Below are positions 1 through 64,000 of a DNA stretch of 64,000 nt, one piece after another; within the stretch, counting starts at the first letter, position 1, and every line of letters starts with the position of its first letter. The translations under genes and the position numbers were made by a program. This stretch comes from an uncultured Lachnospiraceae bacterium (GTDB lineage Bacteria > Bacillota > Clostridia > Lachnospirales > Lachnospiraceae): positions 1 to 64,000 of the forward strand of contig CADAKQ010000003.1 of assembly GCA_902788555.1 (NCBI GenBank). Direction: 5' to 3'. A model generated the notes under the pieces. It was not told the DNA's origin. It searched no databases and saw nothing but the letters and a program-made list of their open reading frames with translations.

Positions 1-321
1 GCTGATGAATTGTTTTATGCTGATGACTTGTCTTCAAAATACAGACGTCTTTCGGTGTTTGACAGAATAGCTCTTGCTATTGCTAAAAAAAGAGACATAG
101 TGCTTCTAACAGGAGATGGTGCATTAAGAAATGCGGCTATTTCAGAGAATGTGAAAGTTATGGGTACACTTGGCTTGCTTGATAAAATGTTAAATGAAGG
201 ATGTATTGACAGAAAAGAATATTGTGATTGTTTGAAGGAATTAAAAGATAAATTGGGAGAAGGAATACGACTTCCTGAAAGTGAAATAAATTATAGACTT
301 TCATTAAAATGTGGTAGATAA
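1..321 (+). CDS. PIN-domain protein, C-terminal part (cut by window start)
   Basis: The reading frame is open from base 1, so the N-terminus lies outside the window. The visible 106 residues contain FDRIALAIAKK, LLTGDGALRNAA and a V-x-V-x-GTLGLL stretch. This is the usual end of a PIN-fold ribonuclease of the VapC/DUF3368 kind, where the aspartate in TGD helps bind metal. Such proteins are commonly toxins of type II toxin-antitoxin pairs; any partner would be upstream, outside the window. The last codons run into a 24-bp tandem repeat, so the natural C-terminus may have been altered. Family assignment is fairly good; toxin function is inferred. Confidence 0.6.
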   Translation, partial: ADELFYADDLSSKYRRLSVFDRIALAIAKKRDIVLLTGDGALRNAAISENVKVMGTLGLLDKMLNEGCIDRKEYCDCLKELKDKLGEGIRLPESEINYRLSLKCGR

Positions 322-356
322 AGTGGCAGATAATGTGGTAGATAAAGTGGCAGATA
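309..356 (+). repeat. Two tandem 24-bp repeats
   Basis: Two identical 24-bp units (309-332 and 333-356) with internal GTGGTAGATAAA / GTGGCAGATAA blocks. In the frame one base off from the PIN gene they read V-V-D-K-V-A-D-N over and over. That resembles the low-complexity linker found before the C-terminal winged helix of AlbA_2/RecG-like regulators. They overlap the end of the PIN gene. Confidence 0.7.
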
Positions 357-446
357 AATTTATTATTTAAACGATATAAAAGTTGCAGATTGAACCGAAA
401 TAATTGCCGATTCAAGTGATTATAATAAGTAAAGGATGAGATTGTT

Positions 447-719
447 ATGACATTGAAAGAATATAAAGAAAAAAGAATGAAAGATGCTGATTTTTCTGAT
501 GCTTATGTAGAACTTTTACCGGAATTAAATGTAATTCGTGCTATGCTTGATGCAAGAGTATCTCAAAATTTAACACAAAAGGAACTTTCCGAAAGAACCG
601 GAATAGCGCAAACTGAGATTTCAAAACTTGAGAATGGTACAAGAAACCCAAGTATAAAATTGCTTCAAAAAGCTTGCAGACGGTATGGATATGGTGTTAA
701 ATGTTTCTTTTACTCCTAA
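447..719 (+). CDS. Small XRE-family HTH regulator (HigA-like)
   Basis: A 90-residue protein. Residues 1-30 form an acidic N-terminal segment; residues about 32-87 form a Cro/CI-type helix-turn-helix, with the recognition region around SERTGIAQTEISKLENGTRN. The size and the N-terminal part resemble HigA-type antitoxins that bind their own promoter. It lies 125 bases after the PIN-domain gene in the same direction, preceded by AAAGGATGAG as ribosome site, and is followed by an intrinsic terminator. It could be the antitoxin of a degraded TA locus or a stand-alone repressor of the mobile region; the sequence does not decide. Confidence 0.75.
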   Translation: MTLKEYKEKRMKDADFSDAYVELLPELNVIRAMLDARVSQNLTQKELSERTGIAQTEISKLENGTRNPSIKLLQKACRRYGYGVKCFFYS

Positions 720-752
720 GAAAGCTGTTAAATGATAAGGATAAATTATATG

Positions 753-788
753 ACCGCTTGTGTGCATAGTGTACACAGGCGGTTTTTT
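753..788 (+). terminator. Intrinsic terminator after the XRE gene
   Basis: An 11-bp stem (ACCGCTTGTGT / ACACAGGCGGT, one G-U pair) is followed by a run of T. It closes the transcription unit of the XRE regulator. Confidence 0.85.
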
Positions 789-948
789 GTTGTAAATACA
801 TTTTTTATTGGCATTTTTGAGGACATAGATATATTGTATAATAAAGTTTCTAATTTAATTTATATTTATAATATTTTATGATATAATTTACAAATAAGGA
901 TTTTTGCTGAATATTAACACAAAACCTAAAATAAAGAGGGAAAAGAGT

Positions 949-1644
949 ATGAAAATTAATAGATCCGACATTGAAGAAAAAGGTTATGGAGAAACGTGGC
1001 AATATTTTTGTAGTGTTTATAATTCGTTTGAAGCTATGCGTGCAAGTTATCATATGATAAACGCGTGTTTGGATAAGAGAAAAAGTAACTTTAAAGGTAT
1101 AGTCGAAGGAAAATCGGAAATATCAGAAAATGAAAAAATGTCTTTATTACCTGGAGATATAGTTTGCATAGACGGAATTAACATGAGTATTTCATTTATT
1201 ATTAATATGAATTTACAAAGTTTTTTTCAATTTGGAAGGAATAGTTTTGACTATATGTCTCAGGTTATCGCTGCTATTTTTTGTAAAGACTTAAATATTT
1301 ATAATGTTGATTTTCAAAAATTAATTTTGAAAGAAGAAAGACTTCAAAATGAAGAAGTACGAAAATTTATTATAGATATTTCACAATCAGAAAATTATAA
1401 GTATCTTTGTGATTTCAATAATATAGTTAAACATAATTATTATCCTCAAATATTAATCTCTATGAGGGTGGATAGTCTTGATTTCATTGGCAAAATACCG
1501 GCTTTTTCAAAAGGTGTTAAAAAAGATGAAGTACACTTATATGATGAGGAAAATGTTAAAGAAAAGATAAAGAAAATATATGATTTTACGTTGGATACAT
1601 TTGATTCCTTATTAAAAATAATTATGCCTGAAAAGGAAATATAA
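949..1644 (+). CDS. Hypothetical protein, possibly HEPN-like
   Basis: Encodes 231 residues from ATG 949, which has AGAGGGA eight bases upstream; a TTG further upstream has no ribosome site. I do not recognise the protein firmly. It is all-helical in appearance, with no signal peptide. The C-terminal half contains LCDFNNIVKHNYYPQ, which resembles the N-x-x-K-H signature of Cthe_2314-type HEPN domains. HEPN proteins are frequently RNases in defence systems. It sits immediately before the MmeI-type restriction enzyme in the defence block, and codon use is very AT-rich like its neighbours. The HEPN reading is tentative. Confidence 0.5.
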   Translation: MKINRSDIEEKGYGETWQYFCSVYNSFEAMRASYHMINACLDKRKSNFKGIVEGKSEISENEKMSLLPGDIVCIDGINMSISFIINMNLQSFFQFGRNSFDYMSQVIAAIFCKDLNIYNVDFQKLILKEERLQNEEVRKFIIDISQSENYKYLCDFNNIVKHNYYPQILISMRVDSLDFIGKIPAFSKGVKKDEVHLYDEENVKEKIKKIYDFTLDTFDSLLKIIMPEKEI

Positions 1645-1717
1645 CTAAAAATATTGTGTGACATAATACTTATTAAAAAAATATATATAGTTTATGCTTA
1701 AAAGAGGAGAATTAGAA

Positions 1718-4522
1718 ATGACAGATTCTGAAACAAGAGAAGCATCAAGAAAATTTTATCAAAAATGGGCTAATCGTGGTCGTGAGGACGAGGATGATCG
1801 TTCTTATTGGCTTGATATATTTCAAAGGATACTCGGAATAGATGATGCAACTGATAAAATAGAGTTTCAAAAAAAGGTTCTTATTGATGGTAATACAAAG
1901 AGAATAGATGCATATATTCCTGAAACAAAGGTTCTTATAGAACAAAAGAGCTTTGGTAAAGCTCTTGATAAAAAAATACATAATTCAGGGGATATCGACC
2001 TAACTCCATATGAGCAGGCAAAACGATATAATGATAATTTGCCTTATTCTGAAAAAGCGCGCTACATTGTTACATCTAATTTTGCTGAGATATGGATATA
2101 TGATATGAATTTACGTAATCCAGAATCAGATATTCAAAAGATTAATATTGAAAATTTGCAAACTGAATTTTATAGATTGAACTTTCTTGTGAAAAAAGAT
2201 TCTGTAAAAATTACAAGAGAGATGGAAGTTTCTTTACAAGCTGGTGATATAGTAGGTTTATTATATGATGAATTATATAAAAATTATGCTGAACCTAATG
2301 AGGATACATTAAAAAGTTTGAATAAGCTATGTGTAAGGCTTGTTTTTTGTATGTATGCTGAAGATGCAGGATTATTTGGTAAAAAAGATATGTTTCATGA
2401 TTATCTTACAGATGTTGAACCTAAGAAGATTAGAAGGGCATTGAAGGATTTATTTAGAATTTTAGATACACCGGAAGATGAAAGGGATCCAGATGAAGAT
2501 GAAGATTTGTTGGCGTTTCCGTATGTTAATGGCGGACTGTTCTCGGACGAGGATATTGCTATACCTCAGTTTACAGATGAATTGAAGGATTTGTTGCTGC
2601 AAAAAGCATCAAATGATTTTGATTGGAGTGAGATAAGTCCGACAATATTTGGCGCGATTTTTGAAAGTACATTAAATCCCGAAACAAGAAGATCAGGAGG
2701 AATGCACTATACTTCAATTGAAATTATTCATAAGGTTATTGATCCATTGTTTTTGGATACATTAAAAGAAGAATTTGAAGAATGCAAGAATAAATCCAAT
2801 GTTGGTGGAGCAAGAACAAAGGCTTTACAAAAGTTGCAGGATAAAATTGCTTCGTTACGATTTTTGGATCCTGCAGCAGGCTCTGGAAATTTTTTGACAG
2901 AAAGTTACACTTCTCTTAGAAAGTTGGAGAATCAAATACTTAAGGAATTAAAACAGGATGTATCATCGGGACAGATGGTTCTTGATTTTATGGATGTAAC
3001 AGATATGCTTGATATAAAGGTTTCAATTCAGCAGTTTTATGGTATAGAGATAAATGATTTTGCGGTAACTGTTGCAAAGACGGCTCTTTGGATAGCAGAA
3101 GCACAGATGATGAAAGAAACCTTATCTTTTGCTGATATTAATGCTAAATTTTTACCACTAAAGACATATGTTAATATTTCTGAGGCTAACGCACTTAGAA
3201 TTGATTGGAATGATGTTATTCCTGCCAGCAAATGTAATTATATAATGGGTAATCCTCCTTTTGTTGGTGCAAGAATGATGGAACAAGATGGTGTTAAAAA
3301 AAATGATATCAAAAATGTTTTTGGTGAAATAAAAGATGTTCAGGATTTGGATTATGTTACTTGTTGGTATAAGCTTGCAAGTAAATATATTCAAGGAACT
3401 AAAAATGAAGTGAGCTTTGTTTCGACAAATTCAATTTGTCAAGGTTCTCAAGTGCCTATACTTTGGAATATATTGATAAATGAATTAAAAGTGCATATTA
3501 ATTTTGCGCATACTACTTTTAAATGGGAAAGTCAGTCTTCAAAAAAAGCAGTGGTTCATTGTGTCGTAATTGGCTTTTCCACATTTGATAGAAGCAATAA
3601 GATAATATATACAGAAAAAAGTAAAAAAACAGTAGTTAATATAAGTCCGTATCTTATTGAGGGAGAAAATATTTTTGTAGTTGCTCAAAAGAATACATTA
3701 TGTGATGTTCCTAAAATGAGTTTTGGAAATCAACCAAGAGATGGAGGATATTTTGTTATTTCTAAAGAAGAACGTGAGGAGATACTTAATAAAGAACCTG
3801 AACTTTCAAAATGGCTTCATCCTTATGTTGGTGCGGATGAATTTATAAAGGGCAAAGAAAGATGGTGCCTGTGGTTAAAAAATGCTAGTCCGGCTGATAT
3901 AAAATCAAGTAATATATTATACAATAAGGTTCAGGCCGTAAAGGAATTTAGGATGAATTCAAAGGCAAAAACAACAAATGGTTATGCAAGAGTTCCAAAT
4001 CAATTTGCACAAATTACTCAACCTGAAAATGTAGATTATTTAATAATACCAAGAGTTTCATCTGAAAATAGAAGATATGTACCTATAGGTTTTATCAATT
4101 CTAATACTATTTCATCTGATGCAGTTCAAATAATACCTAATGCAAACATGTATCATTTTGGTATACTTACATCAAATGTTCATAATGCTTGGATGCGTCA
4201 GGTTGCCGGAAGATTGAAAAGTGATTATAGATATTCAAAAGAAATAGTGTATAATCCATTTCCATGGCCGAATCCAACAGATGAACAAAAGAAAAAAATA
4301 GAACAGACAGCACAAGCAATACTTAATGCAAGAGCATTATATCCGGATAGTACACTTGCAGATTTGTATGATCCCGTACTTATGCCGTCTGAACTTCAAA
4401 AAGCTCATACCGCAAATGACAGAGCTGTTATGCAGGCATATGGATTTTCGATAAAAGATACTTCAGAGGCAGATTGTGTGGCAGAGTTGATGAAAATGTA
4501 TCAGAAATTAGTGACTGAATAG
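1718..4522 (+). CDS. MmeI-family (type IIL) restriction-modification enzyme
   Basis: A 934-residue single-chain enzyme expected to cut and methylate DNA with one target-recognition domain. Visible domains: an N-terminal PD-(D/E)XK nuclease with D64, then E75-Q-K77 (D-x10-E-x-K, as in MmeI); a helical linker; an N6-adenine methyltransferase with SAM motif FLDPAAGSGNF near residue 382 and catalytic GNPPF near residue 511; and a recognition region with PYVGADEFI and ERWCLWL. The usual MmeI-like length is 900-1000, so it looks complete. Start chosen at ATG 1718 because AGAGGAGA lies seven bases upstream; ATG 1694 would place that site inside the gene. Because both activities are in one protein, no separate methylase is needed. 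Nuclease activity is inferred. Confidence 0.9.
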   Translation: MTDSETREASRKFYQKWANRGREDEDDRSYWLDIFQRILGIDDATDKIEFQKKVLIDGNTKRIDAYIPETKVLIEQKSFGKALDKKIHNSGDIDLTPYEQAKRYNDNLPYSEKARYIVTSNFAEIWIYDMNLRNPESDIQKINIENLQTEFYRLNFLVKKDSVKITREMEVSLQAGDIVGLLYDELYKNYAEPNEDTLKSLNKLCVRLVFCMYAEDAGLFGKKDMFHDYLTDVEPKKIRRALKDLFRILDTPEDERDPDEDEDLLAFPYVNGGLFSDEDIAIPQFTDELKDLLLQKASNDFDWSEISPTIFGAIFESTLNPETRRSGGMHYTSIEIIHKVIDPLFLDTLKEEFEECKNKSNVGGARTKALQKLQDKIASLRFLDPAAGSGNFLTESYTSLRKLENQILKELKQDVSSGQMVLDFMDVTDMLDIKVSIQQFYGIEINDFAVTVAKTALWIAEAQMMKETLSFADINAKFLPLKTYVNISEANALRIDWNDVIPASKCNYIMGNPPFVGARMMEQDGVKKNDIKNVFGEIKDVQDLDYVTCWYKLASKYIQGTKNEVSFVSTNSICQGSQVPILWNILINELKVHINFAHTTFKWESQSSKKAVVHCVVIGFSTFDRSNKIIYTEKSKKTVVNISPYLIEGENIFVVAQKNTLCDVPKMSFGNQPRDGGYFVISKEEREEILNKEPELSKWLHPYVGADEFIKGKERWCLWLKNASPADIKSSNILYNKVQAVKEFRMNSKAKTTNGYARVPNQFAQITQPENVDYLIIPRVSSENRRYVPIGFINSNTISSDAVQIIPNANMYHFGILTSNVHNAWMRQVAGRLKSDYRYSKEIVYNPFPWPNPTDEQKKKIEQTAQAILNARALYPDSTLADLYDPVLMPSELQKAHTANDRAVMQAYGFSIKDTSEADCVAELMKMYQKLVTE

Positions 4523-4557
4523 ATTTTTTTCACAAAATTGATAAGAGGAATTTGTAG

Positions 4558-5319
4558 ATGGATACTAACAATACTGTAATTGAAGAAAAAATAAATACAG
4601 AAGACAGATTATTTCATTATACAGACTTTGATTCACTAATAAAAATTATAAATAGTAAGACTTTTAAATTCAACAGAAGTGATAAATTAAATGATAAAAA
4701 TGAATATATGATAAATGAAGTTTTATTTGATGATTTTTCAGAAATCAAGAGGTATTTTAAAGATTATAAATATGAAGAATATGAGAGTTCATTAAAGGAA
4801 CACTCTCGTTTCTATAGTTTCAGTATGACATATAGCCCTTATGAAAGTATTTCTATGTGGAAGATGTATGGTAAACAAGAAAACTTAAAAATAAGAATAG
4901 ATTTTCCAAGGGATATATTTGAGGGTCTGTTTCGAGAAAATAATCTTTACTCTGAAGCTGGTTCAAAGATTATAAATGGTAAACCGCTCTTTGATGTAAA
5001 AAGTATCTGCATTTTAGATAAGATTGATTACATAAAAGTTGATACTGAAAAAGAATTATTGATGAAAAAAATAGTAGATAAGTATGGTTTTATTAAATAT
5101 GAAGCATGGAAATATGAAGAAGAGGAAAGAGCATTAGTGAAGTTGAAAAGGAATGACAAGGCAATCTTTTTGAAACTAAATGAAGAATTTATAAAAAGAA
5201 TACATGTTACTTTTAATCCATGGATTTCAAAGGAGTTTTATGAAATATTGAAACAGTATTTAGATAAGTATGAAATAGAAAGCTCGTGCAGTTCGTATCA
5301 TAATAAAGTAATACTGTAG
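4558..5319 (+). CDS. DUF2971 domain protein
   Basis: A 253-residue protein with the typical DUF2971 pattern: LFHYTDFDSLIKII near the start, KLNDKNEY, then FYSFSMTYS and SMWKMYGK in the middle. The biochemical role of the family is not established. It is often found in defence islands and next to other accessory genes. No signal peptide or membrane segment is seen. It follows the MmeI-type enzyme by 35 bases with an AGAGGAA ribosome site and precedes the AbiG-like pair, so it may be co-transcribed with the restriction gene. A role in phage defence is inferred from position only. Confidence 0.75.
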   Translation: MDTNNTVIEEKINTEDRLFHYTDFDSLIKIINSKTFKFNRSDKLNDKNEYMINEVLFDDFSEIKRYFKDYKYEEYESSLKEHSRFYSFSMTYSPYESISMWKMYGKQENLKIRIDFPRDIFEGLFRENNLYSEAGSKIINGKPLFDVKSICILDKIDYIKVDTEKELLMKKIVDKYGFIKYEAWKYEEEERALVKLKRNDKAIFLKLNEEFIKRIHVTFNPWISKEFYEILKQYLDKYEIESSCSSYHNKVIL

Positions 5320-5412
5320 ATATGCATAAATTAATGAACCTAAATAATATAAATTTTATTATAACAAGGATATTAAAATATAATTTTCCCAAAAGTGAAA
5401 GAAGAATTTATT

Positions 5413-6321
5413 ATGCCAAATGGACAAAATCTAGAGTACAAAGATGATTATGTACAAAGCGCAAATACTTTATTTCATTTTATGAAAGAGCGCGAGTATT
5501 TGATAAAAGCTTTGAATGATAAAGCATTAAAACCAAGATATTGTATGGAAGATATTGATTATATAAACATAAACGATCTAAGTGGAAATAAAATAAAAGA
5601 AGTTGCTGTGTTACAAAAATGCTTTTGCGATATTCCACTTCATAAATTGATGGCTAAATTTGAAATAACCATATCTTCAGACGAAGAAATCTTAGATATG
5701 GAGAAAAAATATAAATATGAAAATGAATATAATACACATCCAGGATGCTATGGAACGTTTGCGGTTGGATTTTCAAAAAGTTGGAGCGTTTCACATGGAT
5801 TGCAACCAATTATTTATTTAAATAAAAGCTCAACGTTTTTAAATGAATATAGATGTTCTTTTGAAAAAATTTTGAATAGTAAAGATATAGATGATATGTT
5901 TGTTGATGATTTGATAGGAAGGTTGTCGTATTTTAAACCACTCCAAGGGAATATGGTTAGAAAGATTGATGGAAAAATAATAAAATTTGATAAAAATTTT
6001 CATGATGAAAAAGAATGGAGATATATCCCAAGTAATGAAATGCTTGAGAAAGTTGAATTACAAAGAGTAATTTCTAAACCTATTATTAAGAGAAATCTTG
6101 AAGCGATTAACAAAAATATTGAAATGAGCAAATACGAATCTATATGGCTAAAATTTGATTATGAAGATATTAAATATATTATAGTTCCGAGTGTTTTTGA
6201 AAGAGATGAAATGATAAAGTGTATTTTGGATATGGAAATTGAAAAGTTTAAAGATGTTTTTCAAAGAAATGTTTTGATAAGTAAAATCCTTGTTCTGGAT
6301 GATATAAGAAAGGATTGGTAA
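5413..6321 (+). CDS. AbiGi-like abortive infection protein
   Basis: A 302-residue protein from ATG 5413, with weak AAAGAAG upstream; GTG 5395 is an alternative. Landmarks: TLFHFMKEREYLIKAL at the start, CFCDIPLHKL, YGTFAVGFSKSW, FHDEKEWRYIPS and a late IIVPS. These fit the AbiGi family (antitoxin-like half of the lactococcal AbiG phage-exclusion system). The next gene begins one base after its stop and fits the partner AbiGii, which supports a two-gene module. The HF-x-x..EWRY layout is shared with DUF2971 proteins, so this protein and its upstream neighbour may be distant relatives. Function in phage defence is inferred from the family. Confidence 0.65.
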   Translation: MPNGQNLEYKDDYVQSANTLFHFMKEREYLIKALNDKALKPRYCMEDIDYININDLSGNKIKEVAVLQKCFCDIPLHKLMAKFEITISSDEEILDMEKKYKYENEYNTHPGCYGTFAVGFSKSWSVSHGLQPIIYLNKSSTFLNEYRCSFEKILNSKDIDDMFVDDLIGRLSYFKPLQGNMVRKIDGKIIKFDKNFHDEKEWRYIPSNEMLEKVELQRVISKPIIKRNLEAINKNIEMSKYESIWLKFDYEDIKYIIVPSVFERDEMIKCILDMEIEKFKDVFQRNVLISKILVLDDIRKDW

Positions 6322-6322
6322 C

Positions 6323-7402
6323 ATGGCAAATAAATTACGTGATTTGTTTGATGATAGTAAGCAAGAGGTATCTGGAAAAGTAGACTTTGATAGTACAGAA
6401 AGTTATAAAGATTTTGTAAATGCCGTCAATAAAGCTATTAAAGAAGGAATACCATCTTCAGTAAAGGGAATTGCTAATATAACTTTGATTTTAAATGACG
6501 GGAAATCGAAATATCCTATAGGCGAAAGTGGACCTTTAACTGAAGTGCGTGTTTTACCGGATGCTAGTCCTATAGAAATGGATGTAAGAACAGATAAAGG
6601 TAATAGAAAATTAAAATTTCTAAGACAGAATCTTGGAGATGGGTATTTGCTTCAAAATATGGATGGCAAAGGTGCAATTATAAAGATATTATTTGATATG
6701 AATGTACAAAAAATACATTTGAATTATAATGCGAATTATGCAGGGGCTAATAGTATAGAAGAAATGATTGATTATTATAATACAATTTATTATTTTCTTC
6801 GTACTTTGTTCAAAAATGGAATTGATGATGAAGCGATAAACAATGTGATGAATTATTTTATTGCTTCAATTGCTTTTTTTGATGAAATAAATAAAATTTC
6901 AAATGAATTAGGTGTAAAGATTTCACCGGTTAATTTAAAGGAAATAGATAATGATGAATTGTTTATAGAAAAACTATATTTCTTGCTTGTAGAAAAAAAG
7001 GTTATAAGAATTAATCAAAAAGTAAATAATATGAAGAATGTTAAATTTTTTTCAGATAAAAGACCTGAAAATAATCCTATGACTGTAGCATATCTTGAAG
7101 AAGCGGATTTGATATTCAATGGAACAGAGAAAAAGATGTATTTTGTTAATATGGCATTTAATTTGATTATTGATAAAGAGAATATAGAAGAAAATGGAGA
7201 TAATAAGATTTATTTTAGAGACAATCATGAAAATCCTATGTATATATCTCGCCGAATGTTTTTAAACGTTAATGATGCTGAGAAAGAAATGGAGAGGATA
7301 ATAAATGAAAGAAAAGAGTATCAAAATGCAAATACATTGATGTATTATATTAAAGAAAGGCATAATAATATTATTGATGAAAAAAATAAAATTATTTCAT
7401 GA
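6323..7402 (+). CDS. AbiGii-like abortive infection toxin candidate
   Basis: A 359-residue soluble protein with AAGGA eleven bases upstream of ATG, starting directly after the AbiGi-like gene (TAA-C-ATG). This spacing suggests translational coupling. Residues 20-60 form a small alpha/beta unit (FVNAVNKAIKEGIPSSVKG). The middle and C-terminal parts are lysine- and asparagine-rich, with long helices. It fits the AbiGii toxin family by length, order and general appearance, but I cannot point to a catalytic motif. An intrinsic terminator follows, so the pair forms one transcription end. The toxin role is inferred. Confidence 0.55.
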   Translation: MANKLRDLFDDSKQEVSGKVDFDSTESYKDFVNAVNKAIKEGIPSSVKGIANITLILNDGKSKYPIGESGPLTEVRVLPDASPIEMDVRTDKGNRKLKFLRQNLGDGYLLQNMDGKGAIIKILFDMNVQKIHLNYNANYAGANSIEEMIDYYNTIYYFLRTLFKNGIDDEAINNVMNYFIASIAFFDEINKISNELGVKISPVNLKEIDNDELFIEKLYFLLVEKKVIRINQKVNNMKNVKFFSDKRPENNPMTVAYLEEADLIFNGTEKKMYFVNMAFNLIIDKENIEENGDNKIYFRDNHENPMYISRRMFLNVNDAEKEMERIINERKEYQNANTLMYYIKERHNNIIDEKNKIIS

Positions 7403-7444
7403 AGATAATTTTATGATATTCAATAAAAAGAATAATATAATATT

Positions 7445-7487
7445 AAAAAAGGAAGCATTTTATATAATTTGCTTCCTTTTTTATTTT
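7445..7487 (+). terminator. Intrinsic terminator, bidirectional type
   Basis: AAAAAAGGAAGC and GCTTCCTTTTTT pair around an AT-rich loop, with A-run and T-run on either side. It ends the abortive-infection operon and could also stop minus-strand transcription. Confidence 0.85.
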
Positions 7488-7822
7488 GCAATTTTATAAA
7501 AAAGATTAATCTTTCGCGGACGCGCTAACAGAAAAAACAGAGTTTTTTCGTTTTTGGGGTTTGGGAATATTTCCCAACAAGTGACAGGTGTCGGATTTCA
7601 AAAACAGGGTTTTTGTATGACGGTGCGAAACTTGCTCTGTGAAAAAACAATTTTGTAAAAATGATATTTTTCGCTGTTATAAAAATTCAAAATTACAGAA
7701 AATTAACTAAAAAAGACATTCCCGACAAAATTCATACTTCAAATATAATGAATATACGAAACTTTATTTATATAATTATTTTGATAAGATTAATTGATGA
7801 TTTTTTATAGAGAGGTGAAGGT
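7488..7822. other. Intergenic control region before excisionase/integrase
   Basis: No gene is visible here. The region holds a 14-bp palindrome AAAGATTAATCTTT (about 7501-7514), a near-palindrome TTGGGAA/TTCCCAA (about 7561-7577), and a GC-richer patch (CGCGGACGCGC). Such symmetric sites are plausible binding sites for excision or transfer proteins of the mobile element, but nothing identifies them further. Confidence 0.4.
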
Positions 7823-8062
7823 ATGAATGATTTAATATATCGTAAGACTAATATAGACGAATCGACTATTGATAAGGTGCCTATATGGGAGAAGTGTACT
7901 TTGACTATTGATGAGGCGGCTGAGTTTAGCAATATAGGTAAAAATAAATTGAGTGAATTGTTAAAAAGACCAAGATGTCCATTTGTCTTATATGTGGGTA
8001 AAAAGAAACTTGTAAAACGCAAGGAATTCTTGGAATTCATTTCAAGGAATAATGAAATTTAA
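7823..8062 (+). CDS. xis: Excisionase-like DNA-binding protein (Tn916 Xis type)
   Basis: A 79-residue winged-helix/MerR-like protein. The core is LTIDEAAEFSNIGKNKLSEL followed by FVLYVGKKKLVKRKEFLEF, which is the layout of Tn916-family excisionases that bend the element ends and steer the integrase toward excision. It is preceded by GAGAGGTGAAGG and lies 81 bases upstream of the integrase. Family match is good by pattern and by neighbour. Confidence 0.8.
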   Translation: MNDLIYRKTNIDESTIDKVPIWEKCTLTIDEAAEFSNIGKNKLSELLKRPRCPFVLYVGKKKLVKRKEFLEFISRNNEI

Positions 8063-8143
8063 GTGTTGGAAATGAAGTTTTGTTATGATATAATATCATT
8101 TGCTGTATGAAACTTCTTTCTGACAAAGGAAAGGAGTGAGATT

Positions 8144-9274
8144 ATGGGTAAGAATTTAAAAGGCAAAGAAATTGGAGATGGTATATACCAGCAAAAAGAC
8201 GGATTTTATTGTGCAAGATTTGTAGATAAGATTGGCAAAAGAATAACAAAAAGGTTTAAAGATCTTCAGGAGTGCAGAAAATGGCTTGAGCAAGCTAAGT
8301 ATACTAACGAACATAGTTTGATTACGGAAGCAAACTATATGCTTGTAGACGCATGGTATGAGTATTGGATTTCGATTAAAGAAAAGACGGTAAGACCTAA
8401 TACTGTGCGGAATTACAAAGAACGATATAATCGTAATATTAAGCCTGTTATAGGCAATATGCTCCTTAATGATGTTAAACCGATACATTGCCAAAAAATT
8501 TTTACGGATATGGCAGATGAAGGATATAAAACATCAACCATGTATCAGACTCGTATAGCTCTTTATAATATGTTGGATTTTGCATATGAGAATGAGGTAA
8601 TACAAAAGAATCCTTGCAAGAAATCCGTTAAAAGTGATATGGGAAAACCGTCGGAGTCAAAACACGCTTTGGAAATTAACGTTCAAAAGAGATTTCTTCA
8701 ATTTGCAACGGGACATAGCTATGAAAATCAATATAGATTTATATTACAGACCGGTTTGCGTACAGGGGAGCTTGTAGGTCTTAAGTGGAGTGATATTGAT
8801 TTTGATATGGGCATAATGAAAATAAAGCGTACTATGGAGTATAGACATTCTTTCAAAGAGTGGCGAGTCGGAGAACCTAAAACTAAGTCGGGTTACAGAA
8901 CGATACCTCTGACCGATGAAGCATTAAGAATTCTTAAGAACCAAAGAAAAAAGAATAGTGAAATAAAAGTTGTACCGATTGAATGGAGTGAATATGTGTT
9001 TCTTTGCAGGAAAGGAACACCGGTAAAGAATAGTACATATGACACAGGACTTTTTAAGATTTGCGATAAAGCAGAGATAGAACACTTTTCTATGCATGTG
9101 CTTAGACATACATTTGCAACAAGGTGTATTGAAGGTGGAATGAAGCCAAAGACCCTGCAGAAGATACTCGGACATTCAAATATAGGTATAACTATGAATC
9201 TGTATGTGACAACTACAGAGGATGAAAAGAAGAAAGAAATTGATTTGGTAGCAAGTGCGTTAAATGTTATTTAG
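8144..9274 (+). CDS. int: Tyrosine recombinase, Tn916-type integrase
   Basis: A 376-residue site-specific recombinase. An N-terminal arm-binding domain (residues 1-65, IYQQKDGFYCARFVDKIGKR) is followed by a SAM-like core-binding domain (about 70-165) and a catalytic domain. Catalytic residues seen: Arg near 206 in TGLRTGELVGLKW, His and Arg in HVLRHTFATRC near 318-321, His in LGHSN, and the nucleophile Tyr near 353 in MNLYV. All are present, so it is probably active. Ribosome site AAAGGAAAGGAG. It marks one end of the integrated element; the defence genes upstream are its likely cargo. Confidence 0.93.
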   Translation: MGKNLKGKEIGDGIYQQKDGFYCARFVDKIGKRITKRFKDLQECRKWLEQAKYTNEHSLITEANYMLVDAWYEYWISIKEKTVRPNTVRNYKERYNRNIKPVIGNMLLNDVKPIHCQKIFTDMADEGYKTSTMYQTRIALYNMLDFAYENEVIQKNPCKKSVKSDMGKPSESKHALEINVQKRFLQFATGHSYENQYRFILQTGLRTGELVGLKWSDIDFDMGIMKIKRTMEYRHSFKEWRVGEPKTKSGYRTIPLTDEALRILKNQRKKNSEIKVVPIEWSEYVFLCRKGTPVKNSTYDTGLFKICDKAEIEHFSMHVLRHTFATRCIEGGMKPKTLQKILGHSNIGITMNLYVTTTEDEKKKEIDLVASALNVI

Positions 9275-9291
9275 TAAATTGACGTTTGCTG

Positions 9292-9315
9292 TGGCACAGT
9301 AAATGGCACAGTAAA
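9292..9315 (+). repeat. Direct repeats at mobile element end (integrase arm-site candidates)
   Basis: Two adjacent 12-bp copies of TGGCACAGTAAA, 18 bases after the integrase stop. Tandem GGCACA repeats just outside the integrase gene are typical of Tn916-family ends, where the integrase N-terminal domain binds. The junction with the chromosome is probably between here and ychF at 9376. The other end is outside the window, so the attachment site cannot be confirmed. Confidence 0.5.
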
Positions 9316-9375
9316 AAAACATTCACTTCAAAAAATCAAGTAAAATAAAGCATTCTAATGGAGGAAATATAAAAA

Positions 9376-10473
9376 ATGAAATTAGGTATAGTAGGTCTTC
9401 CTAATGTTGGCAAGAGTACCTTATTTAATTCACTTACAAAGGCGGGGGCAGAGTCTGCCAACTATCCGTTTTGTACCATAGATCCAAATGTGGGTGTTGT
9501 ACCTGTACCGGATAAGAGATTGGACGAGCTTACCAAGATGTATAATTCGGCAAAGACTACTCCGGCTGTTATTGAATTTGTTGACATAGCCGGACTTGTA
9601 AAGGGTGCATCCAAGGGCGAGGGACTGGGCAATCAGTTTCTTGCAAATATAAGAGAGACGGATGCCATAGTTCATGTGGTTAGATGTTTTGAGGATTCTA
9701 ATGTAATTCATGTGGATGGTTCTGTTGATCCGATAAGAGATATCGAGACTATCAATCTTGAACTTATATTTGCTGATATTGAGGTTCTTGACAGAAGAAT
9801 TGCCAAAAATGGCAGAGGTGCAAATAATAATAAAGAACTTGCAAAAGAGCTCGATATGGAAAAGAGATTAAAGGAACACCTTGAGTCAGGTAACCTGGCT
9901 ATTTCCTTTAATACGGATGATGAAGATGAACAAAAGTGGATTAAGGAATATAATCTTCTTACAGGCAAGCCTGTTATATATGCTGCGAATGTATCTGAGG
10001 ATGATCTTGCAGATGACGGTGCTTCCAATGAATATGTTAATAAGGTAAGAGAGTATGCTGCTAAGATGGGTAGTGAGGTATTTGCTGTATGTGCTCAGAT
10101 TGAACAGGAAATTTCCGAGCTTGATGATGATGAGAAAGCTATGTTCCTTGAGGAGCTTGGGGTAAGTGAATCAGGTCTTGATAAGCTTATTAAGGCGAGC
10201 TATTCATTGCTTGGACTTATCAGCTACCTTACTTCAGGAGAGGATGAGACCAGAGCTTGGACAATAACCAAGGGAACCAAGGCTCCGCAGGCGGCAGGCA
10301 AGATTCATACCGATTTTGAGAGAGGATTTATAAAGGCTGAGGTTGTTGCCTATGATGATCTTATGAGCTGCGGAAGTATGCTTGCGGCTAAAGAAAAAGG
10401 TCTTGTCAGACAGGAAGGCAAGGAGTACGTTGTTCAGGATGGAGATGTAATACTGTTTAAATTCAATGTGTAA
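9376..10473 (+). CDS. ychF: Redox-regulated ATPase/GTPase YchF (OLA1 family)
   Basis: A 365-residue P-loop protein of the Obg superclass, the universal ribosome-associated YchF, which hydrolyses ATP rather than GTP. Visible: G1 loop GLPNVGKSTLFN at residues 5-16, G3 DIAGLVKGASKGEG, and a C-terminal TGS-like end (TSGEDETRAWTI, then GFIKAEVVAYDDL and DGDVILFKFNV). The length is standard. The start has GGAGGAAAT upstream. It is the first core gene after the mobile region and seems intact. Its role in translation or stress control is known for the family. Confidence 0.97.
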   Translation: MKLGIVGLPNVGKSTLFNSLTKAGAESANYPFCTIDPNVGVVPVPDKRLDELTKMYNSAKTTPAVIEFVDIAGLVKGASKGEGLGNQFLANIRETDAIVHVVRCFEDSNVIHVDGSVDPIRDIETINLELIFADIEVLDRRIAKNGRGANNNKELAKELDMEKRLKEHLESGNLAISFNTDDEDEQKWIKEYNLLTGKPVIYAANVSEDDLADDGASNEYVNKVREYAAKMGSEVFAVCAQIEQEISELDDDEKAMFLEELGVSESGLDKLIKASYSLLGLISYLTSGEDETRAWTITKGTKAPQAAGKIHTDFERGFIKAEVVAYDDLMSCGSMLAAKEKGLVRQEGKEYVVQDGDVILFKFNV

Positions 10474-10591
10474 ATATAATAAGCTGCTATTAAGCAAATC
10501 ATTTATTGTTTAGATTGATTTATTTATGGATATAACTATTATGTTACATTTACATACGAAAGAATAATGTTATTTTTAGTGAGGATAAAAA

Positions 10592-11527
10592 ATGTATGAT
10601 ATAAGATTTCCGCATCTTGGCATAACCTTTCATAATCTAAAGGATGGTTTTACGATATTCGGATTTGAGATTAAATTTTACGGAGTGATAATCGGGCTTG
10701 GTTTTTTACTTGCATACCTCCTTGTTTTAAGTGAAGCCAAAAGAACCAAGCAGGATACAGAGATTTATCTGGATTTCTTCCTTTGTTTGGTAATTCCTGC
10801 TATACTCGGTGCAAGAATTTATTACATTATTTTCAATACCGGTGAGTATTTTGGTAAGGAAAAAAGCTTTGGACAGACCATAAAGGGCTTAATCAATATT
10901 AGAAATGGAGGACTTGCCATATACGGCGGTATTATAGCGGGTGTTATTACTGCTATAATCTTTTGCAAAAATAAAAAAATAAACTTTTTCCTTTTTACAG
11001 ATACTATTTCTCTGGGACTTTTGCTCGGACAGATACTTGGCAGATGGGGTAATTTCTTTAACAGAGAGGCCTTTGGAGAATATACGGATTCATTTTTTGC
11101 GATGCAGATACCTGCAGAATATTTTATGAAAAACGGCAGCTTGAAAAATCTTGAGGACAGTGGTGTAATAACTGGAAAAATGGCAGAGAATCTAGTAACC
11201 TATGGACAGGGCGAAAATATTATGCATTGGATAAGCGTTCATCCAACCTTTCTATACGAAAGCTTATGGAATCTTGCCTTGCTGATTTTCCTTCTTATAT
11301 ATAGGAAATATAAGAAGTTTGATGGGGAAATGGGACTTTTATACCTTTGGGGATATGGCTTGGGACGTGTATGGATAGAAGGTCTTCGCACGGATTCACT
11401 TATGGTTCCGGGACTTAATATGAGAGTCTCGCAACTGCTTGCAGCAATTTGTGTAGTGGCTGCATCCGTTATATTGGTCAAGAAAAGACTTGATTATATA
11501 AAAGAAAACATTGGTAATAATTCATAA
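10592..11527 (+). CDS. lgt: Phosphatidylglycerol-prolipoprotein diacylglyceryl transferase
   Basis: A 311-residue integral membrane enzyme that transfers diacylglycerol from phosphatidylglycerol to the lipobox cysteine of lipoproteins. About seven hydrophobic segments. Signature blocks: GARIYYIIF, NGGLAIYGGIIAG, and LGRWGNFFNREAFGE with the conserved N-F-x-N-x-E, then HPTFLYESLWNL. A predicted lipoprotein elsewhere in the window (51671) is a likely substrate. GTGAGGATA ribosome site; terminator follows. Confidence 0.96.
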   Translation: MYDIRFPHLGITFHNLKDGFTIFGFEIKFYGVIIGLGFLLAYLLVLSEAKRTKQDTEIYLDFFLCLVIPAILGARIYYIIFNTGEYFGKEKSFGQTIKGLINIRNGGLAIYGGIIAGVITAIIFCKNKKINFFLFTDTISLGLLLGQILGRWGNFFNREAFGEYTDSFFAMQIPAEYFMKNGSLKNLEDSGVITGKMAENLVTYGQGENIMHWISVHPTFLYESLWNLALLIFLLIYRKYKKFDGEMGLLYLWGYGLGRVWIEGLRTDSLMVPGLNMRVSQLLAAICVVAASVILVKKRLDYIKENIGNNS

Positions 11528-11571
11528 AAAACAAACAAATGTTTTGTGAAATATTAACTTGCTTTTAAGAG

Positions 11572-11607
11572 AAGAAATGTAATTTTGTTATTGCATTTCT
11601 TTTTTTT
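11572..11607 (+). terminator. Intrinsic terminator after lgt
   Basis: AAGAAATG pairs with CATTTCTT around a 14-base loop, followed by eight T. It separates lgt from the division cluster. Confidence 0.8.
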
Positions 11608-11624
11608 ATGTTATAAAATAAAAC

Positions 11625-11668
11625 AAAGTGGAAGCAAAGTGGGTGTAAATGTGAAGTAAAGTGGAAGT
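11625..11668 (+). promoter_or_regulatory. MraZ-box array upstream of mraZ
   Basis: Four 11-bp units in tandem at 625-635, 636-646, 647-657 and 658-668 (add 11000). Three read AAAGTGG followed by AAG or GTG; the third is diverged (AAATGTGAAG). MraZ is known to bind GTGG-type direct repeats spaced by one helical turn before its own operon, so this is the probable autoregulatory operator. A candidate promoter TTGCAT-N17-TAAAAT overlaps the preceding terminator and is uncertain. Confidence 0.85.
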
Positions 11669-11751
11669 TATTGAGAACCTATTCCCACAAATGCAAAAAG
11701 CAAATCAAATAATAATTGCAGCAAAGGATAAAAAGGAAGGACAAGCCGGAA

Positions 11752-12195
11752 ATGACAAGGGGCATGAAAGGACAATCAAATCATAGTCTGGATTCAAAGG
11801 GCAGACTGATTATACCGTCAAGACTTAGGGATGGTCTTGGCAGTAGCTTTGTGCTCTGCAAAGGTATGGACAAAAATATTTATGCCTATCCGGCAGATGA
11901 ATGGGAAAAGTTTTCGGACAAGCTTAATTCACTTCCTTTGTCTGATAAGGATGCAAGAAAGTTTAAGAGATTCTTTCAGGGCTCTGCCTGTGACTGTGAA
12001 TTGGATGGTAATTCCCGTATCGTAATTCCACAGGCGCTTAGAGAGTGGGCCGGAATAGATAAAGAAGTCGTTATGGTAGGAAACGGAGCGATTGCGGAGA
12101 TTTGGAATGTTGAAAGGTGGAACGAAAATAACGACTTCGACGAAGGAGACATTGATGATATATCAGCAGATGTAAGCGAGAAGTATGGTATCTAA
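11752..12195 (+). CDS. mraZ: Transcriptional regulator MraZ
   Basis: A 147-residue protein with two SpoVT/AbrB-like swapped-hairpin units: NHSLDSKGRLIIPSRLRD near the N-terminus and CELDGNSRIVIPQALREWAG around residue 85. MraZ forms a ring and controls the division/cell-wall cluster. Start taken at ATG 11752 (MTRGMKGQSNH) behind AAAAGGAAGG; ATG 11764 is possible and closer to family length, and an upstream TTG is unlikely. The operator array lies 84 bases upstream. Confidence 0.93.
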   Translation: MTRGMKGQSNHSLDSKGRLIIPSRLRDGLGSSFVLCKGMDKNIYAYPADEWEKFSDKLNSLPLSDKDARKFKRFFQGSACDCELDGNSRIVIPQALREWAGIDKEVVMVGNGAIAEIWNVERWNENNDFDEGDIDDISADVSEKYGI

Positions 12196-12282
12196 CGAGC
12201 GAAAAGCAAAAAACAAGCGATTGAAAAGCAGACTGGGAAGTGCGAAGCACAAGCTTGCGAGATGGATATAAGGAAAGTGCGG

Positions 12283-13218
12283 ATGGAATTCAAACATAAA
12301 TCAGTTCTTCTAAATGAAACGATAGAAAGTCTTAATATAAAACCGGATGGAATATATGTTGACGGAACTTTGGGGGGCGGAGGACATTCCTTTGAAATAT
12401 GCAAGAGGCTTGGCGATAAAGGCAGATTGATTGGCATAGATCAGGATATGGATGCTATCGAAGCCGCATCAAAAAGATTAGAAGAATTTAAGGATAAGAC
12501 AGAATTCATACACAGTAATTATAACAATATAAAAAATATATTAAATAATCTTGGCATAGATAAGGTTGACGGAATAGTTCTTGATTTGGGGGTTTCTTCA
12601 TATCAGCTTGATAATCCCGAAAGAGGATTTACATATCGTGAGGATGTTCCTCTTGATATGAGAATGGATAAGGAAGAAAGTATGACGGCGAAAGATATCG
12701 TAAATGATTATACGGAGCCGGAGCTTTTCAGAGTTATAAGGGACTATGGTGAAGAACAGTTCGCAAAAAATATTGCAAAGCATATAGTAAAGGCAAGACA
12801 GGAAAAGCCTATAGAAACAACAGGGGAGTTAAACGAGATAATAAAGGCCGCTATACCTGCGAAGCTGCGGGAACACGGCGGACACCCTTCCAAGAAAACC
12901 TATCAGGCGATAAGAATAGAGTTAAATCATGAGCTTGATGTTTTGGAAAATTCACTTGATACTATGATAGAACTTTTAAATCCGAAGGGAAGAATTTCTG
13001 TTATTACATTTCATTCCCTTGAGGATAGAATCGTAAAAAATATTTTCAGAAAAAATATGAATCCGTGTACCTGCCCACCGGATTTTCCGGTTTGTGTATG
13101 TGGTAAAAAACCGACAGGCAGGTTGATAACAAGAAAACCGATAGTTCCATCGGAAAAGGAACTGGAAGAAAATAAAAGAGCCAAGAGCTCAAAGCTAAGA
13201 GTGTTTGAACACTTTTGA
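12283..13218 (+). CDS. rsmH: 16S rRNA (cytosine1402-N4)-methyltransferase RsmH
   Basis: A 311-residue SAM-dependent enzyme that N4-methylates C1402 of 16S rRNA. Start at ATG 12283 ([13 protein letters not shown]), which matches family N-termini and has AAGGAAAG just upstream; ATG 12262 gives seven extra residues. Motifs: [12 protein letters not shown] for SAM binding, [20 protein letters not shown], and [16 protein letters not shown]. The C-terminal cysteines ([16 protein letters not shown]) are typical of Firmicutes homologues. Second gene of the mraZ cluster. Confidence 0.96.
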
Positions 13219-13243
13219 CAGATTATAATAGGGAGAGGAAAAA

Positions 13244-13720
13244 ATGAGCGAGAGAGTAAGGGAAAGATATTATATTGATGGCAGTACCGTAAGAAAGGTA
13301 AGAGAAGTACCTGAGGTTGTGGAAAGACCGAAAAGAACCCCGGGTACCAAGGCGGCACCTGAAACAAGAAAGAAAATATCTGCAAAGGCAGACAGAGCAC
13401 TTGCTTTTGATATGAGATATACGATGTTTGTTATGGCATCAGTTCTTATAATAATAGGGGCGTGTGTGCTTATGCTTCATATGGAAGCATCGCTTAATGA
13501 AAAAAAGAGTAATATAAATAATATGGAAAATGAACTTGAAGCTTTAGAAGATGACAATGCTGCATTAAGGCTTTCTCTTGAAAGTATGTATAGTCTTGAT
13601 GATATATATGACGTAGCTACAAATGAGCTTGGAATGGTATACGCCAGAAAAGGTCAGATTGTTTATTACGAAAGTGCAAATGAAGATTATGTAAAACAGT
13701 ATCAGGATATACCTGAGTAG
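13244..13720 (+). CDS. ftsL: FtsL-like cell division protein
   Basis: A 158-residue bitopic membrane protein. A basic cytoplasmic part (residues 1-60) is followed by one transmembrane helix around 63-81 (MFVMASVLIIIGACVLML), then a coiled coil with EKKSNINNMENELEALEDD. FtsL forms a trimer with FtsB and FtsQ (DivIC and DivIB in Firmicutes) and recruits the septal FtsW/FtsI synthase. Assignment rests on topology plus position between rsmH and the PBP gene, since FtsL sequences are poorly conserved. The cytoplasmic part is longer than usual. Confidence 0.85.
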   Translation: MSERVRERYYIDGSTVRKVREVPEVVERPKRTPGTKAAPETRKKISAKADRALAFDMRYTMFVMASVLIIIGACVLMLHMEASLNEKKSNINNMENELEALEDDNAALRLSLESMYSLDDIYDVATNELGMVYARKGQIVYYESANEDYVKQYQDIPE

Positions 13721-13747
13721 TTTTATGTATTTTTGAGGTGGTTGATT

Positions 13748-15829
13748 GTGGCTTTGACAAATCAAGGTGGAAACAACAAAAGAAGAAAAAATAAATTTTT
13801 ATCGAGAATGAAAAAAAGACTGCTGGTGGTTGTTGTTATAGCGCTGGCAGCTTTTGCTGTGCTTATAGGCAATATTATTAAGATAAATATGACACAGGGA
13901 GCAGAGTACGAACAGAAGGTACTTGCACAGCAGGGATATTCCAGTGTAGTTATACCGTATAAAAGAGGCGAAATAATTGACTCAAACGGAACTATTCTTG
14001 CAACCAGCAAAAAGGTATATAATATTATTCTGGAACCAAAAAATATTCTTGAAAAGGATAAATATTATACTGCAACAACGGAAGCATTAAAAAAATACTT
14101 TGGATTTACTGACAGTGAGCTGGCTGAGGCTTTGTCGGATGAAAATTCCTATTACAAGGTTACAAAAAAGAAACAGGACTATGAGCTTGTAAAGGAATTT
14201 GAGGAGTTTACAAAGACAGACGAGGGTGAAAATGTCAGAGGCGTTTATTTTGAAGAAGAATATATAAGAGTATATCCAAACGGTAACCTCGGATGTCATC
14301 TCCTTGGTTATACAGTAAGCGGAAATGTAGGTCAGTATGGAATAGAACAGTATTATAATGACTATTTAAACGGCTCAAACGGAAGAGAATATACATATCT
14401 TAATGAGGATTTTGGATTAACTGACACTATAGAAGCTCCTGTAAATGGGTATAATTTGGTTACGAGTATAGATTCCAATATTCAGAAGATAATTCAGGAG
14501 AAGGTTGATTCCTATATGGAAACAGAGGGTGCGAAAAATGTATCCGTACTTGTTATGGATCCAAGTAACTGCAATATACTTGCACTTTATAATTCGCATC
14601 CCTTTGATCCGAACGATGCGCAAAATCTTGAAGCCGTAAGATATCAGTTTGATACCGGTATTACGGATTTGCCGTATGCAAGCTTTGAGGAGTTTGAGAA
14701 AAACTGTACGGATGAAGAAAGAGTAAATGCTTTAAATGAGGTTTGGAGAAATTTTGTGGTCAGCGATGTTTTTGAACCGGGTTCAACATACAAGACATTT
14801 ACAATATCCGGTGCATTAGAGGAAGGCGTTATTCAGCCGACAGATACATTTTATTGTGATGGTGGTGAACAAAAGGACATATTTTATATAAAGTGTCATG
14901 CGTATAAATATGGTGGACATGGAATGGTAGATGTTTCGGGAGCTCTGGAGAATTCCTGCAATGATGCGCTTATGCAGATATCGGCCAGAGAGGGCGCTGA
15001 AAAATTTGATAAGTATCAGGTGCTTTTCGGATTTGGACAAAGAACTAATGTTGATCTGCCGGGCGAACCACTTGATTCGGGACTCAGTACCATAGTTTAT
15101 CATGCGGATAATCTTCATATTACGGAGCTGGCAACCTCTTCATTCGGACAGGGTGTTTGTACATCCATGATGCAGATAAGTACAGCGTTTTGCTCGGTTA
15201 TAAACGGAGGATATTATTATCAGCCGAGCGTAGTTCAAAGAATAGAAGATGAAAACGGAAATATAATCGATAACATGGATAATGTTCTTGTCAGAAGAAC
15301 AATTTCCGAAGAAACATCAGCTATTATGAGAGATGAGCTTTTTGGCGTTGTCGAAAACGGAACCGGTAAAAGAGCCTCGGTAGAGGGATATGCCATAGGC
15401 GGTAAGACGGGAACGGCGGAAAAGCTTCCTCGAGGTAACGGTAAGTATATCATTTCCTTTATAGGCTTTGCTCCGATTGAAAATCCTCAGGTTGTTGTAT
15501 ACGTTGTTGTAGATGAGCCAAATGTCGAAGACCAGGGTTCAAGTGCTGCATCGTCATATATTTTTGCAGATATTGCGACAGAGCTTTTTCCGTATATGAA
15601 TATTTATAAGACCAATGATAATTATGATCTCGATTTATTGGATGCTGAGGATGAACCGACAGATTCCATATACGAGGGTGATGCCCCTGAAAATGATGTT
15701 GCAGGAGGCTCTGAAAATCCGTATGTAAGTGATACCGGATATGCAGGAGAGTCTAATGCAGATAACAGTGAAACTGTGGAAAGCGAAGAAGAAACAACAG
15801 AATATATCGAGGAAAACATAACCGAATAA
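13748..15829 (+). CDS. Class B penicillin-binding protein (FtsI/Pbp2B type)
   Basis: A 693-residue septal peptidoglycan transpeptidase. One N-terminal transmembrane helix (LLVVVVIALAAFAVLIGNII), a dimerisation domain, then the transpeptidase domain with active-site serine in PGSTYKTF, SxN motif NSCNDAL and KTG motif GGKTGTAEK. The last 70 residues are acidic and low-complexity, with no PASTA domain. Start at GTG 13748 because GAGGTGG lies six bases before it; an upstream TTG lacks support. Acts outside the membrane with FtsW. It is followed by a second PBP; which one serves vegetative division and which sporulation or another role cannot be told here. Confidence 0.93.
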   Translation: MALTNQGGNNKRRKNKFLSRMKKRLLVVVVIALAAFAVLIGNIIKINMTQGAEYEQKVLAQQGYSSVVIPYKRGEIIDSNGTILATSKKVYNIILEPKNILEKDKYYTATTEALKKYFGFTDSELAEALSDENSYYKVTKKKQDYELVKEFEEFTKTDEGENVRGVYFEEEYIRVYPNGNLGCHLLGYTVSGNVGQYGIEQYYNDYLNGSNGREYTYLNEDFGLTDTIEAPVNGYNLVTSIDSNIQKIIQEKVDSYMETEGAKNVSVLVMDPSNCNILALYNSHPFDPNDAQNLEAVRYQFDTGITDLPYASFEEFEKNCTDEERVNALNEVWRNFVVSDVFEPGSTYKTFTISGALEEGVIQPTDTFYCDGGEQKDIFYIKCHAYKYGGHGMVDVSGALENSCNDALMQISAREGAEKFDKYQVLFGFGQRTNVDLPGEPLDSGLSTIVYHADNLHITELATSSFGQGVCTSMMQISTAFCSVINGGYYYQPSVVQRIEDENGNIIDNMDNVLVRRTISEETSAIMRDELFGVVENGTGKRASVEGYAIGGKTGTAEKLPRGNGKYIISFIGFAPIENPQVVVYVVVDEPNVEDQGSSAASSYIFADIATELFPYMNIYKTNDNYDLDLLDAEDEPTDSIYEGDAPENDVAGGSENPYVSDTGYAGESNADNSETVESEEETTEYIEENITE

Positions 15830-15903
15830 TCTAAGTAAATTAATTTTACAGGTTATACAAAACGAATGGTAAAAATAAAATTAAATAAAGAAGTTTTCGG
15901 TGA

Positions 15904-17637
15904 ATGTGTATGAATGTTTTTACACATCATAATAAGCTCAGATTATTACAGTTTTTTGTAATTGCTATGCTGCTTGTATCTGTTATGATTACGAGACTTT
16001 TTTATATAATGGTAATAAAGTCCTATGAATACGGAAGCGCAGCAGTAGTAATACAGGAGAGAGAAAGAAGCATAAAAGCACCAAGAGGAACATTGTATGA
16101 CAGAAATGGAGTTGTAATAGCGGGGAATAAGGCAGTGTGCTCAATTTCTGTCATTCACAGCCAGGTGACGGATGAAGAAAGAGTTATAAAAGAGCTTTCC
16201 GAAAGACTCTCTATGGATGAAGCAGAGGTTCGAAAAAAGGTTCAAAAGGTTTCGTCCAGAGAAAAGATAAAAAGCAATGTTGATAAAAGTGTTGCTGACG
16301 ATATAAGAAGCCTGAATCTTGCAGGCGTAATGATAGATGATGATTATAAAAGGTATTATCCTTATTCATCTCTTGCTTCCAAGGTAATTGGGTTTACGGG
16401 AGCTGATAATCAGGGAATAGTAGGTATTGAAGTAGAATATGATGACGTCCTCATGGGAATAAACGGAAGTATAAATACACTTACGGATGCAAGAGGTGTA
16501 GAAATAGAAGGGGCGGCAGAACAAAGAGTTGAACCGATTCCCGGAAATAATCTTGTTTTAACGTTGGACGTCAATATACAGATGTATATTGAACAGGCAG
16601 CAAAAAAGGTTATGGAAGAAAAAAATGCAAAAAGAGTTTGCATAATTGTTATGAATCCGCAAAATGGTGAAATATACGGTATGGCAGATGTACCGGAATA
16701 TAACTTAAATGAACCGTTTACCTATAACAAAGATGATATACCGGCTGACGAGGTAACTCAGGATGATTTAAATAATATGTGGAGAAACTTCTGTATAAAT
16801 GATACCTATGAGCCCGGTTCTACCTTTAAGATTGTTACAGCCACATCAGCCTTTGAGGAGGGTGTGGTAAGTATAGATGACACATTTTACTGCCCCGGCT
16901 ATAAGCTTGTAGGAGACAGACGTATAAAGTGTCATAAAACTGTCGGTCATGGTGCGGAAACCTTCAAGGATGGAATTATGAATTCCTGTAATCCTGTATT
17001 TATGGAGGTAGGTGCGAGGGTTGGAGCAGATAATTTTTATAAAAATATGGAAAAGCTCGGACTTTTTGAAAAGACCGGAGTTGACCTTCCGGGAGAAGCA
17101 GGTTCCATATTTCACAAGCTTGAAAATGTAGGAGAGGTTGAACTTGCAACAATGTCCTTCGGACAATCCTTTCAGATAACACCTCTTCAGCTTATGAGAG
17201 CTGTTTCGGCAGTTGTAAACGGCGGAACGCTTGTTACACCGCATTTTGGAAAATACATCACCGATAATAACAATAATATAATCAGTGAATTGCAATACGA
17301 AAAAAAAGAAGGAGTAATAAAAACTGAAACCTCCGAAACCATGAAATATCTTTTGGAAGCGGTGATATCCGAGGGAACAGGTAAAAATGCATATTTGCCG
17401 GGATATTCCATAGGGGGTAAAACGGCAACGAGTGAGAAGCTTCCGAGAAGCAGTAATAAGTATATATCTTCCTTTATCGGCTTTTCGCCGGCAGAGAATC
17501 CAACGGTTCTTACTTTGATTCTTATAGATGAACCTGAGGGTGTATATTACGGAGGAACAATTGCTGCACCTGTTGTCGGAGACGTATATAGCAACATACT
17601 GCCTTATCTGGGTATAGAAAAAGAAGACATAGAATAA
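15904..17637 (+). CDS. Class B penicillin-binding protein with KTA motif (SpoVD/FtsI-like)
   Basis: A 577-residue transpeptidase: transmembrane helix at residues 12-35, dimerisation domain, then transpeptidase domain with PGSTFKIVT (serine nucleophile) and MNSCNPVFM (SxN). The third motif reads GGKTATSEK, so glycine of the usual K-T-G is alanine. No PASTA domain. Start at ATG 15904 or 15910; the ribosome site is weak either way. It lies directly downstream of another class B PBP, as spoVD commonly does in clostridia, which suggests a specialised (for example sporulation) transpeptidase; this is inference. Confidence 0.88.
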   Translation: MCMNVFTHHNKLRLLQFFVIAMLLVSVMITRLFYIMVIKSYEYGSAAVVIQERERSIKAPRGTLYDRNGVVIAGNKAVCSISVIHSQVTDEERVIKELSERLSMDEAEVRKKVQKVSSREKIKSNVDKSVADDIRSLNLAGVMIDDDYKRYYPYSSLASKVIGFTGADNQGIVGIEVEYDDVLMGINGSINTLTDARGVEIEGAAEQRVEPIPGNNLVLTLDVNIQMYIEQAAKKVMEEKNAKRVCIIVMNPQNGEIYGMADVPEYNLNEPFTYNKDDIPADEVTQDDLNNMWRNFCINDTYEPGSTFKIVTATSAFEEGVVSIDDTFYCPGYKLVGDRRIKCHKTVGHGAETFKDGIMNSCNPVFMEVGARVGADNFYKNMEKLGLFEKTGVDLPGEAGSIFHKLENVGEVELATMSFGQSFQITPLQLMRAVSAVVNGGTLVTPHFGKYITDNNNNIISELQYEKKEGVIKTETSETMKYLLEAVISEGTGKNAYLPGYSIGGKTATSEKLPRSSNKYISSFIGFSPAENPTVLTLILIDEPEGVYYGGTIAAPVVGDVYSNILPYLGIEKEDIE

Positions 17638-17664
17638 AAAATATTTACGAGGAGATGCCAAAAT

Positions 17665-18618
17665 ATGAATAAATATGATGTTATACTGCCAATACTGATT
17701 GCGTTTTTTTCGAGTGTGATTCTGAGTCCTATTTTCATTCCTTTTTTAAAAAAACTTAAATTCGGACAATTTGTAAGGGATGAAGGACCTGAGAGTCATC
17801 TTAAAAAAGCGGGCACGCCTACTATGGGAGGTCTTATAATACTATTTAGCATAGTAATAACATCATTATTTTATATAAAGGATTATCCTCAGATAATTCC
17901 TGTACTTTTTTCAACACTTGGATTCGGCTTAATTGGATTCTTGGATGATTATATAAAGGTTGTTATGAAACGTTCCATGGGACTTAGGGCCTGGCAGAAG
18001 ATGCTCGGACAGTTCATCATAACGGGAATATTTGCGTATTATATTCATGCTCATACAGACCTTGGAACGACCATGATTATTCCGTTTTTAAATAAGACTG
18101 TGGACATAGGCTGGGTTTATTATCCACTTTTGTTTTTTGTTATGCTCGGTACTGTAAATGGAGCAAATTTTACTGATGGTCTTGACGGACTTGCTTCATC
18201 TGTAACAGTGCTCATAGCAACCTTTTTCACAATAGCTGCCATAGGACTTGGCTCTAAGGTTGCACCAATTACCTGTGCTGTTGTAGGAAGTCTTCTTGGC
18301 TTTCTGGTTTACAATGTATATCCTGCAAGAGTATTTATGGGTGATACAGGTTCACTTGCTTTGGGCGGATTTGTAGCTTCCGTCGCATATGTTCTTCAAA
18401 TGCCTTTAATCATTTTGCTGGTAGCATTTATATATTTTGCGGAGGTTTTATCGGTTATAATTCAGGTTACCTCCTTTAAGCTTACAGGTAAGAGAGTTTT
18501 TAAGATGGCACCGATACATCATCATTTTGAACTTTCCGGATGGCCGGAGACGAAGGTGGTTTCAATATTTGCGATAGTAACTGCAATTCTCTGCTTTATA
18601 GGAATATTAGCGATATAG
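17665..18618 (+). CDS. mraY: Phospho-N-acetylmuramoyl-pentapeptide transferase
   Basis: A 317-residue polytopic membrane enzyme making lipid I from UDP-MurNAc-pentapeptide and undecaprenyl phosphate. Conserved signatures: GTPTMGGL near residue 50, LGFLDDYIKV with the metal-binding Asp pair, NGANFTDGLDGLAS, VFMGDTGSLALGG, and the HHHFELSGW loop near the C-terminus. Ribosome site CGAGGAGATG. Slightly short but full-featured. Confidence 0.97.
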   Translation: MNKYDVILPILIAFFSSVILSPIFIPFLKKLKFGQFVRDEGPESHLKKAGTPTMGGLIILFSIVITSLFYIKDYPQIIPVLFSTLGFGLIGFLDDYIKVVMKRSMGLRAWQKMLGQFIITGIFAYYIHAHTDLGTTMIIPFLNKTVDIGWVYYPLLFFVMLGTVNGANFTDGLDGLASSVTVLIATFFTIAAIGLGSKVAPITCAVVGSLLGFLVYNVYPARVFMGDTGSLALGGFVASVAYVLQMPLIILLVAFIYFAEVLSVIIQVTSFKLTGKRVFKMAPIHHHFELSGWPETKVVSIFAIVTAILCFIGILAI

Positions 18619-18660
18619 AGAATTATAAAGAATATATAAAATATATCGGGAGGATACATT

Positions 18661-20031
18661 ATGGATAAAAAGGTTTTGGTTGCAGGAGCGGGAAAAAGCG
18701 GTGTGGCTGCTTCAAAGCTTCTTGCAAGAAATGGTAAAAAGGTAATTCTTTATGATGAAAATATGAAAGGAGAGCTTAAAAGGGAAACAGTACTTGCTAA
18801 GTTTGATGATGTACCTTTCAGAGAAAATATAGATACAATACTCGGAACAATAACCGATGATGAGATAAAATCCTGCGAATATATGGTTATAAGTCCCGGT
18901 ATACCTACAGATAATGGCTTTGCCAAAAGAGTTAAGAGTCTTGGAATAAGAGTTTTAAGTGAGATTGAGTTGGCATTTATGTATGAAAAGGGAACTGTAC
19001 TTGCGATTACCGGTACAAACGGAAAGACAACTACCACAACACTTGTGGGCGAGATTATGAAGGCATATAATGATGAAACCTTTGTGGTGGGCAATATAGG
19101 TATTCCTTATACGGATCTTGCAGATAAAACAACTGAAAATTCAGTTACTGTAGCAGAGATAAGCAGCTTTCAGCTTGAAACAGTTGAAACCTTTAAGCCG
19201 CATATAAGTGCATGTCTCAATATAACACCTGATCATCTTGACAGACATCATACCTTTGAAAATTATGCAGACTGCAAGATGGCTATAGCTAAAAAGCAGA
19301 CAAAGGAGGATTACATAGTTCTTAATTATGATGATCCCGAGACCTTAAAAAGAGCCAAGCTTGATAATGTAAATGTTATTTTTTTCAGCAGACTGACACA
19401 TTTAAATGAGGGCGTTTATGTGGACTGTGATGATGTAGTTATAAAGAAGGATAATATAATTTCAAAAATATTGTCACTTAAGGATATAAATCTTCTTGGT
19501 ACACACAATGTTGAAAATGTACTTGCTGCTGTTGCAATTACTTATTATGCCGGTGTGCCTGTAGAAACCATAAGAAAAGTATGTACTGAATTCAAGGGTG
19601 TGGCACATAGAATAGAATATGTGAGAACCGTAAACGGAGTAAAGTATTACAATGACTCTAAGGGAACTAATCCTGATGCTGCCATAAAGGGTATAAAAGC
19701 CATGACGACAACTACATTTCTTATAGGTGGTGGATATGATAAGGGAGTTCCTTTTGATGATTGGATTGATGCTTTTGATAATAAAGTTAAATATCTTGTA
19801 CTTATAGGACAGACAGCTAAGACAATTGCAACATGTGCTAAAAATCATGGCTTTAACAGCATTGTTTTTATGGATTCTCTTGAGGAAGCAATTGATTTTT
19901 GTTATAAAAATGCAAGACCATCAGATGCGGTTTTACTTTCTCCTGCATGTGCAAGCTGGGGAATGTTTGATAATTACGAACAAAGAGGAGATTTGTTCAG
20001 AGACTATGTCATGAAGCTTGAAGATAAGTAA
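18661..20031 (+). CDS. murD: UDP-N-acetylmuramoylalanine-D-glutamate ligase
   Basis: A 456-residue cytoplasmic Mur ligase that adds D-glutamate to UDP-MurNAc-L-Ala. Domain 1 is Rossmann-like (LVAGAGKSGVAASKLL). Domain 2 holds the ATP site AITGTNGKTTTTTLVGE and EISSFQLE. NITPDHLDRH follows, then domain 3 with YNDSKGTNPDA and LLSPACASWGMFDNYEQRG. All expected catalytic blocks are present. GGGAGGATA ribosome site; the next gene is ftsW. Confidence 0.97.
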   Translation: MDKKVLVAGAGKSGVAASKLLARNGKKVILYDENMKGELKRETVLAKFDDVPFRENIDTILGTITDDEIKSCEYMVISPGIPTDNGFAKRVKSLGIRVLSEIELAFMYEKGTVLAITGTNGKTTTTTLVGEIMKAYNDETFVVGNIGIPYTDLADKTTENSVTVAEISSFQLETVETFKPHISACLNITPDHLDRHHTFENYADCKMAIAKKQTKEDYIVLNYDDPETLKRAKLDNVNVIFFSRLTHLNEGVYVDCDDVVIKKDNIISKILSLKDINLLGTHNVENVLAAVAITYYAGVPVETIRKVCTEFKGVAHRIEYVRTVNGVKYYNDSKGTNPDAAIKGIKAMTTTTFLIGGGYDKGVPFDDWIDAFDNKVKYLVLIGQTAKTIATCAKNHGFNSIVFMDSLEEAIDFCYKNARPSDAVLLSPACASWGMFDNYEQRGDLFRDYVMKLEDK

Positions 20032-20081
20032 GGTTTATTAAGATATAAAAGAGTTAAAATCGATTTTAGGAGTGAATAAAG

Positions 20082-21203
20082 GTGGGAAATTCCAGACATA
20101 CAACTAAAAACAGCTTTTGGGTCAAGGGCGGATTTATAGACTATCAGAGTGTTTTTCTGACCTTTGTTATAGTTCTTTTCGGACTTATGATGGTTTACAG
20201 TGCAAGCTCATATCGTGCGATTAGAAGCGGATATCCGGGTACATATTTTATGACACGTCAGGCGGTATTCGCCGTGGTTGGATTTATAGGAATGTATATT
20301 ATCTCCAGAATTAATTACAGATATCTGTCAAATCTTTCTGTTATCCTTATCTATATCGCCATAGCTATGCTTGTATTTGTTTTAATACTCGGAAGAGCAA
20401 GCCATGGTGCGACCAGATGGATACAGATAGGACCGCTTCAGCTTCAGCCTTCGGAAATTGCCAAGCCGATAATTATAATATATATGGCAGATGCATGTGT
20501 GAAAAGGTCAAAATATTTAAACACTATAGCGGGAATATTTAAGTTGATTTTTCTTCCGATTATATGTATCGGACTTATAGCGGTAGAAAACTTAAGTACC
20601 GCAATAGTCTGTTTTGCTATTGTGGTTGCAATACTTTTCGTTGCAAGTCCTAAACTTTTTAACCTTATGATACTTGGTGCAATCGGAGTAGGAGCTGCGG
20701 CAATTCTTGCTTTTGGGGTAGGATATAGAAGTGACAGATTTGATGCGTGGCTTCACCCTGAAACAAGTGAATCGGGATTTCAGACTATGCAGTCACTTTA
20801 TGCGATTGGTTCCGGTGGATTTTTCGGACGAGGGCTTGGAAACAGTATACAGAAGCTTGGTTTTTTACCGGAATCCCACAATGATATGATTTTTTCTGTT
20901 ATTTGTGAAGAGCTTGGGCTTTTTGGTGCACTTGTAGTTATAGCTTTATTTATAATGCTGATTTTCAGATTCAAATTTATAGCTGATGGGTCTGTAGACA
21001 GCTTTGGCGGATTTATAATAACAGGAGTAATAACACATATAGCAGTTCAGCTTATTGTCAATATAGGAGTTGTTACAAATACGATTCCACCAACAGGAGT
21101 TACACTTCCTTTTATAAGCTATGGAGGTACATCACTTGTATTCATGCTGGCAGAAATCGGACTTGTGTTATCCGTATCAAGACAGATGAGACTTACGGAA
21201 TGA
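20082..21203 (+). CDS. ftsW: SEDS-family peptidoglycan glycosyltransferase FtsW/SpoVE
   Basis: A 373-residue polytopic membrane protein with about ten transmembrane segments. SEDS blocks: MVYSASSY in helix 1, RASHGATRWIQIGPLQLQPS with the essential loop, PESHNDMIFSVICEELG, and PPTGVTLPFISYGGTS near the end. It polymerises glycan strands at the septum with a class B PBP. Starts at GTG 20082 behind AGGAGTGA. Assignment as FtsW versus SpoVE cannot be made from sequence; the neighbours fit both. Confidence 0.94.
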   Translation: MGNSRHTTKNSFWVKGGFIDYQSVFLTFVIVLFGLMMVYSASSYRAIRSGYPGTYFMTRQAVFAVVGFIGMYIISRINYRYLSNLSVILIYIAIAMLVFVLILGRASHGATRWIQIGPLQLQPSEIAKPIIIIYMADACVKRSKYLNTIAGIFKLIFLPIICIGLIAVENLSTAIVCFAIVVAILFVASPKLFNLMILGAIGVGAAAILAFGVGYRSDRFDAWLHPETSESGFQTMQSLYAIGSGGFFGRGLGNSIQKLGFLPESHNDMIFSVICEELGLFGALVVIALFIMLIFRFKFIADGSVDSFGGFIITGVITHIAVQLIVNIGVVTNTIPPTGVTLPFISYGGTSLVFMLAEIGLVLSVSRQMRLTE

Positions 21204-21235
21204 TTATATAAAACGTAAAATCGAGGACAATTTAC

Positions 21236-21940
21236 ATGAAGAAAAGATATTTTTTGTTGGGAATACTTGTAATCCTTATTGCGGCATTTATCTATGTAAG
21301 CTCATTCAAGATTAAGGAAATACGTGTTTCAGGCTGCTCCAAGGTGGATGAGCAGGTAATAATAGATGCCGTAAGAAATAAAAGCTATGTCAATAACACT
21401 ATTGTACTTTATATACAAAATAAGATAAAACCTATAGGAGATATTCCGTTTGTAACGAAAATTGATATAGATTTTATTTCAAAAAATGAAATATCAGTAA
21501 CCGTATATGAAAAATCTGTTGCCGGATGTGTCGAATATATGGATGGCTATGTGTATTTTGATAAGGACGGTATAGTGCTTGAATCCTCACAGGAGATTAT
21601 AGAAGGTATACCCTGCATTAGAGGTCTCAACTTTACTGAGTGGGAAATGGGTAAAAAGCTGCCTATAGATAATGAAAGCAAATTTAAGTCCATACTTTCC
21701 ATAACACAGCTTATAGATAAGTATGAGCTTGATATAGACGGAATTAAGTTTACTGCAGAAAATGAAATAATACTTATGCATGATGGAATTACAATAGAAC
21801 TCGGAAAGGGGGATAATCTCGCCATACAGATGATGAATCTTGGAAGTATTCTTGAAAATCTTGAGGGGATGGAAGGAGTACTCTATATGAAGGATTTTGA
21901 TTCTAATGAGTCAACTGCAAGTTTTAGTAAGAAAAAATAG
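21236..21940 (+). CDS. ftsQ: FtsQ/DivIB cell division protein
   Basis: A 234-residue bitopic protein: short basic N-terminus, transmembrane helix at residues 5-23 (FLLGILVILIAAFIYVSSF), then a POTRA domain beginning FKIKEIRVSGCSKVDEQVI, and a beta-rich FtsQ domain. It bridges FtsL/DivIC and the septal synthase outside the membrane. Placement directly before ftsZ is the usual one. Family is divergent in Firmicutes; motif, topology and position agree. Confidence 0.88.
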   Translation: MKKRYFLLGILVILIAAFIYVSSFKIKEIRVSGCSKVDEQVIIDAVRNKSYVNNTIVLYIQNKIKPIGDIPFVTKIDIDFISKNEISVTVYEKSVAGCVEYMDGYVYFDKDGIVLESSQEIIEGIPCIRGLNFTEWEMGKKLPIDNESKFKSILSITQLIDKYELDIDGIKFTAENEIILMHDGITIELGKGDNLAIQMMNLGSILENLEGMEGVLYMKDFDSNESTASFSKKK

Positions 21941-21948
21941 AAAAAGTA

Positions 21949-21977
21949 TTGATTATTTTGAAAAAAAATTATATTAT
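21949..21977 (+). promoter_or_regulatory. Promoter for ftsZ
   Basis: TTGATT and TATTAT separated by 17 bases, directly after ftsQ. It would give ftsZ its own transcript apart from the mra operon. Confidence 0.65.
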
Positions 21978-21988
21978 ATGAATAATAG

Positions 21989-22020
21989 TGTAACAATGTG
22001 GGTAGGTTTGCCCTGTTACA
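21989..22020 (+). other. Hairpin in the ftsZ leader
   Basis: TGTAACA and TGTTACA close a structure with an inner GGGTA/TGCCC stem. No T-run follows, so it is more likely a leader structure affecting mRNA stability or translation than a terminator. Confidence 0.5.
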
Positions 22021-22061
22021 TAGGGTAAAAAAGTGAAATTTTTATTAAGGAGGAAAGAACC

Positions 22062-23264
22062 TTGCTTGAAATAAAGTCAAACGATGAAAAAACCCCTGCA
22101 AGAATTCTTGTAATTGGTGTAGGTGGTGCAGGTAACAACGCAGTAAACAGAATGATAGATGAGAATGTGGAGGGTGTTGAGCTTATAGCGATAAATACCG
22201 ACAAACAAATCTTATCTCAAAGCAGAGCTACAACAAAGATTCAGATTGGTGAAAAGCTTACCAAGGGACTTGGTGCGGGAGCTAAGCCTGAAATCGGAGC
22301 AGGAGCAGTTGAAGAAAACAGAGAAGAAATAACAGACATTATGAAGGATGCCAACATGGTATTTGTTACCTGTGGAATGGGTGGCGGAACCGGAACCGGT
22401 GCTGCACCTGTAGTTGCAGAGATAGCAAGAAACCTTGGTATACTTACTGTTGGTGTTGTAACTAAGCCTTTCTCGTTTGAAGGTAAACCACGTATGAACA
22501 ACGCCGTAAATGGTATTGCAAAGCTTAAGGAGAATGTTGATACACTTATTGTTATACCAAATGATAAGCTTCTTCAGATATGTGATAAGCGTACAAGCTT
22601 ACCGGAAGCTTTAAAGAAGGCTGATGAGGTTCTTCAGCAGGGTGTACAGGGTATCACCGATCTTATAAATAAGCCGGGTCTTATTAACCTCGACTTTGCT
22701 GATATTCAGACAGTTATGAGGGATAAGGGTGTCGCTCATATCGGTATAGGTAGAGCAAGTGGAGATAATAAGGCTGTTGATGCAATTAAGTCAGCTATGG
22801 ACAGCCCGTTACTTGAAACAACAGTTTCAGGAGCAACTGATATTATTGTAAACTTCTCAGGAAATATCGGTATTGTAGAAGCATATGATGCCATTACATA
22901 TCTTACAGAGGTTGCAGGAGATGGAGCAAATATCATCTTCGGTACAGTTGATAATGATGTTATGGGTGAAGATGTTTGTATTACCATTATCGCAACAGGT
23001 ATTGAAGGTAATACTACACAGACGACAGTTTCTGTTCCAAATACTCAGGCTGGAGTTGCTAAGCCGGCATCAGTTTCTGTTACACCGCTTAAGACTCCTA
23101 CGTATTCGGGACAACCTATAACGGGAGCATCAAACATAAGACCACTTAATACTCAGGTTAAGCCTCAGGCAGCAAGTGCAAGCACTGTTAAGCCTGCTGT
23201 TTCAAATCCTCAACCGAATGGTTCAGGAGGAATCAAAATACCTGATTTCTTAAAACGTGGATAG
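22062..23264 (+). CDS. ftsZ: Cell division protein FtsZ
   Basis: A 400-residue tubulin-like GTPase that forms the division ring. GTP-binding parts: [13 protein letters not shown], the tubulin signature [11 protein letters not shown], and NLDFADI. Residues about 325-385 are a variable Pro/Thr/Val-rich linker, and the end [12 protein letters not shown] is the conserved tail that binds membrane tethers. Starts at TTG 22062 behind AAGGAGGAAAG. Complete. Confidence 0.98.
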
Positions 23265-23300
23265 TAAGTCGATTATATATTATAATATAGTATAAAAAGT

Positions 23301-23374
23301 AAGGAATACCGAAACAGTTACACGCAAATTTCGCTGGTATGCACGATTTGCTTAGCAACTTTTCGGTATTCTTT
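23301..23374 (+). terminator. Terminator-like inverted repeat after ftsZ
   Basis: AAGGAATACCGAAA pairs with TTTTCGGTATTCTT, with an inner GCAAAT/ATTTGC stem. T-rich on the 3' side. Probably ends the cell-division transcript. It resembles in miniature the larger nested hairpins elsewhere in the window. Confidence 0.65.
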
Positions 23375-23429
23375 ATTTTATTCCGATGTATAACCCACAC
23401 GCTTTGCGTACCACATTTTGTTTTTAATC

Positions 23430-23472
23430 GATAACATTTTCGTAAAATGTTATCATTCTTAACATAAATGTT
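23430..23472 (+). promoter_or_regulatory. Operator-like inverted repeats before the HTH/AbrB regulator
   Basis: An 11-bp inverted repeat (GATAACATTTT / AAAATGTTATC, 23430-23454) is followed by a smaller one sharing the half-sites, AACATAAATGTT (23461-23472). Both lie just upstream of the promoter at 23485, as expected for a self-regulated operon. The region 23375-23429 shows nothing else. Confidence 0.6.
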
Positions 23473-23484
23473 AATTTTGGTATA

Positions 23485-23513
23485 TTGACGTTACATTTTA
23501 TGAGTGATTTAAT
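23485..23513 (+). promoter_or_regulatory. Promoter of the HTH/AbrB-ABC operon
   Basis: TTGACG, 17 bases, TTTAAT (TAATAT is an alternative -10 two bases further on). Because transcription would begin near 23520, translation starts upstream of this point are excluded. Confidence 0.6.
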
Positions 23514-23577
23514 ATATACGAGGTGGGAGAAAGGAGAAAATCCAATATCAACTGATAATTGGATTATACGTGATAAA

Positions 23578-23997
23578 ATGGATATTCAATATAATGACTT
23601 GATGGGAATTCAATATAGTAATTTGAAGGTTTACAGAAAACAAAACGGTTATTCGCAGGAGGAAATAGCTGAAAAGCTTGGTGTATCGCGTCAGGCAGTT
23701 GCAAAGTGGGAAAAGGGTGAGTCGCTTCCGGATATCGAAAGCTGTATGAAGCTGGCTGACTTATATAATACAACCATTGATACGCTTGTGCGAAATCTGA
23801 CTGCAAAAGAGGATATTGGCGACGGAAAACATGTTTTCGGTTTGTGTAAGGTCAACGAAAAAGGCCAGATAACACTTCCCGCAAGCTGCAGAAAAATATT
23901 TGATATCAATCCGGGTGATGCTATTTTGGTGCTTGGCGATGAAGGAAAAGGTATCGCTCTTGTAAATATGAAAAATCCACTTGAAAATTTTAATTAA
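23578..23997 (+). CDS. XRE HTH regulator fused to an AbrB-like domain
   Basis: About 139 residues. An XRE helix-turn-helix (YRKQNGYSQEEIAEKLGVSR then AVAKWEKGESLPD) is followed by a SpoVT/AbrB-type swapped hairpin (VNEKGQITLPASCRKIF and NPGDAILVLGDEGKGIAL). The combination is known in Firmicutes regulators placed before ABC exporters. The start is uncertain: a strong AAAGGAG at 23530-23536 is 42 bases from ATG 23578, but a hairpin (AATCCAAT / ATTGGATT) lies between and could shorten the distance. It likely represses its own operon through the inverted repeats at 23430-23472. Confidence 0.82.
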   Translation: MDIQYNDLMGIQYSNLKVYRKQNGYSQEEIAEKLGVSRQAVAKWEKGESLPDIESCMKLADLYNTTIDTLVRNLTAKEDIGDGKHVFGLCKVNEKGQITLPASCRKIFDINPGDAILVLGDEGKGIALVNMKNPLENFN

Positions 23998-24012
23998 TTT
24001 GTGAGGTGTATT

Positions 24013-24750
24013 ATGAACGCTATTGAAACAAAGGATTTAACAAAAAAGTACAAAACCAAAACCGCTGTTGATGCACTTAATCTTACCGTAAATGAAGGAG
24101 AGCTTTTTTCATTGCTCGGTGTAAACGGTGCAGGTAAAACCACTACAATAAGGATGCTTTCCTGCCTTTCCACTCCTACATCGGGAGAAGCATATGTCAA
24201 CGGCAAAAGCTGCAAGGACGAAAAGGATGAAATCAAAAAAATAATAGGAATTTCTCCACAGGATACGGCTGTTGCAGACAATCTTACAGTACGTGAAAAC
24301 TTAGATTTTATGGCATCCGTTTATTATACGGATAAGGCTGTTATAAATGAAAAGGTTGATGATATTATCAGAATATTTAATCTTTCGGAGGTAGAGAATC
24401 AAAAAGCAAAAACTCTGTCAGGTGGTTGGAAGCGAAAACTTTCCATAGCTATGGCGCTTATAAGTGAGCCAAAGGTTTTATTTTTAGATGAGCCGACACT
24501 TGGACTTGATGTTCTTGCAAGAAGAGAGCTTTGGCATGCCATAGAGAGCTTGAAGGGAAAAATGACCATCATACTTACCACTCACTATATGGAGGAGGCC
24601 GAACATCTGTCAGACCGTATCGCTATTATGATTTCAGGAAAAATCAAAGCTTGCGGTACAGTAGCGGATTTGGAAGAATTATCCGGTAAGAAAGGACTTG
24701 AAGAGGCATTTGTTGCTATAGCCGAAAGGGGGATGTCAGAAGATGAATAA
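24013..24750 (+). CDS. ABC exporter ATP-binding protein
   Basis: A 245-residue ATPase: Walker A GVNGAGKTT near residue 38, Q-loop SPQDT, signature LSGGWKRKLSIAMAL, Walker B VLFLDEPTLGLD, and switch histidine in LTTHYMEEAEHL. The set resembles DrrA/CcmA-type exporters for antibiotics or lipids. Start at ATG 24013 after TGAGGTG. It overlaps the permease gene by eight bases, so the two are translated together. The substrate is unknown. Confidence 0.93.
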   Translation: MNAIETKDLTKKYKTKTAVDALNLTVNEGELFSLLGVNGAGKTTTIRMLSCLSTPTSGEAYVNGKSCKDEKDEIKKIIGISPQDTAVADNLTVRENLDFMASVYYTDKAVINEKVDDIIRIFNLSEVENQKAKTLSGGWKRKLSIAMALISEPKVLFLDEPTLGLDVLARRELWHAIESLKGKMTIILTTHYMEEAEHLSDRIAIMISGKIKACGTVADLEELSGKKGLEEAFVAIAERGMSEDE

Positions 24751-25513
24751 GATAAAAGCATTTTCAACAAGGAACAGAAAGGAAATACTTCGCGACCCAT
24801 TAAGCTATATCTTTTGTCTCGCATTTCCTTTGGTTATGCTAATAATAATGACAGTTGTAAATTCAAGTATTCCAAAGCAGGCGGGTATGACAGTTTTTCG
24901 TATAGATAATCTTTCTGCCGGAATTGCTGTATTTGGACAGACCTTTGTTATGCTCTTTACTGCACTTACAGTAACTAAAGACAGGTCAGGCTCGTTTTTG
25001 GTAAGAATGTATGCAACACCTATGAAATCCACTGACTTTACCATAGGTTATATACTTCCTATGATTATTATCAGCTTTTTCCAAAGTATAATTATATACA
25101 TAGCTTCATTTATTATTTCCATAATAACAGATGTAGATTTGAATATTGGCGGAATGCTTTTATCGATTATAACACTCATACCATCTGCGATTATGTTTAT
25201 ATGCTTTGGACTATTGTTTGGTACGTTGTTCAACGAAAAATCAGCACCGGGCTTATGTTCGATAATTATTTCACTAAGCAGCTTCTTAGGATGTATATTC
25301 TTTGATGCCGATGCAACAGGCGGAGCCATGCTAAAGATTTGTAAAGCGCTTCCGTTTTACTATTGCACCAAGTCGGCACGTTCCTGTGTAAAGCTTGATT
25401 TTTCAAGCAGCACATTTATAATTCCAATCATAATAGTAATTGTATGTGCAACAGTCCTCGGCATATTATCATCAGCAGTATTCAAATCAAAAATGAAAGC
25501 AGATTTATCATAG
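24743..25513 (+). CDS. ABC-2 type permease
   Basis: A 256-residue membrane protein with about six hydrophobic helices (for example AFPLVMLIIMTVV, ILPMIIISFFQSIIIYIASF, LCSIIISLSSFLGCIF). It pairs with the ATPase encoded just upstream as an ABC-2 exporter. A charged N-terminal segment FSTRNRKEILRDPLSY is typical of this permease class. Controlled presumably by the HTH/AbrB protein two genes upstream. Confidence 0.9.
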   Translation: MNKIKAFSTRNRKEILRDPLSYIFCLAFPLVMLIIMTVVNSSIPKQAGMTVFRIDNLSAGIAVFGQTFVMLFTALTVTKDRSGSFLVRMYATPMKSTDFTIGYILPMIIISFFQSIIIYIASFIISIITDVDLNIGGMLLSIITLIPSAIMFICFGLLFGTLFNEKSAPGLCSIIISLSSFLGCIFFDADATGGAMLKICKALPFYYCTKSARSCVKLDFSSSTFIIPIIIVIVCATVLGILSSAVFKSKMKADLS

Positions 25514-25530
25514 TAAATATTATAAGGACA

Positions 25531-25591
25531 AAAGGAACAGGTGCTTTGCATAGCGTTAAGTGATAACGTGCTATGCAGGTACCTGTTTTTT
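25531..25591 (+). terminator. Intrinsic terminator after the ABC-2 operon
   Basis: AACAGGT ... GCATAGC pairs with GCTATGC ... ACCTGTT around a GTTAAG/GATAAC region, followed by six T. Confidence 0.85.
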
Positions 25592-25614
25592 CTTGTTAGA
25601 AAAAAATTTTAAAT

Positions 25615-25647
25615 GTAACTTTGTAGTAACTTTGGGTGCGTTATAAT
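25615..25647 (+). promoter_or_regulatory. Promoter with direct repeats for response-regulator binding
   Basis: Two copies of GTAACTTTG start at 25615 and 25626, exactly 11 bases apart, and end eight bases before a TATAAT at 25642-25647. No good -35 box is present. This is the arrangement expected for activation by an OmpR-type regulator, and such a regulator is encoded downstream at 29432. Confidence 0.6.
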
Positions 25648-25699
25648 GGCAACAAGTTAATAAAAGTATTGTCAAAGGATTAAAGAAGGGAGTTTCATT

Positions 25700-26368
25700 A
25701 TGGAAATTTTGAGAGTAGAGGATTTAACAAAGATATACGGAAAGGATGAGGCACGTGTGGTTGCGCTTGACCATGCTTCTTTTTCGGTAGAAAAGGGAGA
25801 GTTTGTAGCGATTGTCGGAGCATCGGGAAGCGGTAAGTCGACACTGCTTCATCTTATCGGTGGCGTTGACAGACCTTCTTCCGGAAAGGTCATTATTGAC
25901 GGAAAGGATATATCCGAGCTTGATGATGATAAGCTGGCAATTTTTAGAAGAAGACAGGTGGGACTTATATATCAGTTTTATAATCTTATACCTATACTCA
26001 ATGTCGAGGAAAATATAACTCTTCCTCTTTCACTTGATAATAGGGAAGTGGATAAAAAAGCACTTGACGAGTTGCTTAAGCTGCTCGGACTTGATGACAG
26101 AAGAAATCATCTGCCGCATGAGCTCTCAGGAGGACAGCAGCAGAGAACTTCAATAGGAAGAGCACTTATTACAAATCCATCTATAATTCTTGCTGACGAG
26201 CCGACAGGTAATCTTGATTCAAAGTCAAGTGATGAGATAGTCGCATTACTCAAGAAGTCAAATAGGGAGCTTGCACAGACTATTGTAATGATAACTCATA
26301 ATATGGAGATTGCGAAGACGGCGGATAGGATAATCAGGATAGAAGATGGAAAGTTAAGCGAGGTATAG
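25700..26368 (+). CDS. FtsX/MacB-type ABC transporter ATPase
   Basis: A 222-residue ATPase of the LolD/MacB/BceA class: Walker A GASGSGKSTLLHLIGG, Q-loop YQFYNLIP, signature HELSGGQQQRTSIGRAL, Walker B IILADEPTGNLD, and H-loop MITHNMEIA. The large permease starts three bases after its stop. With the two-component genes that follow, this is the layout of peptide-antibiotic resistance or envelope-stress modules; the ligand is not known. Confidence 0.93.
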   Translation: MEILRVEDLTKIYGKDEARVVALDHASFSVEKGEFVAIVGASGSGKSTLLHLIGGVDRPSSGKVIIDGKDISELDDDKLAIFRRRQVGLIYQFYNLIPILNVEENITLPLSLDNREVDKKALDELLKLLGLDDRRNHLPHELSGGQQQRTSIGRALITNPSIILADEPTGNLDSKSSDEIVALLKKSNRELAQTIVMITHNMEIAKTADRIIRIEDGKLSEV

Positions 26369-26371
26369 GAT

Positions 26372-29113
26372 ATGAATGTACTTAAAAAGCTGACAATCAA
26401 GGATTTAAAACTAAATAAAAAGCGAACTATTGTTACAATCATAGGCATAATACTCTCGGTGGCATTAATAACTGCAGTAGCTACCATATATCAGAGCTTT
26501 ATTGCCTCACTTATCAGTTATGAGATAAGACGAAATGGTAACTATCATGTATCATTTGAAGAAGTTCCGATTGAAGAAGCAAATAGCATAAGTGACAATC
26601 GTGATGTGGAGGAAACTTATATAATAAAAGGCTTAGGCTATGCTGTGCTTCCTGACTCACAGAATGAATTTAAGCCCTATGCATATGTGATGGGCTTCAC
26701 TAAGGGAGCACTTAACAACCTTTCCATAAATCTTACGGAGGGCAGATTTCCGGAGAATGAAAATGAGATAGTCATACCGACACATCTTAAGACTAATGGC
26801 AGGATATCACTCTCGGTAGGTGATACAATAACCTTAGATGTAGGAAGGCGTGTTGACAGCGATGGCTATGAGCTTGGTCAGTTCAACCCGTATCGTCCTG
26901 ATGATTATTATGAGGAATCCTATAACGCAGAAACGGGCGAGCTTTTGGAAGCCGGATATCATGATGGATTAAGCGAGGAAATCGTCGATACAACAGCTAA
27001 AACATATACCATAGTTGGTATAATTGAACGCCCGTCATGGTCTATAGAAGACTACGAATCACCCGGCTATACATTTGTCACATATATGGATGAAACTCAG
27101 ATGACAGGTAAAGTATCCGTATTTGCAAGATTTAAGAAAAAGGCAGTAGATGACTCATATAGAATTACTGCGAATATACTAGGAGCAGATGCAGATGCCT
27201 TTGAGAAATTCTATAATAGCAATTATAATTTTAAGTCTGAGGAGGAATATAATGACGCTTTAGAAAAAATACAGGATTTGAAGTATAATACAAATTTTAA
27301 CAATTATCTTATATCACTTATGTCAAGTGCGTTAAAAAGTAATACTACAAAAGAGCTTGGTTTAGTAGTTGCCATAGTATGTGGAATTATAGTATTTACA
27401 TCGGTATTTTGCATAAAGAATTCATTTGACATATCCATAACGGAGAAGATAAGAGAGTATGGTATGCTGAGAAGCGTGGGAGCGACTAAGAAGCAAATCA
27501 GGAAAAATGTAATGTATGAGGCTGCGATATTAGGGGTAATAGGAATTCCGCTGGGTATAGTATTCGGGGAGCTTGCATCATTTATTTTGGTGAAGATAAG
27601 TAATATTCTTTTGGGCGATTCATTCTTTGATGGAAGTGACTTCCTTGTATTTGCACCATCATGGATTGCAGTACTTGCAGCGGTTCTGCTTGGTGCTGTT
27701 ACGATATATCTTTCAGCATTTAGAAGTGCGTGGCGTGCATCTAAGGTTTCGCCGATTGTATCCATCAGAAATAGTGCAGACATCAAGGTTAAGGCTAAGA
27801 AGCTGAAAAGCCCGAAACTTATCGGAATTATGTTCGGTATAGGCGGAGATATGTCCTACAAGAACCTTAAGCGTAATAAGAAGAAGTATCGCACGACCAT
27901 TATATCTATTATGGTTTCGGTTTTGACATTTGTGGCTCTGTCATCATTTATGAAGATGGCATTTAATGTAGTTGATTTGGAAATTGATACCTCTGATTAT
28001 GATGTAAAACTTGATTTTAGTGCATATTCGGATAACGACGATGATTTTAAGGAAGCATATGACAAGGCGTATGGCACGCTTAGTCTTGATAATATCAAGG
28101 AGAGTGCATTATATGTATATATGCCGTATGAGATGAAGGATGTTAGATACAGTGACAAGTACAGGGAAATCTACAATATGTCAGATGATTCGGATTATGA
28201 CGAATATATAGAGCTTCGCGTACCTGATGATGAGTCGTACAAAGCGTATATAAAAAAGCTTGGACTTAAATATGAGGAAGTAAAGGACAAGGCAATACTT
28301 GCAGACAATATGAAGATTCAGGCTTATGATGAAGAGGGAAATGTTAAGAAATACAAGACCAGACAATTTGACATTAACAAAGGTGATGTGATAAAGGGTA
28401 ATGTGTTTCAATTATATGAAAAAGAAAATGATGAAAATGAGATTAGCATTGAAGTAGGATATGTGGCAGATGAGCTTCCGTTTGGGCTTAATGAGTATTC
28501 ATCATATATGATTATATCAAGAGAGTATTTCGAAAAGCTTAATTTAAAGCTTGACAGTATGAATATCATATCGTATTACAGCTCGGATAAAGCTGATAAG
28601 CTACAGGATGATTTGGAGGCTTATTTTGATGATAAGAACAATGATGTGTACGAATTTCATGTGGATAATATTGCTGAGAATGCACGGCAGATGCGTAATC
28701 TGTTCTTACTTGTAGCGATATTCCTATATGGATTTATAATTGTAATATCACTTATAGGTATAACCAATATATTTAATACAATGACGACTAATATGGAGCT
28801 TAGGAGAAAGGAATTCGCCATGTTAAAATCCATAGGTATGACATCGAAGGAGTTCAACAGAATGATTAGACTTGAGACGATATTTATGGGAACGAAATCC
28901 TTGCTTTACGGTCTTCCGATAGGAATAGCCTTATCGTATCTGATATATACCAGACTTGGCAAGGAGGACGGACTCCCGTTTGCATTCCCTTATGCTGCGA
29001 TAGTAATGTCGGTAGCTGCTGTGTTCCTGCTTATCGCCGGTATTATGAAATACTCTATGGGTAAAATCAACAGACAGAATACCATAGAAACCATACGTAA
29101 CGAGAACATATAA
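26372..29113 (+). CDS. Large FtsX-domain ABC permease
   Basis: A 913-residue permease. Helix 1 near residues 19-40 is followed by a large extracellular domain (about 45-320). A first FtsX bundle spans about 330-450, a second N-terminal-type helix lies near 510, another extracellular domain is rich in Asp and Tyr, and a second FtsX bundle ends the protein (LFLLVAIFLYGFIIVISLIG and EFAMLKSIGMTSKEFNRM). REYGMLRSVGATKKQIRK in the first bundle is the typical cytoplasmic loop. This duplicated FtsX architecture works with the ATPase just upstream. It is followed by a 228-bp hairpin element. Confidence 0.9.
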   Translation: MNVLKKLTIKDLKLNKKRTIVTIIGIILSVALITAVATIYQSFIASLISYEIRRNGNYHVSFEEVPIEEANSISDNRDVEETYIIKGLGYAVLPDSQNEFKPYAYVMGFTKGALNNLSINLTEGRFPENENEIVIPTHLKTNGRISLSVGDTITLDVGRRVDSDGYELGQFNPYRPDDYYEESYNAETGELLEAGYHDGLSEEIVDTTAKTYTIVGIIERPSWSIEDYESPGYTFVTYMDETQMTGKVSVFARFKKKAVDDSYRITANILGADADAFEKFYNSNYNFKSEEEYNDALEKIQDLKYNTNFNNYLISLMSSALKSNTTKELGLVVAIVCGIIVFTSVFCIKNSFDISITEKIREYGMLRSVGATKKQIRKNVMYEAAILGVIGIPLGIVFGELASFILVKISNILLGDSFFDGSDFLVFAPSWIAVLAAVLLGAVTIYLSAFRSAWRASKVSPIVSIRNSADIKVKAKKLKSPKLIGIMFGIGGDMSYKNLKRNKKKYRTTIISIMVSVLTFVALSSFMKMAFNVVDLEIDTSDYDVKLDFSAYSDNDDDFKEAYDKAYGTLSLDNIKESALYVYMPYEMKDVRYSDKYREIYNMSDDSDYDEYIELRVPDDESYKAYIKKLGLKYEEVKDKAILADNMKIQAYDEEGNVKKYKTRQFDINKGDVIKGNVFQLYEKENDENEISIEVGYVADELPFGLNEYSSYMIISREYFEKLNLKLDSMNIISYYSSDKADKLQDDLEAYFDDKNNDVYEFHVDNIAENARQMRNLFLLVAIFLYGFIIVISLIGITNIFNTMTTNMELRRKEFAMLKSIGMTSKEFNRMIRLETIFMGTKSLLYGLPIGIALSYLIYTRLGKEDGLPFAFPYAAIVMSVAAVFLLIAGIMKYSMGKINRQNTIETIRNENI

Positions 29114-29126
29114 AATTATTTTTAAT

Positions 29127-29354
29127 TACTCCGAGTCGAACCGATAAAGAGCAGGTGGCTGCTACAACTTGCCATCAATTTGTTAAATCAGTAAACTCAG
29201 GTTCTCTATCTTCGCACGAAATCGATGAACTCGCTTCGCTCAGACATATCGATTTCTGAGCGAATCTACACGAACACTTCGTTTCTGATTTTACACAAAT
29301 CGGGCAAAATGTTGTAGCAGTCCACCTGTTCTTATATCAGTCCGACTCGGAGTA
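29127..29354. repeat. Large nested hairpin element, copy A (divergent core)
   Basis: The 228-bp segment is closed by TACTCCGAGTCG / CGACTCGGAGTA and continues inward with CTGCTACAAC / GTTGTAGCAG and TTAAATCAG / CTGATTTTA. The centre has its own hairpin around AAATCGAT / ATCGATTT. It shares the overall design of the other seven elements but not their conserved core. It fills most of the gap between the permease and the response regulator; the 3' flank has a TATAAT-like box near 29355. Confidence 0.75.
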
Positions 29355-29431
29355 GTATAATACAGTTATATACATGATTGAATATAAAAATGAATTATAG
29401 TAAAATATCACTCGGAAGGAGTGCTGACGCT

Positions 29432-30094
29432 ATGACGATTCTGCTTATTGAGGACAACGATACAATTATAAAGGGGCTTTCGTATTCGATTGAGAAGAAG
29501 GGCTATGAGTTCAAGTACAGGACATCGGTTAAGTCTGCGGGGCGGTATGTAGAGGAGAACGCAGGTAATATTGATTTGATTATACTTGATATTATGCTAC
29601 CTGACGGAAATGGCTTTGATTTGTACGATCGGTTTATAAAGCCGAAGGATATTCCGACGATTTTCCTGACTGCACAGGATGACGAGGAGTGGATTGTAAG
29701 AGGACTTGATGTCGGGGCAGAGGATTATGTGACAAAGCCTTTTTCTACTAAGGAGCTTATGGCTAGGATTAATAAAGTCCTTATGAGATATAAAAAGTCT
29801 GAGGAGATTACAGTCAAGGATATTCGCTTTAATATGGACAAGATGGTAGTTTATAGAGGTGATGAGGTTATTGACTTAAGTCCTCTTGAGTTAAAGCTTT
29901 TAAATCTGCTTTTCCTTGATATTAACAAGGTGGTAAGCAGAAATGTAATACTTGATAAGATATGGGAGTGGACAGGGAATGATGTCGATGACCATACAGT
30001 TACGGTGTATTTTAAGAGAATCAGGGAAAAGCTGGTAACGGATATAATAACTACGGTAAAGGGAGTAGGTTACAGGATAGATGATGGCAAATAA
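29432..30094 (+). CDS. OmpR/PhoB-family response regulator
   Basis: About 220 residues. The receiver domain has the acidic pair in LLIEDND, phospho-acceptor Asp in LIILDIMLPDGNG, Thr in IFLTAQD and Lys in VTKPFS. The winged-helix output domain ends VTVYFKRIREKL and VKGVGYRID. Start at ATG 29432 behind GGAAGGAGTG; upstream in-frame ATGs lack a site. Its stop overlaps the histidine kinase start. The 11-base direct repeats at 25615 are its likely target in the ABC transporter promoter. Confidence 0.95.
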   Translation: MTILLIEDNDTIIKGLSYSIEKKGYEFKYRTSVKSAGRYVEENAGNIDLIILDIMLPDGNGFDLYDRFIKPKDIPTIFLTAQDDEEWIVRGLDVGAEDYVTKPFSTKELMARINKVLMRYKKSEEITVKDIRFNMDKMVVYRGDEVIDLSPLELKLLNLLFLDINKVVSRNVILDKIWEWTGNDVDDHTVTVYFKRIREKLVTDIITTVKGVGYRIDDGK

Positions 30095-31295
30095 AATAAA
30101 GCTTAAAAGATATATGATTATCTCGACCGTTATATTTATTGTGTTCTTAGGTGTATTTGCCGGTATAAACATATACGAGTATTATATCTATAATACTAAT
30201 TACAATAAGAAAATATCGGATGTCATAGCTTCCGTACAGGAGAGATATCCTGAGGTATCGGACAAAGAAATAATAGATATTTTAAATAGTGATACATCAG
30301 ACGACATTTTTTTTGCCAAGTACGGAATTGATATATATGAGGATTCGGCGGTACTTGTGAATAAGACTGCGCATGAAAGGTTCCTTTTATTAAATATTAT
30401 CTGTCTCACAGTATTCGGTATCATGCTAATGCTTATATTTCTAATATTTAACGCAAGGAAGGATAGGGAGATACGTAATATAACAAGATATATCGAGGAG
30501 ATTAACAGGAAGAATTACACGCTTCATATAGACGAGATATCGGAGGACGAGTTGTCCATACTAAAGAATGAGATTTATAAAACTACGGTTATGCTTAAGG
30601 AGAGTGCGGATAACTCTCTTAATGATAAAAAGAATCTTAAAAAATCTCTTGAGGATATATCGCACCAATTGAAGACTCCCATTACCTCCATATTAGTTAT
30701 ATTGGATAATCTTATAGAGGAACCGGATATGGAGGTTAGTCAGAGGGAGGAATTTATAAGGGATATAAAACGGGAAACGTCAAATATAAACTTTTTGGTT
30801 CAGTCCATACTTAAGCTTTCCAAGTTTGATGCAGATACTATTAAGTTTATAAAAGAAGAAAGATATTTAAAGGATATCATCAAGAGAGCCTGCCATAATG
30901 TTTCTACACTTTGTGACTTGAAAAATATAAGTTTTAATATATCAGGAGATGAAAATGCACAGGTTATTTGCGACTTTAGGTGGCAGACAGAGGCGGTTAC
31001 CAATATTATTAAGAACTGCATAGAACATTCAAAGGAAGGCAGCAGTATAGATATATCATATAAAGAAAATAATGTTTATTCACTTATTTCCATCAGGGAT
31101 TATGGGGATGGGATTTCCAATGAGGAGCTTCCGCACATATTTGAGAGATTTTATAAGGGAGAAAACTCCTCAAAGGATAGTGTAGGAATAGGTCTTGCTC
31201 TTGCTAAAACGATAATAGAAGAGGATAAGGGAAGTATAAATGTTTCTTCGGATAAAACAGGAACCTTGTTTGTAATTAAATATTTTAAATTATAA
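30081..31295 (+). CDS. Sensor histidine kinase
   Basis: A 404-residue membrane kinase with transmembrane helices at about 11-30 and 97-119, a short extracellular domain of about 65 residues between them, and a cytoplasmic HAMP-like linker. The HisKA box is DISHQLKTPITSIL with the phosphorylated His, and the HATPase domain has NIIKNCIEHS, RDYGDGIS and GIGLALAKTI. The first 14 bases overlap the response-regulator gene. The short sensor domain and the linked ABC transporter fit a kinase that senses cell-envelope agents, possibly through the transporter. Confidence 0.94.
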   Translation: MMANKIKLKRYMIISTVIFIVFLGVFAGINIYEYYIYNTNYNKKISDVIASVQERYPEVSDKEIIDILNSDTSDDIFFAKYGIDIYEDSAVLVNKTAHERFLLLNIICLTVFGIMLMLIFLIFNARKDREIRNITRYIEEINRKNYTLHIDEISEDELSILKNEIYKTTVMLKESADNSLNDKKNLKKSLEDISHQLKTPITSILVILDNLIEEPDMEVSQREEFIRDIKRETSNINFLVQSILKLSKFDADTIKFIKEERYLKDIIKRACHNVSTLCDLKNISFNISGDENAQVICDFRWQTEAVTNIIKNCIEHSKEGSSIDISYKENNVYSLISIRDYGDGISNEELPHIFERFYKGENSSKDSVGIGLALAKTIIEEDKGSINVSSDKTGTLFVIKYFKL

Positions 31296-31333
31296 TGTGT
31301 TAAGGTGTCTGCTACCTTGTTGTATAATTTGGG

Positions 31334-31361
31334 TTGAAAAAAAAATATACTTTGCTATAAT
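31334..31361 (+). promoter_or_regulatory. Promoter for the LTA-synthase-like gene
   Basis: TTGAAA, 16 bases, TATAAT, 53 bases before the start codon. Confidence 0.65.
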
Positions 31362-31414
31362 ATAATTAATAAAATAGTGCTTAATAATACTGAATTTAAT
31401 ATTTAGGTGAGAGT

Positions 31415-33547
31415 ATGAGTAATAAAAATAAAAAAACAAATGAGAAGCCGGATGAAAAGAGTATTAAAAAGGTTTCTGATAAGGAAGATGAGGAGACTCT
31501 TCATAATGACAGGGAAAAAGAGTCTGATGATAAAAGTAAAACGGCTGATACAAATCTAACTGAAAAAGAAAAAGATAAAATTGGAAGAAAGATAAAAAAA
31601 GCAGTTAAATATTCAATTCATACATGGATATTTAGGTGTTTTTTGTGTGCTCTCGGAATAGAAATCGTTTTGGAGATGCTTGGAAGACACTCCATACTTG
31701 GAGGTCTTGCTTTTGTTTTCAATGCTCCGATTGTCTTTTTATATAATGTTTCGATTATTTTCTTTACACTTTTATTTGCATTATTTATTAGAAAAAGAGT
31801 CTTTGGTATAGCCATAATTAGTATAATTTGGCTTATATGCGGTGTTATCAATTTTATAGTTCTTGGATTCAGAGTAACACCTTTTGCTGCTGTTGATTTT
31901 TTGATGGTAAAGGATACATTCAGTATGATTGATGTCTATTATACTAAATTTCAACAGATATTAATTTTGATAGGTATAATTGCAGTTATATCGGGAATTG
32001 TATTCTTATTTAAAAAGACACCGAAATATGAAGGACAGATAAATGTTAAGCTTACTATGCTGGCCTGCGTGATAGCATGGGGGATAGTTTGGGGCTTTAC
32101 GAATTTTGGTGTTAAGCATAATATTATATCCGATGACTTTGCCAATCTTGGAATGGCATATCAGGAGTACGGATTTGCTTATTGCTTTACAAACAGCATA
32201 ATAGATAATGGTATAAGTAAGCCTGATGATTACAGTGAGGAAGCTGTCTTGGCGATAAAGGCAGAGCTTGATGAGGTGAAAGTCAAAGGACGTATGAAAA
32301 AGCCGAATATTATAATTATTCAGCTGGAATCCTTTTTTGATCCAAACGGCTTGAAGGGTCTTAGTATGAGTGAAAATCCGCTTCCTAATTTCAATAAATT
32401 TAAGGATGAATATCCTTCGGGATACTTTACCGTACCTGCTCTGGGAGCGGGAACAGCCAATTCGGAATTTGAGGTTTTGACCGGTATAAAGTCAACATAT
32501 TTTGGAGCCGGAGAGTATCCTTATAAGACAACGGTAAATGATACACCGGTTGTATCACTTTGCAGTCTTCTTGCCGATCAGGGATACGCAACACATGCTA
32601 TACACAATAACAAGTCTTCTTTTTATGACAGAAATGATGTATATAATACAATGGGCTTTGACGACTTTACATCACTTGAGTATATGTACAATGTAGAATA
32701 TACCTCGACAGGTTGGGCAAAGGATTATACACTGACAAACGATATTTTAAAATGCCTTGATTCTTCAAAAGGAGAAGATTTTGTATTTACAATCAGTGTT
32801 CAGGGACATGGTCGTTATCCGACAGGTGAGGATACATGTGAGGATCATATTCAGGTGGAATATACCTTTGAAGAGGCTATGGAGGAACCGTTCCATTATT
32901 ATATAAATCAGATTTATGAGATGGATGAGATGATGGGACAGTTAAAGGAGGCACTTGATAAAAGAGGAGAGGATTATATATTAATCCTTTACGGAGACCA
33001 TCTGCCATCGCTTAACATATCGCAGCATCAGCTTAGTGACAGTACGTTATTTCAGACGGAGTATGTTATAGTAAATAACATTAATCTTGATATGCCGGAT
33101 GAGGATATGATGTCAAATGAGCTTTCCGGCAAGCTTTTAAATGCACTAAAAATACCATCGGGATATGCACAAAAGGCTCACGATTTGTATGAGGGTGAGG
33201 AGCTTGATGAAAAGCTTGAAATGATAGCCTATGATGAGCTGTTTGGCGAAAATTACATATATGACGGACATACTCCTGTACCTGAAAGACACATGAAGAT
33301 GGGCATCACTCCTATAATGCTTGATTCGGCAAAGAGTAACGGGGATTCGGTTTCAATTATAGGAGAGAATTTTAATTCTTACTCAATCGTTTTTGTAAAT
33401 GATAAAAAGACAGATACAAGCTATGTAAGTAGTACTGAGCTTATAATAGAATCAGAAGATGTTTCTTCGGGTGATGAAATTGTAGTAAAGCAGGTCGATG
33501 CAGCACATCATGAGCTTAGCGAAACCAATACGATTGTTTACCCGTAA
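31415..33547 (+). CDS. LtaS-type phosphoglycerol transferase/sulfatase with extra C-terminal domain
   Basis: A 710-residue protein. Residues 1-65 are highly charged and cytoplasmic, an unusual extension. About five transmembrane helices span 70-240. The extracellular alkaline-phosphatase-fold domain carries NIIIIQLESFF, GAGTANSEFEVLTG with the nucleophile Thr region, HNNKSSFYDRNDVYNTMGF, VQGHGRYPT and LYGDHLPSL. Family enzymes build lipoteichoic acid or modify glycans with glycerol phosphate. The last 85 residues form a beta-rich IPT/TIG-like domain (GDSVSIIGENFNSYSIVFVN) not usual in LtaS. RBS GGTGAGAG. Exact product unknown. Confidence 0.87.
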   Translation: MSNKNKKTNEKPDEKSIKKVSDKEDEETLHNDREKESDDKSKTADTNLTEKEKDKIGRKIKKAVKYSIHTWIFRCFLCALGIEIVLEMLGRHSILGGLAFVFNAPIVFLYNVSIIFFTLLFALFIRKRVFGIAIISIIWLICGVINFIVLGFRVTPFAAVDFLMVKDTFSMIDVYYTKFQQILILIGIIAVISGIVFLFKKTPKYEGQINVKLTMLACVIAWGIVWGFTNFGVKHNIISDDFANLGMAYQEYGFAYCFTNSIIDNGISKPDDYSEEAVLAIKAELDEVKVKGRMKKPNIIIIQLESFFDPNGLKGLSMSENPLPNFNKFKDEYPSGYFTVPALGAGTANSEFEVLTGIKSTYFGAGEYPYKTTVNDTPVVSLCSLLADQGYATHAIHNNKSSFYDRNDVYNTMGFDDFTSLEYMYNVEYTSTGWAKDYTLTNDILKCLDSSKGEDFVFTISVQGHGRYPTGEDTCEDHIQVEYTFEEAMEEPFHYYINQIYEMDEMMGQLKEALDKRGEDYILILYGDHLPSLNISQHQLSDSTLFQTEYVIVNNINLDMPDEDMMSNELSGKLLNALKIPSGYAQKAHDLYEGEELDEKLEMIAYDELFGENYIYDGHTPVPERHMKMGITPIMLDSAKSNGDSVSIIGENFNSYSIVFVNDKKTDTSYVSSTELIIESEDVSSGDEIVVKQVDAAHHELSETNTIVYP

Positions 33548-33620
33548 ATTAGCCCAATATGACAATTTCAAGGTACAAATAATTATTATAAAAAAATGCA
33601 TGTTTATCATTAAATAATAT

Positions 33621-33649
33621 TTGAATGAATATGAAATTTATGATATAAT
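33621..33649 (+). promoter_or_regulatory. Promoter for the cheX-like gene
   Basis: TTGAAT, 17 bases, TATAAT, ahead of the start codon at 33713. Confidence 0.65.
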
Positions 33650-33712
33650 ATCAAGACAATCATGTTTTCATTATTGATTGTAAAGTTATATCTATTTTAT
33701 GAGGAGAAAATA

Positions 33713-34192
33713 ATGAAGCCAACCATTGACGTTAAATACATAAATCCATTTTTACAATCCAGTATATCTATCGTTAAAAGTGTTGCGGCACTTGATCTCA
33801 CAGTTGGCAAGCCGGTTAAGGCTGAGTTCATGATAAAAGAGCTTACATATGCTATTCAGCTTGGAATAGTAGGTGAGATGAAGGGACAGGTTGTACTTGG
33901 AATAGAAGATTCGAAGGCAAAGGCGATTGCCTCAAAGATGATGTTTGGTATGCCTGTCGATACACTTGATGAGATGGCTTCTTCAGCGTTAAATGAGCTT
34001 AGTAATATGATTATGGGTAATACTGCTACGATTTTTTCTACGCAGGGTATTTTAATTGATATTACTCCGCCTATTGCAGTATACGGAAGAGATATACAGC
34101 TTATGTCAGATATAGAAGGAATCAAGGTTCCGCTTTTGGTTGACGGTGAAGAATGGATTACTCTTTATGTTTGCATATATATGGATAAGTGA
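33713..34192 (+). CDS. cheX: CheX-like chemotaxis phosphatase
   Basis: A 159-residue protein of the CheX/CheC class that dephosphorylates CheY-P. The catalytic pattern E-x2-N appears in SALNELSNMIMGNTAT. The rest is the typical alpha/beta CheX fold starting NPFLQSSISIVKSV. Start at ATG 33713 behind GAGGAGAAAA. It has its own promoter and no chemotaxis genes nearby, so it may act on a receiver protein encoded elsewhere. Confidence 0.88.
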   Translation: MKPTIDVKYINPFLQSSISIVKSVAALDLTVGKPVKAEFMIKELTYAIQLGIVGEMKGQVVLGIEDSKAKAIASKMMFGMPVDTLDEMASSALNELSNMIMGNTATIFSTQGILIDITPPIAVYGRDIQLMSDIEGIKVPLLVDGEEWITLYVCIYMDK

Positions 34193-34214
34193 TTTAAATT
34201 AATTTTTTTCATCA

Positions 34215-34243
34215 TTGACATTGCGAGGGTTAAATGATATTAT
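34215..34243 (+). promoter_or_regulatory. Promoter for guaB
   Basis: TTGACA, 17 bases, TATTAT, 80 bases ahead of the start codon. Confidence 0.75.
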
Positions 34244-34283
34244 TGTGCGAAATATATAAAATTTGATACACATAAACCATTAA

Positions 34284-35780
<1,497 letters not shown>

Positions 35781-35784
35781 ATAA

Positions 35785-36047
35785 TCGGTCAGGCATGGAA
35801 TGGATGCAGATGACTTATGCGTATAGCTGCGTGATATATCAGGTCACAACGGACACGTTCTCACTCGGTTAAAAACGCAGGAGTACTAAACTCAATAGAA
35901 AATGGGATAACATAGCTTTATGCATAAATGCAAAGCATGTTATCCCATTTTCTCTATCCTTAAGTACTCGCGTTTTTAAACAGTCCTTTTGTGACCTGTA
36001 TATCCCACAGCATACGCCTAAGTTATCTGCATCCTCATGCCTGACCG
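35785..36047. repeat. Large nested hairpin element, copy B
   Basis: A 263-bp element closed by CGGTCAGGCAT / ATGCCTGACCG. The inner arms pair through ATGCAGAT / ATCTGCAT and CAGGTCACA / TGTGACCTG. The core is in minus orientation (ACACGTTCTCACTCGG, with AGTACTAAACTC / TTAAGTACTCG). The apex is a further hairpin with GAAAATGGGATAACAT / ATGTTATCCCATTTTC. It occupies most of the 377-base gap after guaB. Confidence 0.85.
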
Positions 36048-36103
36048 ATATGCTTCGCATGTGGTGATAGTAGTGTTCGTGATTTATAATTATAAACTAT
36101 GTT

Positions 36104-36132
36104 TTGACATATGTTTATTTAGGATATATAAT
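36104..36132 (+). promoter_or_regulatory. Consensus promoter for the 84-residue membrane protein
   Basis: TTGACA, exactly 17 bases, TATAAT. A full consensus match, suggesting strong expression. Confidence 0.85.
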
Positions 36133-36157
36133 TAAAAAAAACAAAGGAGAATGAAAA

Positions 36158-36412
36158 ATGTTTGATTTTCAAAGCGATGGATTAACAAATGTTTTAGTAT
36201 ATTTAGTTGTTGTTTTAGGAATTGCGAGTTTGGCAGGTTATCTTTTCAATTATTTTGTAATTAAAGAATTAAAGGTTATGAATAAATACTTAAAAGATTT
36301 AACAGATGTTTTGGGATATAATTTAAAAAGCATTTCGGATAAAACAGGTAGTGGTTTGTATTTTAATGCAAATAGGAATATTGATGAGAATACCATCAAT
36401 AATAAACATTAG
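36158..36412 (+). CDS. Small single-pass membrane protein, unknown
   Basis: 84 residues. One transmembrane helix at about residues 12-33 (VLVYLVVVLGIASLAGYLFN) is followed by a charged amphipathic region (KELKVMNKYLKDLTDVLGY). The AAAGGAGA ribosome site and a perfect-consensus promoter support a real gene. I do not recognise the family. Placement between guaB and a 50-residue gene gives no functional hint. Confidence 0.65.
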   Translation: MFDFQSDGLTNVLVYLVVVLGIASLAGYLFNYFVIKELKVMNKYLKDLTDVLGYNLKSISDKTGSGLYFNANRNIDENTINNKH

Positions 36413-36489
36413 TTATTACTCGAATATATACTGATTCTAAAAATAGAAGATACTTCAAATGTTGTAACTTTTTGTGGAGTTTTATTATA

Positions 36490-36519
36490 TTGACATAATA
36501 AAGGAGGAAATCATATAAT
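36490..36519 (+). promoter_or_regulatory. Near-consensus promoter for the 50-residue protein
   Basis: TTGACA, 18 bases, TATAAT, 20 bases before the short gene. Confidence 0.8.
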
Positions 36520-36538
36520 TACCTTGTGAGGTGATGGT

Positions 36539-36691
36539 ATGGAAGAAGATATGAAAGAAGATATGAACAGAGATGAATTTATATTCTTTCTTTATGCGTT
36601 ACAGGAGCTTCTTGAAAGTGGTAATTATGATGGGGCGAAGAAAGTTGTTGATAAAGCAATAGCTCAATCTGAACGCAGAGAAATCAAGTAA
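36539..36691 (+). CDS. Small acidic/helical protein, unknown
   Basis: A 50-residue gene with GTGAGGTG seven bases before ATG and a near-consensus promoter. The protein begins MEEDMKEDMNRDEF and continues LYALQELLESGNYDGA and KKVVDKAIAQSERR. It is probably two helices with no membrane segment. Both expression signals are strong, which is the main evidence that it is real. No family recognised. Confidence 0.65.
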   Translation: MEEDMKEDMNRDEFIFFLYALQELLESGNYDGAKKVVDKAIAQSERREIK

Positions 36692-36743
36692 TCTTTCATA
36701 CAAATGATAAAAACTTAATATGAATAAGTACATAGCGATGAAG

Positions 36744-36771
36744 TAACCCATCACATTTTTGTGATGGGTTA
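36744..36771. terminator. Hairpin, possible terminator
   Basis: TAACCCATCAC and GTGATGGGTTA form an 11-bp perfect stem with a six-base loop. No T-run follows on the plus strand, so termination efficiency is doubtful. Confidence 0.55.
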
Positions 36772-36806
36772 AAAATTATTATTTGATAAAATAAAGGAGC
36801 ATATTT

Positions 36807-37256
36807 ATGATTGAATATAGAAAATTAACGTATGAGGATATTGATACATTTATTGAGATGCGTATTAATCAGCTTCGTGAAGAAGGAGCGAGCGAGGATT
36901 TTGATTTAAGACCGGCATTATATGATTATTATAAAAGACATATGGCTGACGGTACGTTTGTATCGTGGCTTGCAGTGGATGGTGATAAAATTGTCGGAAC
37001 GAGTGGTATGTCTTTTGTAGAGAAGCCGCCGTATTTTGGATGCCCGAGCGGTAGGATAGGTCTTCTTTCAAGTATGTATACGGACAACAATTACAGAAGA
37101 CAGGGGATAGCAAAAACGCTTTTGTCAAAGGTTATAGATGAGGCAAGAGCCTATGGCTGTGGAACGGTTCAGATTACCGCTTCGGATATGGGAGTATTGC
37201 TTTATACGGATTTTGGATTTGAGAAAAACGGAAACTTTATGCAGTATAAGCTTTAG
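36807..37256 (+). CDS. GNAT-family N-acetyltransferase
   Basis: 149 residues with the GNAT fold. Motif A with the acetyl-CoA pyrophosphate loop is SSMYTDNNYRRQGIAKTLLS (Arg-Arg-Gln-Gly-Ile-Ala). Motif B is the C-terminal GVLLYTDFGFEKNGNFMQYKL. The acceptor substrate is not predictable. RBS AAAGGAGC. Stands alone between small genes and the pilin-like gene. Confidence 0.9.
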   Translation: MIEYRKLTYEDIDTFIEMRINQLREEGASEDFDLRPALYDYYKRHMADGTFVSWLAVDGDKIVGTSGMSFVEKPPYFGCPSGRIGLLSSMYTDNNYRRQGIAKTLLSKVIDEARAYGCGTVQITASDMGVLLYTDFGFEKNGNFMQYKL

Positions 37257-37310
37257 AAATTTATGCCGATATTATTTTAGAAAGATACTTGATTAAGGAG
37301 GCATGATATT

Positions 37311-37919
37311 ATGAAAAATATTAAAAATAATAAAGGTTTTACTCTTGTTGAACTTATTGTTGTAATTGTAATTCTGGCAATTCTTGCTGCCATACTTGTT
37401 CCTGCGCTGCTTGGATATATTGATAAAGCAAAGAACCAGCAGGATATTCTTCAGGCGAAAAATTATCAAACGGCTATGCAGTCAGTGCTTTCAGAAATGT
37501 ATGCTAAGGATGAAGAACCGAATTATGAGCATAGAGGACTTCAGGAAAATAATGAAAATTCAACTTCATATACATGGTGGAACAGTAAATACGGGAAAAA
37601 GGTTCTGGCACTTGCGGATGAAACATCAACTCCATATATTCTTATGTTTCAGGTAGGAAGATATCCGAAGTATAAGGATTCCAATACTCATTATGCTTAT
37701 ACGGTTTACGGAGTATTTTATCAAAAGTCTGCCGATTCTGAACTCGTTATAATCCAAAATGGCGCAACCTATACTGCTGATGATTATAACGGAATAAGAG
37801 ATTATGTAATGGTAAACGGTGAAAAGATATGGACTGTGGTTTATTCTATGTCGTGTGGCAGTTATTCGACGCCTGCCGCAGCGCTTCAATCTATAGAAAA
37901 GCATCAGCATAAAAAATAA
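37311..37919 (+). CDS. Type IV pilin-like protein (class III signal peptide)
   Basis: 202 residues beginning MKNIKNNKGFTLVELIVVIV. This is a prepilin peptidase site (cleavage after Gly9, Phe at +1, Glu at +5) followed by the hydrophobic helix shared by type IV pilins and competence pseudopilins. The rest is a beta-rich soluble domain with only one cysteine visible (near SCGSY). No pilus assembly genes are near, so the assembly machinery must be elsewhere. RBS AAGGAGG; a terminator follows at 37959. Confidence 0.87.
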   Translation: MKNIKNNKGFTLVELIVVIVILAILAAILVPALLGYIDKAKNQQDILQAKNYQTAMQSVLSEMYAKDEEPNYEHRGLQENNENSTSYTWWNSKYGKKVLALADETSTPYILMFQVGRYPKYKDSNTHYAYTVYGVFYQKSADSELVIIQNGATYTADDYNGIRDYVMVNGEKIWTVVYSMSCGSYSTPAAALQSIEKHQHKK

Positions 37920-37958
37920 ATTATATTTATGATTGAATAAATAATTGTTTGTTTATAG

Positions 37959-37987
37959 TATATCGTCCTTTCGGGGACGATATATTT
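37959..37987 (+). terminator. Intrinsic terminator after the pilin-like gene
   Basis: TATATCGTCC / GGACGATATA stem with a short loop, followed by TTT. Of moderate strength. Confidence 0.7.
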
Positions 37988-38153
37988 GCTTTGTTTGTGT
38001 ATTTTTTAAAATACAATTTTTTCGTCCAAAAATATTTACAAAAATCCCCATAGATGATATATTGCACGTGGATGGTATTCGAATATGCGGTTTATTAAAC
38101 TGTATGAGAAACTGTACCGGAAATTTAATATCAGTTCATAAAGGAGAAATGCT

Positions 38154-39014
38154 ATGAAGGTTGGATTTATCGGTGCCGGCAAGATGGGATTTACTCTGGG
38201 AAAGCATATGACCGACCACGGTATTACGGTTGGCGGTTATTACAGCAAAACCCTAAAGAGCGCTATGGAGGCGGCCGAATTCACAAATTCTCATTGCTAT
38301 CAGTCCTTAACTGAACTTGTAAATGGTAATGATATCATATTTATCACGGTTCCTGACGGGCAGATTGCTGTTATGGCGGATACGTTGAACAGACTTGATG
38401 CGGACTTATCAGGCAAGATAATATGTCATACCAGTGGGGCTCTTTCCTCACAGGTTTTTTCTGGTATGGATAGCCAGGTGTATGGTTATTCGATACATCC
38501 TATATATGCAGTCAATTCAAAGACTGAGTCATATATAAATTTCAATCAGGCTTATATAACAATTGAAGGAAATGAGGCACGGATTAATGTGATGACGGAT
38601 ATGTTTAAGGGTATGGGTCATCAGGTTAAAATAATAAGTGCAAAGGATAAGGTTAAATATCATGGAGCTGCTGTTTTTGCAAGCAATCTTGTAATCGGAC
38701 TTTATCATAAGAGTATGAAGCTTATGATGGATTGCGGATTCTCTGAAGCAGAAGCGGAAGAAGCCCTCAAGCCGTTATTTGAAAATAATGCAAACAATCT
38801 TATCAAAAAAGGCTGTGCGGATGCATTAACCGGACCGGTTGAGCGATGTGACACCGAGACGGTAAGAAAGCACCTTGAAGCCCTTTTGGATAATCCTGAC
38901 GAGCTTGACATTTACAGGCTTTTGTCAAGAGAACTGGTTGAGATAGCGGATATGAAGCATAAAGCTTCACCTGACTATGATTATGACGCGATGAAAGGAC
39001 TGCTTAATCTATAG
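38154..39014 (+). CDS. Rossmann-fold/DUF2520 dehydrogenase-like protein
   Basis: 286 residues. The N-terminal NAD(P)-binding Rossmann domain starts VGFIGAGKMGFTLGKHM and has ITVPDGQIAVMAD and CHTSGALSS. The C-terminal DUF2520 helical domain contains YHGAAVFASNLVIGLY and LTGPVERCDTETVRKHL. The fold matches 6-phosphogluconate/ketopantoate reductase relatives. It sits directly before panB and panC, and no panE is seen in the window, so a role as ketopantoate reductase or in a related step is plausible but unproven. RBS AAAGGAGA. Confidence 0.88.
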   Translation: MKVGFIGAGKMGFTLGKHMTDHGITVGGYYSKTLKSAMEAAEFTNSHCYQSLTELVNGNDIIFITVPDGQIAVMADTLNRLDADLSGKIICHTSGALSSQVFSGMDSQVYGYSIHPIYAVNSKTESYINFNQAYITIEGNEARINVMTDMFKGMGHQVKIISAKDKVKYHGAAVFASNLVIGLYHKSMKLMMDCGFSEAEAEEALKPLFENNANNLIKKGCADALTGPVERCDTETVRKHLEALLDNPDELDIYRLLSRELVEIADMKHKASPDYDYDAMKGLLNL

Positions 39015-39092
39015 TAAGGAACGTAAATAACGTTCCGACAGCACTGCACTTGACAATGCTTGGGTGTAACGGATATATAGGAGGTAAATATT

Positions 39093-39920
39093 ATGAAAAA
39101 AACAGTTTTAACATTTGCAAAGGCTAAGGAAAACGGTGAGAAGCTTACAATGCTTACAGCCTATGATTATTCAACGGCTAAGCTTATCGACCAGGCAGGT
39201 ATTGATGCTATTTTGGTCGGCGATTCACTGGGAAATGTAATGCTCGGTTACGAGGATACATTATCCGTTACGGTTGATGACATGATTCATCATGGTGCTG
39301 CTGTTGCCAGAGGAGCAAAGGAAGCACTTGTAGTTATAGATATGCCTTTTATGTCATATCAGACATCGGTTTACGATGCTGTTGTGAATGCAGGAAGGCT
39401 TATGAAGGAAGGACGCGCACAGGCTGTCAAGCTTGAGGGTGGTGTAGAGGTTGCACCACAGATTAAGGCTATAGTCGATGCGGGAATTCCGGTTATGGCA
39501 CATATAGGACTTACACCACAGAGTATAAATGCATTTGGCGGATTTAAGGTTCAGGGAAAGAGCGAGGCACAGGCTAAAAAGCTTATCGAGGATGCTCTTG
39601 CAGTACAGGAAGCGGGAGCATTTGCAGTAACTTTGGAGTGCGTACCTGAGAAGCTTGCAACTCTTGTTACCAAGAAGCTTTATATCCCAACTATAGGAAT
39701 TGGAGCGGGAGCAGGCTGCGACGGACAGGTGCTTGTATATGCAGATATGCTTGGTATGTTTTCAGACTTCACACCGAAGTTTGTTAAGAGATTTGCCGAG
39801 ACGGGACAGCTTATGACGGATGCCTTCAAGGCTTATATCGAAGAGGTAAAGGCAGGCACTTATCCTGAAGCAAAGCATACCTACGCAATAGATGACGATG
39901 TAATTGAAAAGTTATACTAA
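39093..39920 (+). CDS. panB: 3-methyl-2-oxobutanoate hydroxymethyltransferase
   Basis: A 275-residue TIM-barrel enzyme forming ketopantoate from ketoisovalerate and methylene-THF. Signatures: [34 protein letters not shown] with metal-binding Asp, [17 protein letters not shown] with catalytic-site residues, and [16 protein letters not shown]. First committed step of pantothenate synthesis. RBS AGGAGGTAA. Followed by hairpin element C. Confidence 0.97.
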
Positions 39921-39922
39921 AA

Positions 39923-40146
39923 GTGACATAGGGCGTGAGCCTTGTCACAATGGATATATTTTTTGAGATTGCTCGTTTTGACTAATCCCAACGCAGACAC
40001 GTTCTCACTCGGTTTTTAACGTAGCGGTACTAAGCTCGGGTATCCTCGCTAAGTACCGACGTTAAAAAACGGTCTGCTTATGGGATTGTCAAAACTCACA
40101 ATCAAATATAGTTTATTAAAATGTGACAAGGCTCACGCCTGTGTTA
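39923..40146. repeat. Large nested hairpin element, copy C
   Basis: About 224 bp between panB and panC. The outer arms pair through GCGTGAGCCTTGTCAC / GTGACAAGGCTCACGC, then TGAGATTG / CAATC and TTTTGACTAATCCCA / TGGGATTGTCAAAA. The core is in minus orientation (GACACGTTCTCACTCGG) with GCGGTACTAAGCTCG / CGCTAAGTACCGACG. Confidence 0.88.
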
Positions 40147-40170
40147 CATTATGAATGGAGGAAAACGGAT

Positions 40171-41019
40171 ATGGAAATCGTATCAACTATAAAGGAAGTA
40201 AGAGACAGAGTTAAAGCGTGGAGAAAGGAAGGACTTACAGTCGGACTTGTACCGACTATGGGATATCTTCACGAAGGGCATAAAAGTCTTATAGATAAGG
40301 CGGTTTCACAAAATGACCGCGTGGTTGTCAGTGTATTTGTAAATCCTATGCAGTTTGGACCGACAGAGGATCTTGCCAGCTATCCGAGAGATCTGGATGC
40401 TGATGCTAAGCTTTGCGAGGCAGCAGGCGCAGCCCTTATCTTTCATCCGGAGCCGGAGGAAATGTATGATGAGGGATTTTGCTCCTTCGTTGATATGACA
40501 GGACTTACCGAGGCACTTTGCGGACTATCAAGACCGGTACATTTCAGAGGAGTTTGTACGGTTGTAAATAAGCTTTTCAATATAGTTACACCTGACAGAG
40601 CATATTTCGGTGAGAAGGATGCACAGCAGCTTGCAGTGGTTAAGCGTATGGTCAAGGATTTAAATATGGATATCGAGATAGTAGGATGTCCGATTATAAG
40701 AGAAGCAGACGGACTTGCAAAGAGTTCTAGAAATACCTACCTTTCACCAAAGTCAAGAGAGGCAGCCCTTGTTTTAAGCCGTTCCATATTTATGGCTAAG
40801 AAGATGGTAGAAGACGGCGAGCGTGACGCAGCAAAGGTAAAGAAGGCTATGAGAGAGCTTATCGAAGCAGAACCACTTGCTAACATAGATTATGTAGAAA
40901 TCGTTGATGTTAATACTATGAAGAGCATAGACACCATAAAGGGAGAAATCCTCTGTGCAATCGCTGTCAACATAGGCGGTGAGGCAAGACTCATAGATAA
41001 CTTTATGGCAACAATATAA
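40171..41019 (+). CDS. panC: Pantothenate synthetase
   Basis: A 282-residue ATP-dependent ligase joining pantoate and beta-alanine. Signatures: LVPTMGYLHEGHKSLI with the HIGH-like motif, NPMQFGPTEDLASYPRD, FGEKDAQQLAVVKRMV with KMSKS-like function, and SSRNTYLS. Start at ATG 40171 (MEIVSTIKEVRD) behind GGAGGAAAA; an upstream in-frame TTG or ATG would place the N-terminus inside hairpin element C. Complete. Confidence 0.97.
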   Translation: MEIVSTIKEVRDRVKAWRKEGLTVGLVPTMGYLHEGHKSLIDKAVSQNDRVVVSVFVNPMQFGPTEDLASYPRDLDADAKLCEAAGAALIFHPEPEEMYDEGFCSFVDMTGLTEALCGLSRPVHFRGVCTVVNKLFNIVTPDRAYFGEKDAQQLAVVKRMVKDLNMDIEIVGCPIIREADGLAKSSRNTYLSPKSREAALVLSRSIFMAKKMVEDGERDAAKVKKAMRELIEAEPLANIDYVEIVDVNTMKSIDTIKGEILCAIAVNIGGEARLIDNFMATI

Positions 41020-41059
41020 TTTTATATATTTTTAATAACTTTTTAGAAAAAACTAAATT

Positions 41060-41195
41060 GGTATCTTTGATTTTGATAATTCATAAGCAGGTACTTTGAA
41101 CACGCCGGTACTTAACGAGCTTGCGAGTTTAGTACCGCTGCGTGTGAGAGTAGCGAGAGCGTGCCTGCGATGAATTAATCAAAATCAAAGATACC
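41060..41195 (+). repeat. Large nested hairpin element, copy D
   Basis: 136 bp between panC and panD. Outer arm GGTATCTTTGATTTTGAT pairs perfectly with ATCAAAATCAAAGATACC, then AATTCAT / ATGAATT. The core is in plus orientation: GCAGGTACTTTGAACACG on the left, TTAGTACCGCTGCGTGT and GAGAGTAGCGAGAGCG on the right. The cleanest copy of the family. Confidence 0.92.
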
Positions 41196-41214
41196 TGAAA
41201 GAAAAGAGGAAAAA

Positions 41215-41610
41215 ATGATATTAGATGTCCTTAAAAGTAAAATTCATAGAGCTACGGTCATACAGGCGGATGTGGATTATGTCGGAAGCATAACCATAGA
41301 CGAGGCGCTTATGGAAGCTGCCGGAATATATGAATACGAGAAGGTTCAGGTGGTGGATGTAAATAACGGCAACCGGCTTGAAACCTATGTTATCGCAGGC
41401 GAAAAAGGCAGTGGGATGATATGCCTTAACGGTGCAGCTGCAAGGCTTGTAGATATAGGCGATAAGGTTATCATAATGTGCTATGCCCAGATGACACCTG
41501 AAGAGGCAAAGGATAATAAGCCTTATGTAGTATTTGTGGATGATAATAACAAAATTTCAAATGTATCAAGATATGAGAAGCATGGACTTCTTACGGAAGA
41601 TTTTATGTAG
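41215..41610 (+). CDS. panD: Aspartate 1-decarboxylase
   Basis: A 131-residue pyruvoyl enzyme producing beta-alanine from aspartate. The self-cleavage site is the Gly-Ser in DYVGSITID (Ser near residue 25), which becomes the pyruvoyl group. Other landmarks: [33 protein letters not shown], and [11 protein letters not shown]. Standard length. RBS AAGAGGAAAA. Supplies panC with its second substrate. Confidence 0.97.
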
Positions 41611-41627
41611 GAACGGGGGTGCCGCGT

Positions 41628-42818
41628 ATGCTAAAAGGAAAAACAGTTGTACTCGGAGTAACAGGAAGTATAGCAGCTTATAAAATTGCCAATCTGGCAA
41701 GCATGCTGGTTAAATTAAATGCCGATGTTCAAGTCATAATGACTAAAAATGCAACCAATTTTATTAATCCAATTACCTTTGAAACTCTGACGGGTAATAA
41801 ATGTCTTGTGGATACCTTTGACAGAAATTTCCAGTACAGTGTTGAGCATGTAGCGCTTGCAAAAAAAGCGGCTGTTGTTATGATAGCTCCTGCTTCTGCC
41901 AATGTTATAGGCAAGATTGCAAACGGTATAGCTGACGATATGCTTACTACTACCGTTATGGCATGCAAATGCAAGAAGCTTATCGCTCCTGCCATGAATA
42001 CCAATATGTTTGAAAATCCTATCCTGCAGGATAACCTTAAGAAGCTTGAACATTACGGTATGGAGATTGTATCACCTGCAAGCGGAAGACTTGCATGCGG
42101 TGATGTGGGTGCCGGAAAGCTTCCGAGTGAAGAGGTTTTGCTTGATTATATATTAAAAGAGATAAAGCACGAAAAGGACCTGGCAGGCAAGACAGTGCTT
42201 GTAACTGCCGGACCGACTCAGGAGGCTATAGATCCTGTAAGATATATAACCAATCATTCATCAGGTAAGATGGGTTATGCAATTGCAAGAAATGCTATGG
42301 AAAGAGGTGCAAGAGTTATCCTTATATCAGGTGTAACCGCTATAGCACCACCGCCATTTGTAGAGGTGGTAAATATTGTAAGCGCGGCAGATATGTATGA
42401 TGCTGTTATGAAGTATAAGGACGAGTCGGATATCATTATCAAATCCGCAGCAGTAGCGGACTATACACCGATTACTGTTGCTGATGAAAAAATCAAGAAA
42501 AAGGATGATGATATGAGTATCCCTCTTGGCAGAACCAAGGACATCCTTAAGGAGCTTGGAGCTACTAAACGCGAGGGACAGATTATCTGCGGATTTTCCA
42601 TGGAAACCGAGAATCTTATCGAGAATTCAAGAGCAAAGCTTGATAAGAAAAATGTAGATATGATAGCTGCCAACAGTCTTAGGGTTGAGGGTGCAGGCTT
42701 TGGAACGGATACAAATGTAATTACACTTATAACAAGAGAGGATACTACCGAGCTTCCTATAATGAGCAAGGATGAGGCTGCAGGAAAGATACTTGATAAG
42801 ATAATTGAGATGATTTAA
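41628..42818 (+). CDS. coaBC: Bifunctional phosphopantothenoylcysteine synthetase/decarboxylase
   Basis: About 396 residues. The N-terminal flavoprotein decarboxylase half (CoaC) has LGVTGSIAAYK, the histidine region VEHVALAKKA, IAPASANVIGKIANGIADD and PAMNTNMFENP. The C-terminal synthetase half (CoaB) has VTAGPTQEAIDPVRYITN, HSSGKMGYAIA, KSAAVADYTP and ICGFSMETENL. It completes the run from pantothenate toward 4'-phosphopantetheine, except pantothenate kinase. ATG 41628 chosen (GGGGG eight bases upstream); GTG 41619 is also possible. Confidence 0.96.
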   Translation: MLKGKTVVLGVTGSIAAYKIANLASMLVKLNADVQVIMTKNATNFINPITFETLTGNKCLVDTFDRNFQYSVEHVALAKKAAVVMIAPASANVIGKIANGIADDMLTTTVMACKCKKLIAPAMNTNMFENPILQDNLKKLEHYGMEIVSPASGRLACGDVGAGKLPSEEVLLDYILKEIKHEKDLAGKTVLVTAGPTQEAIDPVRYITNHSSGKMGYAIARNAMERGARVILISGVTAIAPPPFVEVVNIVSAADMYDAVMKYKDESDIIIKSAAVADYTPITVADEKIKKKDDDMSIPLGRTKDILKELGATKREGQIICGFSMETENLIENSRAKLDKKNVDMIAANSLRVEGAGFGTDTNVITLITREDTTELPIMSKDEAAGKILDKIIEMI

Positions 42819-42852
42819 AAACTATATATTATAAATATTTTTAATTATTTTC

Positions 42853-42897
42853 AAAAAGCTTGCAAAATCTTGAATACAGGAGATTGTGAGCTTTTTT
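42853..42897 (+). terminator. Intrinsic terminator after coaBC
   Basis: AAAAAGCTTGC / GTGAGCTTTTTT with an inner AAATCT/AGATT stem. Marks the end of the pantothenate/CoA block. The rest of the 315-base gap holds only a promoter near 43000. Confidence 0.75.
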
Positions 42898-42987
42898 AAG
42901 ATAAAATCCTTTTACCATTTATTTGTCTATATGATTAAATATAAAATAATGTGTTACTTTCTAATTATAGAATTGTTTAATTTACAA

Positions 42988-43016
42988 TTGAAAAACATGA
43001 GATAGATTGATATAAT
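42988..43016 (+). promoter_or_regulatory. Promoter for the AlbA_2-type gene
   Basis: TTGAAA, 17 bases, TATAAT, about 118 bases before the start codon. Confidence 0.65.
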
Positions 43017-43133
43017 TTGAATCATAGTGAAATATCTTAAATAGAGGCTGAATGTCATTTGTTAATGGTGTATATAATTATGATTATTTACAGGGTATTT
43101 TATGTGATAAGTAAAACGGAAAGAAGGTATTAG

Positions 43134-44828
43134 ATGGCAATCCCAACAAACATAAAAAACTTATTGTCTGGAAATGTGGTAGAATGGGCAAGAATTGAAT
43201 TTAAAGAGACATGGGATGCTGCAGCATCTTTGAAGACCATTTGCGCATTTGCAAATGATCTTGATAATTGGGGCGGTGGTTATATTGTAATAGGAATAGA
43301 GGAGAAAGATGGTAGACCGATATATCCGTTGCTTGGAGTACCTAAAGATAAATTAGATAGGTATCAAAAGGAAATTTATGAAAAATGTAAGCTTATTAGA
43401 CCTTCGTATACTCCGATTATAGGTGTTGAATCGTATGAGGACAAGCAGTTTATTGTTATATGGTGTCCCGGTGGTGATAACAGACCATATTCTTCTCCCA
43501 AAACTATGGGGAAAGAGAATAAAGAACGAATTCATTATATTCGAAAGTCTTCAAATACAGTAAAACCAACAGATGATGAGGAAAAAGATTTATTTAATCT
43601 TGCTAATAGAGTACCTTTTGATGATCGTATTAATCATAATGCAGAAATATCTGAATTGAATATTACAATTATTCAAAGTTACTTAAAGGAAATTAATAGT
43701 TCCTTGTATGAGAAATCTAAAACAGGGGATTTTATTGAAGTGTGTCAAGACATGAATATTGTTAGTACACTTCCTGAATATATAAAACCTAAAAATGTTG
43801 GACTGATGTTTTTTAGTATAGATCCGGAGAAGTTTTTTCCATATGCCCAAATTGATGTGGTTCAATTTCCTGAAGGTTTGGGTGGAAATGATATTATTGA
43901 AAAAACATTTAAAGGACCGCTGCATCAGCAATTGCGTGATGCACTGCAATATATTCAGAATGTAATCATTACGGAAAAGGTTGAAAAGCATCCGGACAGA
44001 GCGGAAGCAGATCGATTCTTCAATTATCCTTATGCAGCTGTGGAAGAAGCACTGTCAAATGCAGTTTATCATCGAGCATATGACGAGAGAGAGTCAATTG
44101 AGGTACGTGTTGAAAATGACAGAATAGAAATTGTGAGTTTCCCTGGACCTGATCGTTCTGTAACGATTGAAGGTTTAAAAAATTATCGTGTATCTAATCG
44201 ACGCTACAGGAATAGACGTATTGGCGATTTTCTGAAAGAGCTGCATCTTACTGAAGGAAGAAACACTGGATTTAAGAAAATAATTGATGCACTTGAAGCA
44301 AATGGTTCGCCAAAACCAGAATTTGAAACAGATGAGGATAGAAGTTATTTTATTACGAGATTGTTTATACATGAGAAATTTAGAGATGATTTTAATGAGA
44401 AATTAAAAAGGAGCCAAAAAGGAGCCGAAAAGGAGCCGAAAAAAGGAGCCGAAAAGGAGCCGAAAAAAGGAGCCGAAAAAGAACTGAAAAAAAACCGAAA
44501 AGGAGCCGAAAAGGAGCCGAAAAAAGGAATTGAAAAGGAGCCGAAAAAAGGAGCCGAAAAAGAACTGAAAAAAAACCGAAAAGGAGCTGGAAAGGAGCCG
44601 AAAAAAGGAACCGAAAAAAGGAGCCAAAATGGAGCTGAACGAAAACAAGTAATCTTGAGATTACTATCAGATGATCCGACACTAACGCAAAGTCGGTTAA
44701 TGGTTCTGATGAATTTGACACGAAAACAGGTACAGAAGTATATGAATGAATTACGGGAAGAAGGTTTTCTTATTAGAGAGGGAACTAATAGAAATGGCCG
44801 ATGGATAGTAAAAATGAAAAAACAATGA
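43134..44828 (+). CDS. AlbA_2/RecG-like putative regulator with low-complexity repeat
   Basis: 564 residues. The N-terminal AlbA_2 (divergent AAA-4) domain spans residues about 12-140, with EWARIEFKETWD, ICAFANDLDNWGGGYIVIGI and HYIRKSSNTVKPTDDE. A HATPase-like C-terminal region follows near 300-400 (AAVEEALSNAVYHRAYDERE, then RIEIVSFPGPD and HLTEGRNTGFKKI). Next is a Lys/Glu/Pro repeat region at about 425-505 (GAEKEPKK units), and finally a winged helix (LTQSRLMVLMNLTRKQVQKY). The family is widespread and its function not settled; transcription control is often assumed. RBS GAAAGAAGG. The repeat is unusual in length. Confidence 0.82.
   Translation: MAIPTNIKNLLSGNVVEWARIEFKETWDAAASLKTICAFANDLDNWGGGYIVIGIEEKDGRPIYPLLGVPKDKLDRYQKEIYEKCKLIRPSYTPIIGVESYEDKQFIVIWCPGGDNRPYSSPKTMGKENKERIHYIRKSSNTVKPTDDEEKDLFNLANRVPFDDRINHNAEISELNITIIQSYLKEINSSLYEKSKTGDFIEVCQDMNIVSTLPEYIKPKNVGLMFFSIDPEKFFPYAQIDVVQFPEGLGGNDIIEKTFKGPLHQQLRDALQYIQNVIITEKVEKHPDRAEADRFFNYPYAAVEEALSNAVYHRAYDERESIEVRVENDRIEIVSFPGPDRSVTIEGLKNYRVSNRRYRNRRIGDFLKELHLTEGRNTGFKKIIDALEANGSPKPEFETDEDRSYFITRLFIHEKFRDDFNEKLKRSQKGAEKEPKKGAEKEPKKGAEKELKKNRKGAEKEPKKGIEKEPKKGAEKELKKNRKGAGKEPKKGTEKRSQNGAERKQVILRLLSDDPTLTQSRLMVLMNLTRKQVQKYMNELREEGFLIREGTNRNGRWIVKMKKQ
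44408..44638 (+). repeat. In-gene purine-rich tandem repeat array
   Basis: About 230 bp built from GGAGCCGAAAA units of 11-13 bases, with a higher-order period of about 82 bases (the GAACTGAAAAAAAACC block occurs near 44480 and 44562). Alternate units are read in different frames (G-A-E-K and K-E-P-K). Runs of up to eight A are present. Copy number and frame could change by slippage. Confidence 0.9.
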
Positions 44829-44877
44829 TATGGATTATGTAAAAAATTATAGTATTATTTCATAAAGGGGGGTAAAA

Positions 44878-44898
44878 TAGTCCACAAGTTGTGGACTA
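44878..44898. promoter_or_regulatory. Palindrome, possible operator
   Basis: Ten-base arms TAGTCCACAA / TTGTGGACTA around a single G. No T-run follows. It lies between the AlbA_2-type gene and the yqeY-like gene and may bind a dimeric regulator. Confidence 0.45.
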
Positions 44899-44955
44899 AA
44901 TAGAAAATGATTATTCAAATGTTATATAAAAAATAAAGGAAAAGAGGTAAAAACA

Positions 44956-45393
44956 ATGCAATTTGATACTTTACAAAAGGACATGATAGCAGCTATGAAG
45001 GCACGTGATAAGGCAAGAAAGGATGCCATATCATCCTTGGTTTCAGATGTAAAAAAGGCTGCCATAGATGCAGGAACAAGAGATGACATAAAGGATGAGC
45101 TTGTTGACCAGGTTATACTTAAATCCTTAAAGACCGCAAAGGAACAGCTTGACAGCTGTCCGGCAGATAGAACAGACCTTAAGGAGGAGTATCAGTTCAG
45201 ATATGATGTAATTAAGGAATACGCTCCACAGATGATGGGCAAGGATGAGATTAAGAAATTCCTTAATGACAATTTTTCCGAGGTTATAGCAAGCAAGAAT
45301 AAGGGACAGATTATGAAAGAGGTTATGCCTGCCCTTAAGGGAAAGGCTGACGGAAAGCTTATAAATACTATCGTGGCAGAGTTGTGTAAATAA
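44956..45393 (+). CDS. GatB/YqeY domain protein
   Basis: 145 residues of the YqeY family, related to the tRNA-binding tail of GatB in the Glu-tRNA(Gln) amidotransferase. Features: LQKDMIAAMKARDKARKDAI at the start, EEYQFRYDVIKEYAPQMMGK in the middle, and GQIMKEVMPALKGKADGKLI at the end. The function of free YqeY proteins is uncertain; many bacteria carry one near rpsU. Here it stands alone just before the glnN leader. RBS AAAGAGGTAA. Confidence 0.92.
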   Translation: MQFDTLQKDMIAAMKARDKARKDAISSLVSDVKKAAIDAGTRDDIKDELVDQVILKSLKTAKEQLDSCPADRTDLKEEYQFRYDVIKEYAPQMMGKDEIKKFLNDNFSEVIASKNKGQIMKEVMPALKGKADGKLINTIVAELCK

Positions 45394-45440
45394 AAAAGAG
45401 ATATTGAAAATTTCTAAATTAAAAAATTTGAAAAAAATTC

Positions 45441-45469
45441 TTGACAAATAATTTTATTTGTGCAATACT
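45441..45469 (+). promoter_or_regulatory. Promoter for glnN
   Basis: TTGACA, 17 bases, AATACT, with an extended TG (TGCAATACT). Transcription would start near 45475, a few bases before the attenuator. Confidence 0.8.
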
Positions 45470-45477
45470 ATCTCACG

Positions 45478-45525
45478 TAAAGCAAAGGCGCTTTAGAAGA
45501 TAACACTTCTAAGGCGCCCTTTTTT
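45478..45525 (+). promoter_or_regulatory. ANTAR-type attenuator in the glnN leader
   Basis: Two exclusive folds. Hairpin 1: TAAAGC / GCTTTA with hexaloop AAAGGC (484-489; A1 and G4 as in ANTAR targets). Terminator: GGCGCTTTAGAAG (487-499) with CTTCTAAGGCGCC (506-518), loop ATAACA, then T-run. The loop and 3' arm of hairpin 1 are the 5' arm of the terminator, so protein binding to hairpin 1 would allow read-through into glnN. The ANTAR protein at 62934 is the obvious candidate. Confidence 0.75.
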
Positions 45526-45583
45526 ATTTCCATATAAAAAAATATTAAGCCGAATGTCGGTGAATGAAAGAGAGGTTTTTGCT

Positions 45584-47686
45584 ATGGCAAAGAATATTCC
45601 GGAACTGTATGGCAGCTTAGTTTTCAACGATAAGATTATGAGAGATAAGTTACCAAAGGACATCTACAAGGCATTAAAGAAGACAATTGAAAATAATACT
45701 CACCTGGAGCTTGACGTAGCCAATTCGGTTGCGGTAGCAATGAAGGAGTGGGCAGTAGAAAATGGAGCGACACATTATACTCATTGGTTCCAACCGATGA
45801 CCGGATATACTGCTGAAAAGCATGACAGCTTTATAACTCCTGTGGGTGACGGACAAATCATTATGGATTTTTCCGGTAAGGAGCTTGTCAAGGGTGAGCC
45901 TGATGCATCAAGCTTTCCGTCAGGAGGTCTTAGAGCAACCTTTGAGGCGAGAGGATATACAGCATGGGATCCTACCTCACCGGCATTTGTAAAGGACGGA
46001 ACACTTTATATACCGACAGCGTTTTGTTCATACAGCGGAGAGGCACTTGATAAGAAGACACCGCTTCTTCGTTCCATGGAGGCTCTTAATAAAGAGGCAA
46101 CAAAGATGCTTCATTTACTTGGAAGAACCGATGTAACCAATGTATCAACAACGGTAGGACCTGAGCAGGAATACTTCCTTGTTGATAAGGAGTTATATAA
46201 GCAAAGAAAGGATTTAATCTTTACCGGAAGAACCTTACTCGGAGCTATGCCTCCTAAGGGTCAGGAGATGGAGGATCATTATTTCGGAGCACTTAAGCCG
46301 AGAGTATCCGCTTTCATGCATGACCTTGATGAAGAGCTTTGGAAGCTTGGCATACCTGCTAAGACAAAGCATAATGAGGTTGCACCGGGACAGCACGAGT
46401 TGGCACCTGTATTTGATACCACCAATGTAGCTGTAGATCACAATCAGCTTACTATGGAGGTTATGAAGAAGGTTGCGGATAAGCATGGTCTTGCGTGTCT
46501 CTTACATGAGAAACCGTTTGATGGTATCAATGGTTCGGGTAAGCATAACAACTGGTCGATGTCAACCAATACAGGATTAAATCTTCTTGAACCGGGTAAG
46601 ACACCTGCGGATAACATTTCATTTTTGGTATTTTTGATGGCAGTTATAAAGGCGGTTGATGATTATGCAGACCTTATGAGAATATCCGTAGCAAGTGCGG
46701 GAAATGACCACAGACTTGGCGCAAATGAAGCACCTCCTGCAATCGTTTCCATCTTCCTTGGTGAAGAATTAAATGCAATTATTGAGGCGATAGAAAAGGA
46801 TGAGCTCTTTAACCAGCAGGACAGAGTAAGAATGGAAACAGGCGCAACTGTTTTACCGCATTTCTTTAAGGATACTACCGATAGAAACAGAACCTCACCG
46901 TTTGCATTTACGGGTAATAAATTTGAGTTCCGTATGCTTGGCTCGGAGGTTTCGGTTGCAGGACCGAATATCGTATTAAATACAGCGGTTGCAGAGGCTT
47001 TAAGCCAATTTTATGAAGAGCTTAAGGATGCAAATACGGATGATATGAAGGATGCCGTTCACCAGCTTGTTAAGAGAGCCATTGCTAAGCATAAGAAGGT
47101 TATATTTAACGGAAACGGTTATACTGATGAATGGGTTGAAGAGGCGGAAAGAAGAGGCCTTTACAACCTTAAGTCAACACCGGAAGCACTTCCTCATTTT
47201 GTTGATGATAAGAATATAGAGCTTTTCACTAAGCACGGTGTATTTACAGAGACAGAGATAAGGTCAAGATATGAAATCTTCGTAGAAAACTACTGCAAGA
47301 TTATACATATAGAGGCAAAGACCTTACAAAGCATGTTAAATCATGATGTGCTTCCTGCAATTTATTCTTACGAGGATGAGTTAAGCAATACAATTCAGTT
47401 TAAGCGTGATGCAGCCGGTATCGAGAGCAAGGCAGGCAAGACAGAGCTTGCATTTATGTCAGAGGCTTATGATAAGATTTACGAGCTGCTTGGTAAGCTT
47501 AAGGATGATACGATATCAGCCGAGGCATTAACCGAAGAAGACGTATACAAGGCATCATTTTATTATCATGATGTTATCCTTGCCGAGATGGATGAGATTC
47601 GTAAGATTGCAGATGAGGTTGAGGATAAGCTTCCTGCACATTTATTACCATATCCTACATATGAAGACTTATTGTTTTATGCTTAG
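45584..47686 (+). CDS. glnN: Glutamine synthetase type III
   Basis: A 700-residue GSIII enzyme, about 250 residues longer than GlnA, forming glutamine from glutamate, ammonia and ATP. Family blocks: LYGSLVFNDKIMRDKLPKD at the N-terminus, WFQPMTGYTAEKHDSF, FPSGGLRATFEARGYTAWD, metal-binding GPEQEYFLVD, NEVAPGQHELAP, ATP-site KPFDGINGSGKHNNWS, and DRNRTSPFAFTG with the active-site arginine. All catalytic motifs are kept, so this is probably the working glutamine synthetase of the window. Start at ATG 45584 after GAAAGAGAGG. Expression is likely set by the leader attenuator. Confidence 0.97.
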   Translation: MAKNIPELYGSLVFNDKIMRDKLPKDIYKALKKTIENNTHLELDVANSVAVAMKEWAVENGATHYTHWFQPMTGYTAEKHDSFITPVGDGQIIMDFSGKELVKGEPDASSFPSGGLRATFEARGYTAWDPTSPAFVKDGTLYIPTAFCSYSGEALDKKTPLLRSMEALNKEATKMLHLLGRTDVTNVSTTVGPEQEYFLVDKELYKQRKDLIFTGRTLLGAMPPKGQEMEDHYFGALKPRVSAFMHDLDEELWKLGIPAKTKHNEVAPGQHELAPVFDTTNVAVDHNQLTMEVMKKVADKHGLACLLHEKPFDGINGSGKHNNWSMSTNTGLNLLEPGKTPADNISFLVFLMAVIKAVDDYADLMRISVASAGNDHRLGANEAPPAIVSIFLGEELNAIIEAIEKDELFNQQDRVRMETGATVLPHFFKDTTDRNRTSPFAFTGNKFEFRMLGSEVSVAGPNIVLNTAVAEALSQFYEELKDANTDDMKDAVHQLVKRAIAKHKKVIFNGNGYTDEWVEEAERRGLYNLKSTPEALPHFVDDKNIELFTKHGVFTETEIRSRYEIFVENYCKIIHIEAKTLQSMLNHDVLPAIYSYEDELSNTIQFKRDAAGIESKAGKTELAFMSEAYDKIYELLGKLKDDTISAEALTEEDVYKASFYYHDVILAEMDEIRKIADEVEDKLPAHLLPYPTYEDLLFYA

Positions 47687-47777
47687 ACGAGAATATATGT
47701 AAAAGAAAATCTTGATTTGATTATTTGCGAAGAAAGGTTTCTTGGAAAGTATATTCTTGGTATGGGAGTTTAGAAAA

Positions 47778-49175
47778 ATGAGCTTTATGGATAAAAGCGA
47801 TATGGATTTAGATAAATTACATGAAGAATGCGGCGTATTTGGTATATACTCCCCTGAAGATGAGCAGGCCGCCCACACAATATACTACGGACTGAGTGCT
47901 TTGCAGCACAGAGGTCAGGAGGCCGCAGGAATGGCGGTCTGCAACACCGGGGGACCTATGTGGAATGTAAGTCAGCACAAGGGTATGGGACTTGTAAATG
48001 AAGTTTTTCATAACGATAACCTTGATAAGCTGATCGGCAATCTCGGTGTAGGTCATGTGAGATATTCGACAACCGGTGAGAGTAGCATAGAAAATGCACA
48101 GCCTCTTGTACTTAATTATTTTAAGGGTACATTGGCACTGGTTCACAACGGAAACATAACCAATACCGATACACTTAAAGAAGAGCTTAAAAAGGATGGT
48201 GCGGTATTTTACACTTCCACAGATTCAGAGGTAATTGCCTGTGAGATAGCTGTAAACAGAATTGACAGCGATTCGGTTGAGCAGGCGATAATAAAGACGG
48301 CTAAAAAGCTTAAGGGCGGTTATGCTTTGATAGTTATGAGCCCAAGAAAGCTTATAGGAGTAAGGGATCCTTTGGGACTCAAGCCCCTTTGCCTCGGTAA
48401 AAGGGGTGAAAGCTACATACTTGCTTCGGAAAGCTGTGCACTTACTTCGGTGGATGCCGAATTTGTAAGAGATATAAAACCGGGTGAGATTATAACCATT
48501 TCACCTGACGGAATAAAATCAGACCTTAGCCTGTGTCAGGAAAGACACGCGCATTGCATCTTTGAATATATATATTTTGCAAGACTTGATTCGGTTATTG
48601 ACGGAATAAATGTATATGATTCAAGGATAAATGCAGGGAAGGCTTTAGCAAGAGCCTATCCGATAGAGGCAGATCTGGTTGTAGGCGTTCCCGATTCGGG
48701 AGTTGCTGCTGCAAAGGGGTATTCGGAGGAGTCCGGGATACCGTTTGGGATAGCCTTCCACAAGAACAGCTATGTGGGAAGAACCTTCATAAAGCCTACA
48801 CAGGAGGAACGCGAGTCGGCGGTACATATGAAGCTTAGCGTTATAAAGAGTGTGGTAAAGGACAAAAGAATTGTTCTGATAGATGATTCGATTGTGCGTG
48901 GCACGACGATGGCAAATCTTATAAATATGCTGAAATCTGCCGGAGCCAAAAGTGTTCATGTAAGAATCAGCTCACCACCGTTTTTATATCCGTGCTACTA
49001 CGGAACAGACGTACCGAGCCAAAGCCAGTTAATCGCATCCAAGCACTCATCAGAGGACATAAGAAAAACCATAGGTGCAGATTCACTTGGCTATATGCGA
49101 ACCGAGGACTTTAAGGAAATGGTTGGCGACCTGCCTATATGTATGGCGTGCTTTAACAACAACTATCCTGTATAG
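47778..49175 (+). CDS. purF: Amidophosphoribosyltransferase
   Basis: A 465-residue enzyme using glutamine and PRPP to make phosphoribosylamine, first step of purine synthesis. A 17-residue propeptide precedes the nucleophile Cys in CGVFGIYS. Glutaminase part: LQHRGQEAAGMAV, GHVRYSTTG, LVHNGNITN and STDSEVIA. Phosphoribosyltransferase part: GVPDSGVAAAKGYS and VLIDDSIVRGTTM. ATG 47778 selected by position of the propeptide and GGGAG upstream. Glutamine consumer, in line with the surrounding genes. Confidence 0.96.
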   Translation: MSFMDKSDMDLDKLHEECGVFGIYSPEDEQAAHTIYYGLSALQHRGQEAAGMAVCNTGGPMWNVSQHKGMGLVNEVFHNDNLDKLIGNLGVGHVRYSTTGESSIENAQPLVLNYFKGTLALVHNGNITNTDTLKEELKKDGAVFYTSTDSEVIACEIAVNRIDSDSVEQAIIKTAKKLKGGYALIVMSPRKLIGVRDPLGLKPLCLGKRGESYILASESCALTSVDAEFVRDIKPGEIITISPDGIKSDLSLCQERHAHCIFEYIYFARLDSVIDGINVYDSRINAGKALARAYPIEADLVVGVPDSGVAAAKGYSEESGIPFGIAFHKNSYVGRTFIKPTQEERESAVHMKLSVIKSVVKDKRIVLIDDSIVRGTTMANLINMLKSAGAKSVHVRISSPPFLYPCYYGTDVPSQSQLIASKHSSEDIRKTIGADSLGYMRTEDFKEMVGDLPICMACFNNNYPV

Positions 49176-49213
49176 TAAGAAATAAAAATAACATATAATT
49201 TAAAATTTATTAC

Positions 49214-49256
49214 ATGCAAAGGCGCATCCTATCTTGATTGATATGATGCGCTTTTC
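49214..49256 (+). promoter_or_regulatory. ANTAR-type attenuator candidate in the amt leader
   Basis: ATGC / GCAT form a short stem with hexaloop AAAGGC (49218-49223), the same loop as in the glnN and pyrG leaders. It is exclusive with the stem GCGCATC (49222-49228) / GATGCGC (49245-49251), followed by TTTTC. A TATAAT at 49194 is the probable -10, but no -35 box is clear. The T-run is weaker than in the other two leaders. Hairpin element E begins in its tail. Confidence 0.6.
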
Positions 49257-49455
49257 TTGGTTTCGATGTATCAGATAAATCTATAAGCAGGTACTTTGAG
49301 AATGCCGGCACTTAATGGATTAAGACTGAAAAACATATAACGAACGAAGTGAGTTGATATGTTTTTCGGGATTAAGACATTTAGTACCGCTGCGTTCGAG
49401 AGTAGCGAGAGCGTGCCTGCGATAGATTTCATCTGATACAAGAAACCAAGAAAAG
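49251..49455 (+). repeat. Large nested hairpin element, copy E
   Basis: 205 bp before the ammonium transporter. The outer arms CTTTTCTTGGTTTC / GAAACCAAGAAAAG pair perfectly, then TGTATCAGAT / ATCTGATACA and AAATCTAT / ATAGATTT. The core is in plus orientation with GCAGGTACTTTGAGAA and GAGAGTAGCGAGAGCG. The apex is longer here, with AAAAACATAT / ATATGTTTTT. The first bases are the T-rich tail of the upstream attenuator. Confidence 0.9.
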
Positions 49456-49485
49456 ACATGAAATATAAAAAGGGAGGAATGACGT

Positions 49486-51237
49486 ATGGAAGAAATTTTA
49501 AATGCTGTAAATGATGAGATGTTTGGCCTGTGGTTTTTGGCAGGTGCCGCATTGGTATTCTGGATGCAGGCAGGCTTTGCAATGGTTGAGACAGGCTTTG
49601 CAAGAGCCAAGAATGCAGGTAACATCATTATGAAGAACCTGATGGATTTTTGTATAGGAACAGTTACATTTATCCTGCTTGGTTTCGGACTTTTCTTGGG
49701 TGAAGATGCTTTGTGCGGTTTGGTTGGTATTCCAAACTTTGATATCTTCACAAACTATGCTGACTTTGACTGGTCAGGCTTTGTATTTAACTTAGTGTTC
49801 TGTGCAACTACGGCAACCATAGTTTCAGGTGCCATGGCTGAAAGAACAAGATTTATTTCATACTGTGTATATTCGGCAGTTATCTCGGCTGTTATATATC
49901 CGGTTGAGGCTCACTGGACCTGGGGCGGCGGCTGGTTATCACAGATTGGCTTCCATGATTTTGCCGGTTCAAACTGTATTCATATGGTAGGTGGTATCTG
50001 CGCACTTGTAGGTGCTGCAATGCTTGGACCGAGAATCGGTAAATTTGAAAAGGATGAAAATGGTAAGGTAACAAAGGTCAATGCATTTCCGGGACACAAT
50101 ATCCCAATCGGTGCTTTAGGTGTATTTATCCTCTGGCTCGGATGGTACGGCTTTAACGGTGCAGCTGCAACAAGTGTACCACAGCTTGGTGATATATTTG
50201 TAACAACTACAATTGCACCTGCAGTAGCAACAGTAGTATGTATGATTTTCACTTGGATCAGATACGGCAAGCCGGATGTTTCAATGTGTCTTAATGCTTC
50301 CCTCGCCGGACTTGTTGCAATCACAGCTCCTTGTGATACAGTAGATGCTTTAGGTTCTATCATAATCGGTGCAGTATCGGGCGTGCTTGTAGTATTTGGC
50401 GTATGGTTCCTTGATTATGTGCTTCACGTTGACGACCCTGTAGGTGCGGTAGCAGTACATATGATGAATGGTATCTGGGGTACTATCGCAGTCGGTCTTT
50501 TCTCAACAAACACTGTACCGGGTTACTCAGTTGCCGATTCAGCAGGAAATGAGATGGTAGGTCTTTTCTACGGTGGCGGATTTAAGCTGCTTGGTATTCA
50601 GCTTTTAGGTATGATTTGTACTGCTGCATGGACTGCAGTTACGATATACATTACATTTGCAATTATAAGAGCAACTCTTGGTCTTCGTGCAAGCAAAGAA
50701 GAGGAAATCAAAGGTCTTGACCTTACTGAGCATGGTCTTACAAGTGCTTATGCAGGCTTTGAATTTGCTCCGACCGGTATCTCAGATACCTCTGATCTTG
50801 ACGACTACGAGATGATAGGCAGTGTTCCTATGGATGAAGCGGTACCGGCAGCGGTTAAGACTTCTGATATACCTAATGAGCATAAGATTACCAAGGTTGA
50901 AATTATCCTTAAACAGGAGCGTTTTGAGAAGTTAAAGAAAGCGATGAACAATATCGGTGTAACCGGTATGACCGTAACTCAGGTTCTTGGCTGTGGTGTA
51001 CAGAACGGTGCACCGGAATACTACCGTGGAGTTAAGATGGAGATGTCGCTCTTACCTAAAGTTCAGGTTGAAATGGTAGTTTCCAAAGTTCCTGTTATGG
51101 ATGTTATTAACACTGCACGTAAGGTGCTTTACACAGGCCATATCGGCGATGGTAAAATCTTCGTATACGATGTGGAAAATGTAGTTAAGGTAAGAACCGG
51201 CGAGACCGGATACGATGCACTACAGAGTGACAATTAA
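49486..51237 (+). CDS. amtB: Ammonium transporter fused to a PII (GlnK) domain
   Basis: 583 residues. Residues 1-410 form an Amt channel with eleven helices (FWMQAGFAMVETGFARAKN; HWTWGGGWL; DFAGSNCIHMVGG; LWLGWYGFNG; HMMNGIWGTIAVGLF). A linker leads to a PII domain from about 467 (HKITKVEIILKQERFEKL), with T-loop EYYRGVKMEMSLLPKVQVE and the C-loop TGHIGDGKIFVYDVEN. PII normally plugs the Amt pore when nitrogen is plentiful; fusion makes this internal. The position of the uridylylated Tyr51 is Met here, so control is probably by nucleotide/2-oxoglutarate binding only. RBS AAGGGAGG. Confidence 0.95.
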   Translation: MEEILNAVNDEMFGLWFLAGAALVFWMQAGFAMVETGFARAKNAGNIIMKNLMDFCIGTVTFILLGFGLFLGEDALCGLVGIPNFDIFTNYADFDWSGFVFNLVFCATTATIVSGAMAERTRFISYCVYSAVISAVIYPVEAHWTWGGGWLSQIGFHDFAGSNCIHMVGGICALVGAAMLGPRIGKFEKDENGKVTKVNAFPGHNIPIGALGVFILWLGWYGFNGAAATSVPQLGDIFVTTTIAPAVATVVCMIFTWIRYGKPDVSMCLNASLAGLVAITAPCDTVDALGSIIIGAVSGVLVVFGVWFLDYVLHVDDPVGAVAVHMMNGIWGTIAVGLFSTNTVPGYSVADSAGNEMVGLFYGGGFKLLGIQLLGMICTAAWTAVTIYITFAIIRATLGLRASKEEEIKGLDLTEHGLTSAYAGFEFAPTGISDTSDLDDYEMIGSVPMDEAVPAAVKTSDIPNEHKITKVEIILKQERFEKLKKAMNNIGVTGMTVTQVLGCGVQNGAPEYYRGVKMEMSLLPKVQVEMVVSKVPVMDVINTARKVLYTGHIGDGKIFVYDVENVVKVRTGETGYDALQSDN

Positions 51238-51245
51238 AGATCACG

Positions 51246-51288
51246 GTCGGTTGGATAGAATGGTGTATGTAAGCCCTATCCAACCGAC
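51246..51288 (+). terminator. Hairpin after amt-PII
   Basis: GTCGGTTGGATAG / CTATCCAACCGAC form a perfect 13-bp stem, followed by a small TCATGC/GCATGA hairpin. No T-run, so it may protect the 3' end rather than terminate. Confidence 0.6.
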
Positions 51289-51337
51289 ATCATGCTTCGC
51301 ATGATAAAACCGTTATATATTATCAGTGGTTTAAAAT

Positions 51338-51533
51338 AAAAAAGAGAGTTGAATAATACTTTAGCATTATCAACTCTCTTAAAATGACTAATTTTTCTGT
51401 TGTCCGCCAACGGTTAGCACCATCTGTCTAACAAGAATTCAGGTTTTTCTGTTGCCTGCCAACTACCGACACATTCGTTCGGCAAGAATATCGGATTAGG
51501 GTGTTAGCCCACCTGAAACAGCACGCTGTTTCT
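51338..51533 (-). ncRNA. Candidate small RNA of about 195 nt, family unknown
   Basis: Read on the minus strand. A perfect-consensus promoter (51540-51568) leads into a transcript without a translatable gene, ending at a strong terminator (AGAGAGTTGA / TCAACTCTCT with the T-run on the minus strand, near 51338). The RNA starts with AAACAGC / GCTGTTT, then a domain closed by TTCAGGT / ACCTGAA. It has two related modules, each with GCTAAC before GTTGGC and each ending in CAACAGAAAAA. Size resembles 6S RNA, but I could not match the 6S consensus, SRP RNA or a known riboswitch. It fills the gap downstream of amt-PII. Confidence 0.72.
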
Positions 51534-51539
51534 ATTAGT

Positions 51540-51568
51540 ATTATATGATTGAGCTGATATTATGTCAA
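51540..51568 (-). promoter_or_regulatory. Perfect-consensus promoter of the small RNA
   Basis: On the minus strand: TTGACA, 17 bases, TATAAT. A nearly perfect palindrome GAAACAGC / GCTGTTTC lies at the start of the transcript and could be an operator or a 5' hairpin. Confidence 0.85.
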
Positions 51569-51670
51569 TATTTAAATATTCTTTTTATTGGAATCTTTTG
51601 TAAAAATATATAGAATTATGAAAATAATATTTAGTTTGAAACAAGTATAATATAAATGGAGGAGCATTTA

Positions 51671-52276
51671 ATGAGAAGATTTAAGTTTGTAGCTATTGTA
51701 ATTTTATGTATTGCTTTGATGTCAGGATGTGGTAATTCTGATAATGGTTCTGAAAGAGGAAAGACCACGGATAAAGAAACAGAAGTCTCATCAACAGGAG
51801 TTGAGGAAGATAAAACAGAGACGGAGGCTATAACAGAAACAGAGGAGAAAACTGAGGAAGAAATTAAAACAGAGAATAATAAAACAGAGAATAATAAAAC
51901 AGAGGAAGAGATAGAACTTTCCGGTGCGCCTAATGTGCCTCGTACAGCTGAGGTTTATGGCGCAACTGATGAAATTTTTTTAGGTGATTGGGTTTCTGAT
52001 GACGATGGGGTAAGTACAATAACAATATCTGAGGATAATCCTCAGACAGGTGGTTATTATTTGGAAATTGTTATATACAAAGCTGCATCAGGTACGGCTA
52101 ATGCCAATATTGACGGAGAAAGACTAAGTATAAATCAGGGATTTTGGGATAATGATAATTCAAGTTTTTATGGTATCGTAGAAAAAACAGATACCGGAAT
52201 ACGCCTTACAATTACTGAATCTGATTTAGGTTTTATTAAGGAAGTATATAATTACAGTAGGAAAAATGATTTGTAA
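51671..52276 (+). CDS. Predicted lipoprotein with Glu/Thr-rich linker
   Basis: 201 residues. A lipoprotein signal peptide (RFKFVAIVILCIALMSGC, Cys at the end of the lipobox) is followed by an acidic Thr/Glu/Lys linker with short repeats (TENNK twice) at about 35-85, then a globular beta-rich domain with FLGDWVSDDDG and GYYLEIVIYKAASG. The last part resembles small lipocalin-like or DUF domains of unknown role. Start at ATG 51671 behind GGAGGAG. Lgt encoded at 10592 would modify it. Confidence 0.82.
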   Translation: MRRFKFVAIVILCIALMSGCGNSDNGSERGKTTDKETEVSSTGVEEDKTETEAITETEEKTEEEIKTENNKTENNKTEEEIELSGAPNVPRTAEVYGATDEIFLGDWVSDDDGVSTITISEDNPQTGGYYLEIVIYKAASGTANANIDGERLSINQGFWDNDNSSFYGIVEKTDTGIRLTITESDLGFIKEVYNYSRKNDL

Positions 52277-52347
52277 AAGGTTTATCATAGGTCGTGTATA
52301 TTAGAAAAGTATGTATTAATATAACAGAAATTTTAGGGGTAAGGTAA

Positions 52348-52404
52348 ATGAAGGGATTATATAGATTTGTGGGTTGTGTAGTAATAATAAAATCAAAAAA
52401 TTGA
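52348..52404 (+). CDS. Possible 18-residue leader peptide
   Basis: ATG with AGGGGTAAGG upstream opens an 18-codon frame, MKGLYRFVGCVVIIKSKN, ending 21 bases before the next gene. Too short to judge; reported because its ribosome site is good. Confidence 0.25.
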   Translation: MKGLYRFVGCVVIIKSKN

Positions 52405-52425
52405 GAATGCTAGGAGGTAACGAAA

Positions 52426-52746
52426 TTGACAGGTAAATTAAAAACATGGGAAAAAATTGTTGAAATAATCTCTCTTTTATTAATCATTGCAGCCGGTATT
52501 TATAAAGCTGTATCCGGTGATGTGGATGGAGGACTGTTAGGTGTTTTAATTTTTATTGGTATTATGTTGTTTGTTATTTTCCTTGTGGCAGCATTATTTC
52601 CTGCGACTTGGAGAATGACTAAAAGGCAAAAGGAAAAGATTGATGATGAAGCAAAATACCAAGAAAAATACACAAAGTCTTTTGTGATTGTAAGCCTGAT
52701 TTTATGTCTGGGATATTCGTTACTATTGGCGCTTTTACCTATTTGA
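52426..52746 (+). CDS. Small membrane protein, unknown
   Basis: 106 residues from TTG 52426 with an excellent TAGGAGGTAA site. Three hydrophobic helices: about 9-28 (IVEIISLLLIIAAGIYKAVS), 33-58 and 86-105. A charged stretch (KRQKEKIDDEAKYQEKY) lies between helices 2 and 3. No family recognised. It lies between a lipoprotein and the toxin-antitoxin locus. Confidence 0.7.
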   Translation: MTGKLKTWEKIVEIISLLLIIAAGIYKAVSGDVDGGLLGVLIFIGIMLFVIFLVAALFPATWRMTKRQKEKIDDEAKYQEKYTKSFVIVSLILCLGYSLLLALLPI

Positions 52747-52798
52747 AATTTTGTGACATTGTAAAAGAGTACCTTTTGAAAAGGTATAATAATGAATA

Positions 52799-52827
52799 TT
52801 GACAATAAGAGGCTTTAATGATATATT
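52799..52827 (+). promoter_or_regulatory. Promoter of the antitoxin RNA
   Basis: TTGACA, 17 bases, TATATT on the plus strand, pointing into the short RNA that overlaps the toxin gene end. Confidence 0.75.
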
Positions 52828-52833
52828 CTAGAA

Positions 52834-52920
52834 AAGGTGTTACCGATAGACGGTTGCCCCTAACAGTTATAAGATTATAAAAATAACCGTACTATTTAGG
52901 CGTAGGGCGGTTATTTTTAT
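52834..52920 (+). ncRNA. Candidate antisense antitoxin RNA of a type I system
   Basis: A transcript of about 85 nt from the promoter at 52799, ending at the hairpin AAAAATAACCG / CGGTTATTTTT (52880-52919), which also terminates the toxin mRNA coming the other way. It is antisense to the toxin stop region and 3' end, as RatA is to txpA. Its 5' part (GGTGTTACCGATAGACGG) resembles the toxin mRNA leader in the same sense, an inverted repeat across the locus. Confidence 0.65.
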
Positions 52921-53014
52921 GTCCATTATCAAATAAGTAAATTCCTACCCTTATCCAAAAGCTAAATATAGTTATGGAATATCCGAGCAGAGATATTATA
53001 TCAACAATATCCAT
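52892..53014 (-). CDS. Small hydrophobic toxin of a type I toxin-antitoxin system
   Basis: A 40-residue peptide read on the minus strand: MDIVDIISLLGYSITIFSFW followed by IRVGIYLFDNGHKNNRPTPK. One hydrophobic helix plus a charged tail with KNNRP is typical of the small holin-like/TxpA-Fst-type membrane toxins of Firmicutes. GGAGTGAGG precedes the ATG. The mRNA starts near 53122 from its own promoter, has a leader of about 110 nt with a TGTAAACC / GGTTTACA hairpin, and ends at the shared terminator near 52880. Together with the plus-strand RNA this forms a compact locus. Toxicity is inferred. Confidence 0.75.
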   Translation of the reverse strand: MDIVDIISLLGYSITIFSFWIRVGIYLFDNGHKNNRPTPK

Positions 53015-53128
53015 AAGCCTCACTCCAATCGGTCAGATTTCCTGATAGCAGGATTTCTATGTAAACAAGGTTTACATTACCTTGATTGAAGAGCAACCGC
53101 CTACCGTTATAGGATAACACCCATAAAC

Positions 53129-53157
53129 ATAATATCATATCTGTATAAAAATGACAA
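53129..53157 (-). promoter_or_regulatory. Promoter of the toxin mRNA
   Basis: On the minus strand: TTGTCA, 17 bases, TATTAT. Confidence 0.75.
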
Positions 53158-53190
53158 TGGCATTTTTGCTTATATTCAGTAAATTTCCCC

Positions 53191-53219
53191 TTGACATTTT
53201 CCTACCAAACAATTAATAT
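53191..53219 (+). promoter_or_regulatory. Promoter for pyrG
   Basis: TTGACA, 17 bases, TAATAT. Transcription would start near 53226, a few bases before the attenuator, as at glnN. Confidence 0.82.
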
Positions 53220-53229
53220 ATTTAGAGAT

Positions 53230-53273
53230 GAAGCAAAGGCGCTTCGAGTTTAACACTCGAAGTGCCTTTTTTT
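53230..53273 (+). promoter_or_regulatory. ANTAR-type attenuator in the pyrG leader
   Basis: Hairpin 1: GAAGC / GCTTC with hexaloop AAAGGC (53235-53240). Terminator: GGCGCTTCGAG (53238-53248) / CTCGAAGTGCC (53256-53266), then seven T. The two folds exclude each other. Fourteen bases (AAGCAAAGGCGCTT) are identical to the glnN leader, and the distance to the -10 box is almost the same. It is unlike the initiation-coupled pyrG attenuator of Bacillus. Confidence 0.75.
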
Positions 53274-53296
53274 GTGCGAAACTGAGACATGCAGAT

Positions 53297-53352
53297 AAGT
53301 TTTTATGATTACCTATGCGTGCTTGCACGCAATAGGTAAAGAATAAAAACTT
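53297..53352 (+). other. Long hairpin in the pyrG leader
   Basis: AAGTTTTTAT / ATAAAAACTT closes an inner ACCTATGCGTG / CACGCAATAGGT stem. A small ACGAC/GTCGT hairpin follows. Lies between the attenuator and the tandem repeats; possible mRNA-stabilising structure. Confidence 0.6.
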
Positions 53353-53371
53353 AGATATACGACGAAGTCGT

Positions 53372-53491
53372 ATCACCGAGCCGACAGGCGAGGTGTAGCA
53401 TATCGAAAGATAAATCACCGAGCCGACAGGCGAGGTGTAGCATGTCGAAAGATAAATCACCGAGCCGATAGGCGAGGTGTACATGTCGTAG
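53372..53491 (+). repeat. Three tandem 42-bp hairpin repeats before pyrG
   Basis: Units at 53372-53413, 53414-53455 and a shorter third at 53456-53491. Each contains CACCGAGCCGACAGGCGAGG, which folds on itself (CACC/GGTG, GCC/GGC), followed by a TCGAAAGAT spacer in the first two. There are no unique spacers, so this is not a CRISPR array. It lies in the transcribed leader of pyrG. Confidence 0.85.
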
Positions 53492-53517
53492 GAATAAATA
53501 ATAGGGAGGGACCAAAG

Positions 53518-55116
53518 ATGGTTAAGTATGTATTTGTAACAGGTGGAGTTGTGTCGGGACTGGGTAAAGGTATCACCGCTGCCTCGCTTGGAAGACTCCT
53601 CAAGGCAAGAGGATACAGGGTTACAATGCAGAAGTTTGACCCTTACATCAATGTTGATCCCGGAACTATGAATCCTATACAGCATGGTGAAGTTTTCGTA
53701 ACGGATGACGGAACGGAGACAGACCTTGACTTAGGACATTACGAAAGATTCATAAATGAAAGTCTCAATCATAATTCCAATATTACAACAGGAAAAATAT
53801 ACTGGTCGGTCTTAAATAAGGAAAGACGCGGAGAATACGGCGGCGGTACGGTTCAGGTTATCCCGCATATTACCAATGAGATAAAGGACCACATTTATAC
53901 GGATAACAATGATGATTATACAATCTCTATTATTGAGGTCGGCGGCACGGTGGGAGATATAGAGAGCCAGCCGTTTCTTGAAGCCATAAGGCAGTTTCAG
54001 GCTGAGGTGGGAAGAGAAAATGCGATTATGATTCAGGTTACGCTTATCCCATATCTTAAGGCTTCGGGGGAAATGAAGACCAAGCCGACACAGGCAAGTG
54101 TCAAGGCACTTCAGAGTATGGGTATATGGCCGGACATTCTGGTATGTCGTTCGGATTATCCGATAGATGACAATATGCGTGAAAAGATTGCGTTATTCTG
54201 TAATGTAAAGAAAGAGCATGTTTTACAGAATCTTGATGCACCTTCGCTTTACGAGGTTCCGCTTATGTTGGAAAAGGAAAAGCTTGCACAGGCTGTCTGT
54301 GAATGTCTTAAGCTTCCTTGTCCGGAGCCTGACCTTGATAAGTGGAAGGATATGGTTTCAAGATTAAATCATCCGAACAATAAGGTTACTATATCCTTGG
54401 TTGGAAAATATGTTGCACTTCATGATGCGTACTTAAGTGTGGCGGAAGCATTGAAACATGCGGGCATAGCCAATCATGCTGAAGTAAATATAAGATGGAT
54501 AGATGCTGAAAAGCTTACGAGTGAAAATATAGAAGAATTCCTTCACGACACAGACGGAATACTTGTTCCGGGAGGCTTTGGTCCGAGAGGAACGGAAGGA
54601 AAGATACTTGCCATAAGGTATGCAAGAGAAAAAAATATTCCATACCTTGGCATATGCCTTGGAATGCAGCTTGCGATTATTGAATTTGCAAGAAATGTAA
54701 TAGGCATAAAGGATGCTGCAAGCATTGAGCTTGAGCCTGATACGAAAAATCCGGTTATAGCTCTTATGCCGGAGCAAAACGGAGTAGTAAATATCGGAGG
54801 CACCTTAAGGCTTGGTGCATATCCTTGTGTACTAAAGGAAGGAACAAGGGCAGCGAAGCTGTACGGTAAGCTTGATATATCGGAGAGACACAGACATAGA
54901 TATGAAGTAAATAATGACTACAGAGAAAAGCTTACCGAAAACGGCATGATACTTTCAGGACTATCACCTGACGGCAGGATAGTAGAAATGATAGAGCTAA
55001 AAGATCATCCTTACTTTGTGGCAACTCAGGCACATCCCGAGTTCAAATCACGACCGGATGATCCACACCCATTATTCTATGGACTAATTGAAGCTGCACT
55101 AACACACCGAACATAA
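53518..55116 (+). CDS. pyrG: CTP synthase (glutamine hydrolysing)
   Basis: A 532-residue enzyme aminating UTP to CTP. The N-terminal synthetase domain starts [20 protein letters not shown] (P-loop) and contains [30 protein letters not shown] and CRSDYPI. The C-terminal class I glutaminase has [30 protein letters not shown] with nucleophile Cys, RHRHRYEVN and THPEF-like [21 protein letters not shown]. Uses glutamine, and its leader shares the attenuator with glnN. Confidence 0.98.
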
Positions 55117-55204
55117 ACTGAATTATATATGCAGTTTTTGATATATGAAGGATATATAAAATTTGTAGAGTAATATAACTATTTATCTTTAAACAATATG
55201 TAAA

Positions 55205-55398
55205 TGGCTTACGAAGCTTGGATAAATCCATATGCAGGTACTTTGAACACGTCGGTACTTAGCGAATTGGATGACGATTATAATCAACTTTACGAAGTAA
55301 GAAGTTGATTATAATTGGCATCCAAAGAGCTTAGAACCGCTACGTGTGAGAGTAGCGAGAGCGTGCCTGCGATGGATTTAATCCAAGCTCGTAAGCCA
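55205..55398 (+). repeat. Large nested hairpin element, copy F
   Basis: 194 bp between pyrG and gltB, filling most of a 305-base gap. The outer arms TGGCTTACGA / TCGTAAGCCA, then GCTTGGAT / ATCCAAGC and AAATCCAT / ATGGATTT pair fully. The core is in plus orientation (GCAGGTACTTTGAACACG, GAGAGTAGCGAGAGCG). The apex hairpin has TTATAATCAACTT / AAGTTGATTATAA. A weak AAACTG/CAGTTT terminator for pyrG lies upstream at about 55117. Confidence 0.92.
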
Positions 55399-55421
55399 AA
55401 ACGGAAAGGTAGGTAAAACAC

Positions 55422-58400
55422 ATGAACATACAAAAAAACGGATTATATAATCAGGAATTTGAGCATGACAACTGCGGTATAGGCGCGATTGTCAATATAA
55501 ACGGAGTAAAGTCACACGATGTTGTAAAGGATGCTTTAAGCATAGTAGAAAACCTTGAGCATCGTGCCGGAAAGGACGCAGAGGGAAAAACCGGTGACGG
55601 TGTAGGTATCCTTACACAGATATCACATAAGTTTTTTAAGAAGATTTGTAAGGAAATAAACATAGAAATCGGAAACGAAAGAGAATATGCGGTAGGTATG
55701 TTTTTCTTCCCTCAAAATGAGCTTAAAAGAAGCCAGGCTAAGAAGATGTTTGAGATAATCGTGGCAAAGGATAAGCTTGATTTTTTAGGATGGAGAGAGG
55801 TAGATATTGTACCTGAAGTTTTAGGAAGCAGGGCAAGAGAGTGTATGCCTTCGATATATCAGGCATTTATTAAAAGACCGGATACACCTTTGACAGACCT
55901 TGAATTCGACAGAAAGCTTTATGTTATAAGAAGAGAATTTGAACAGAGTAATGACAATACCTATGTTCCGTCACTTTCATGCAGAACCATAGTTTATAAG
56001 GGTATGTTTTTAGTAGGACAGCTTAGGACATTTTTCAAGGATTTACAGGATGAGGATTATGATTCAGCTATAGCCATGGTTCACTCGAGATTTTCAACCA
56101 ATACCAATCCAAGCTGGGAGAGGGCTCATCCTAACAGATTTATCGTACATAACGGAGAGATTAATACTATTAAGGGTAATGCTGATAAGATGCTTGCAAG
56201 AGAAGAAACCATGCATTCGGATCATTTTTCGGCAGATGATATGACCAAGGTTCTTCCGGTTATATCACAGAGTGGTTCCGACTCTGCCATGCTTGACAAT
56301 ACCCTTGAATTCCTTGTTATGAGTGGTATGGATCTGCCGCTTGCAGCTATGATTATGATACCTGAACCTTGGGCACACAATGATACCCTTACGCAGGAGG
56401 AAAGAGATTTTTACCAGTATTATGCAACCATGCTTGAGCCTTGGGACGGACCTGCATCAATTCTTTTTTCAGACGGAGATGTGATGGGAGCTATCCTTGA
56501 CAGGAACGGCCTTAGACCATCAAGATATTATGTAATGGATGACGGAAGACTTATCCTGTCCTCCGAGGTTGGAGTCCTTTCACTTGATGAACGGCACATT
56601 TTAAAGAAGGAAAGACTTCATCCGGGCAAGATGCTTTTGGTAGATACGATAAATAAGGTCATTCTATCCGATGAGGAGATAAAGGAAAAATATGCTAAAA
56701 AGGAGCCTTACGGAGAGTGGCTTGACAGCAGTCTTTTAGAGCTTCATGACATCAAGATTCCAAATGAAAAGGTTATATCCTACACAAATGAGGAAAGGCA
56801 GAGACTTCAAAAGGCATTTGGATATTCCTATGAGGATTATCAGGAGGGCATAAGAAATATGGCACTTAACGGTGCCGAGGCAATAGGTGCCATGGGTGTT
56901 GATACCCCTATTGCGGTACTTTCCGAGGAATACCAGCCGCTGTTTTATTATTTCAAACAGCTTTTTGCACAGGTTACCAATCCGCCTATAGATGCGGAGA
57001 GAGAAAAGATTGTTACCTCAACTACGGTCTATGTTGGTAAAAACGGTAATCTTCTTGAGGAAAAGCCTGAAAATTGTCAGGTATTAAAGATACACAATCC
57101 TATACTTACAGACCTTGACCTTCTTAAGATTGAGAAGATGAATAAGCCGGGCTTTAAGGTTGCCAAGGTTTCAACTCTTTATTACAAGAGCACACCTATG
57201 AAGAGAGTAATCGATCATCTTTTTGTTGAGGTTGATAAAGCATACAAAGAGGGTGCAAATATACTGATTCTCTCTGACAGGGGAGTCGATGAAAATCATG
57301 TTGCCATACCTTCACTTCTTGCAGTAGCAGCAGTTCATAAATATCTCGTTCAGACTAAGAAATGTACAGCTATGTCACTTATTCTTGAGTCAGGCGAGCC
57401 AAGACAGGTACATCATTTTGCCACCTTACTTGGTTTTGGTGCGTGTGCCGTCAATCCATATCTTGCACATTCTTCCATACAGGAACTTATAGATGAGGGA
57501 AGACTTGATAAGGATTATTATGCGGCGGTAAATGATTATGATGATGCGGTTTTGCACGGCATAGTTAAGATAGCCTCCAAGATGGGTATTTCAACCATCC
57601 AATCCTATCAGGGCAGCAAGATATTTGAGGCAATAGGTATATCCAAAGAGGTTATAGACGAGTACTTTACGGGAACTGTCAGCAGAGTCGGAGGAATTAC
57701 CCTTGATGATATAGCTAAGAGAGTGGATAAAGAGCACTCTAAAGCCTTTGATCCTCTTGGCTTAAATAGTGACCTTACACTTTCGTCTGTAGGAAGACAC
57801 AAGATGAGAAGTCAGGGTGAGGCACACAGATATAATCCACAGACCATACATATGCTTCAGACTGCAACCAGAGAAGGAAATTACGATAAGTTCAAGCAGT
57901 ACACAAGCATGGTTGACAGTGAGAAAACAGGCTATTTAAGAAGTCTTATTGATTTTAATTATCCTGAAAGCGGCATACCAATCGAGGAGGTAGAGCCGGA
58001 GGATGAGATTGTAAAAAGATTTAAGACAGGAGCCATGTCCTACGGTTCCATATCCGAGGAGGCACATGAGGCACTTGCGGTTGCCATGAATCACCTTCAC
58101 GGTAAGTCTAACAGTGGCGAGGGCGGAGAAAGTGATGAGAGGCTTGCTTCGGCAGGAACCTCACATGACAGAAGCTCTGCGATAAAGCAGGTTGCGAGCG
58201 GAAGATTTGGCGTAACCAGCAAATATCTTGTAAGTGCAAGAGAAATACAGATTAAGATGGCACAGGGTGCCAAGCCGGGTGAGGGCGGACATCTTCCGGG
58301 AAAAAAGGTTTATCCTTGGATAGCTAAGACTAGACATTCAACTCCGGGTGTTAGTCTTATATCCCCACCGCCTCATCATGACATTTACTCTATCGAGGAT

Positions 58401-59954
58401 TTGGCACAGCTTATATATGATTTAAAGAATGCAAATAAAAATGCAAGAATATCTGTTAAGCTTGTTTCGGAAGCCGGTGTAGGAACTGTTGCAGCCGGTG
58501 TTGCCAAAGCGGGCGCTCAGGTAATCCTTGTGTCCGGCTATGACGGAGGAACGGGTGCTGCGCCTCTTAGTTCCATTCACAATGCAGGACTTCCTTGGGA
58601 GCTTGGTCTTGCAGAGACACATCAGACACTGCTTTTAAACGGACTGCGTAATCAGGTGGTTATCGAGACGGACGGTAAGCTTATGAGCGGAAGAGATGTT
58701 GCTATAGCATGTCTGCTTGGAGCAGAGGAATTCGGATTTGCAACAGCACCGCTTGTAACTCTCGGCTGTGTTATGATGAGGGTTTGTAATCTGGATACCT
58801 GTCCTATGGGTGTTGCGACTCAGAATCCAAAGCTTCGTGAGAGATTTATCGGCAAGGCAGAGTATGTTGAAAACTTTATGAGATTTATAGCAAGAGAGCT
58901 TAGAGAATACATGGCTAAGCTTGGTGTAAGAACCATAGATGAAATGGTCGGAAGAACAGACCTTCTTAAGAAAAAGGATCATTTAAGCGAGAAGGAGGAG
59001 AAGATTGATTTAAGCAAGATTATAGTTAATCTTTCGGATATAGATCATGAGTTAATGACCTTCCATGCAGATAAGGCATATGACTTTAAGCTTGAGGATA
59101 CAAAGGATGAAAAGCTCCTGCTTGATAAGAAGCTTCAGACAGCAATTAAAAAGGGAACGAACATAAAGCTTGAAACCAAGCTTACCAATATTGACAGAAC
59201 CTTTGGTACGCTTATCGGTGCGGAGATTACAAGAAATCATCCGGACGGACTTGATGATGATACCATAGTTTTAGATTGTAAGGGCGCAGGCGGTCAGAGC
59301 TTCGGTGCATTTATCCCTAAGGGACTTACGATTAACCTTACCGGTGACAGCAATGATTATTTCGGTAAGGGATTATCAGGTGGAAAGCTTATTGTAAAAG
59401 CACCTAAGGAGGCTGCTTACAATTCGGAGGAAAATATAATTATCGGAAATGTAGCGCTTTACGGTGCAACCTCGGGAAAGGCATTTATAGCGGGTATGGC
59501 AGGTGAGAGATTCTGCGTAAGAAATTCCGGTGCAACTACCGTAGTTGAGGGTGTCGGTGAGCACGGCTGTGAATATATGACAGGCGGTGTTGCGGTAATC
59601 TTAGGTCCTACCGGAAAGAACTTTGCCGCAGGTATGAGCGGCGGAGTGGCATATGTTTTGGATGAGCATAACAGCCTATATAAGAATTTAAATAAGCAGC
59701 TTGTTATAACCGAAAAGCTTGACAGTAAGATTGACCGGGAGGAGCTTAAGGCCTTGATAGAGGAACACGTTAAGGCAACGGGTTCAAAGAAAGGTCAGGA
59801 TATAATAGATAATTTTGATGATTACATTCCAAAATTTAAAAAGATTATAGCAGGTGATTACAAACAGATGTTGAGACTTACCGCTAAGTATGAGGAACAG
59901 GGACTTAGCAGGGAAAAGGCACAGATAGAAGCCTTTTCTGAGTTTATGAATTAG
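55422..59954 (+). CDS. gltB: Glutamate synthase large subunit
   Basis: A 1510-residue GOGAT alpha subunit making two glutamates from glutamine and 2-oxoglutarate. Order: a short propeptide ending before Cys18 of CGIGAIVNI (glutaminase nucleophile), class II amidotransferase (RFSTNTNPSWERAHPNRFI), central domain, FMN/synthase barrel (GGESDERLAS, KPGEGGHLPGKKVYPWIAK, GYDGGTGAAPLSS), the 3Fe-4S cysteines in TLGCVMMRVCNLDTCPMGVA, and the C-terminal GXGXG beta-helix (GLSGGKLIVKAP). Complete. Followed after 16 bases by gltD. Confidence 0.98.
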   Translation: MNIQKNGLYNQEFEHDNCGIGAIVNINGVKSHDVVKDALSIVENLEHRAGKDAEGKTGDGVGILTQISHKFFKKICKEINIEIGNEREYAVGMFFFPQNELKRSQAKKMFEIIVAKDKLDFLGWREVDIVPEVLGSRARECMPSIYQAFIKRPDTPLTDLEFDRKLYVIRREFEQSNDNTYVPSLSCRTIVYKGMFLVGQLRTFFKDLQDEDYDSAIAMVHSRFSTNTNPSWERAHPNRFIVHNGEINTIKGNADKMLAREETMHSDHFSADDMTKVLPVISQSGSDSAMLDNTLEFLVMSGMDLPLAAMIMIPEPWAHNDTLTQEERDFYQYYATMLEPWDGPASILFSDGDVMGAILDRNGLRPSRYYVMDDGRLILSSEVGVLSLDERHILKKERLHPGKMLLVDTINKVILSDEEIKEKYAKKEPYGEWLDSSLLELHDIKIPNEKVISYTNEERQRLQKAFGYSYEDYQEGIRNMALNGAEAIGAMGVDTPIAVLSEEYQPLFYYFKQLFAQVTNPPIDAEREKIVTSTTVYVGKNGNLLEEKPENCQVLKIHNPILTDLDLLKIEKMNKPGFKVAKVSTLYYKSTPMKRVIDHLFVEVDKAYKEGANILILSDRGVDENHVAIPSLLAVAAVHKYLVQTKKCTAMSLILESGEPRQVHHFATLLGFGACAVNPYLAHSSIQELIDEGRLDKDYYAAVNDYDDAVLHGIVKIASKMGISTIQSYQGSKIFEAIGISKEVIDEYFTGTVSRVGGITLDDIAKRVDKEHSKAFDPLGLNSDLTLSSVGRHKMRSQGEAHRYNPQTIHMLQTATREGNYDKFKQYTSMVDSEKTGYLRSLIDFNYPESGIPIEEVEPEDEIVKRFKTGAMSYGSISEEAHEALAVAMNHLHGKSNSGEGGESDERLASAGTSHDRSSAIKQVASGRFGVTSKYLVSAREIQIKMAQGAKPGEGGHLPGKKVYPWIAKTRHSTPGVSLISPPPHHDIYSIEDLAQLIYDLKNANKNARISVKLVSEAGVGTVAAGVAKAGAQVILVSGYDGGTGAAPLSSIHNAGLPWELGLAETHQTLLLNGLRNQVVIETDGKLMSGRDVAIACLLGAEEFGFATAPLVTLGCVMMRVCNLDTCPMGVATQNPKLRERFIGKAEYVENFMRFIARELREYMAKLGVRTIDEMVGRTDLLKKKDHLSEKEEKIDLSKIIVNLSDIDHELMTFHADKAYDFKLEDTKDEKLLLDKKLQTAIKKGTNIKLETKLTNIDRTFGTLIGAEITRNHPDGLDDDTIVLDCKGAGGQSFGAFIPKGLTINLTGDSNDYFGKGLSGGKLIVKAPKEAAYNSEENIIIGNVALYGATSGKAFIAGMAGERFCVRNSGATTVVEGVGEHGCEYMTGGVAVILGPTGKNFAAGMSGGVAYVLDEHNSLYKNLNKQLVITEKLDSKIDREELKALIEEHVKATGSKKGQDIIDNFDDYIPKFKKIIAGDYKQMLRLTAKYEEQGLSREKAQIEAFSEFMN

Positions 59955-59970
59955 GAAGGAGGATAAGAAT

Positions 59971-61455
59971 ATGGGTAAAGCAACAGGATTTATGGATTTT
60001 GAAAGAGTTGACGGACCTGTGGTTACAGAAAAAGAGCGTATAGCTAATTTTGAAGAATTCCACAAGCTTCTTCCTTCCGAGGAACAGTGTAAGCAGGCAG
60101 GGAGATGTATGGATTGCGGCGTGCCGTTTTGTCAGGCGGGAGTTATGATATCCGGTATGGCATCGGGCTGTCCGCTTCATAACCTCGTTCCGGAGATGAA
60201 CGATATGATATATCAGGGTAACTGGGAGGAGGCTTATAAAAGGCTTGCAAAGACTCACAGCTTTCCTGAATTTACATCAAGGGTATGTCCTGCACTTTGT
60301 GAGGCGGCTTGTACCTGCGGACTTCATACCAAGCCTGTATCGACCAAGGAAAATGAACGTTCGGTCATAGAATATGCTTATGAAAACGGATTGGTGGAAG
60401 AAGCCGCTCCTTCGGTGAGAACCGGAAAGACAGTTGCCATAGTCGGAAGCGGACCTTCGGGACTTGCGGCAGCACAGCTTCTTAATAAGAGAGGACATAA
60501 AGTCACTGTATATGAAAGAAGTGACAGGGTAGGCGGATTACTCAGGTACGGCATACCAAATATGAAGCTTGATAAAAAGATTATAGACAGAAGAATAAAA
60601 TTAATGGAAGAGGCAGGTATTGAATTTATATGCAATGCCAATGTAGGCGTTGATGTAAAGCCTTCTGAACTTGAGAAAAAGTATGACAGGGTTATCCTTG
60701 CCTGCGGTGCTTCAAATCCACGTAATATAAATGCACCGGGCAGAGATGCAGAGGGGATATATTTTGCGGTTGATTTCCTAAAGCAGGTGACCAAGAGTCT
60801 GCTTGACAGTGATTTCAAGAAATTCCCGTATGAGCTTGCCAAGGATAAAAATGTCATAGTAATAGGCGGTGGAGATACCGGTAATGACTGTGTCGGAACA
60901 TCTATACGACTTGGCGCAAAGAGTGTTATCCAGCTAGAAATGATGCCTAAAGCACCGGATACACGTACCGAAAGTAATCCGTGGCCTGAATGGCCGAGAG
61001 TCTGCAAGACGGACTATGGTCAGGAGGAGGCTATATATAAATTTGGTCATGATCCGAGACTTTACTGCACAACCGTTTCGGAATTTATAAAAAATAATAA
61101 GGGTAAGCTTAAGGCTGTTAAGACGGTTTCACTTAAGACGGTTTTTGATAAAAAGGCAGGAAGATACAATATGGTTCCTGTGGAAGGAAGTGAGAAGGAG
61201 CTTCCTTGCGAGCTTTTATTAATTGCAGCAGGATTTTTAGGAAGTGAACTTTACGTGACCGAGGGTTTTGGTGTAGAATGTGATGGTAGAACCAATGTAA
61301 AAACTCTTGCCGGCTCATACAAGACAAGCAAAGATAAGATTTATACTGCAGGTGATATGCACAGAGGACAGTCTCTTGTTGTATGGGCAATCGCAGAAGG
61401 AAGAGCCGCTGCACGAGAGGTCGATGAATCCCTCATGGGTTACACGAATCTTTGA
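59971..61455 (+). CDS. gltD: Glutamate synthase small subunit
   Basis: 494 residues. Passes electrons from NADPH to GltB. The N-terminal cysteine-rich domain for two 4Fe-4S clusters reads CMDCGVPFCQ, GCPLHNLVPE and CPALCEAACTCG. FAD-binding AIVGSGPSGLAAAQLL and VGGLLRYGIPNMKLDKKI are followed by the NADPH site VIGGGDTGNDCVGTSIRLG and TAGDMHRGQSLVVWAI. RBS GAAGGAGG; co-transcribed with gltB. Confidence 0.98.
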   Translation: MGKATGFMDFERVDGPVVTEKERIANFEEFHKLLPSEEQCKQAGRCMDCGVPFCQAGVMISGMASGCPLHNLVPEMNDMIYQGNWEEAYKRLAKTHSFPEFTSRVCPALCEAACTCGLHTKPVSTKENERSVIEYAYENGLVEEAAPSVRTGKTVAIVGSGPSGLAAAQLLNKRGHKVTVYERSDRVGGLLRYGIPNMKLDKKIIDRRIKLMEEAGIEFICNANVGVDVKPSELEKKYDRVILACGASNPRNINAPGRDAEGIYFAVDFLKQVTKSLLDSDFKKFPYELAKDKNVIVIGGGDTGNDCVGTSIRLGAKSVIQLEMMPKAPDTRTESNPWPEWPRVCKTDYGQEEAIYKFGHDPRLYCTTVSEFIKNNKGKLKAVKTVSLKTVFDKKAGRYNMVPVEGSEKELPCELLLIAAGFLGSELYVTEGFGVECDGRTNVKTLAGSYKTSKDKIYTAGDMHRGQSLVVWAIAEGRAAAREVDESLMGYTNL

Positions 61456-61484
61456 TACTATTTGAAAAGCCAATAAACTTTATA

Positions 61485-61622
61485 GTTGATTATATATGAC
61501 TATTTCATAAGCAAACCGTTTTTTTACGTCGGTACTTAACGAGGTATTGTCGAGCTTAGTACCGTTACGTAAAAAACCGAGCGAGAGCATGTTTGCGATG
61601 AAATAAGTCATATGGAATCAAC
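61485..61622 (+). repeat. Large nested hairpin element, copy G
   Basis: 138 bp between gltD and the glnA-like gene. The outer arms GTTGATTATATATGAC / GTCATATGGAATCAAC pair with two mismatches, then TATTTCAT / ATGAAATA. The core is plus-oriented but diverged: ACGTCGGTACTTAACGAG / GAGCTTAGTACCGTTACG, and CCGAGCGAGAGCATG in place of the usual right-hand motif. Confidence 0.88.
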
Positions 61623-61688
61623 AAAAGAATCTTGTGCAAATAGTATTAAAGATTCGTAAGATAATGTTTGATATGGAAAGGAGATATT

Positions 61689-62909
61689 ATGCGTACTAAA
61701 CAGGAAATTATGGAAATGATAGAGGAAGAGGATATTGAGTTTATCAGGCTTCAGTTTACTGATCCGCTCGGCAATTTAAAAAATGTTGCGGTGACGGCTC
61801 GCAAGCTTGAAAAGGTTTTGGATAATCAGTATGCCTTTGAAAATGAAAAGATTTTTAAGATATATGAGGATGAGCTTTATCTTAAGCCTGATCTTGATAC
61901 CTTTGCGATTCTTCCGTGGAGACCGCAGCAAAGCGGTGTCGCAAGACTCATATGTGATGTATGCGACGGTGATGGTAACGAGATTGATTTCAGTCCGAGA
62001 ACCATTTTAAAGAATACTATCAAAAAGGCAAAGGATATGGGCTATGATTTTTATATTAATCCTGAGTGTGAATTTTTCCTTTTCCATACAGATGAGAACG
62101 GACAGCCTACAACCGTTTCACATGAACATGCAGGACTTATGGATGTTGGACCTGTTGACCTTGGTGAAAATGCAAGAAGAAACATGGTTCTTATGCTTGA
62201 GGAAATGGGCTTTAACATAAACTCCTCATATCATGAAGGTGCTTCTGCACAGCATGAGATAGATTTTGAGGAGGGGACGCCTCTTAGCATGGCGGATGAT
62301 TTGATTACATTTAAGTCCTCGGTACGTTCGGTTGCAAAGACCTTTGGACTTCATGCCACATTTATGCCTAAACCAAGGCAGAATCAGGCCGGTTCCGGTA
62401 TGCATCTTAATATATCTGTATATAAGGATGACAGAAATATTCTTATGGATTATGTAGGTGGCGATAAAGATAATCCGGGTGCATGGTTTGCAGGCGGAGT
62501 TATGAAATATGCAAAGGAAATGTGCGCCATAACTAATCCGATTGTTAATTCATATAAGAGAGATTTTAATAATAAACCTAAGCTTCACAGCAGAAAGGGA
62601 GAGGATGTGAAGCTTGAGTTTTCATTTGCTGACCCGTCAGCAAATCCTTATCTTGCATTTGCAATGTTTATAAATGCAGGTCTTAAAGGTATTGATGAAA
62701 AGCTTGTACCTGATGAAAGTCTTTCAAAGGAAGACTTACCTTCAAATCTGCTTGAGGCAGTTAAGCTGTTTAAGGAAAGCAGTGTTGCCAAGGATGCTCT
62801 GGGAGCAGACTTTGCAGAAAAGTATGCCGTATCCAAGGAAAATGAGTGGGATGAATATATGAGTCAGGTTTCAGATTGGGAGCTTCAGAAGTATCTGTAC
62901 AGAATTTAA
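61689..62909 (+). CDS. GlnA-like protein with degenerate active site
   Basis: 406 residues, clearly homologous to type I glutamine synthetase (IRLQFTDPLGNLKNV; FGLHATFMPKP; AGSGMHLN; DPSANPYLAF), but about 35-40 residues shorter than B. subtilis GlnA. Kept: metal-binding Glu126, Glu128, Glu183, Glu190 and His239. Lost: the catalytic D-G-S-S-I loop (residues 50-58 read FENEKIFKI); the whole N-R-S-x-x-x-R-I-P segment, missing between Arg291 and Val307; and the Arg before the D-P-S-A-N-P motif, which is Ser312. I infer it is not an efficient synthetase and may be a sensor. ATG 61689 chosen by AAAGGAGA upstream. The ANTAR gene follows after 24 bases. Confidence 0.9.
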   Translation: MRTKQEIMEMIEEEDIEFIRLQFTDPLGNLKNVAVTARKLEKVLDNQYAFENEKIFKIYEDELYLKPDLDTFAILPWRPQQSGVARLICDVCDGDGNEIDFSPRTILKNTIKKAKDMGYDFYINPECEFFLFHTDENGQPTTVSHEHAGLMDVGPVDLGENARRNMVLMLEEMGFNINSSYHEGASAQHEIDFEEGTPLSMADDLITFKSSVRSVAKTFGLHATFMPKPRQNQAGSGMHLNISVYKDDRNILMDYVGGDKDNPGAWFAGGVMKYAKEMCAITNPIVNSYKRDFNNKPKLHSRKGEDVKLEFSFADPSANPYLAFAMFINAGLKGIDEKLVPDESLSKEDLPSNLLEAVKLFKESSVAKDALGADFAEKYAVSKENEWDEYMSQVSDWELQKYLYRI

Positions 62910-62933
62910 GGATTGCATGAGGAGTTAAAATAA

Positions 62934-63488
62934 ATGGGCAGTATTATTATTGCATTGCCTAAACTGAATGATTCGAAGAAAATAAGTGACTTGCTTGGAA
63001 GATATGGTTTGGAAACCTTTGCTATATGCAGTGCTGCTGCAACGGTTTTATCAAATGTAAATCAGCTCGAATCGGGGGTTGTTATATGCGGACATACATT
63101 TCCGGATATGCATTCCTCTGAGCTTTTATCATATCTTCCCGATAACTTTGCTCTTGTACTTATGACATCAAGGGAAAATCTTTCGAGGTGCCCCGACGGT
63201 GTCGTGACACTTGCCATGCCCTGTAAACCGAGTGATATAGTAAATACGGTTAATATGCTTTTAGAACAGCAAAACAGGAAGATTAAAAAGAAAATCGAAG
63301 AGCAAAAGGGCAGGAAAAGAGGAGAGCATGGTAAAAACTATGTCAACAATGCAAAGCTCCTTTTGATGGAGCGTAACAATATGACGGAGCCGGAGGCGTA
63401 TCATTATATACAAAAATGCAGTATGGACTCCGGAAATACAATGGTTGAAGCCGCCCAGATGATTCTTTACATGGCGGTGGCTGATTAA
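62934..63488 (+). CDS. ANTAR-domain antitermination regulator with pseudo-receiver
   Basis: 184 residues. Residues 1-115 have a receiver-like fold, but the acidic pair is absent (IIIALPKLND) and the phospho-acceptor position in VVICGHTFPDM is Gly, not Asp. The Ser/Thr (LMTSRE) and Lys (MPCKPSD) positions remain. A helical linker (EQQNRKIKKKIEEQ) leads to an ANTAR domain at about 130-180 (NAKLLLMERNNMTEPEAYHY, then AAQMILYM), which binds twin-hairpin RNA with A1/G4 hexaloops. Ribosome site GAGGAG. Co-transcribed with the GlnA-like gene. Targets are probably the glnN, pyrG and amt leaders. Confidence 0.92.
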   Translation: MGSIIIALPKLNDSKKISDLLGRYGLETFAICSAAATVLSNVNQLESGVVICGHTFPDMHSSELLSYLPDNFALVLMTSRENLSRCPDGVVTLAMPCKPSDIVNTVNMLLEQQNRKIKKKIEEQKGRKRGEHGKNYVNNAKLLLMERNNMTEPEAYHYIQKCSMDSGNTMVEAAQMILYMAVAD

Positions 63489-63495
63489 TGATGAG

Positions 63496-63650
63496 CTTGG
63501 AGAGAGTTGTTTGTATCAAATTATATCTATAACAGGCACGCTCTCGCTACTCTCACACGCAGCGGTACTAAGCTCGAAAATACCTCGCTAAGTACCGGCG
63601 TGTTCAAAGTACCTGTTTATAGATATATTTGATACAAACAACTCGCCAAG
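63496..63650 (-). repeat. Large nested hairpin element, copy H
   Basis: 155 bp between the ANTAR gene and carA, in minus orientation. The outer arms pair through CTTGG / CCAAG, GAGTTGTTTGTATCAAAT-type sequence / ATTTGATACAAACAACTC and ATATCTATAA / TTATAGATAT. The core carries CGCTCTCGCTACTCTC on the left, with GCGGTACTAAGCTCG / CGCTAAGTACCGGCG inside. A few outermost bases beyond 63496 and 63650 may also pair. Confidence 0.9.
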
Positions 63651-63706
63651 GTTATGAATTAATCAGCCATAGCATGATAAATTAATGAAATAGAAGGTGA
63701 AAAAAG

Positions 63707-64000
63707 ATGGAACGAAAAGAGTTTGACAGAAAGTTAATTCTTGAAGATGGAAGCGAGTATTACGGATATGCTTTTGGTGATACCTCTGATAAGGTGACGG
63801 AGATTGTTTTTAATACCTCCATGGTTGGATATCAGGAAATTATTTCCGATCCGTCCTATACATATCAGTCGGTTGTTATGACCTATCCGCTTATCGGTAA
63901 TTACGGTATTGCCAACGATGATTATGAGACTGATATACCAACGATTGGTGGCCTTATAGTAAGAGAGTATAATGATTTTCCGTCTAATTTCAGAAGTAAG
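63707..64000 (+). CDS. carA: Carbamoyl-phosphate synthase small subunit (cut by window end)
   Basis: 98 codons are visible, continuing beyond the window. The start is MERKEFDRKLILEDGSEYYG, followed by GYAFGDTS, EIVFNTSMVGYQEI, SDPSYTYQSVVMTYPLIGNY and GLIVREYNDFPSNF, the standard N-terminal domain of CarA. The glutaminase domain would follow outside. The enzyme uses glutamine to make carbamoyl phosphate for arginine and pyrimidines. ATG 63707 has AGAAGGTGA upstream. Confidence 0.95.
   Translation, partial: MERKEFDRKLILEDGSEYYGYAFGDTSDKVTEIVFNTSMVGYQEIISDPSYTYQSVVMTYPLIGNYGIANDDYETDIPTIGGLIVREYNDFPSNFRSK

Follow-up and report, generated by a model that had tools for sequence, protein, structure and literature searches.

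A one-hairpin ANTAR leader element and a GlnA-paired ANTAR protein suggest RNA-level control of glutamine genes in Lachnospiraceae

Introduction

Could a relative of glutamine synthetase govern glutamine synthesis, ammonium uptake and CTP synthesis together by acting on an RNA-binding ANTAR protein? The question is raised by a locus from an uncultured bacterium of the Lachnospiraceae, a family prominent in gut and rumen communities. The window, that is, the whole stretch of DNA analysed, comprises 64,000 nt (GCA_902788555.1, contig CADAKQ010000003.1, forward strand), and the region of interest spans positions 45478..63488. The source genome amounts to 2.70 Mb and is 88.7% complete. For comparison, we used 175 ANTAR-positive and 25 ANTAR-negative Lachnospiraceae genomes, with counts that ignore phylogeny.

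Results

Three leaders in the window combine an A1/G4 hexaloop with a terminator

A predicted promoter of glnN (45441..45469, +), read directly from the letters, consists of TTGACA (45441–45446), a 17-nt spacer and AATACT (45464–45469), and relatives are similarly spaced. It is followed by a single ANTAR-type hairpin, TAAAGC[AAAGGC]GCTTTA (45478..45495, +; pattern and folding), predicted to lie at about +1 of the transcript, and by an intrinsic terminator (45487..45524, +; folding energy −21.6 kcal/mol) whose 5′ arm starts within the hexaloop. The target gene glnN (45554..47686, +) encodes a type III glutamine synthetase (Pfam GSIII_N and Gln-synt_C). The amt-PII leader displays a predicted −10 element TATAAT (49194..49199, +) with a weak −35, both read from the letters, the hairpin ATGC[AAAGGC]GCAT (49214..49227, +; pattern and folding) and an overlapping terminator (49218..49258, +; −19.7 kcal/mol), and its target is an ammonium transporter fused to a P-II domain (49486..51237, +; Pfam). 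Similarly, the predicted pyrG promoter (53191..53219, +; TTGACA at 53191–53196, 17 nt, TAATAT at 53214–53219, read from the letters) precedes a single hairpin, GAAGC[AAAGGC]GCTTC (53230..53245, +; pattern and folding), again near the predicted +1, and an overlapping terminator (53235..53273, +; −23.5 kcal/mol). The target, pyrG (53518..55116, +), was named CTP synthase by eye; its translation is 71% identical to the CTP synthase of locus L230, itself named by Pfam. In all three leaders the stems are 4–6 bp long, the loop is AAAGGC (A1, G4), and the loop and the 3′ stem arm together form the 5′ arm of the terminator. The hairpins are weak on folding (−4.2, −2.2 and −6.4 kcal/mol for glnN, amt-PII and pyrG, respectively).

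The initial annotation had described these overlapping hairpins, and core counts together with folding confirmed them. The window contains three copies of the core GCAAAGGCGC (45482, 49216, 53233) against 0.04 expected, and none of 100 shuffles reached at least three copies. The whole genome holds seven core matches and the reversed control none. Only three of the seven, the glnN, amt-PII and pyrG leaders, combine hairpin and terminator; the other four, all within open frames of 202 to 617 codons, have stems of 2–3 bp and no terminator behind them, so pattern search alone was dropped as a regulon finder. A looser scan of the window (loop ANNGGN) returned the same three leaders and no fourth; the window's own glnA-like/ANTAR, gltB, purF and carA genes are without such a leader. 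The loop had also been read as the known recognition signature of ANTAR proteins. The A1/G4 loop is indeed present, but the known in vivo target comprises two hairpins and each leader here contains one.

The leader element is conserved and tracks ANTAR genes

Rfam gave nothing at gathering level in the window and, between 45300 and 53700 (E ≤ 5), only sub-threshold matches, none named ANTAR. A covariance model (R1) was therefore built anew and used for the co-occurrence search that had been proposed at the outset. At E ≤ 0.01, with E-values that are rough for this model, R1 matched in 150 of the 175 ANTAR-positive genomes, leaving 25 without a match, and in 4 of the 25 ANTAR-negative ones; in two of these four (G137, G199), the contig stops inside glnA or the ANTAR gene. 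A fourth match in the source genome (contig C52, E 0.0087) was not counted, being located at a contig end with its loop closed by a 1-bp stem.

An AAAGGC-only scan, which found an element in 3/40 ANTAR-surrounding loci and 2/20 control stretches, was replaced by one with the loop consensus AANGGY. With a looser loop, 5/20 of those control stretches are positive. Scanning detected no element in 9 of 40 stretches fetched around model matches. Close relatives that keep the ANTAR gene and lack the hairpin had been named as evidence against the proposal. On this point the outcome is mixed: 6 of 29 close glnN leaders are without a strict element, although two of the six (G156, G063) have a model match just upstream of glnN. 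Of 20 glnN-upstream stretches from 18 genomes that have no close ANTAR ortholog, 15 lack a strict element.

Among 38 chosen leaders, two-sided changes were seen at 4 of 5 hairpin pairs and 9 of 14 terminator pairs. Pairing percentages are partly circular, because possession of both hairpin and terminator was the selection criterion in the strict scans and for the seed alignment. A scan fixing only A1 and G4 showed that 74 of 76 elements in model-match loci read AANGG[CT], with A2 in 76/76 and G5 in 75/76. The element might instead have nothing to do with ANTAR, acting as a simple attenuator near the transcript start or as a DNA operator for another factor. Its place right behind the promoter would be open to a DNA repressor, and the terminators are strong on their own. 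We regard this as very improbable: A2 and G5 are nearly invariant in a scan that left them free, covariation affects two mutually exclusive structures, the presence of the element tracks ANTAR, and the loop carries the A1/G4 signature known from NasR and EutV.

In 132 distinct leaders, the best promoter lies 2–10 nt before the stem in 66%, compared with 8% after shuffling. An upstream hairpin with an A..G.. hexaloop, corresponding to P1, was found in 12 of the 132, within the shuffled range (2–13, mean 7.5). The predicted arrangement, one hairpin starting near +1 with no upstream P1, is new relative to the known ANTAR mechanism.

Leaders precede genes of glutamine and ammonium metabolism

Of these leaders, 125 stand before glutamine or ammonium genes: glnN (36), glnA(-ANTAR) (35), amt (21), pyrG (9), purF (8), asnB (6), gltB (5) and carA (4), with six others and two unassigned. 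The gltB leaders occur in relatives only; of the GS/GOGAT genes in the window, glnN has the leader. Downstream genes were assigned by tblastn, replacing a first version with misplaced start codons that left 20/132 unassigned. Nine assigned genes begin 430–862 nt behind the terminator. Six reference proteins were drawn from these loci, and the counts thus include one self-match each for asnB, carA, aspS, mntP, an ATP-grasp protein and a class II amidotransferase. A second aspS-like case (L353) is weak, with 32% identity. One presumed amt leader (L227) was removed, as it showed a P-II match only and lies behind a LuxR-type gene.

The ANTAR protein carries a pseudoreceiver

The proposed antiterminator is a 184-aa ANTAR protein with a pseudoreceiver (62934..63488, +; Pfam ANTAR, 1.2e-14). 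Its gene is the only ANTAR gene found in the source genome, and 170 of the 175 ANTAR-positive genomes likewise have a single one. The structure model (mean pLDDT 88) resembles EutV and Rv1626 as best PDB matches, and also AmiR; Foldseek retrieved the AmiC–AmiR entry 1qo0 at 6.7e-06. The claim of a non-phosphorylatable receiver was borne out, since both the key-position Asp and the Lys are missing in the window protein. Consistently, none of 61 proteins retains the EutV-type phospho-acceptor Asp (Gly in 54, Ser in 5, Ala in 2) or the Lys. Equivalents of EutV K149 and E160, which contact G4, and of M172, the loop plug, are kept in 61/61. The Y164 equivalent is His in 47/61, and those of R168, N173, R175 and R177 are mostly Q, D, G and N/S/T, respectively.

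A GlnA-like protein is encoded directly upstream of ANTAR

The proposed sensor, a degenerate type I glutamine synthetase (61668..62909, +; Pfam Gln-synt_N and Gln-synt_C), is 413 aa long from TTG 61668 or 406 aa from ATG 61689 and scores 300 bits, below the NCBIfam GlnA cut-off of 429. The GlnA homologue had been said to lack active-site elements, and this held: 16 residues of the flap are gone, as are several substrate arginines, and 6 of 13 tested sites (equivalents of D50, S52, E304, R316, R321 and R335) are missing, leaving the active site incomplete. A second rumen MAG (RUG14549, L282) shows the same flap gap at 95% identity, and the gap is therefore not a sequencing error. The mean pLDDT of the structure model is 83.8. 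As a control, 14 of 15 counted positions are invariant across all 30 aligned type III (glnN) sequences, window included. Judging from these residues, the protein has most likely lost catalysis in the window lineage. Among 61 paired GlnA proteins, at least one of the 13 positions is lost in 42 and at least three in 15; because the other 19 are intact at all 13, loss of catalysis is not general.

The initial annotation also made the GlnA-like protein the partner of ANTAR, which genomic context favours. GlnA lies directly upstream of ANTAR at 79 of 80 named loci, the remaining one being cut by a contig end. The same order was found at 30/30 loci, window included, and at 60/60 loci with gaps of 10–359 nt (26 genomes shared with the 30-locus set). 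At the order level, 3 of 13 ANTAR loci (L268, L270, L273) have no neighbouring GlnA though the protein is full length.

Further evidence comes from three genomes (G019, G063, G121) in which no GlnA was found at E ≤ 1e-5 and the receiver is missing too; these genomes are 89–97% complete, and the absence of GlnA is not certain. In G019 and G063, as also in G200, ANTAR is fused to PyrG, while G121 encodes ANTAR alone, without a receiver; GlnA and the receiver are both present in the three members of its genus that were checked. A 585-aa frame of G019 considered as a GlnA–ANTAR fusion was rejected, being PyrG–ANTAR. CTP synthase is a glutamine enzyme and a regulon member, and it is also the fusion partner of ANTAR. 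Since all three genomes keep ANTAR and a leader match without a GlnA match, GlnA is not indispensable.

These patterns bear on whether GlnA is a partner at all. ANTAR antitermination could be real and yet the GlnA-like protein a bystander in the operon, either an enzyme or a relic in decay, with the signal coming from elsewhere, for example from P-II or a pseudoreceiver ligand. The lineages that dispense with GlnA would suit such an explanation, as would the paired proteins with all tested positions kept, the order-level loci without adjacent GlnA and the P-II domain within the regulon. We nonetheless consider it unlikely, given the adjacency at nearly all named loci and at 10 of 13 order-level loci, the joint absence of receiver and GlnA from the same three genomes, and the intact GlnA frames despite missing catalytic residues.

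A proposed mechanism

We favour as likely a one-hairpin ANTAR antitermination that governs glutamine economy, in which the GlnA-like protein would restrain ANTAR when glutamine is plentiful. The antitermination circuit suggested initially for nitrogen and glutamine genes agrees with the conserved leaders, their covariation, the co-occurrence with ANTAR and the single ANTAR gene of most genomes. Transcripts of glnN, amt-PII and pyrG would begin nearly at the 5′ edge of the hairpin with the hexaloop AANGGY. By default, the RNA would fold into the far stronger terminator, engulfing the hexaloop and stopping transcription, whereas free ANTAR protein would grip the hexaloop and stabilise the hairpin until RNA polymerase has passed. 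With glutamine plentiful, the GlnA-like protein, probably bound to glutamine (or to glutamate or a nucleotide), would hold ANTAR via the pseudoreceiver; shortage would release ANTAR and turn the regulon on. From the anatomy, conservation, covariation, co-occurrence, pairing and loss of active-site residues described above, we infer RNA binding by this ANTAR protein, its contact with GlnA, the loss of activity, the ligand, with glutamine as the sensed signal, and the sign of the response.

The sign could also be reversed, with the GlnA partner activating ANTAR as a co-antiterminator or glutamine-bound GlnA promoting antitermination. The two genes rarely occur apart where ANTAR has its receiver, and pyrG, purF, carA and gltB consume glutamine, so that plenty could switch them on. 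Such activation appears improbable to us: glnN and amt are genes of shortage, a passage in PMC6316151 describes NitR as inducing GS/GOGAT genes upon nitrogen limitation, and the ANTAR of G121, kept with a glnN leader in the absence of both GlnA and receiver, suits release from inhibition better.

Discussion

From our data, nitrogen control in Lachnospiraceae appears to have an RNA-level hub in a single ANTAR gene. The proposed restraint of ANTAR by a glutamine-sensing GlnA-like protein leads to a broader idea, which we hold tentatively, at slightly less than even confidence: across the family, glutamine synthetase may repeatedly have been turned into a glutamine receptor for an RNA antiterminator acting on a single 5′ hexaloop, coordinating glutamine synthesis and major amidotransferases, with receptor and pseudoreceiver co-deleted in some lineages, leaving ANTAR alone or welded to CTP synthase. 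Loss of catalytic residues with regulator pairing kept would offer a clean example from nature of an enzyme turned receptor, and the PyrG–ANTAR fusions offer a second handle for testing this reading. Neither such a fusion nor a one-hairpin ANTAR terminator leader appeared in the literature titles and abstract openings searched, a weak negative in which "ANTAR" partly matched Antarctic.

As in the NitR system, the ANTAR gene here adjoins a glutamine synthetase gene, in this case GlnA-like. NitR of Clostridium saccharobutylicum, known here through passages of citing papers, is an ANTAR antiterminator of GS/GOGAT genes induced under nitrogen limitation (PMC6316151; PMC4676874, citing Stutz 2007 and Fierro-Monti 1992), and a similar role was suggested for the C. 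thermocellum ANTAR gene Clo1313_2030 of the GOGAT cluster Clo1313_2030–2036 (PMC4676874, in part). ANTAR control of glutamine synthetase and GS/GOGAT genes is thus already known from these passages on NitR, and the link itself is not new. The system described here differs in the paired GlnA without catalytic residues in the window lineage, in a predicted target of one 5′-terminal hairpin (NitR leader anatomy lies outside the comparison), in a regulon that adds amt-PII and pyrG and, in relatives, purF, asnB and carA, and in the PyrG–ANTAR fusions among relatives.

With EutV/EutW of Enterococcus, a dual-hexaloop system, the locus shares the ANTAR domain and fold, the A1/G4 hexaloop, its overlap with a terminator and the equivalents of K149, E160 and M172; in contrast, the P1 + P2 hairpin pair is reduced to one hairpin without P1, and the receiver lacks a phospho-acceptor. 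EutV needs both hairpins in vivo (PMC8934654), a point against one hairpin sufficing. One-hairpin leaders bear on the question of the EutV–RNA structure paper, where the minimal binding motif is one hexaloop, yet two are needed for antitermination. Ramesh 2012 used a two-hairpin model to find dual-hairpin ANTAR regulons, in Desulfotomaculum among others (PMC3369931). There too, ANTAR leaders precede P-II, ammonium transporter, and glutamate and glutamine synthase genes, but with two hairpins rather than one.

Like AmiR, a pseudoreceiver ANTAR protein with a ligand-binding partner (PMC3369936), and like NasT, held by the ligand-binding NasS according to a passage in PMC3795266, the ANTAR protein here would be restrained by a partner. 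Unlike AmiC and NasS, this partner is a relative of glutamine synthetase, and its ligand-controlled release is proposed only. The resemblance to Bacillus GlnA–TnrA, in which glutamine synthetase signals the nitrogen state by contacting a regulator (PMC6316151), is one of idea: here an unrelated regulator would act by RNA antitermination instead of DNA binding, and the sensor in the window would be a pseudoenzyme.

Hexaloop leaders of the window

The initial annotation proposed three hexaloop leaders, upstream of glnN (45478; type III glutamine synthetase, GSIII), amt-PII (49214) and pyrG (53230), and all three are real. In each, a short stem with a C-G closing pair surrounds the hexaloop AAAGGC, and the loop plus the 3′ stem arm forms the 5′ arm of an intrinsic terminator. 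The window contains three copies of the ten-base core, where 0.04 are expected, and the whole genome contains seven; the other four genomic matches have stems of 2–3 bp, lack a terminator and lie inside open frames of 202–617 codons. Folded alone, the three terminators have energies of −19.7 to −23.5 kcal/mol, compared with −2.2 to −6.4 kcal/mol for the hairpins. Since the terminator is so much stronger, termination should be the default state by these predicted energies, and some factor would have to hold the hairpin.

Before pyrG, a repeat-rich stretch (53286–53404) gave a sub-threshold Rfam match to Clostridiales-1 RNA (28.4 bits; cut-off 48). Amt-PII is a single 583-aa protein (49486–51237) in which an ammonium transporter is fused to a P-II domain. 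A 564-aa ORF (43134–44828) carries a long KGAEKEPK-type repeat tract ahead of its C-terminal part.

Conservation and co-occurrence with ANTAR

A covariance model, R1, built from 38 chosen leaders with promoter and terminator included, recovered the window leaders at E-values of 1e-8, 2e-7 and 0.0027. Covariation was seen in both structures: 9 of the 14 terminator pairs and 4 of the 5 hairpin pairs had two-sided changes, pair counts that were reached by 0/500 and 3/500 shuffles. Possession of both structures was the criterion for choosing the 38 leaders, which makes the percentages of pairing circular in part. Retention in close ANTAR-carrying relatives was mixed: among the glnN loci of the 29 most similar relatives (window excluded), 23 carry the strict element and six lack it, two of these with an R1 match just upstream. 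Of 20 glnN-upstream stretches from 18 genomes that have no close ANTAR ortholog, 5 contain it. Many relatives also have the element before glnA-ANTAR itself, unlike the window.

The anticipated co-occurrence of leader and ANTAR gene was borne out across the family. ANTAR is encoded in 175 of 200 genomes, once in 170 and twice in five (G038, G059, G075, G179, G194), and R1 matches (E ≤ 0.01) occur in 154, comprising 150/175 ANTAR-positive versus 4/25 ANTAR-negative genomes (Fisher 3.6e-12, genomes counted regardless of kinship). The split is 111/175 versus 3/25 at 1e-4 and 48/175 versus 0/25 at 1e-6. Two of the four ANTAR-negative genomes with a leader (G137, G199) have a contig break inside glnA or the ANTAR gene; the other two (G129, G186) have no such explanation.

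The two second ANTAR copies examined (loci L280 in G059 and L281 in G194) each have their own GlnA. In G180, a congener of the window species, locus L236 holds a divergent GlnA-ANTAR pair (GlnA 36–37% identical), a divergence that may reflect exchange of the pair within the genus; one of the two glnN genes of that genome has a leader, with loop AATGGC. Two tandem hairpin-terminator units form a double attenuator upstream of glnN at L051 and L055.

A single hairpin near the predicted start site

The published ANTAR target, in the accessible text of the sources, is a hairpin pair (Ramesh 2012, PMC3369931; commentary PMC3369936). We collected 132 leaders, told apart by a 70-nt sequence and not by species. 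The best promoter ends 2–10 nt 5′ of the stem in 66% of them, compared with 8% when the upstream sequence is shuffled. A hexaloop hairpin of the form A..G.. lies farther upstream in 12/132, not above shuffles (mean 7.5, range 2–13). With the promoter abutting the stem and upstream hairpins at shuffle level, the transcript, by predicted start sites, begins with the hairpin and lacks P1, the upstream hairpin of the published pair. The order-level relatives G203 and G207 have the same single element 3′ of a promoter; G220 has the hairpin and no clear abutting promoter.

The loops were AAAGGC (85), AAGGGC (27), AATGGC (9), AACGGC (6), AAAGGT (3) and AAGGGT (2), in a search that demanded CAANGG[CT]G; a scan fixing A1 and G4 only still gave AANGG[CT] in 74/76 elements of R1-match loci. 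In its accessible parts, the EutV structure paper (PMC8934654) narrows the minimal binding motif down to a single hexaloop and allows single-hexaloop sites where transcribing polymerase imposes no time limit, and states that antitermination in vivo requires both hairpins.

Genes behind the leaders

A leader was assigned to a same-strand reference gene if that gene began no more than 1000 nt away (no more than 400 nt for 121, the LuxR-type case included). The genes were glnN (36) and glnA(-ANTAR) (35), both counts inflated by deliberate fetching of those loci, amt or amt-PII (21), pyrG (9), purF (8), asnB (6), gltB (5), carA (4), aspS or similar (2), and one each of mntP, an ATP-grasp protein, a class II amidotransferase and a LuxR-type gene followed by P-II; two leaders had no assignment. 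Forty stretches fetched for other R1 matches supplied 35 of these leaders: amt 14, purF 7, gltB 4, carA 2, asnB 2, and singly aspS, mntP, ATP-grasp, amidotransferase, LuxR-type and one unassigned. Pfam named one representative each of asnB, carA, mntP, ATP-grasp and amidotransferase; aspS and the LuxR-type gene were named by eye. Because glutamine amidotransferases dominate the list once glnN, glnA and amt are set aside, the circuit appears to be a regulon for glutamine economy. The LuxR-type regulator (249 aa, by eye) follows an AAAGGC leader at L227 (G180 C4), with a P-II-like reading behind.

Long palindromic intergenic repeats lie at 41060–41195, 49306–49410, 55253–55375, 61530–61600 and 63504–63644, at sites that include the stretches 5′ of amt, gltB, the glnA-like gene and carA. 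They have common ends (CGGTACTTA, AGTACCG; GAGAGTAGCGAGAGCGTGCCTGCGAT in three of them). They resemble a mobile repeat, and leaders at their sites may have been displaced by them.

The ANTAR protein and its proposed GlnA-like partner

The window ANTAR gene (62934–63488, +) is the only one found in its genome. As initially annotated, its receiver appears non-phosphorylatable: the phospho-acceptor Asp and conserved Lys are absent, as in all 61 aligned ANTAR sequences (window included). In the structure predicted from a 40-row alignment (mean pLDDT 88), a receiver fold, a long helix and an ANTAR bundle can be recognised; RNA-bound EutV was the top Foldseek match and Rv1626 the second, with AmiR also found. 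EutV contacts G4 through K149 and E160 and plugs the loop with M172, according to the accessible text (PMC8934654). By our sequence alignment, the equivalents of these three residues are invariant (61/61); that of Tyr164 is His in 47/61, and those of R168, N173, R175 and R177 are mostly replaced.

The GlnA-like protein (61668–62909, +) matches both glutamine synthetase domains yet scores under the GlnA cut-off. Comparison with family members and with glutamine synthetases of solved structure confirmed the reported loss of active-site elements: 16 flap-region residues and the equivalents of D50, S52, E304, R316, R321 and R335 (B. subtilis numbering) are missing. A separate rumen MAG encodes the same protein (95% identity) with an identical gap.

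GlnA directly precedes ANTAR in 30/30 best family loci (window included), in 60/60 loci of a second set (gap 10–359 nt; 26 genomes shared with the first set), and in 16/20 loci picked for odd or divergent ANTAR, some of the 16 with ANTAR positioned from a separate family-genome ANTAR search. The four exceptions are G019, G063, G121 and G126, the last cut by a contig end. The arrangement holds in 79/80 named genome loci, the one left being cut, and in 10/13 order-level loci. By alignment-dependent counts, all 13 tested active-site positions persist in 19/61 paired GlnAs (window included); at least one is lost in 42/61 and at least three in 15/61, with metal-site residues among the losses in L083, L108, L110, L116 and L118. 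As a control, 15 positions were counted in the close group's type III enzyme, and 14 of them are identical in 30/30. These comparisons indicate that the active site of ANTAR-paired GlnA decays repeatedly. Because GSIII is present in 198/200 family genomes, catalysis by the type I enzyme is probably not needed.

Probable loss of GlnA, and PyrG-ANTAR fusions

CTP synthase carries the ANTAR domain as a C-terminal continuation in G019 and G200, which belong to one genus; G063, from a different genus, shows a similar junction at a contig edge. The fused PyrG of G019 retains synthase and amidotransferase domains. Several relatives have the order pyrG-glnA-ANTAR (L069, L125, L294, L297, L314, L237), and a single deletion may therefore have produced the fusion. 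The ANTAR of G121 stands alone and is no longer than 74 residues; three genus mates that were checked retain glnA and full-length ANTAR. GlnA was not found at E ≤ 1e-5 in G019, G063 or G121 (96, 89 and 97% complete).

The joint absence of receiver and GlnA in these three genomes is as expected if GlnA docks on the receiver. R1 matches persist in G019, G063 and G121, and leaders kept without GlnA are consistent with a partner that holds ANTAR back, not with one it requires. Against docking and restraint, full-length order-level ANTAR proteins lack an adjoining GlnA at L268, L270 and L273; a second ANTAR with GlnA occurs in G213 and G220, and none in G209.

Comparison with known systems

Sequence comparison thus leaves an ANTAR circuit on nitrogen and glutamine genes well supported, with a putative sensor role for the GlnA-like protein as the best reading. 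In the literature searched, whose coverage excluded most subscription papers, we found neither the single-hairpin terminator architecture, nor a decayed GlnA partner of ANTAR, nor a PyrG-ANTAR fusion. ANTAR control of GS/GOGAT is already known from NitR, as described in the accessible portions of PMC6316151 and PMC4676874; the link as such is not new.
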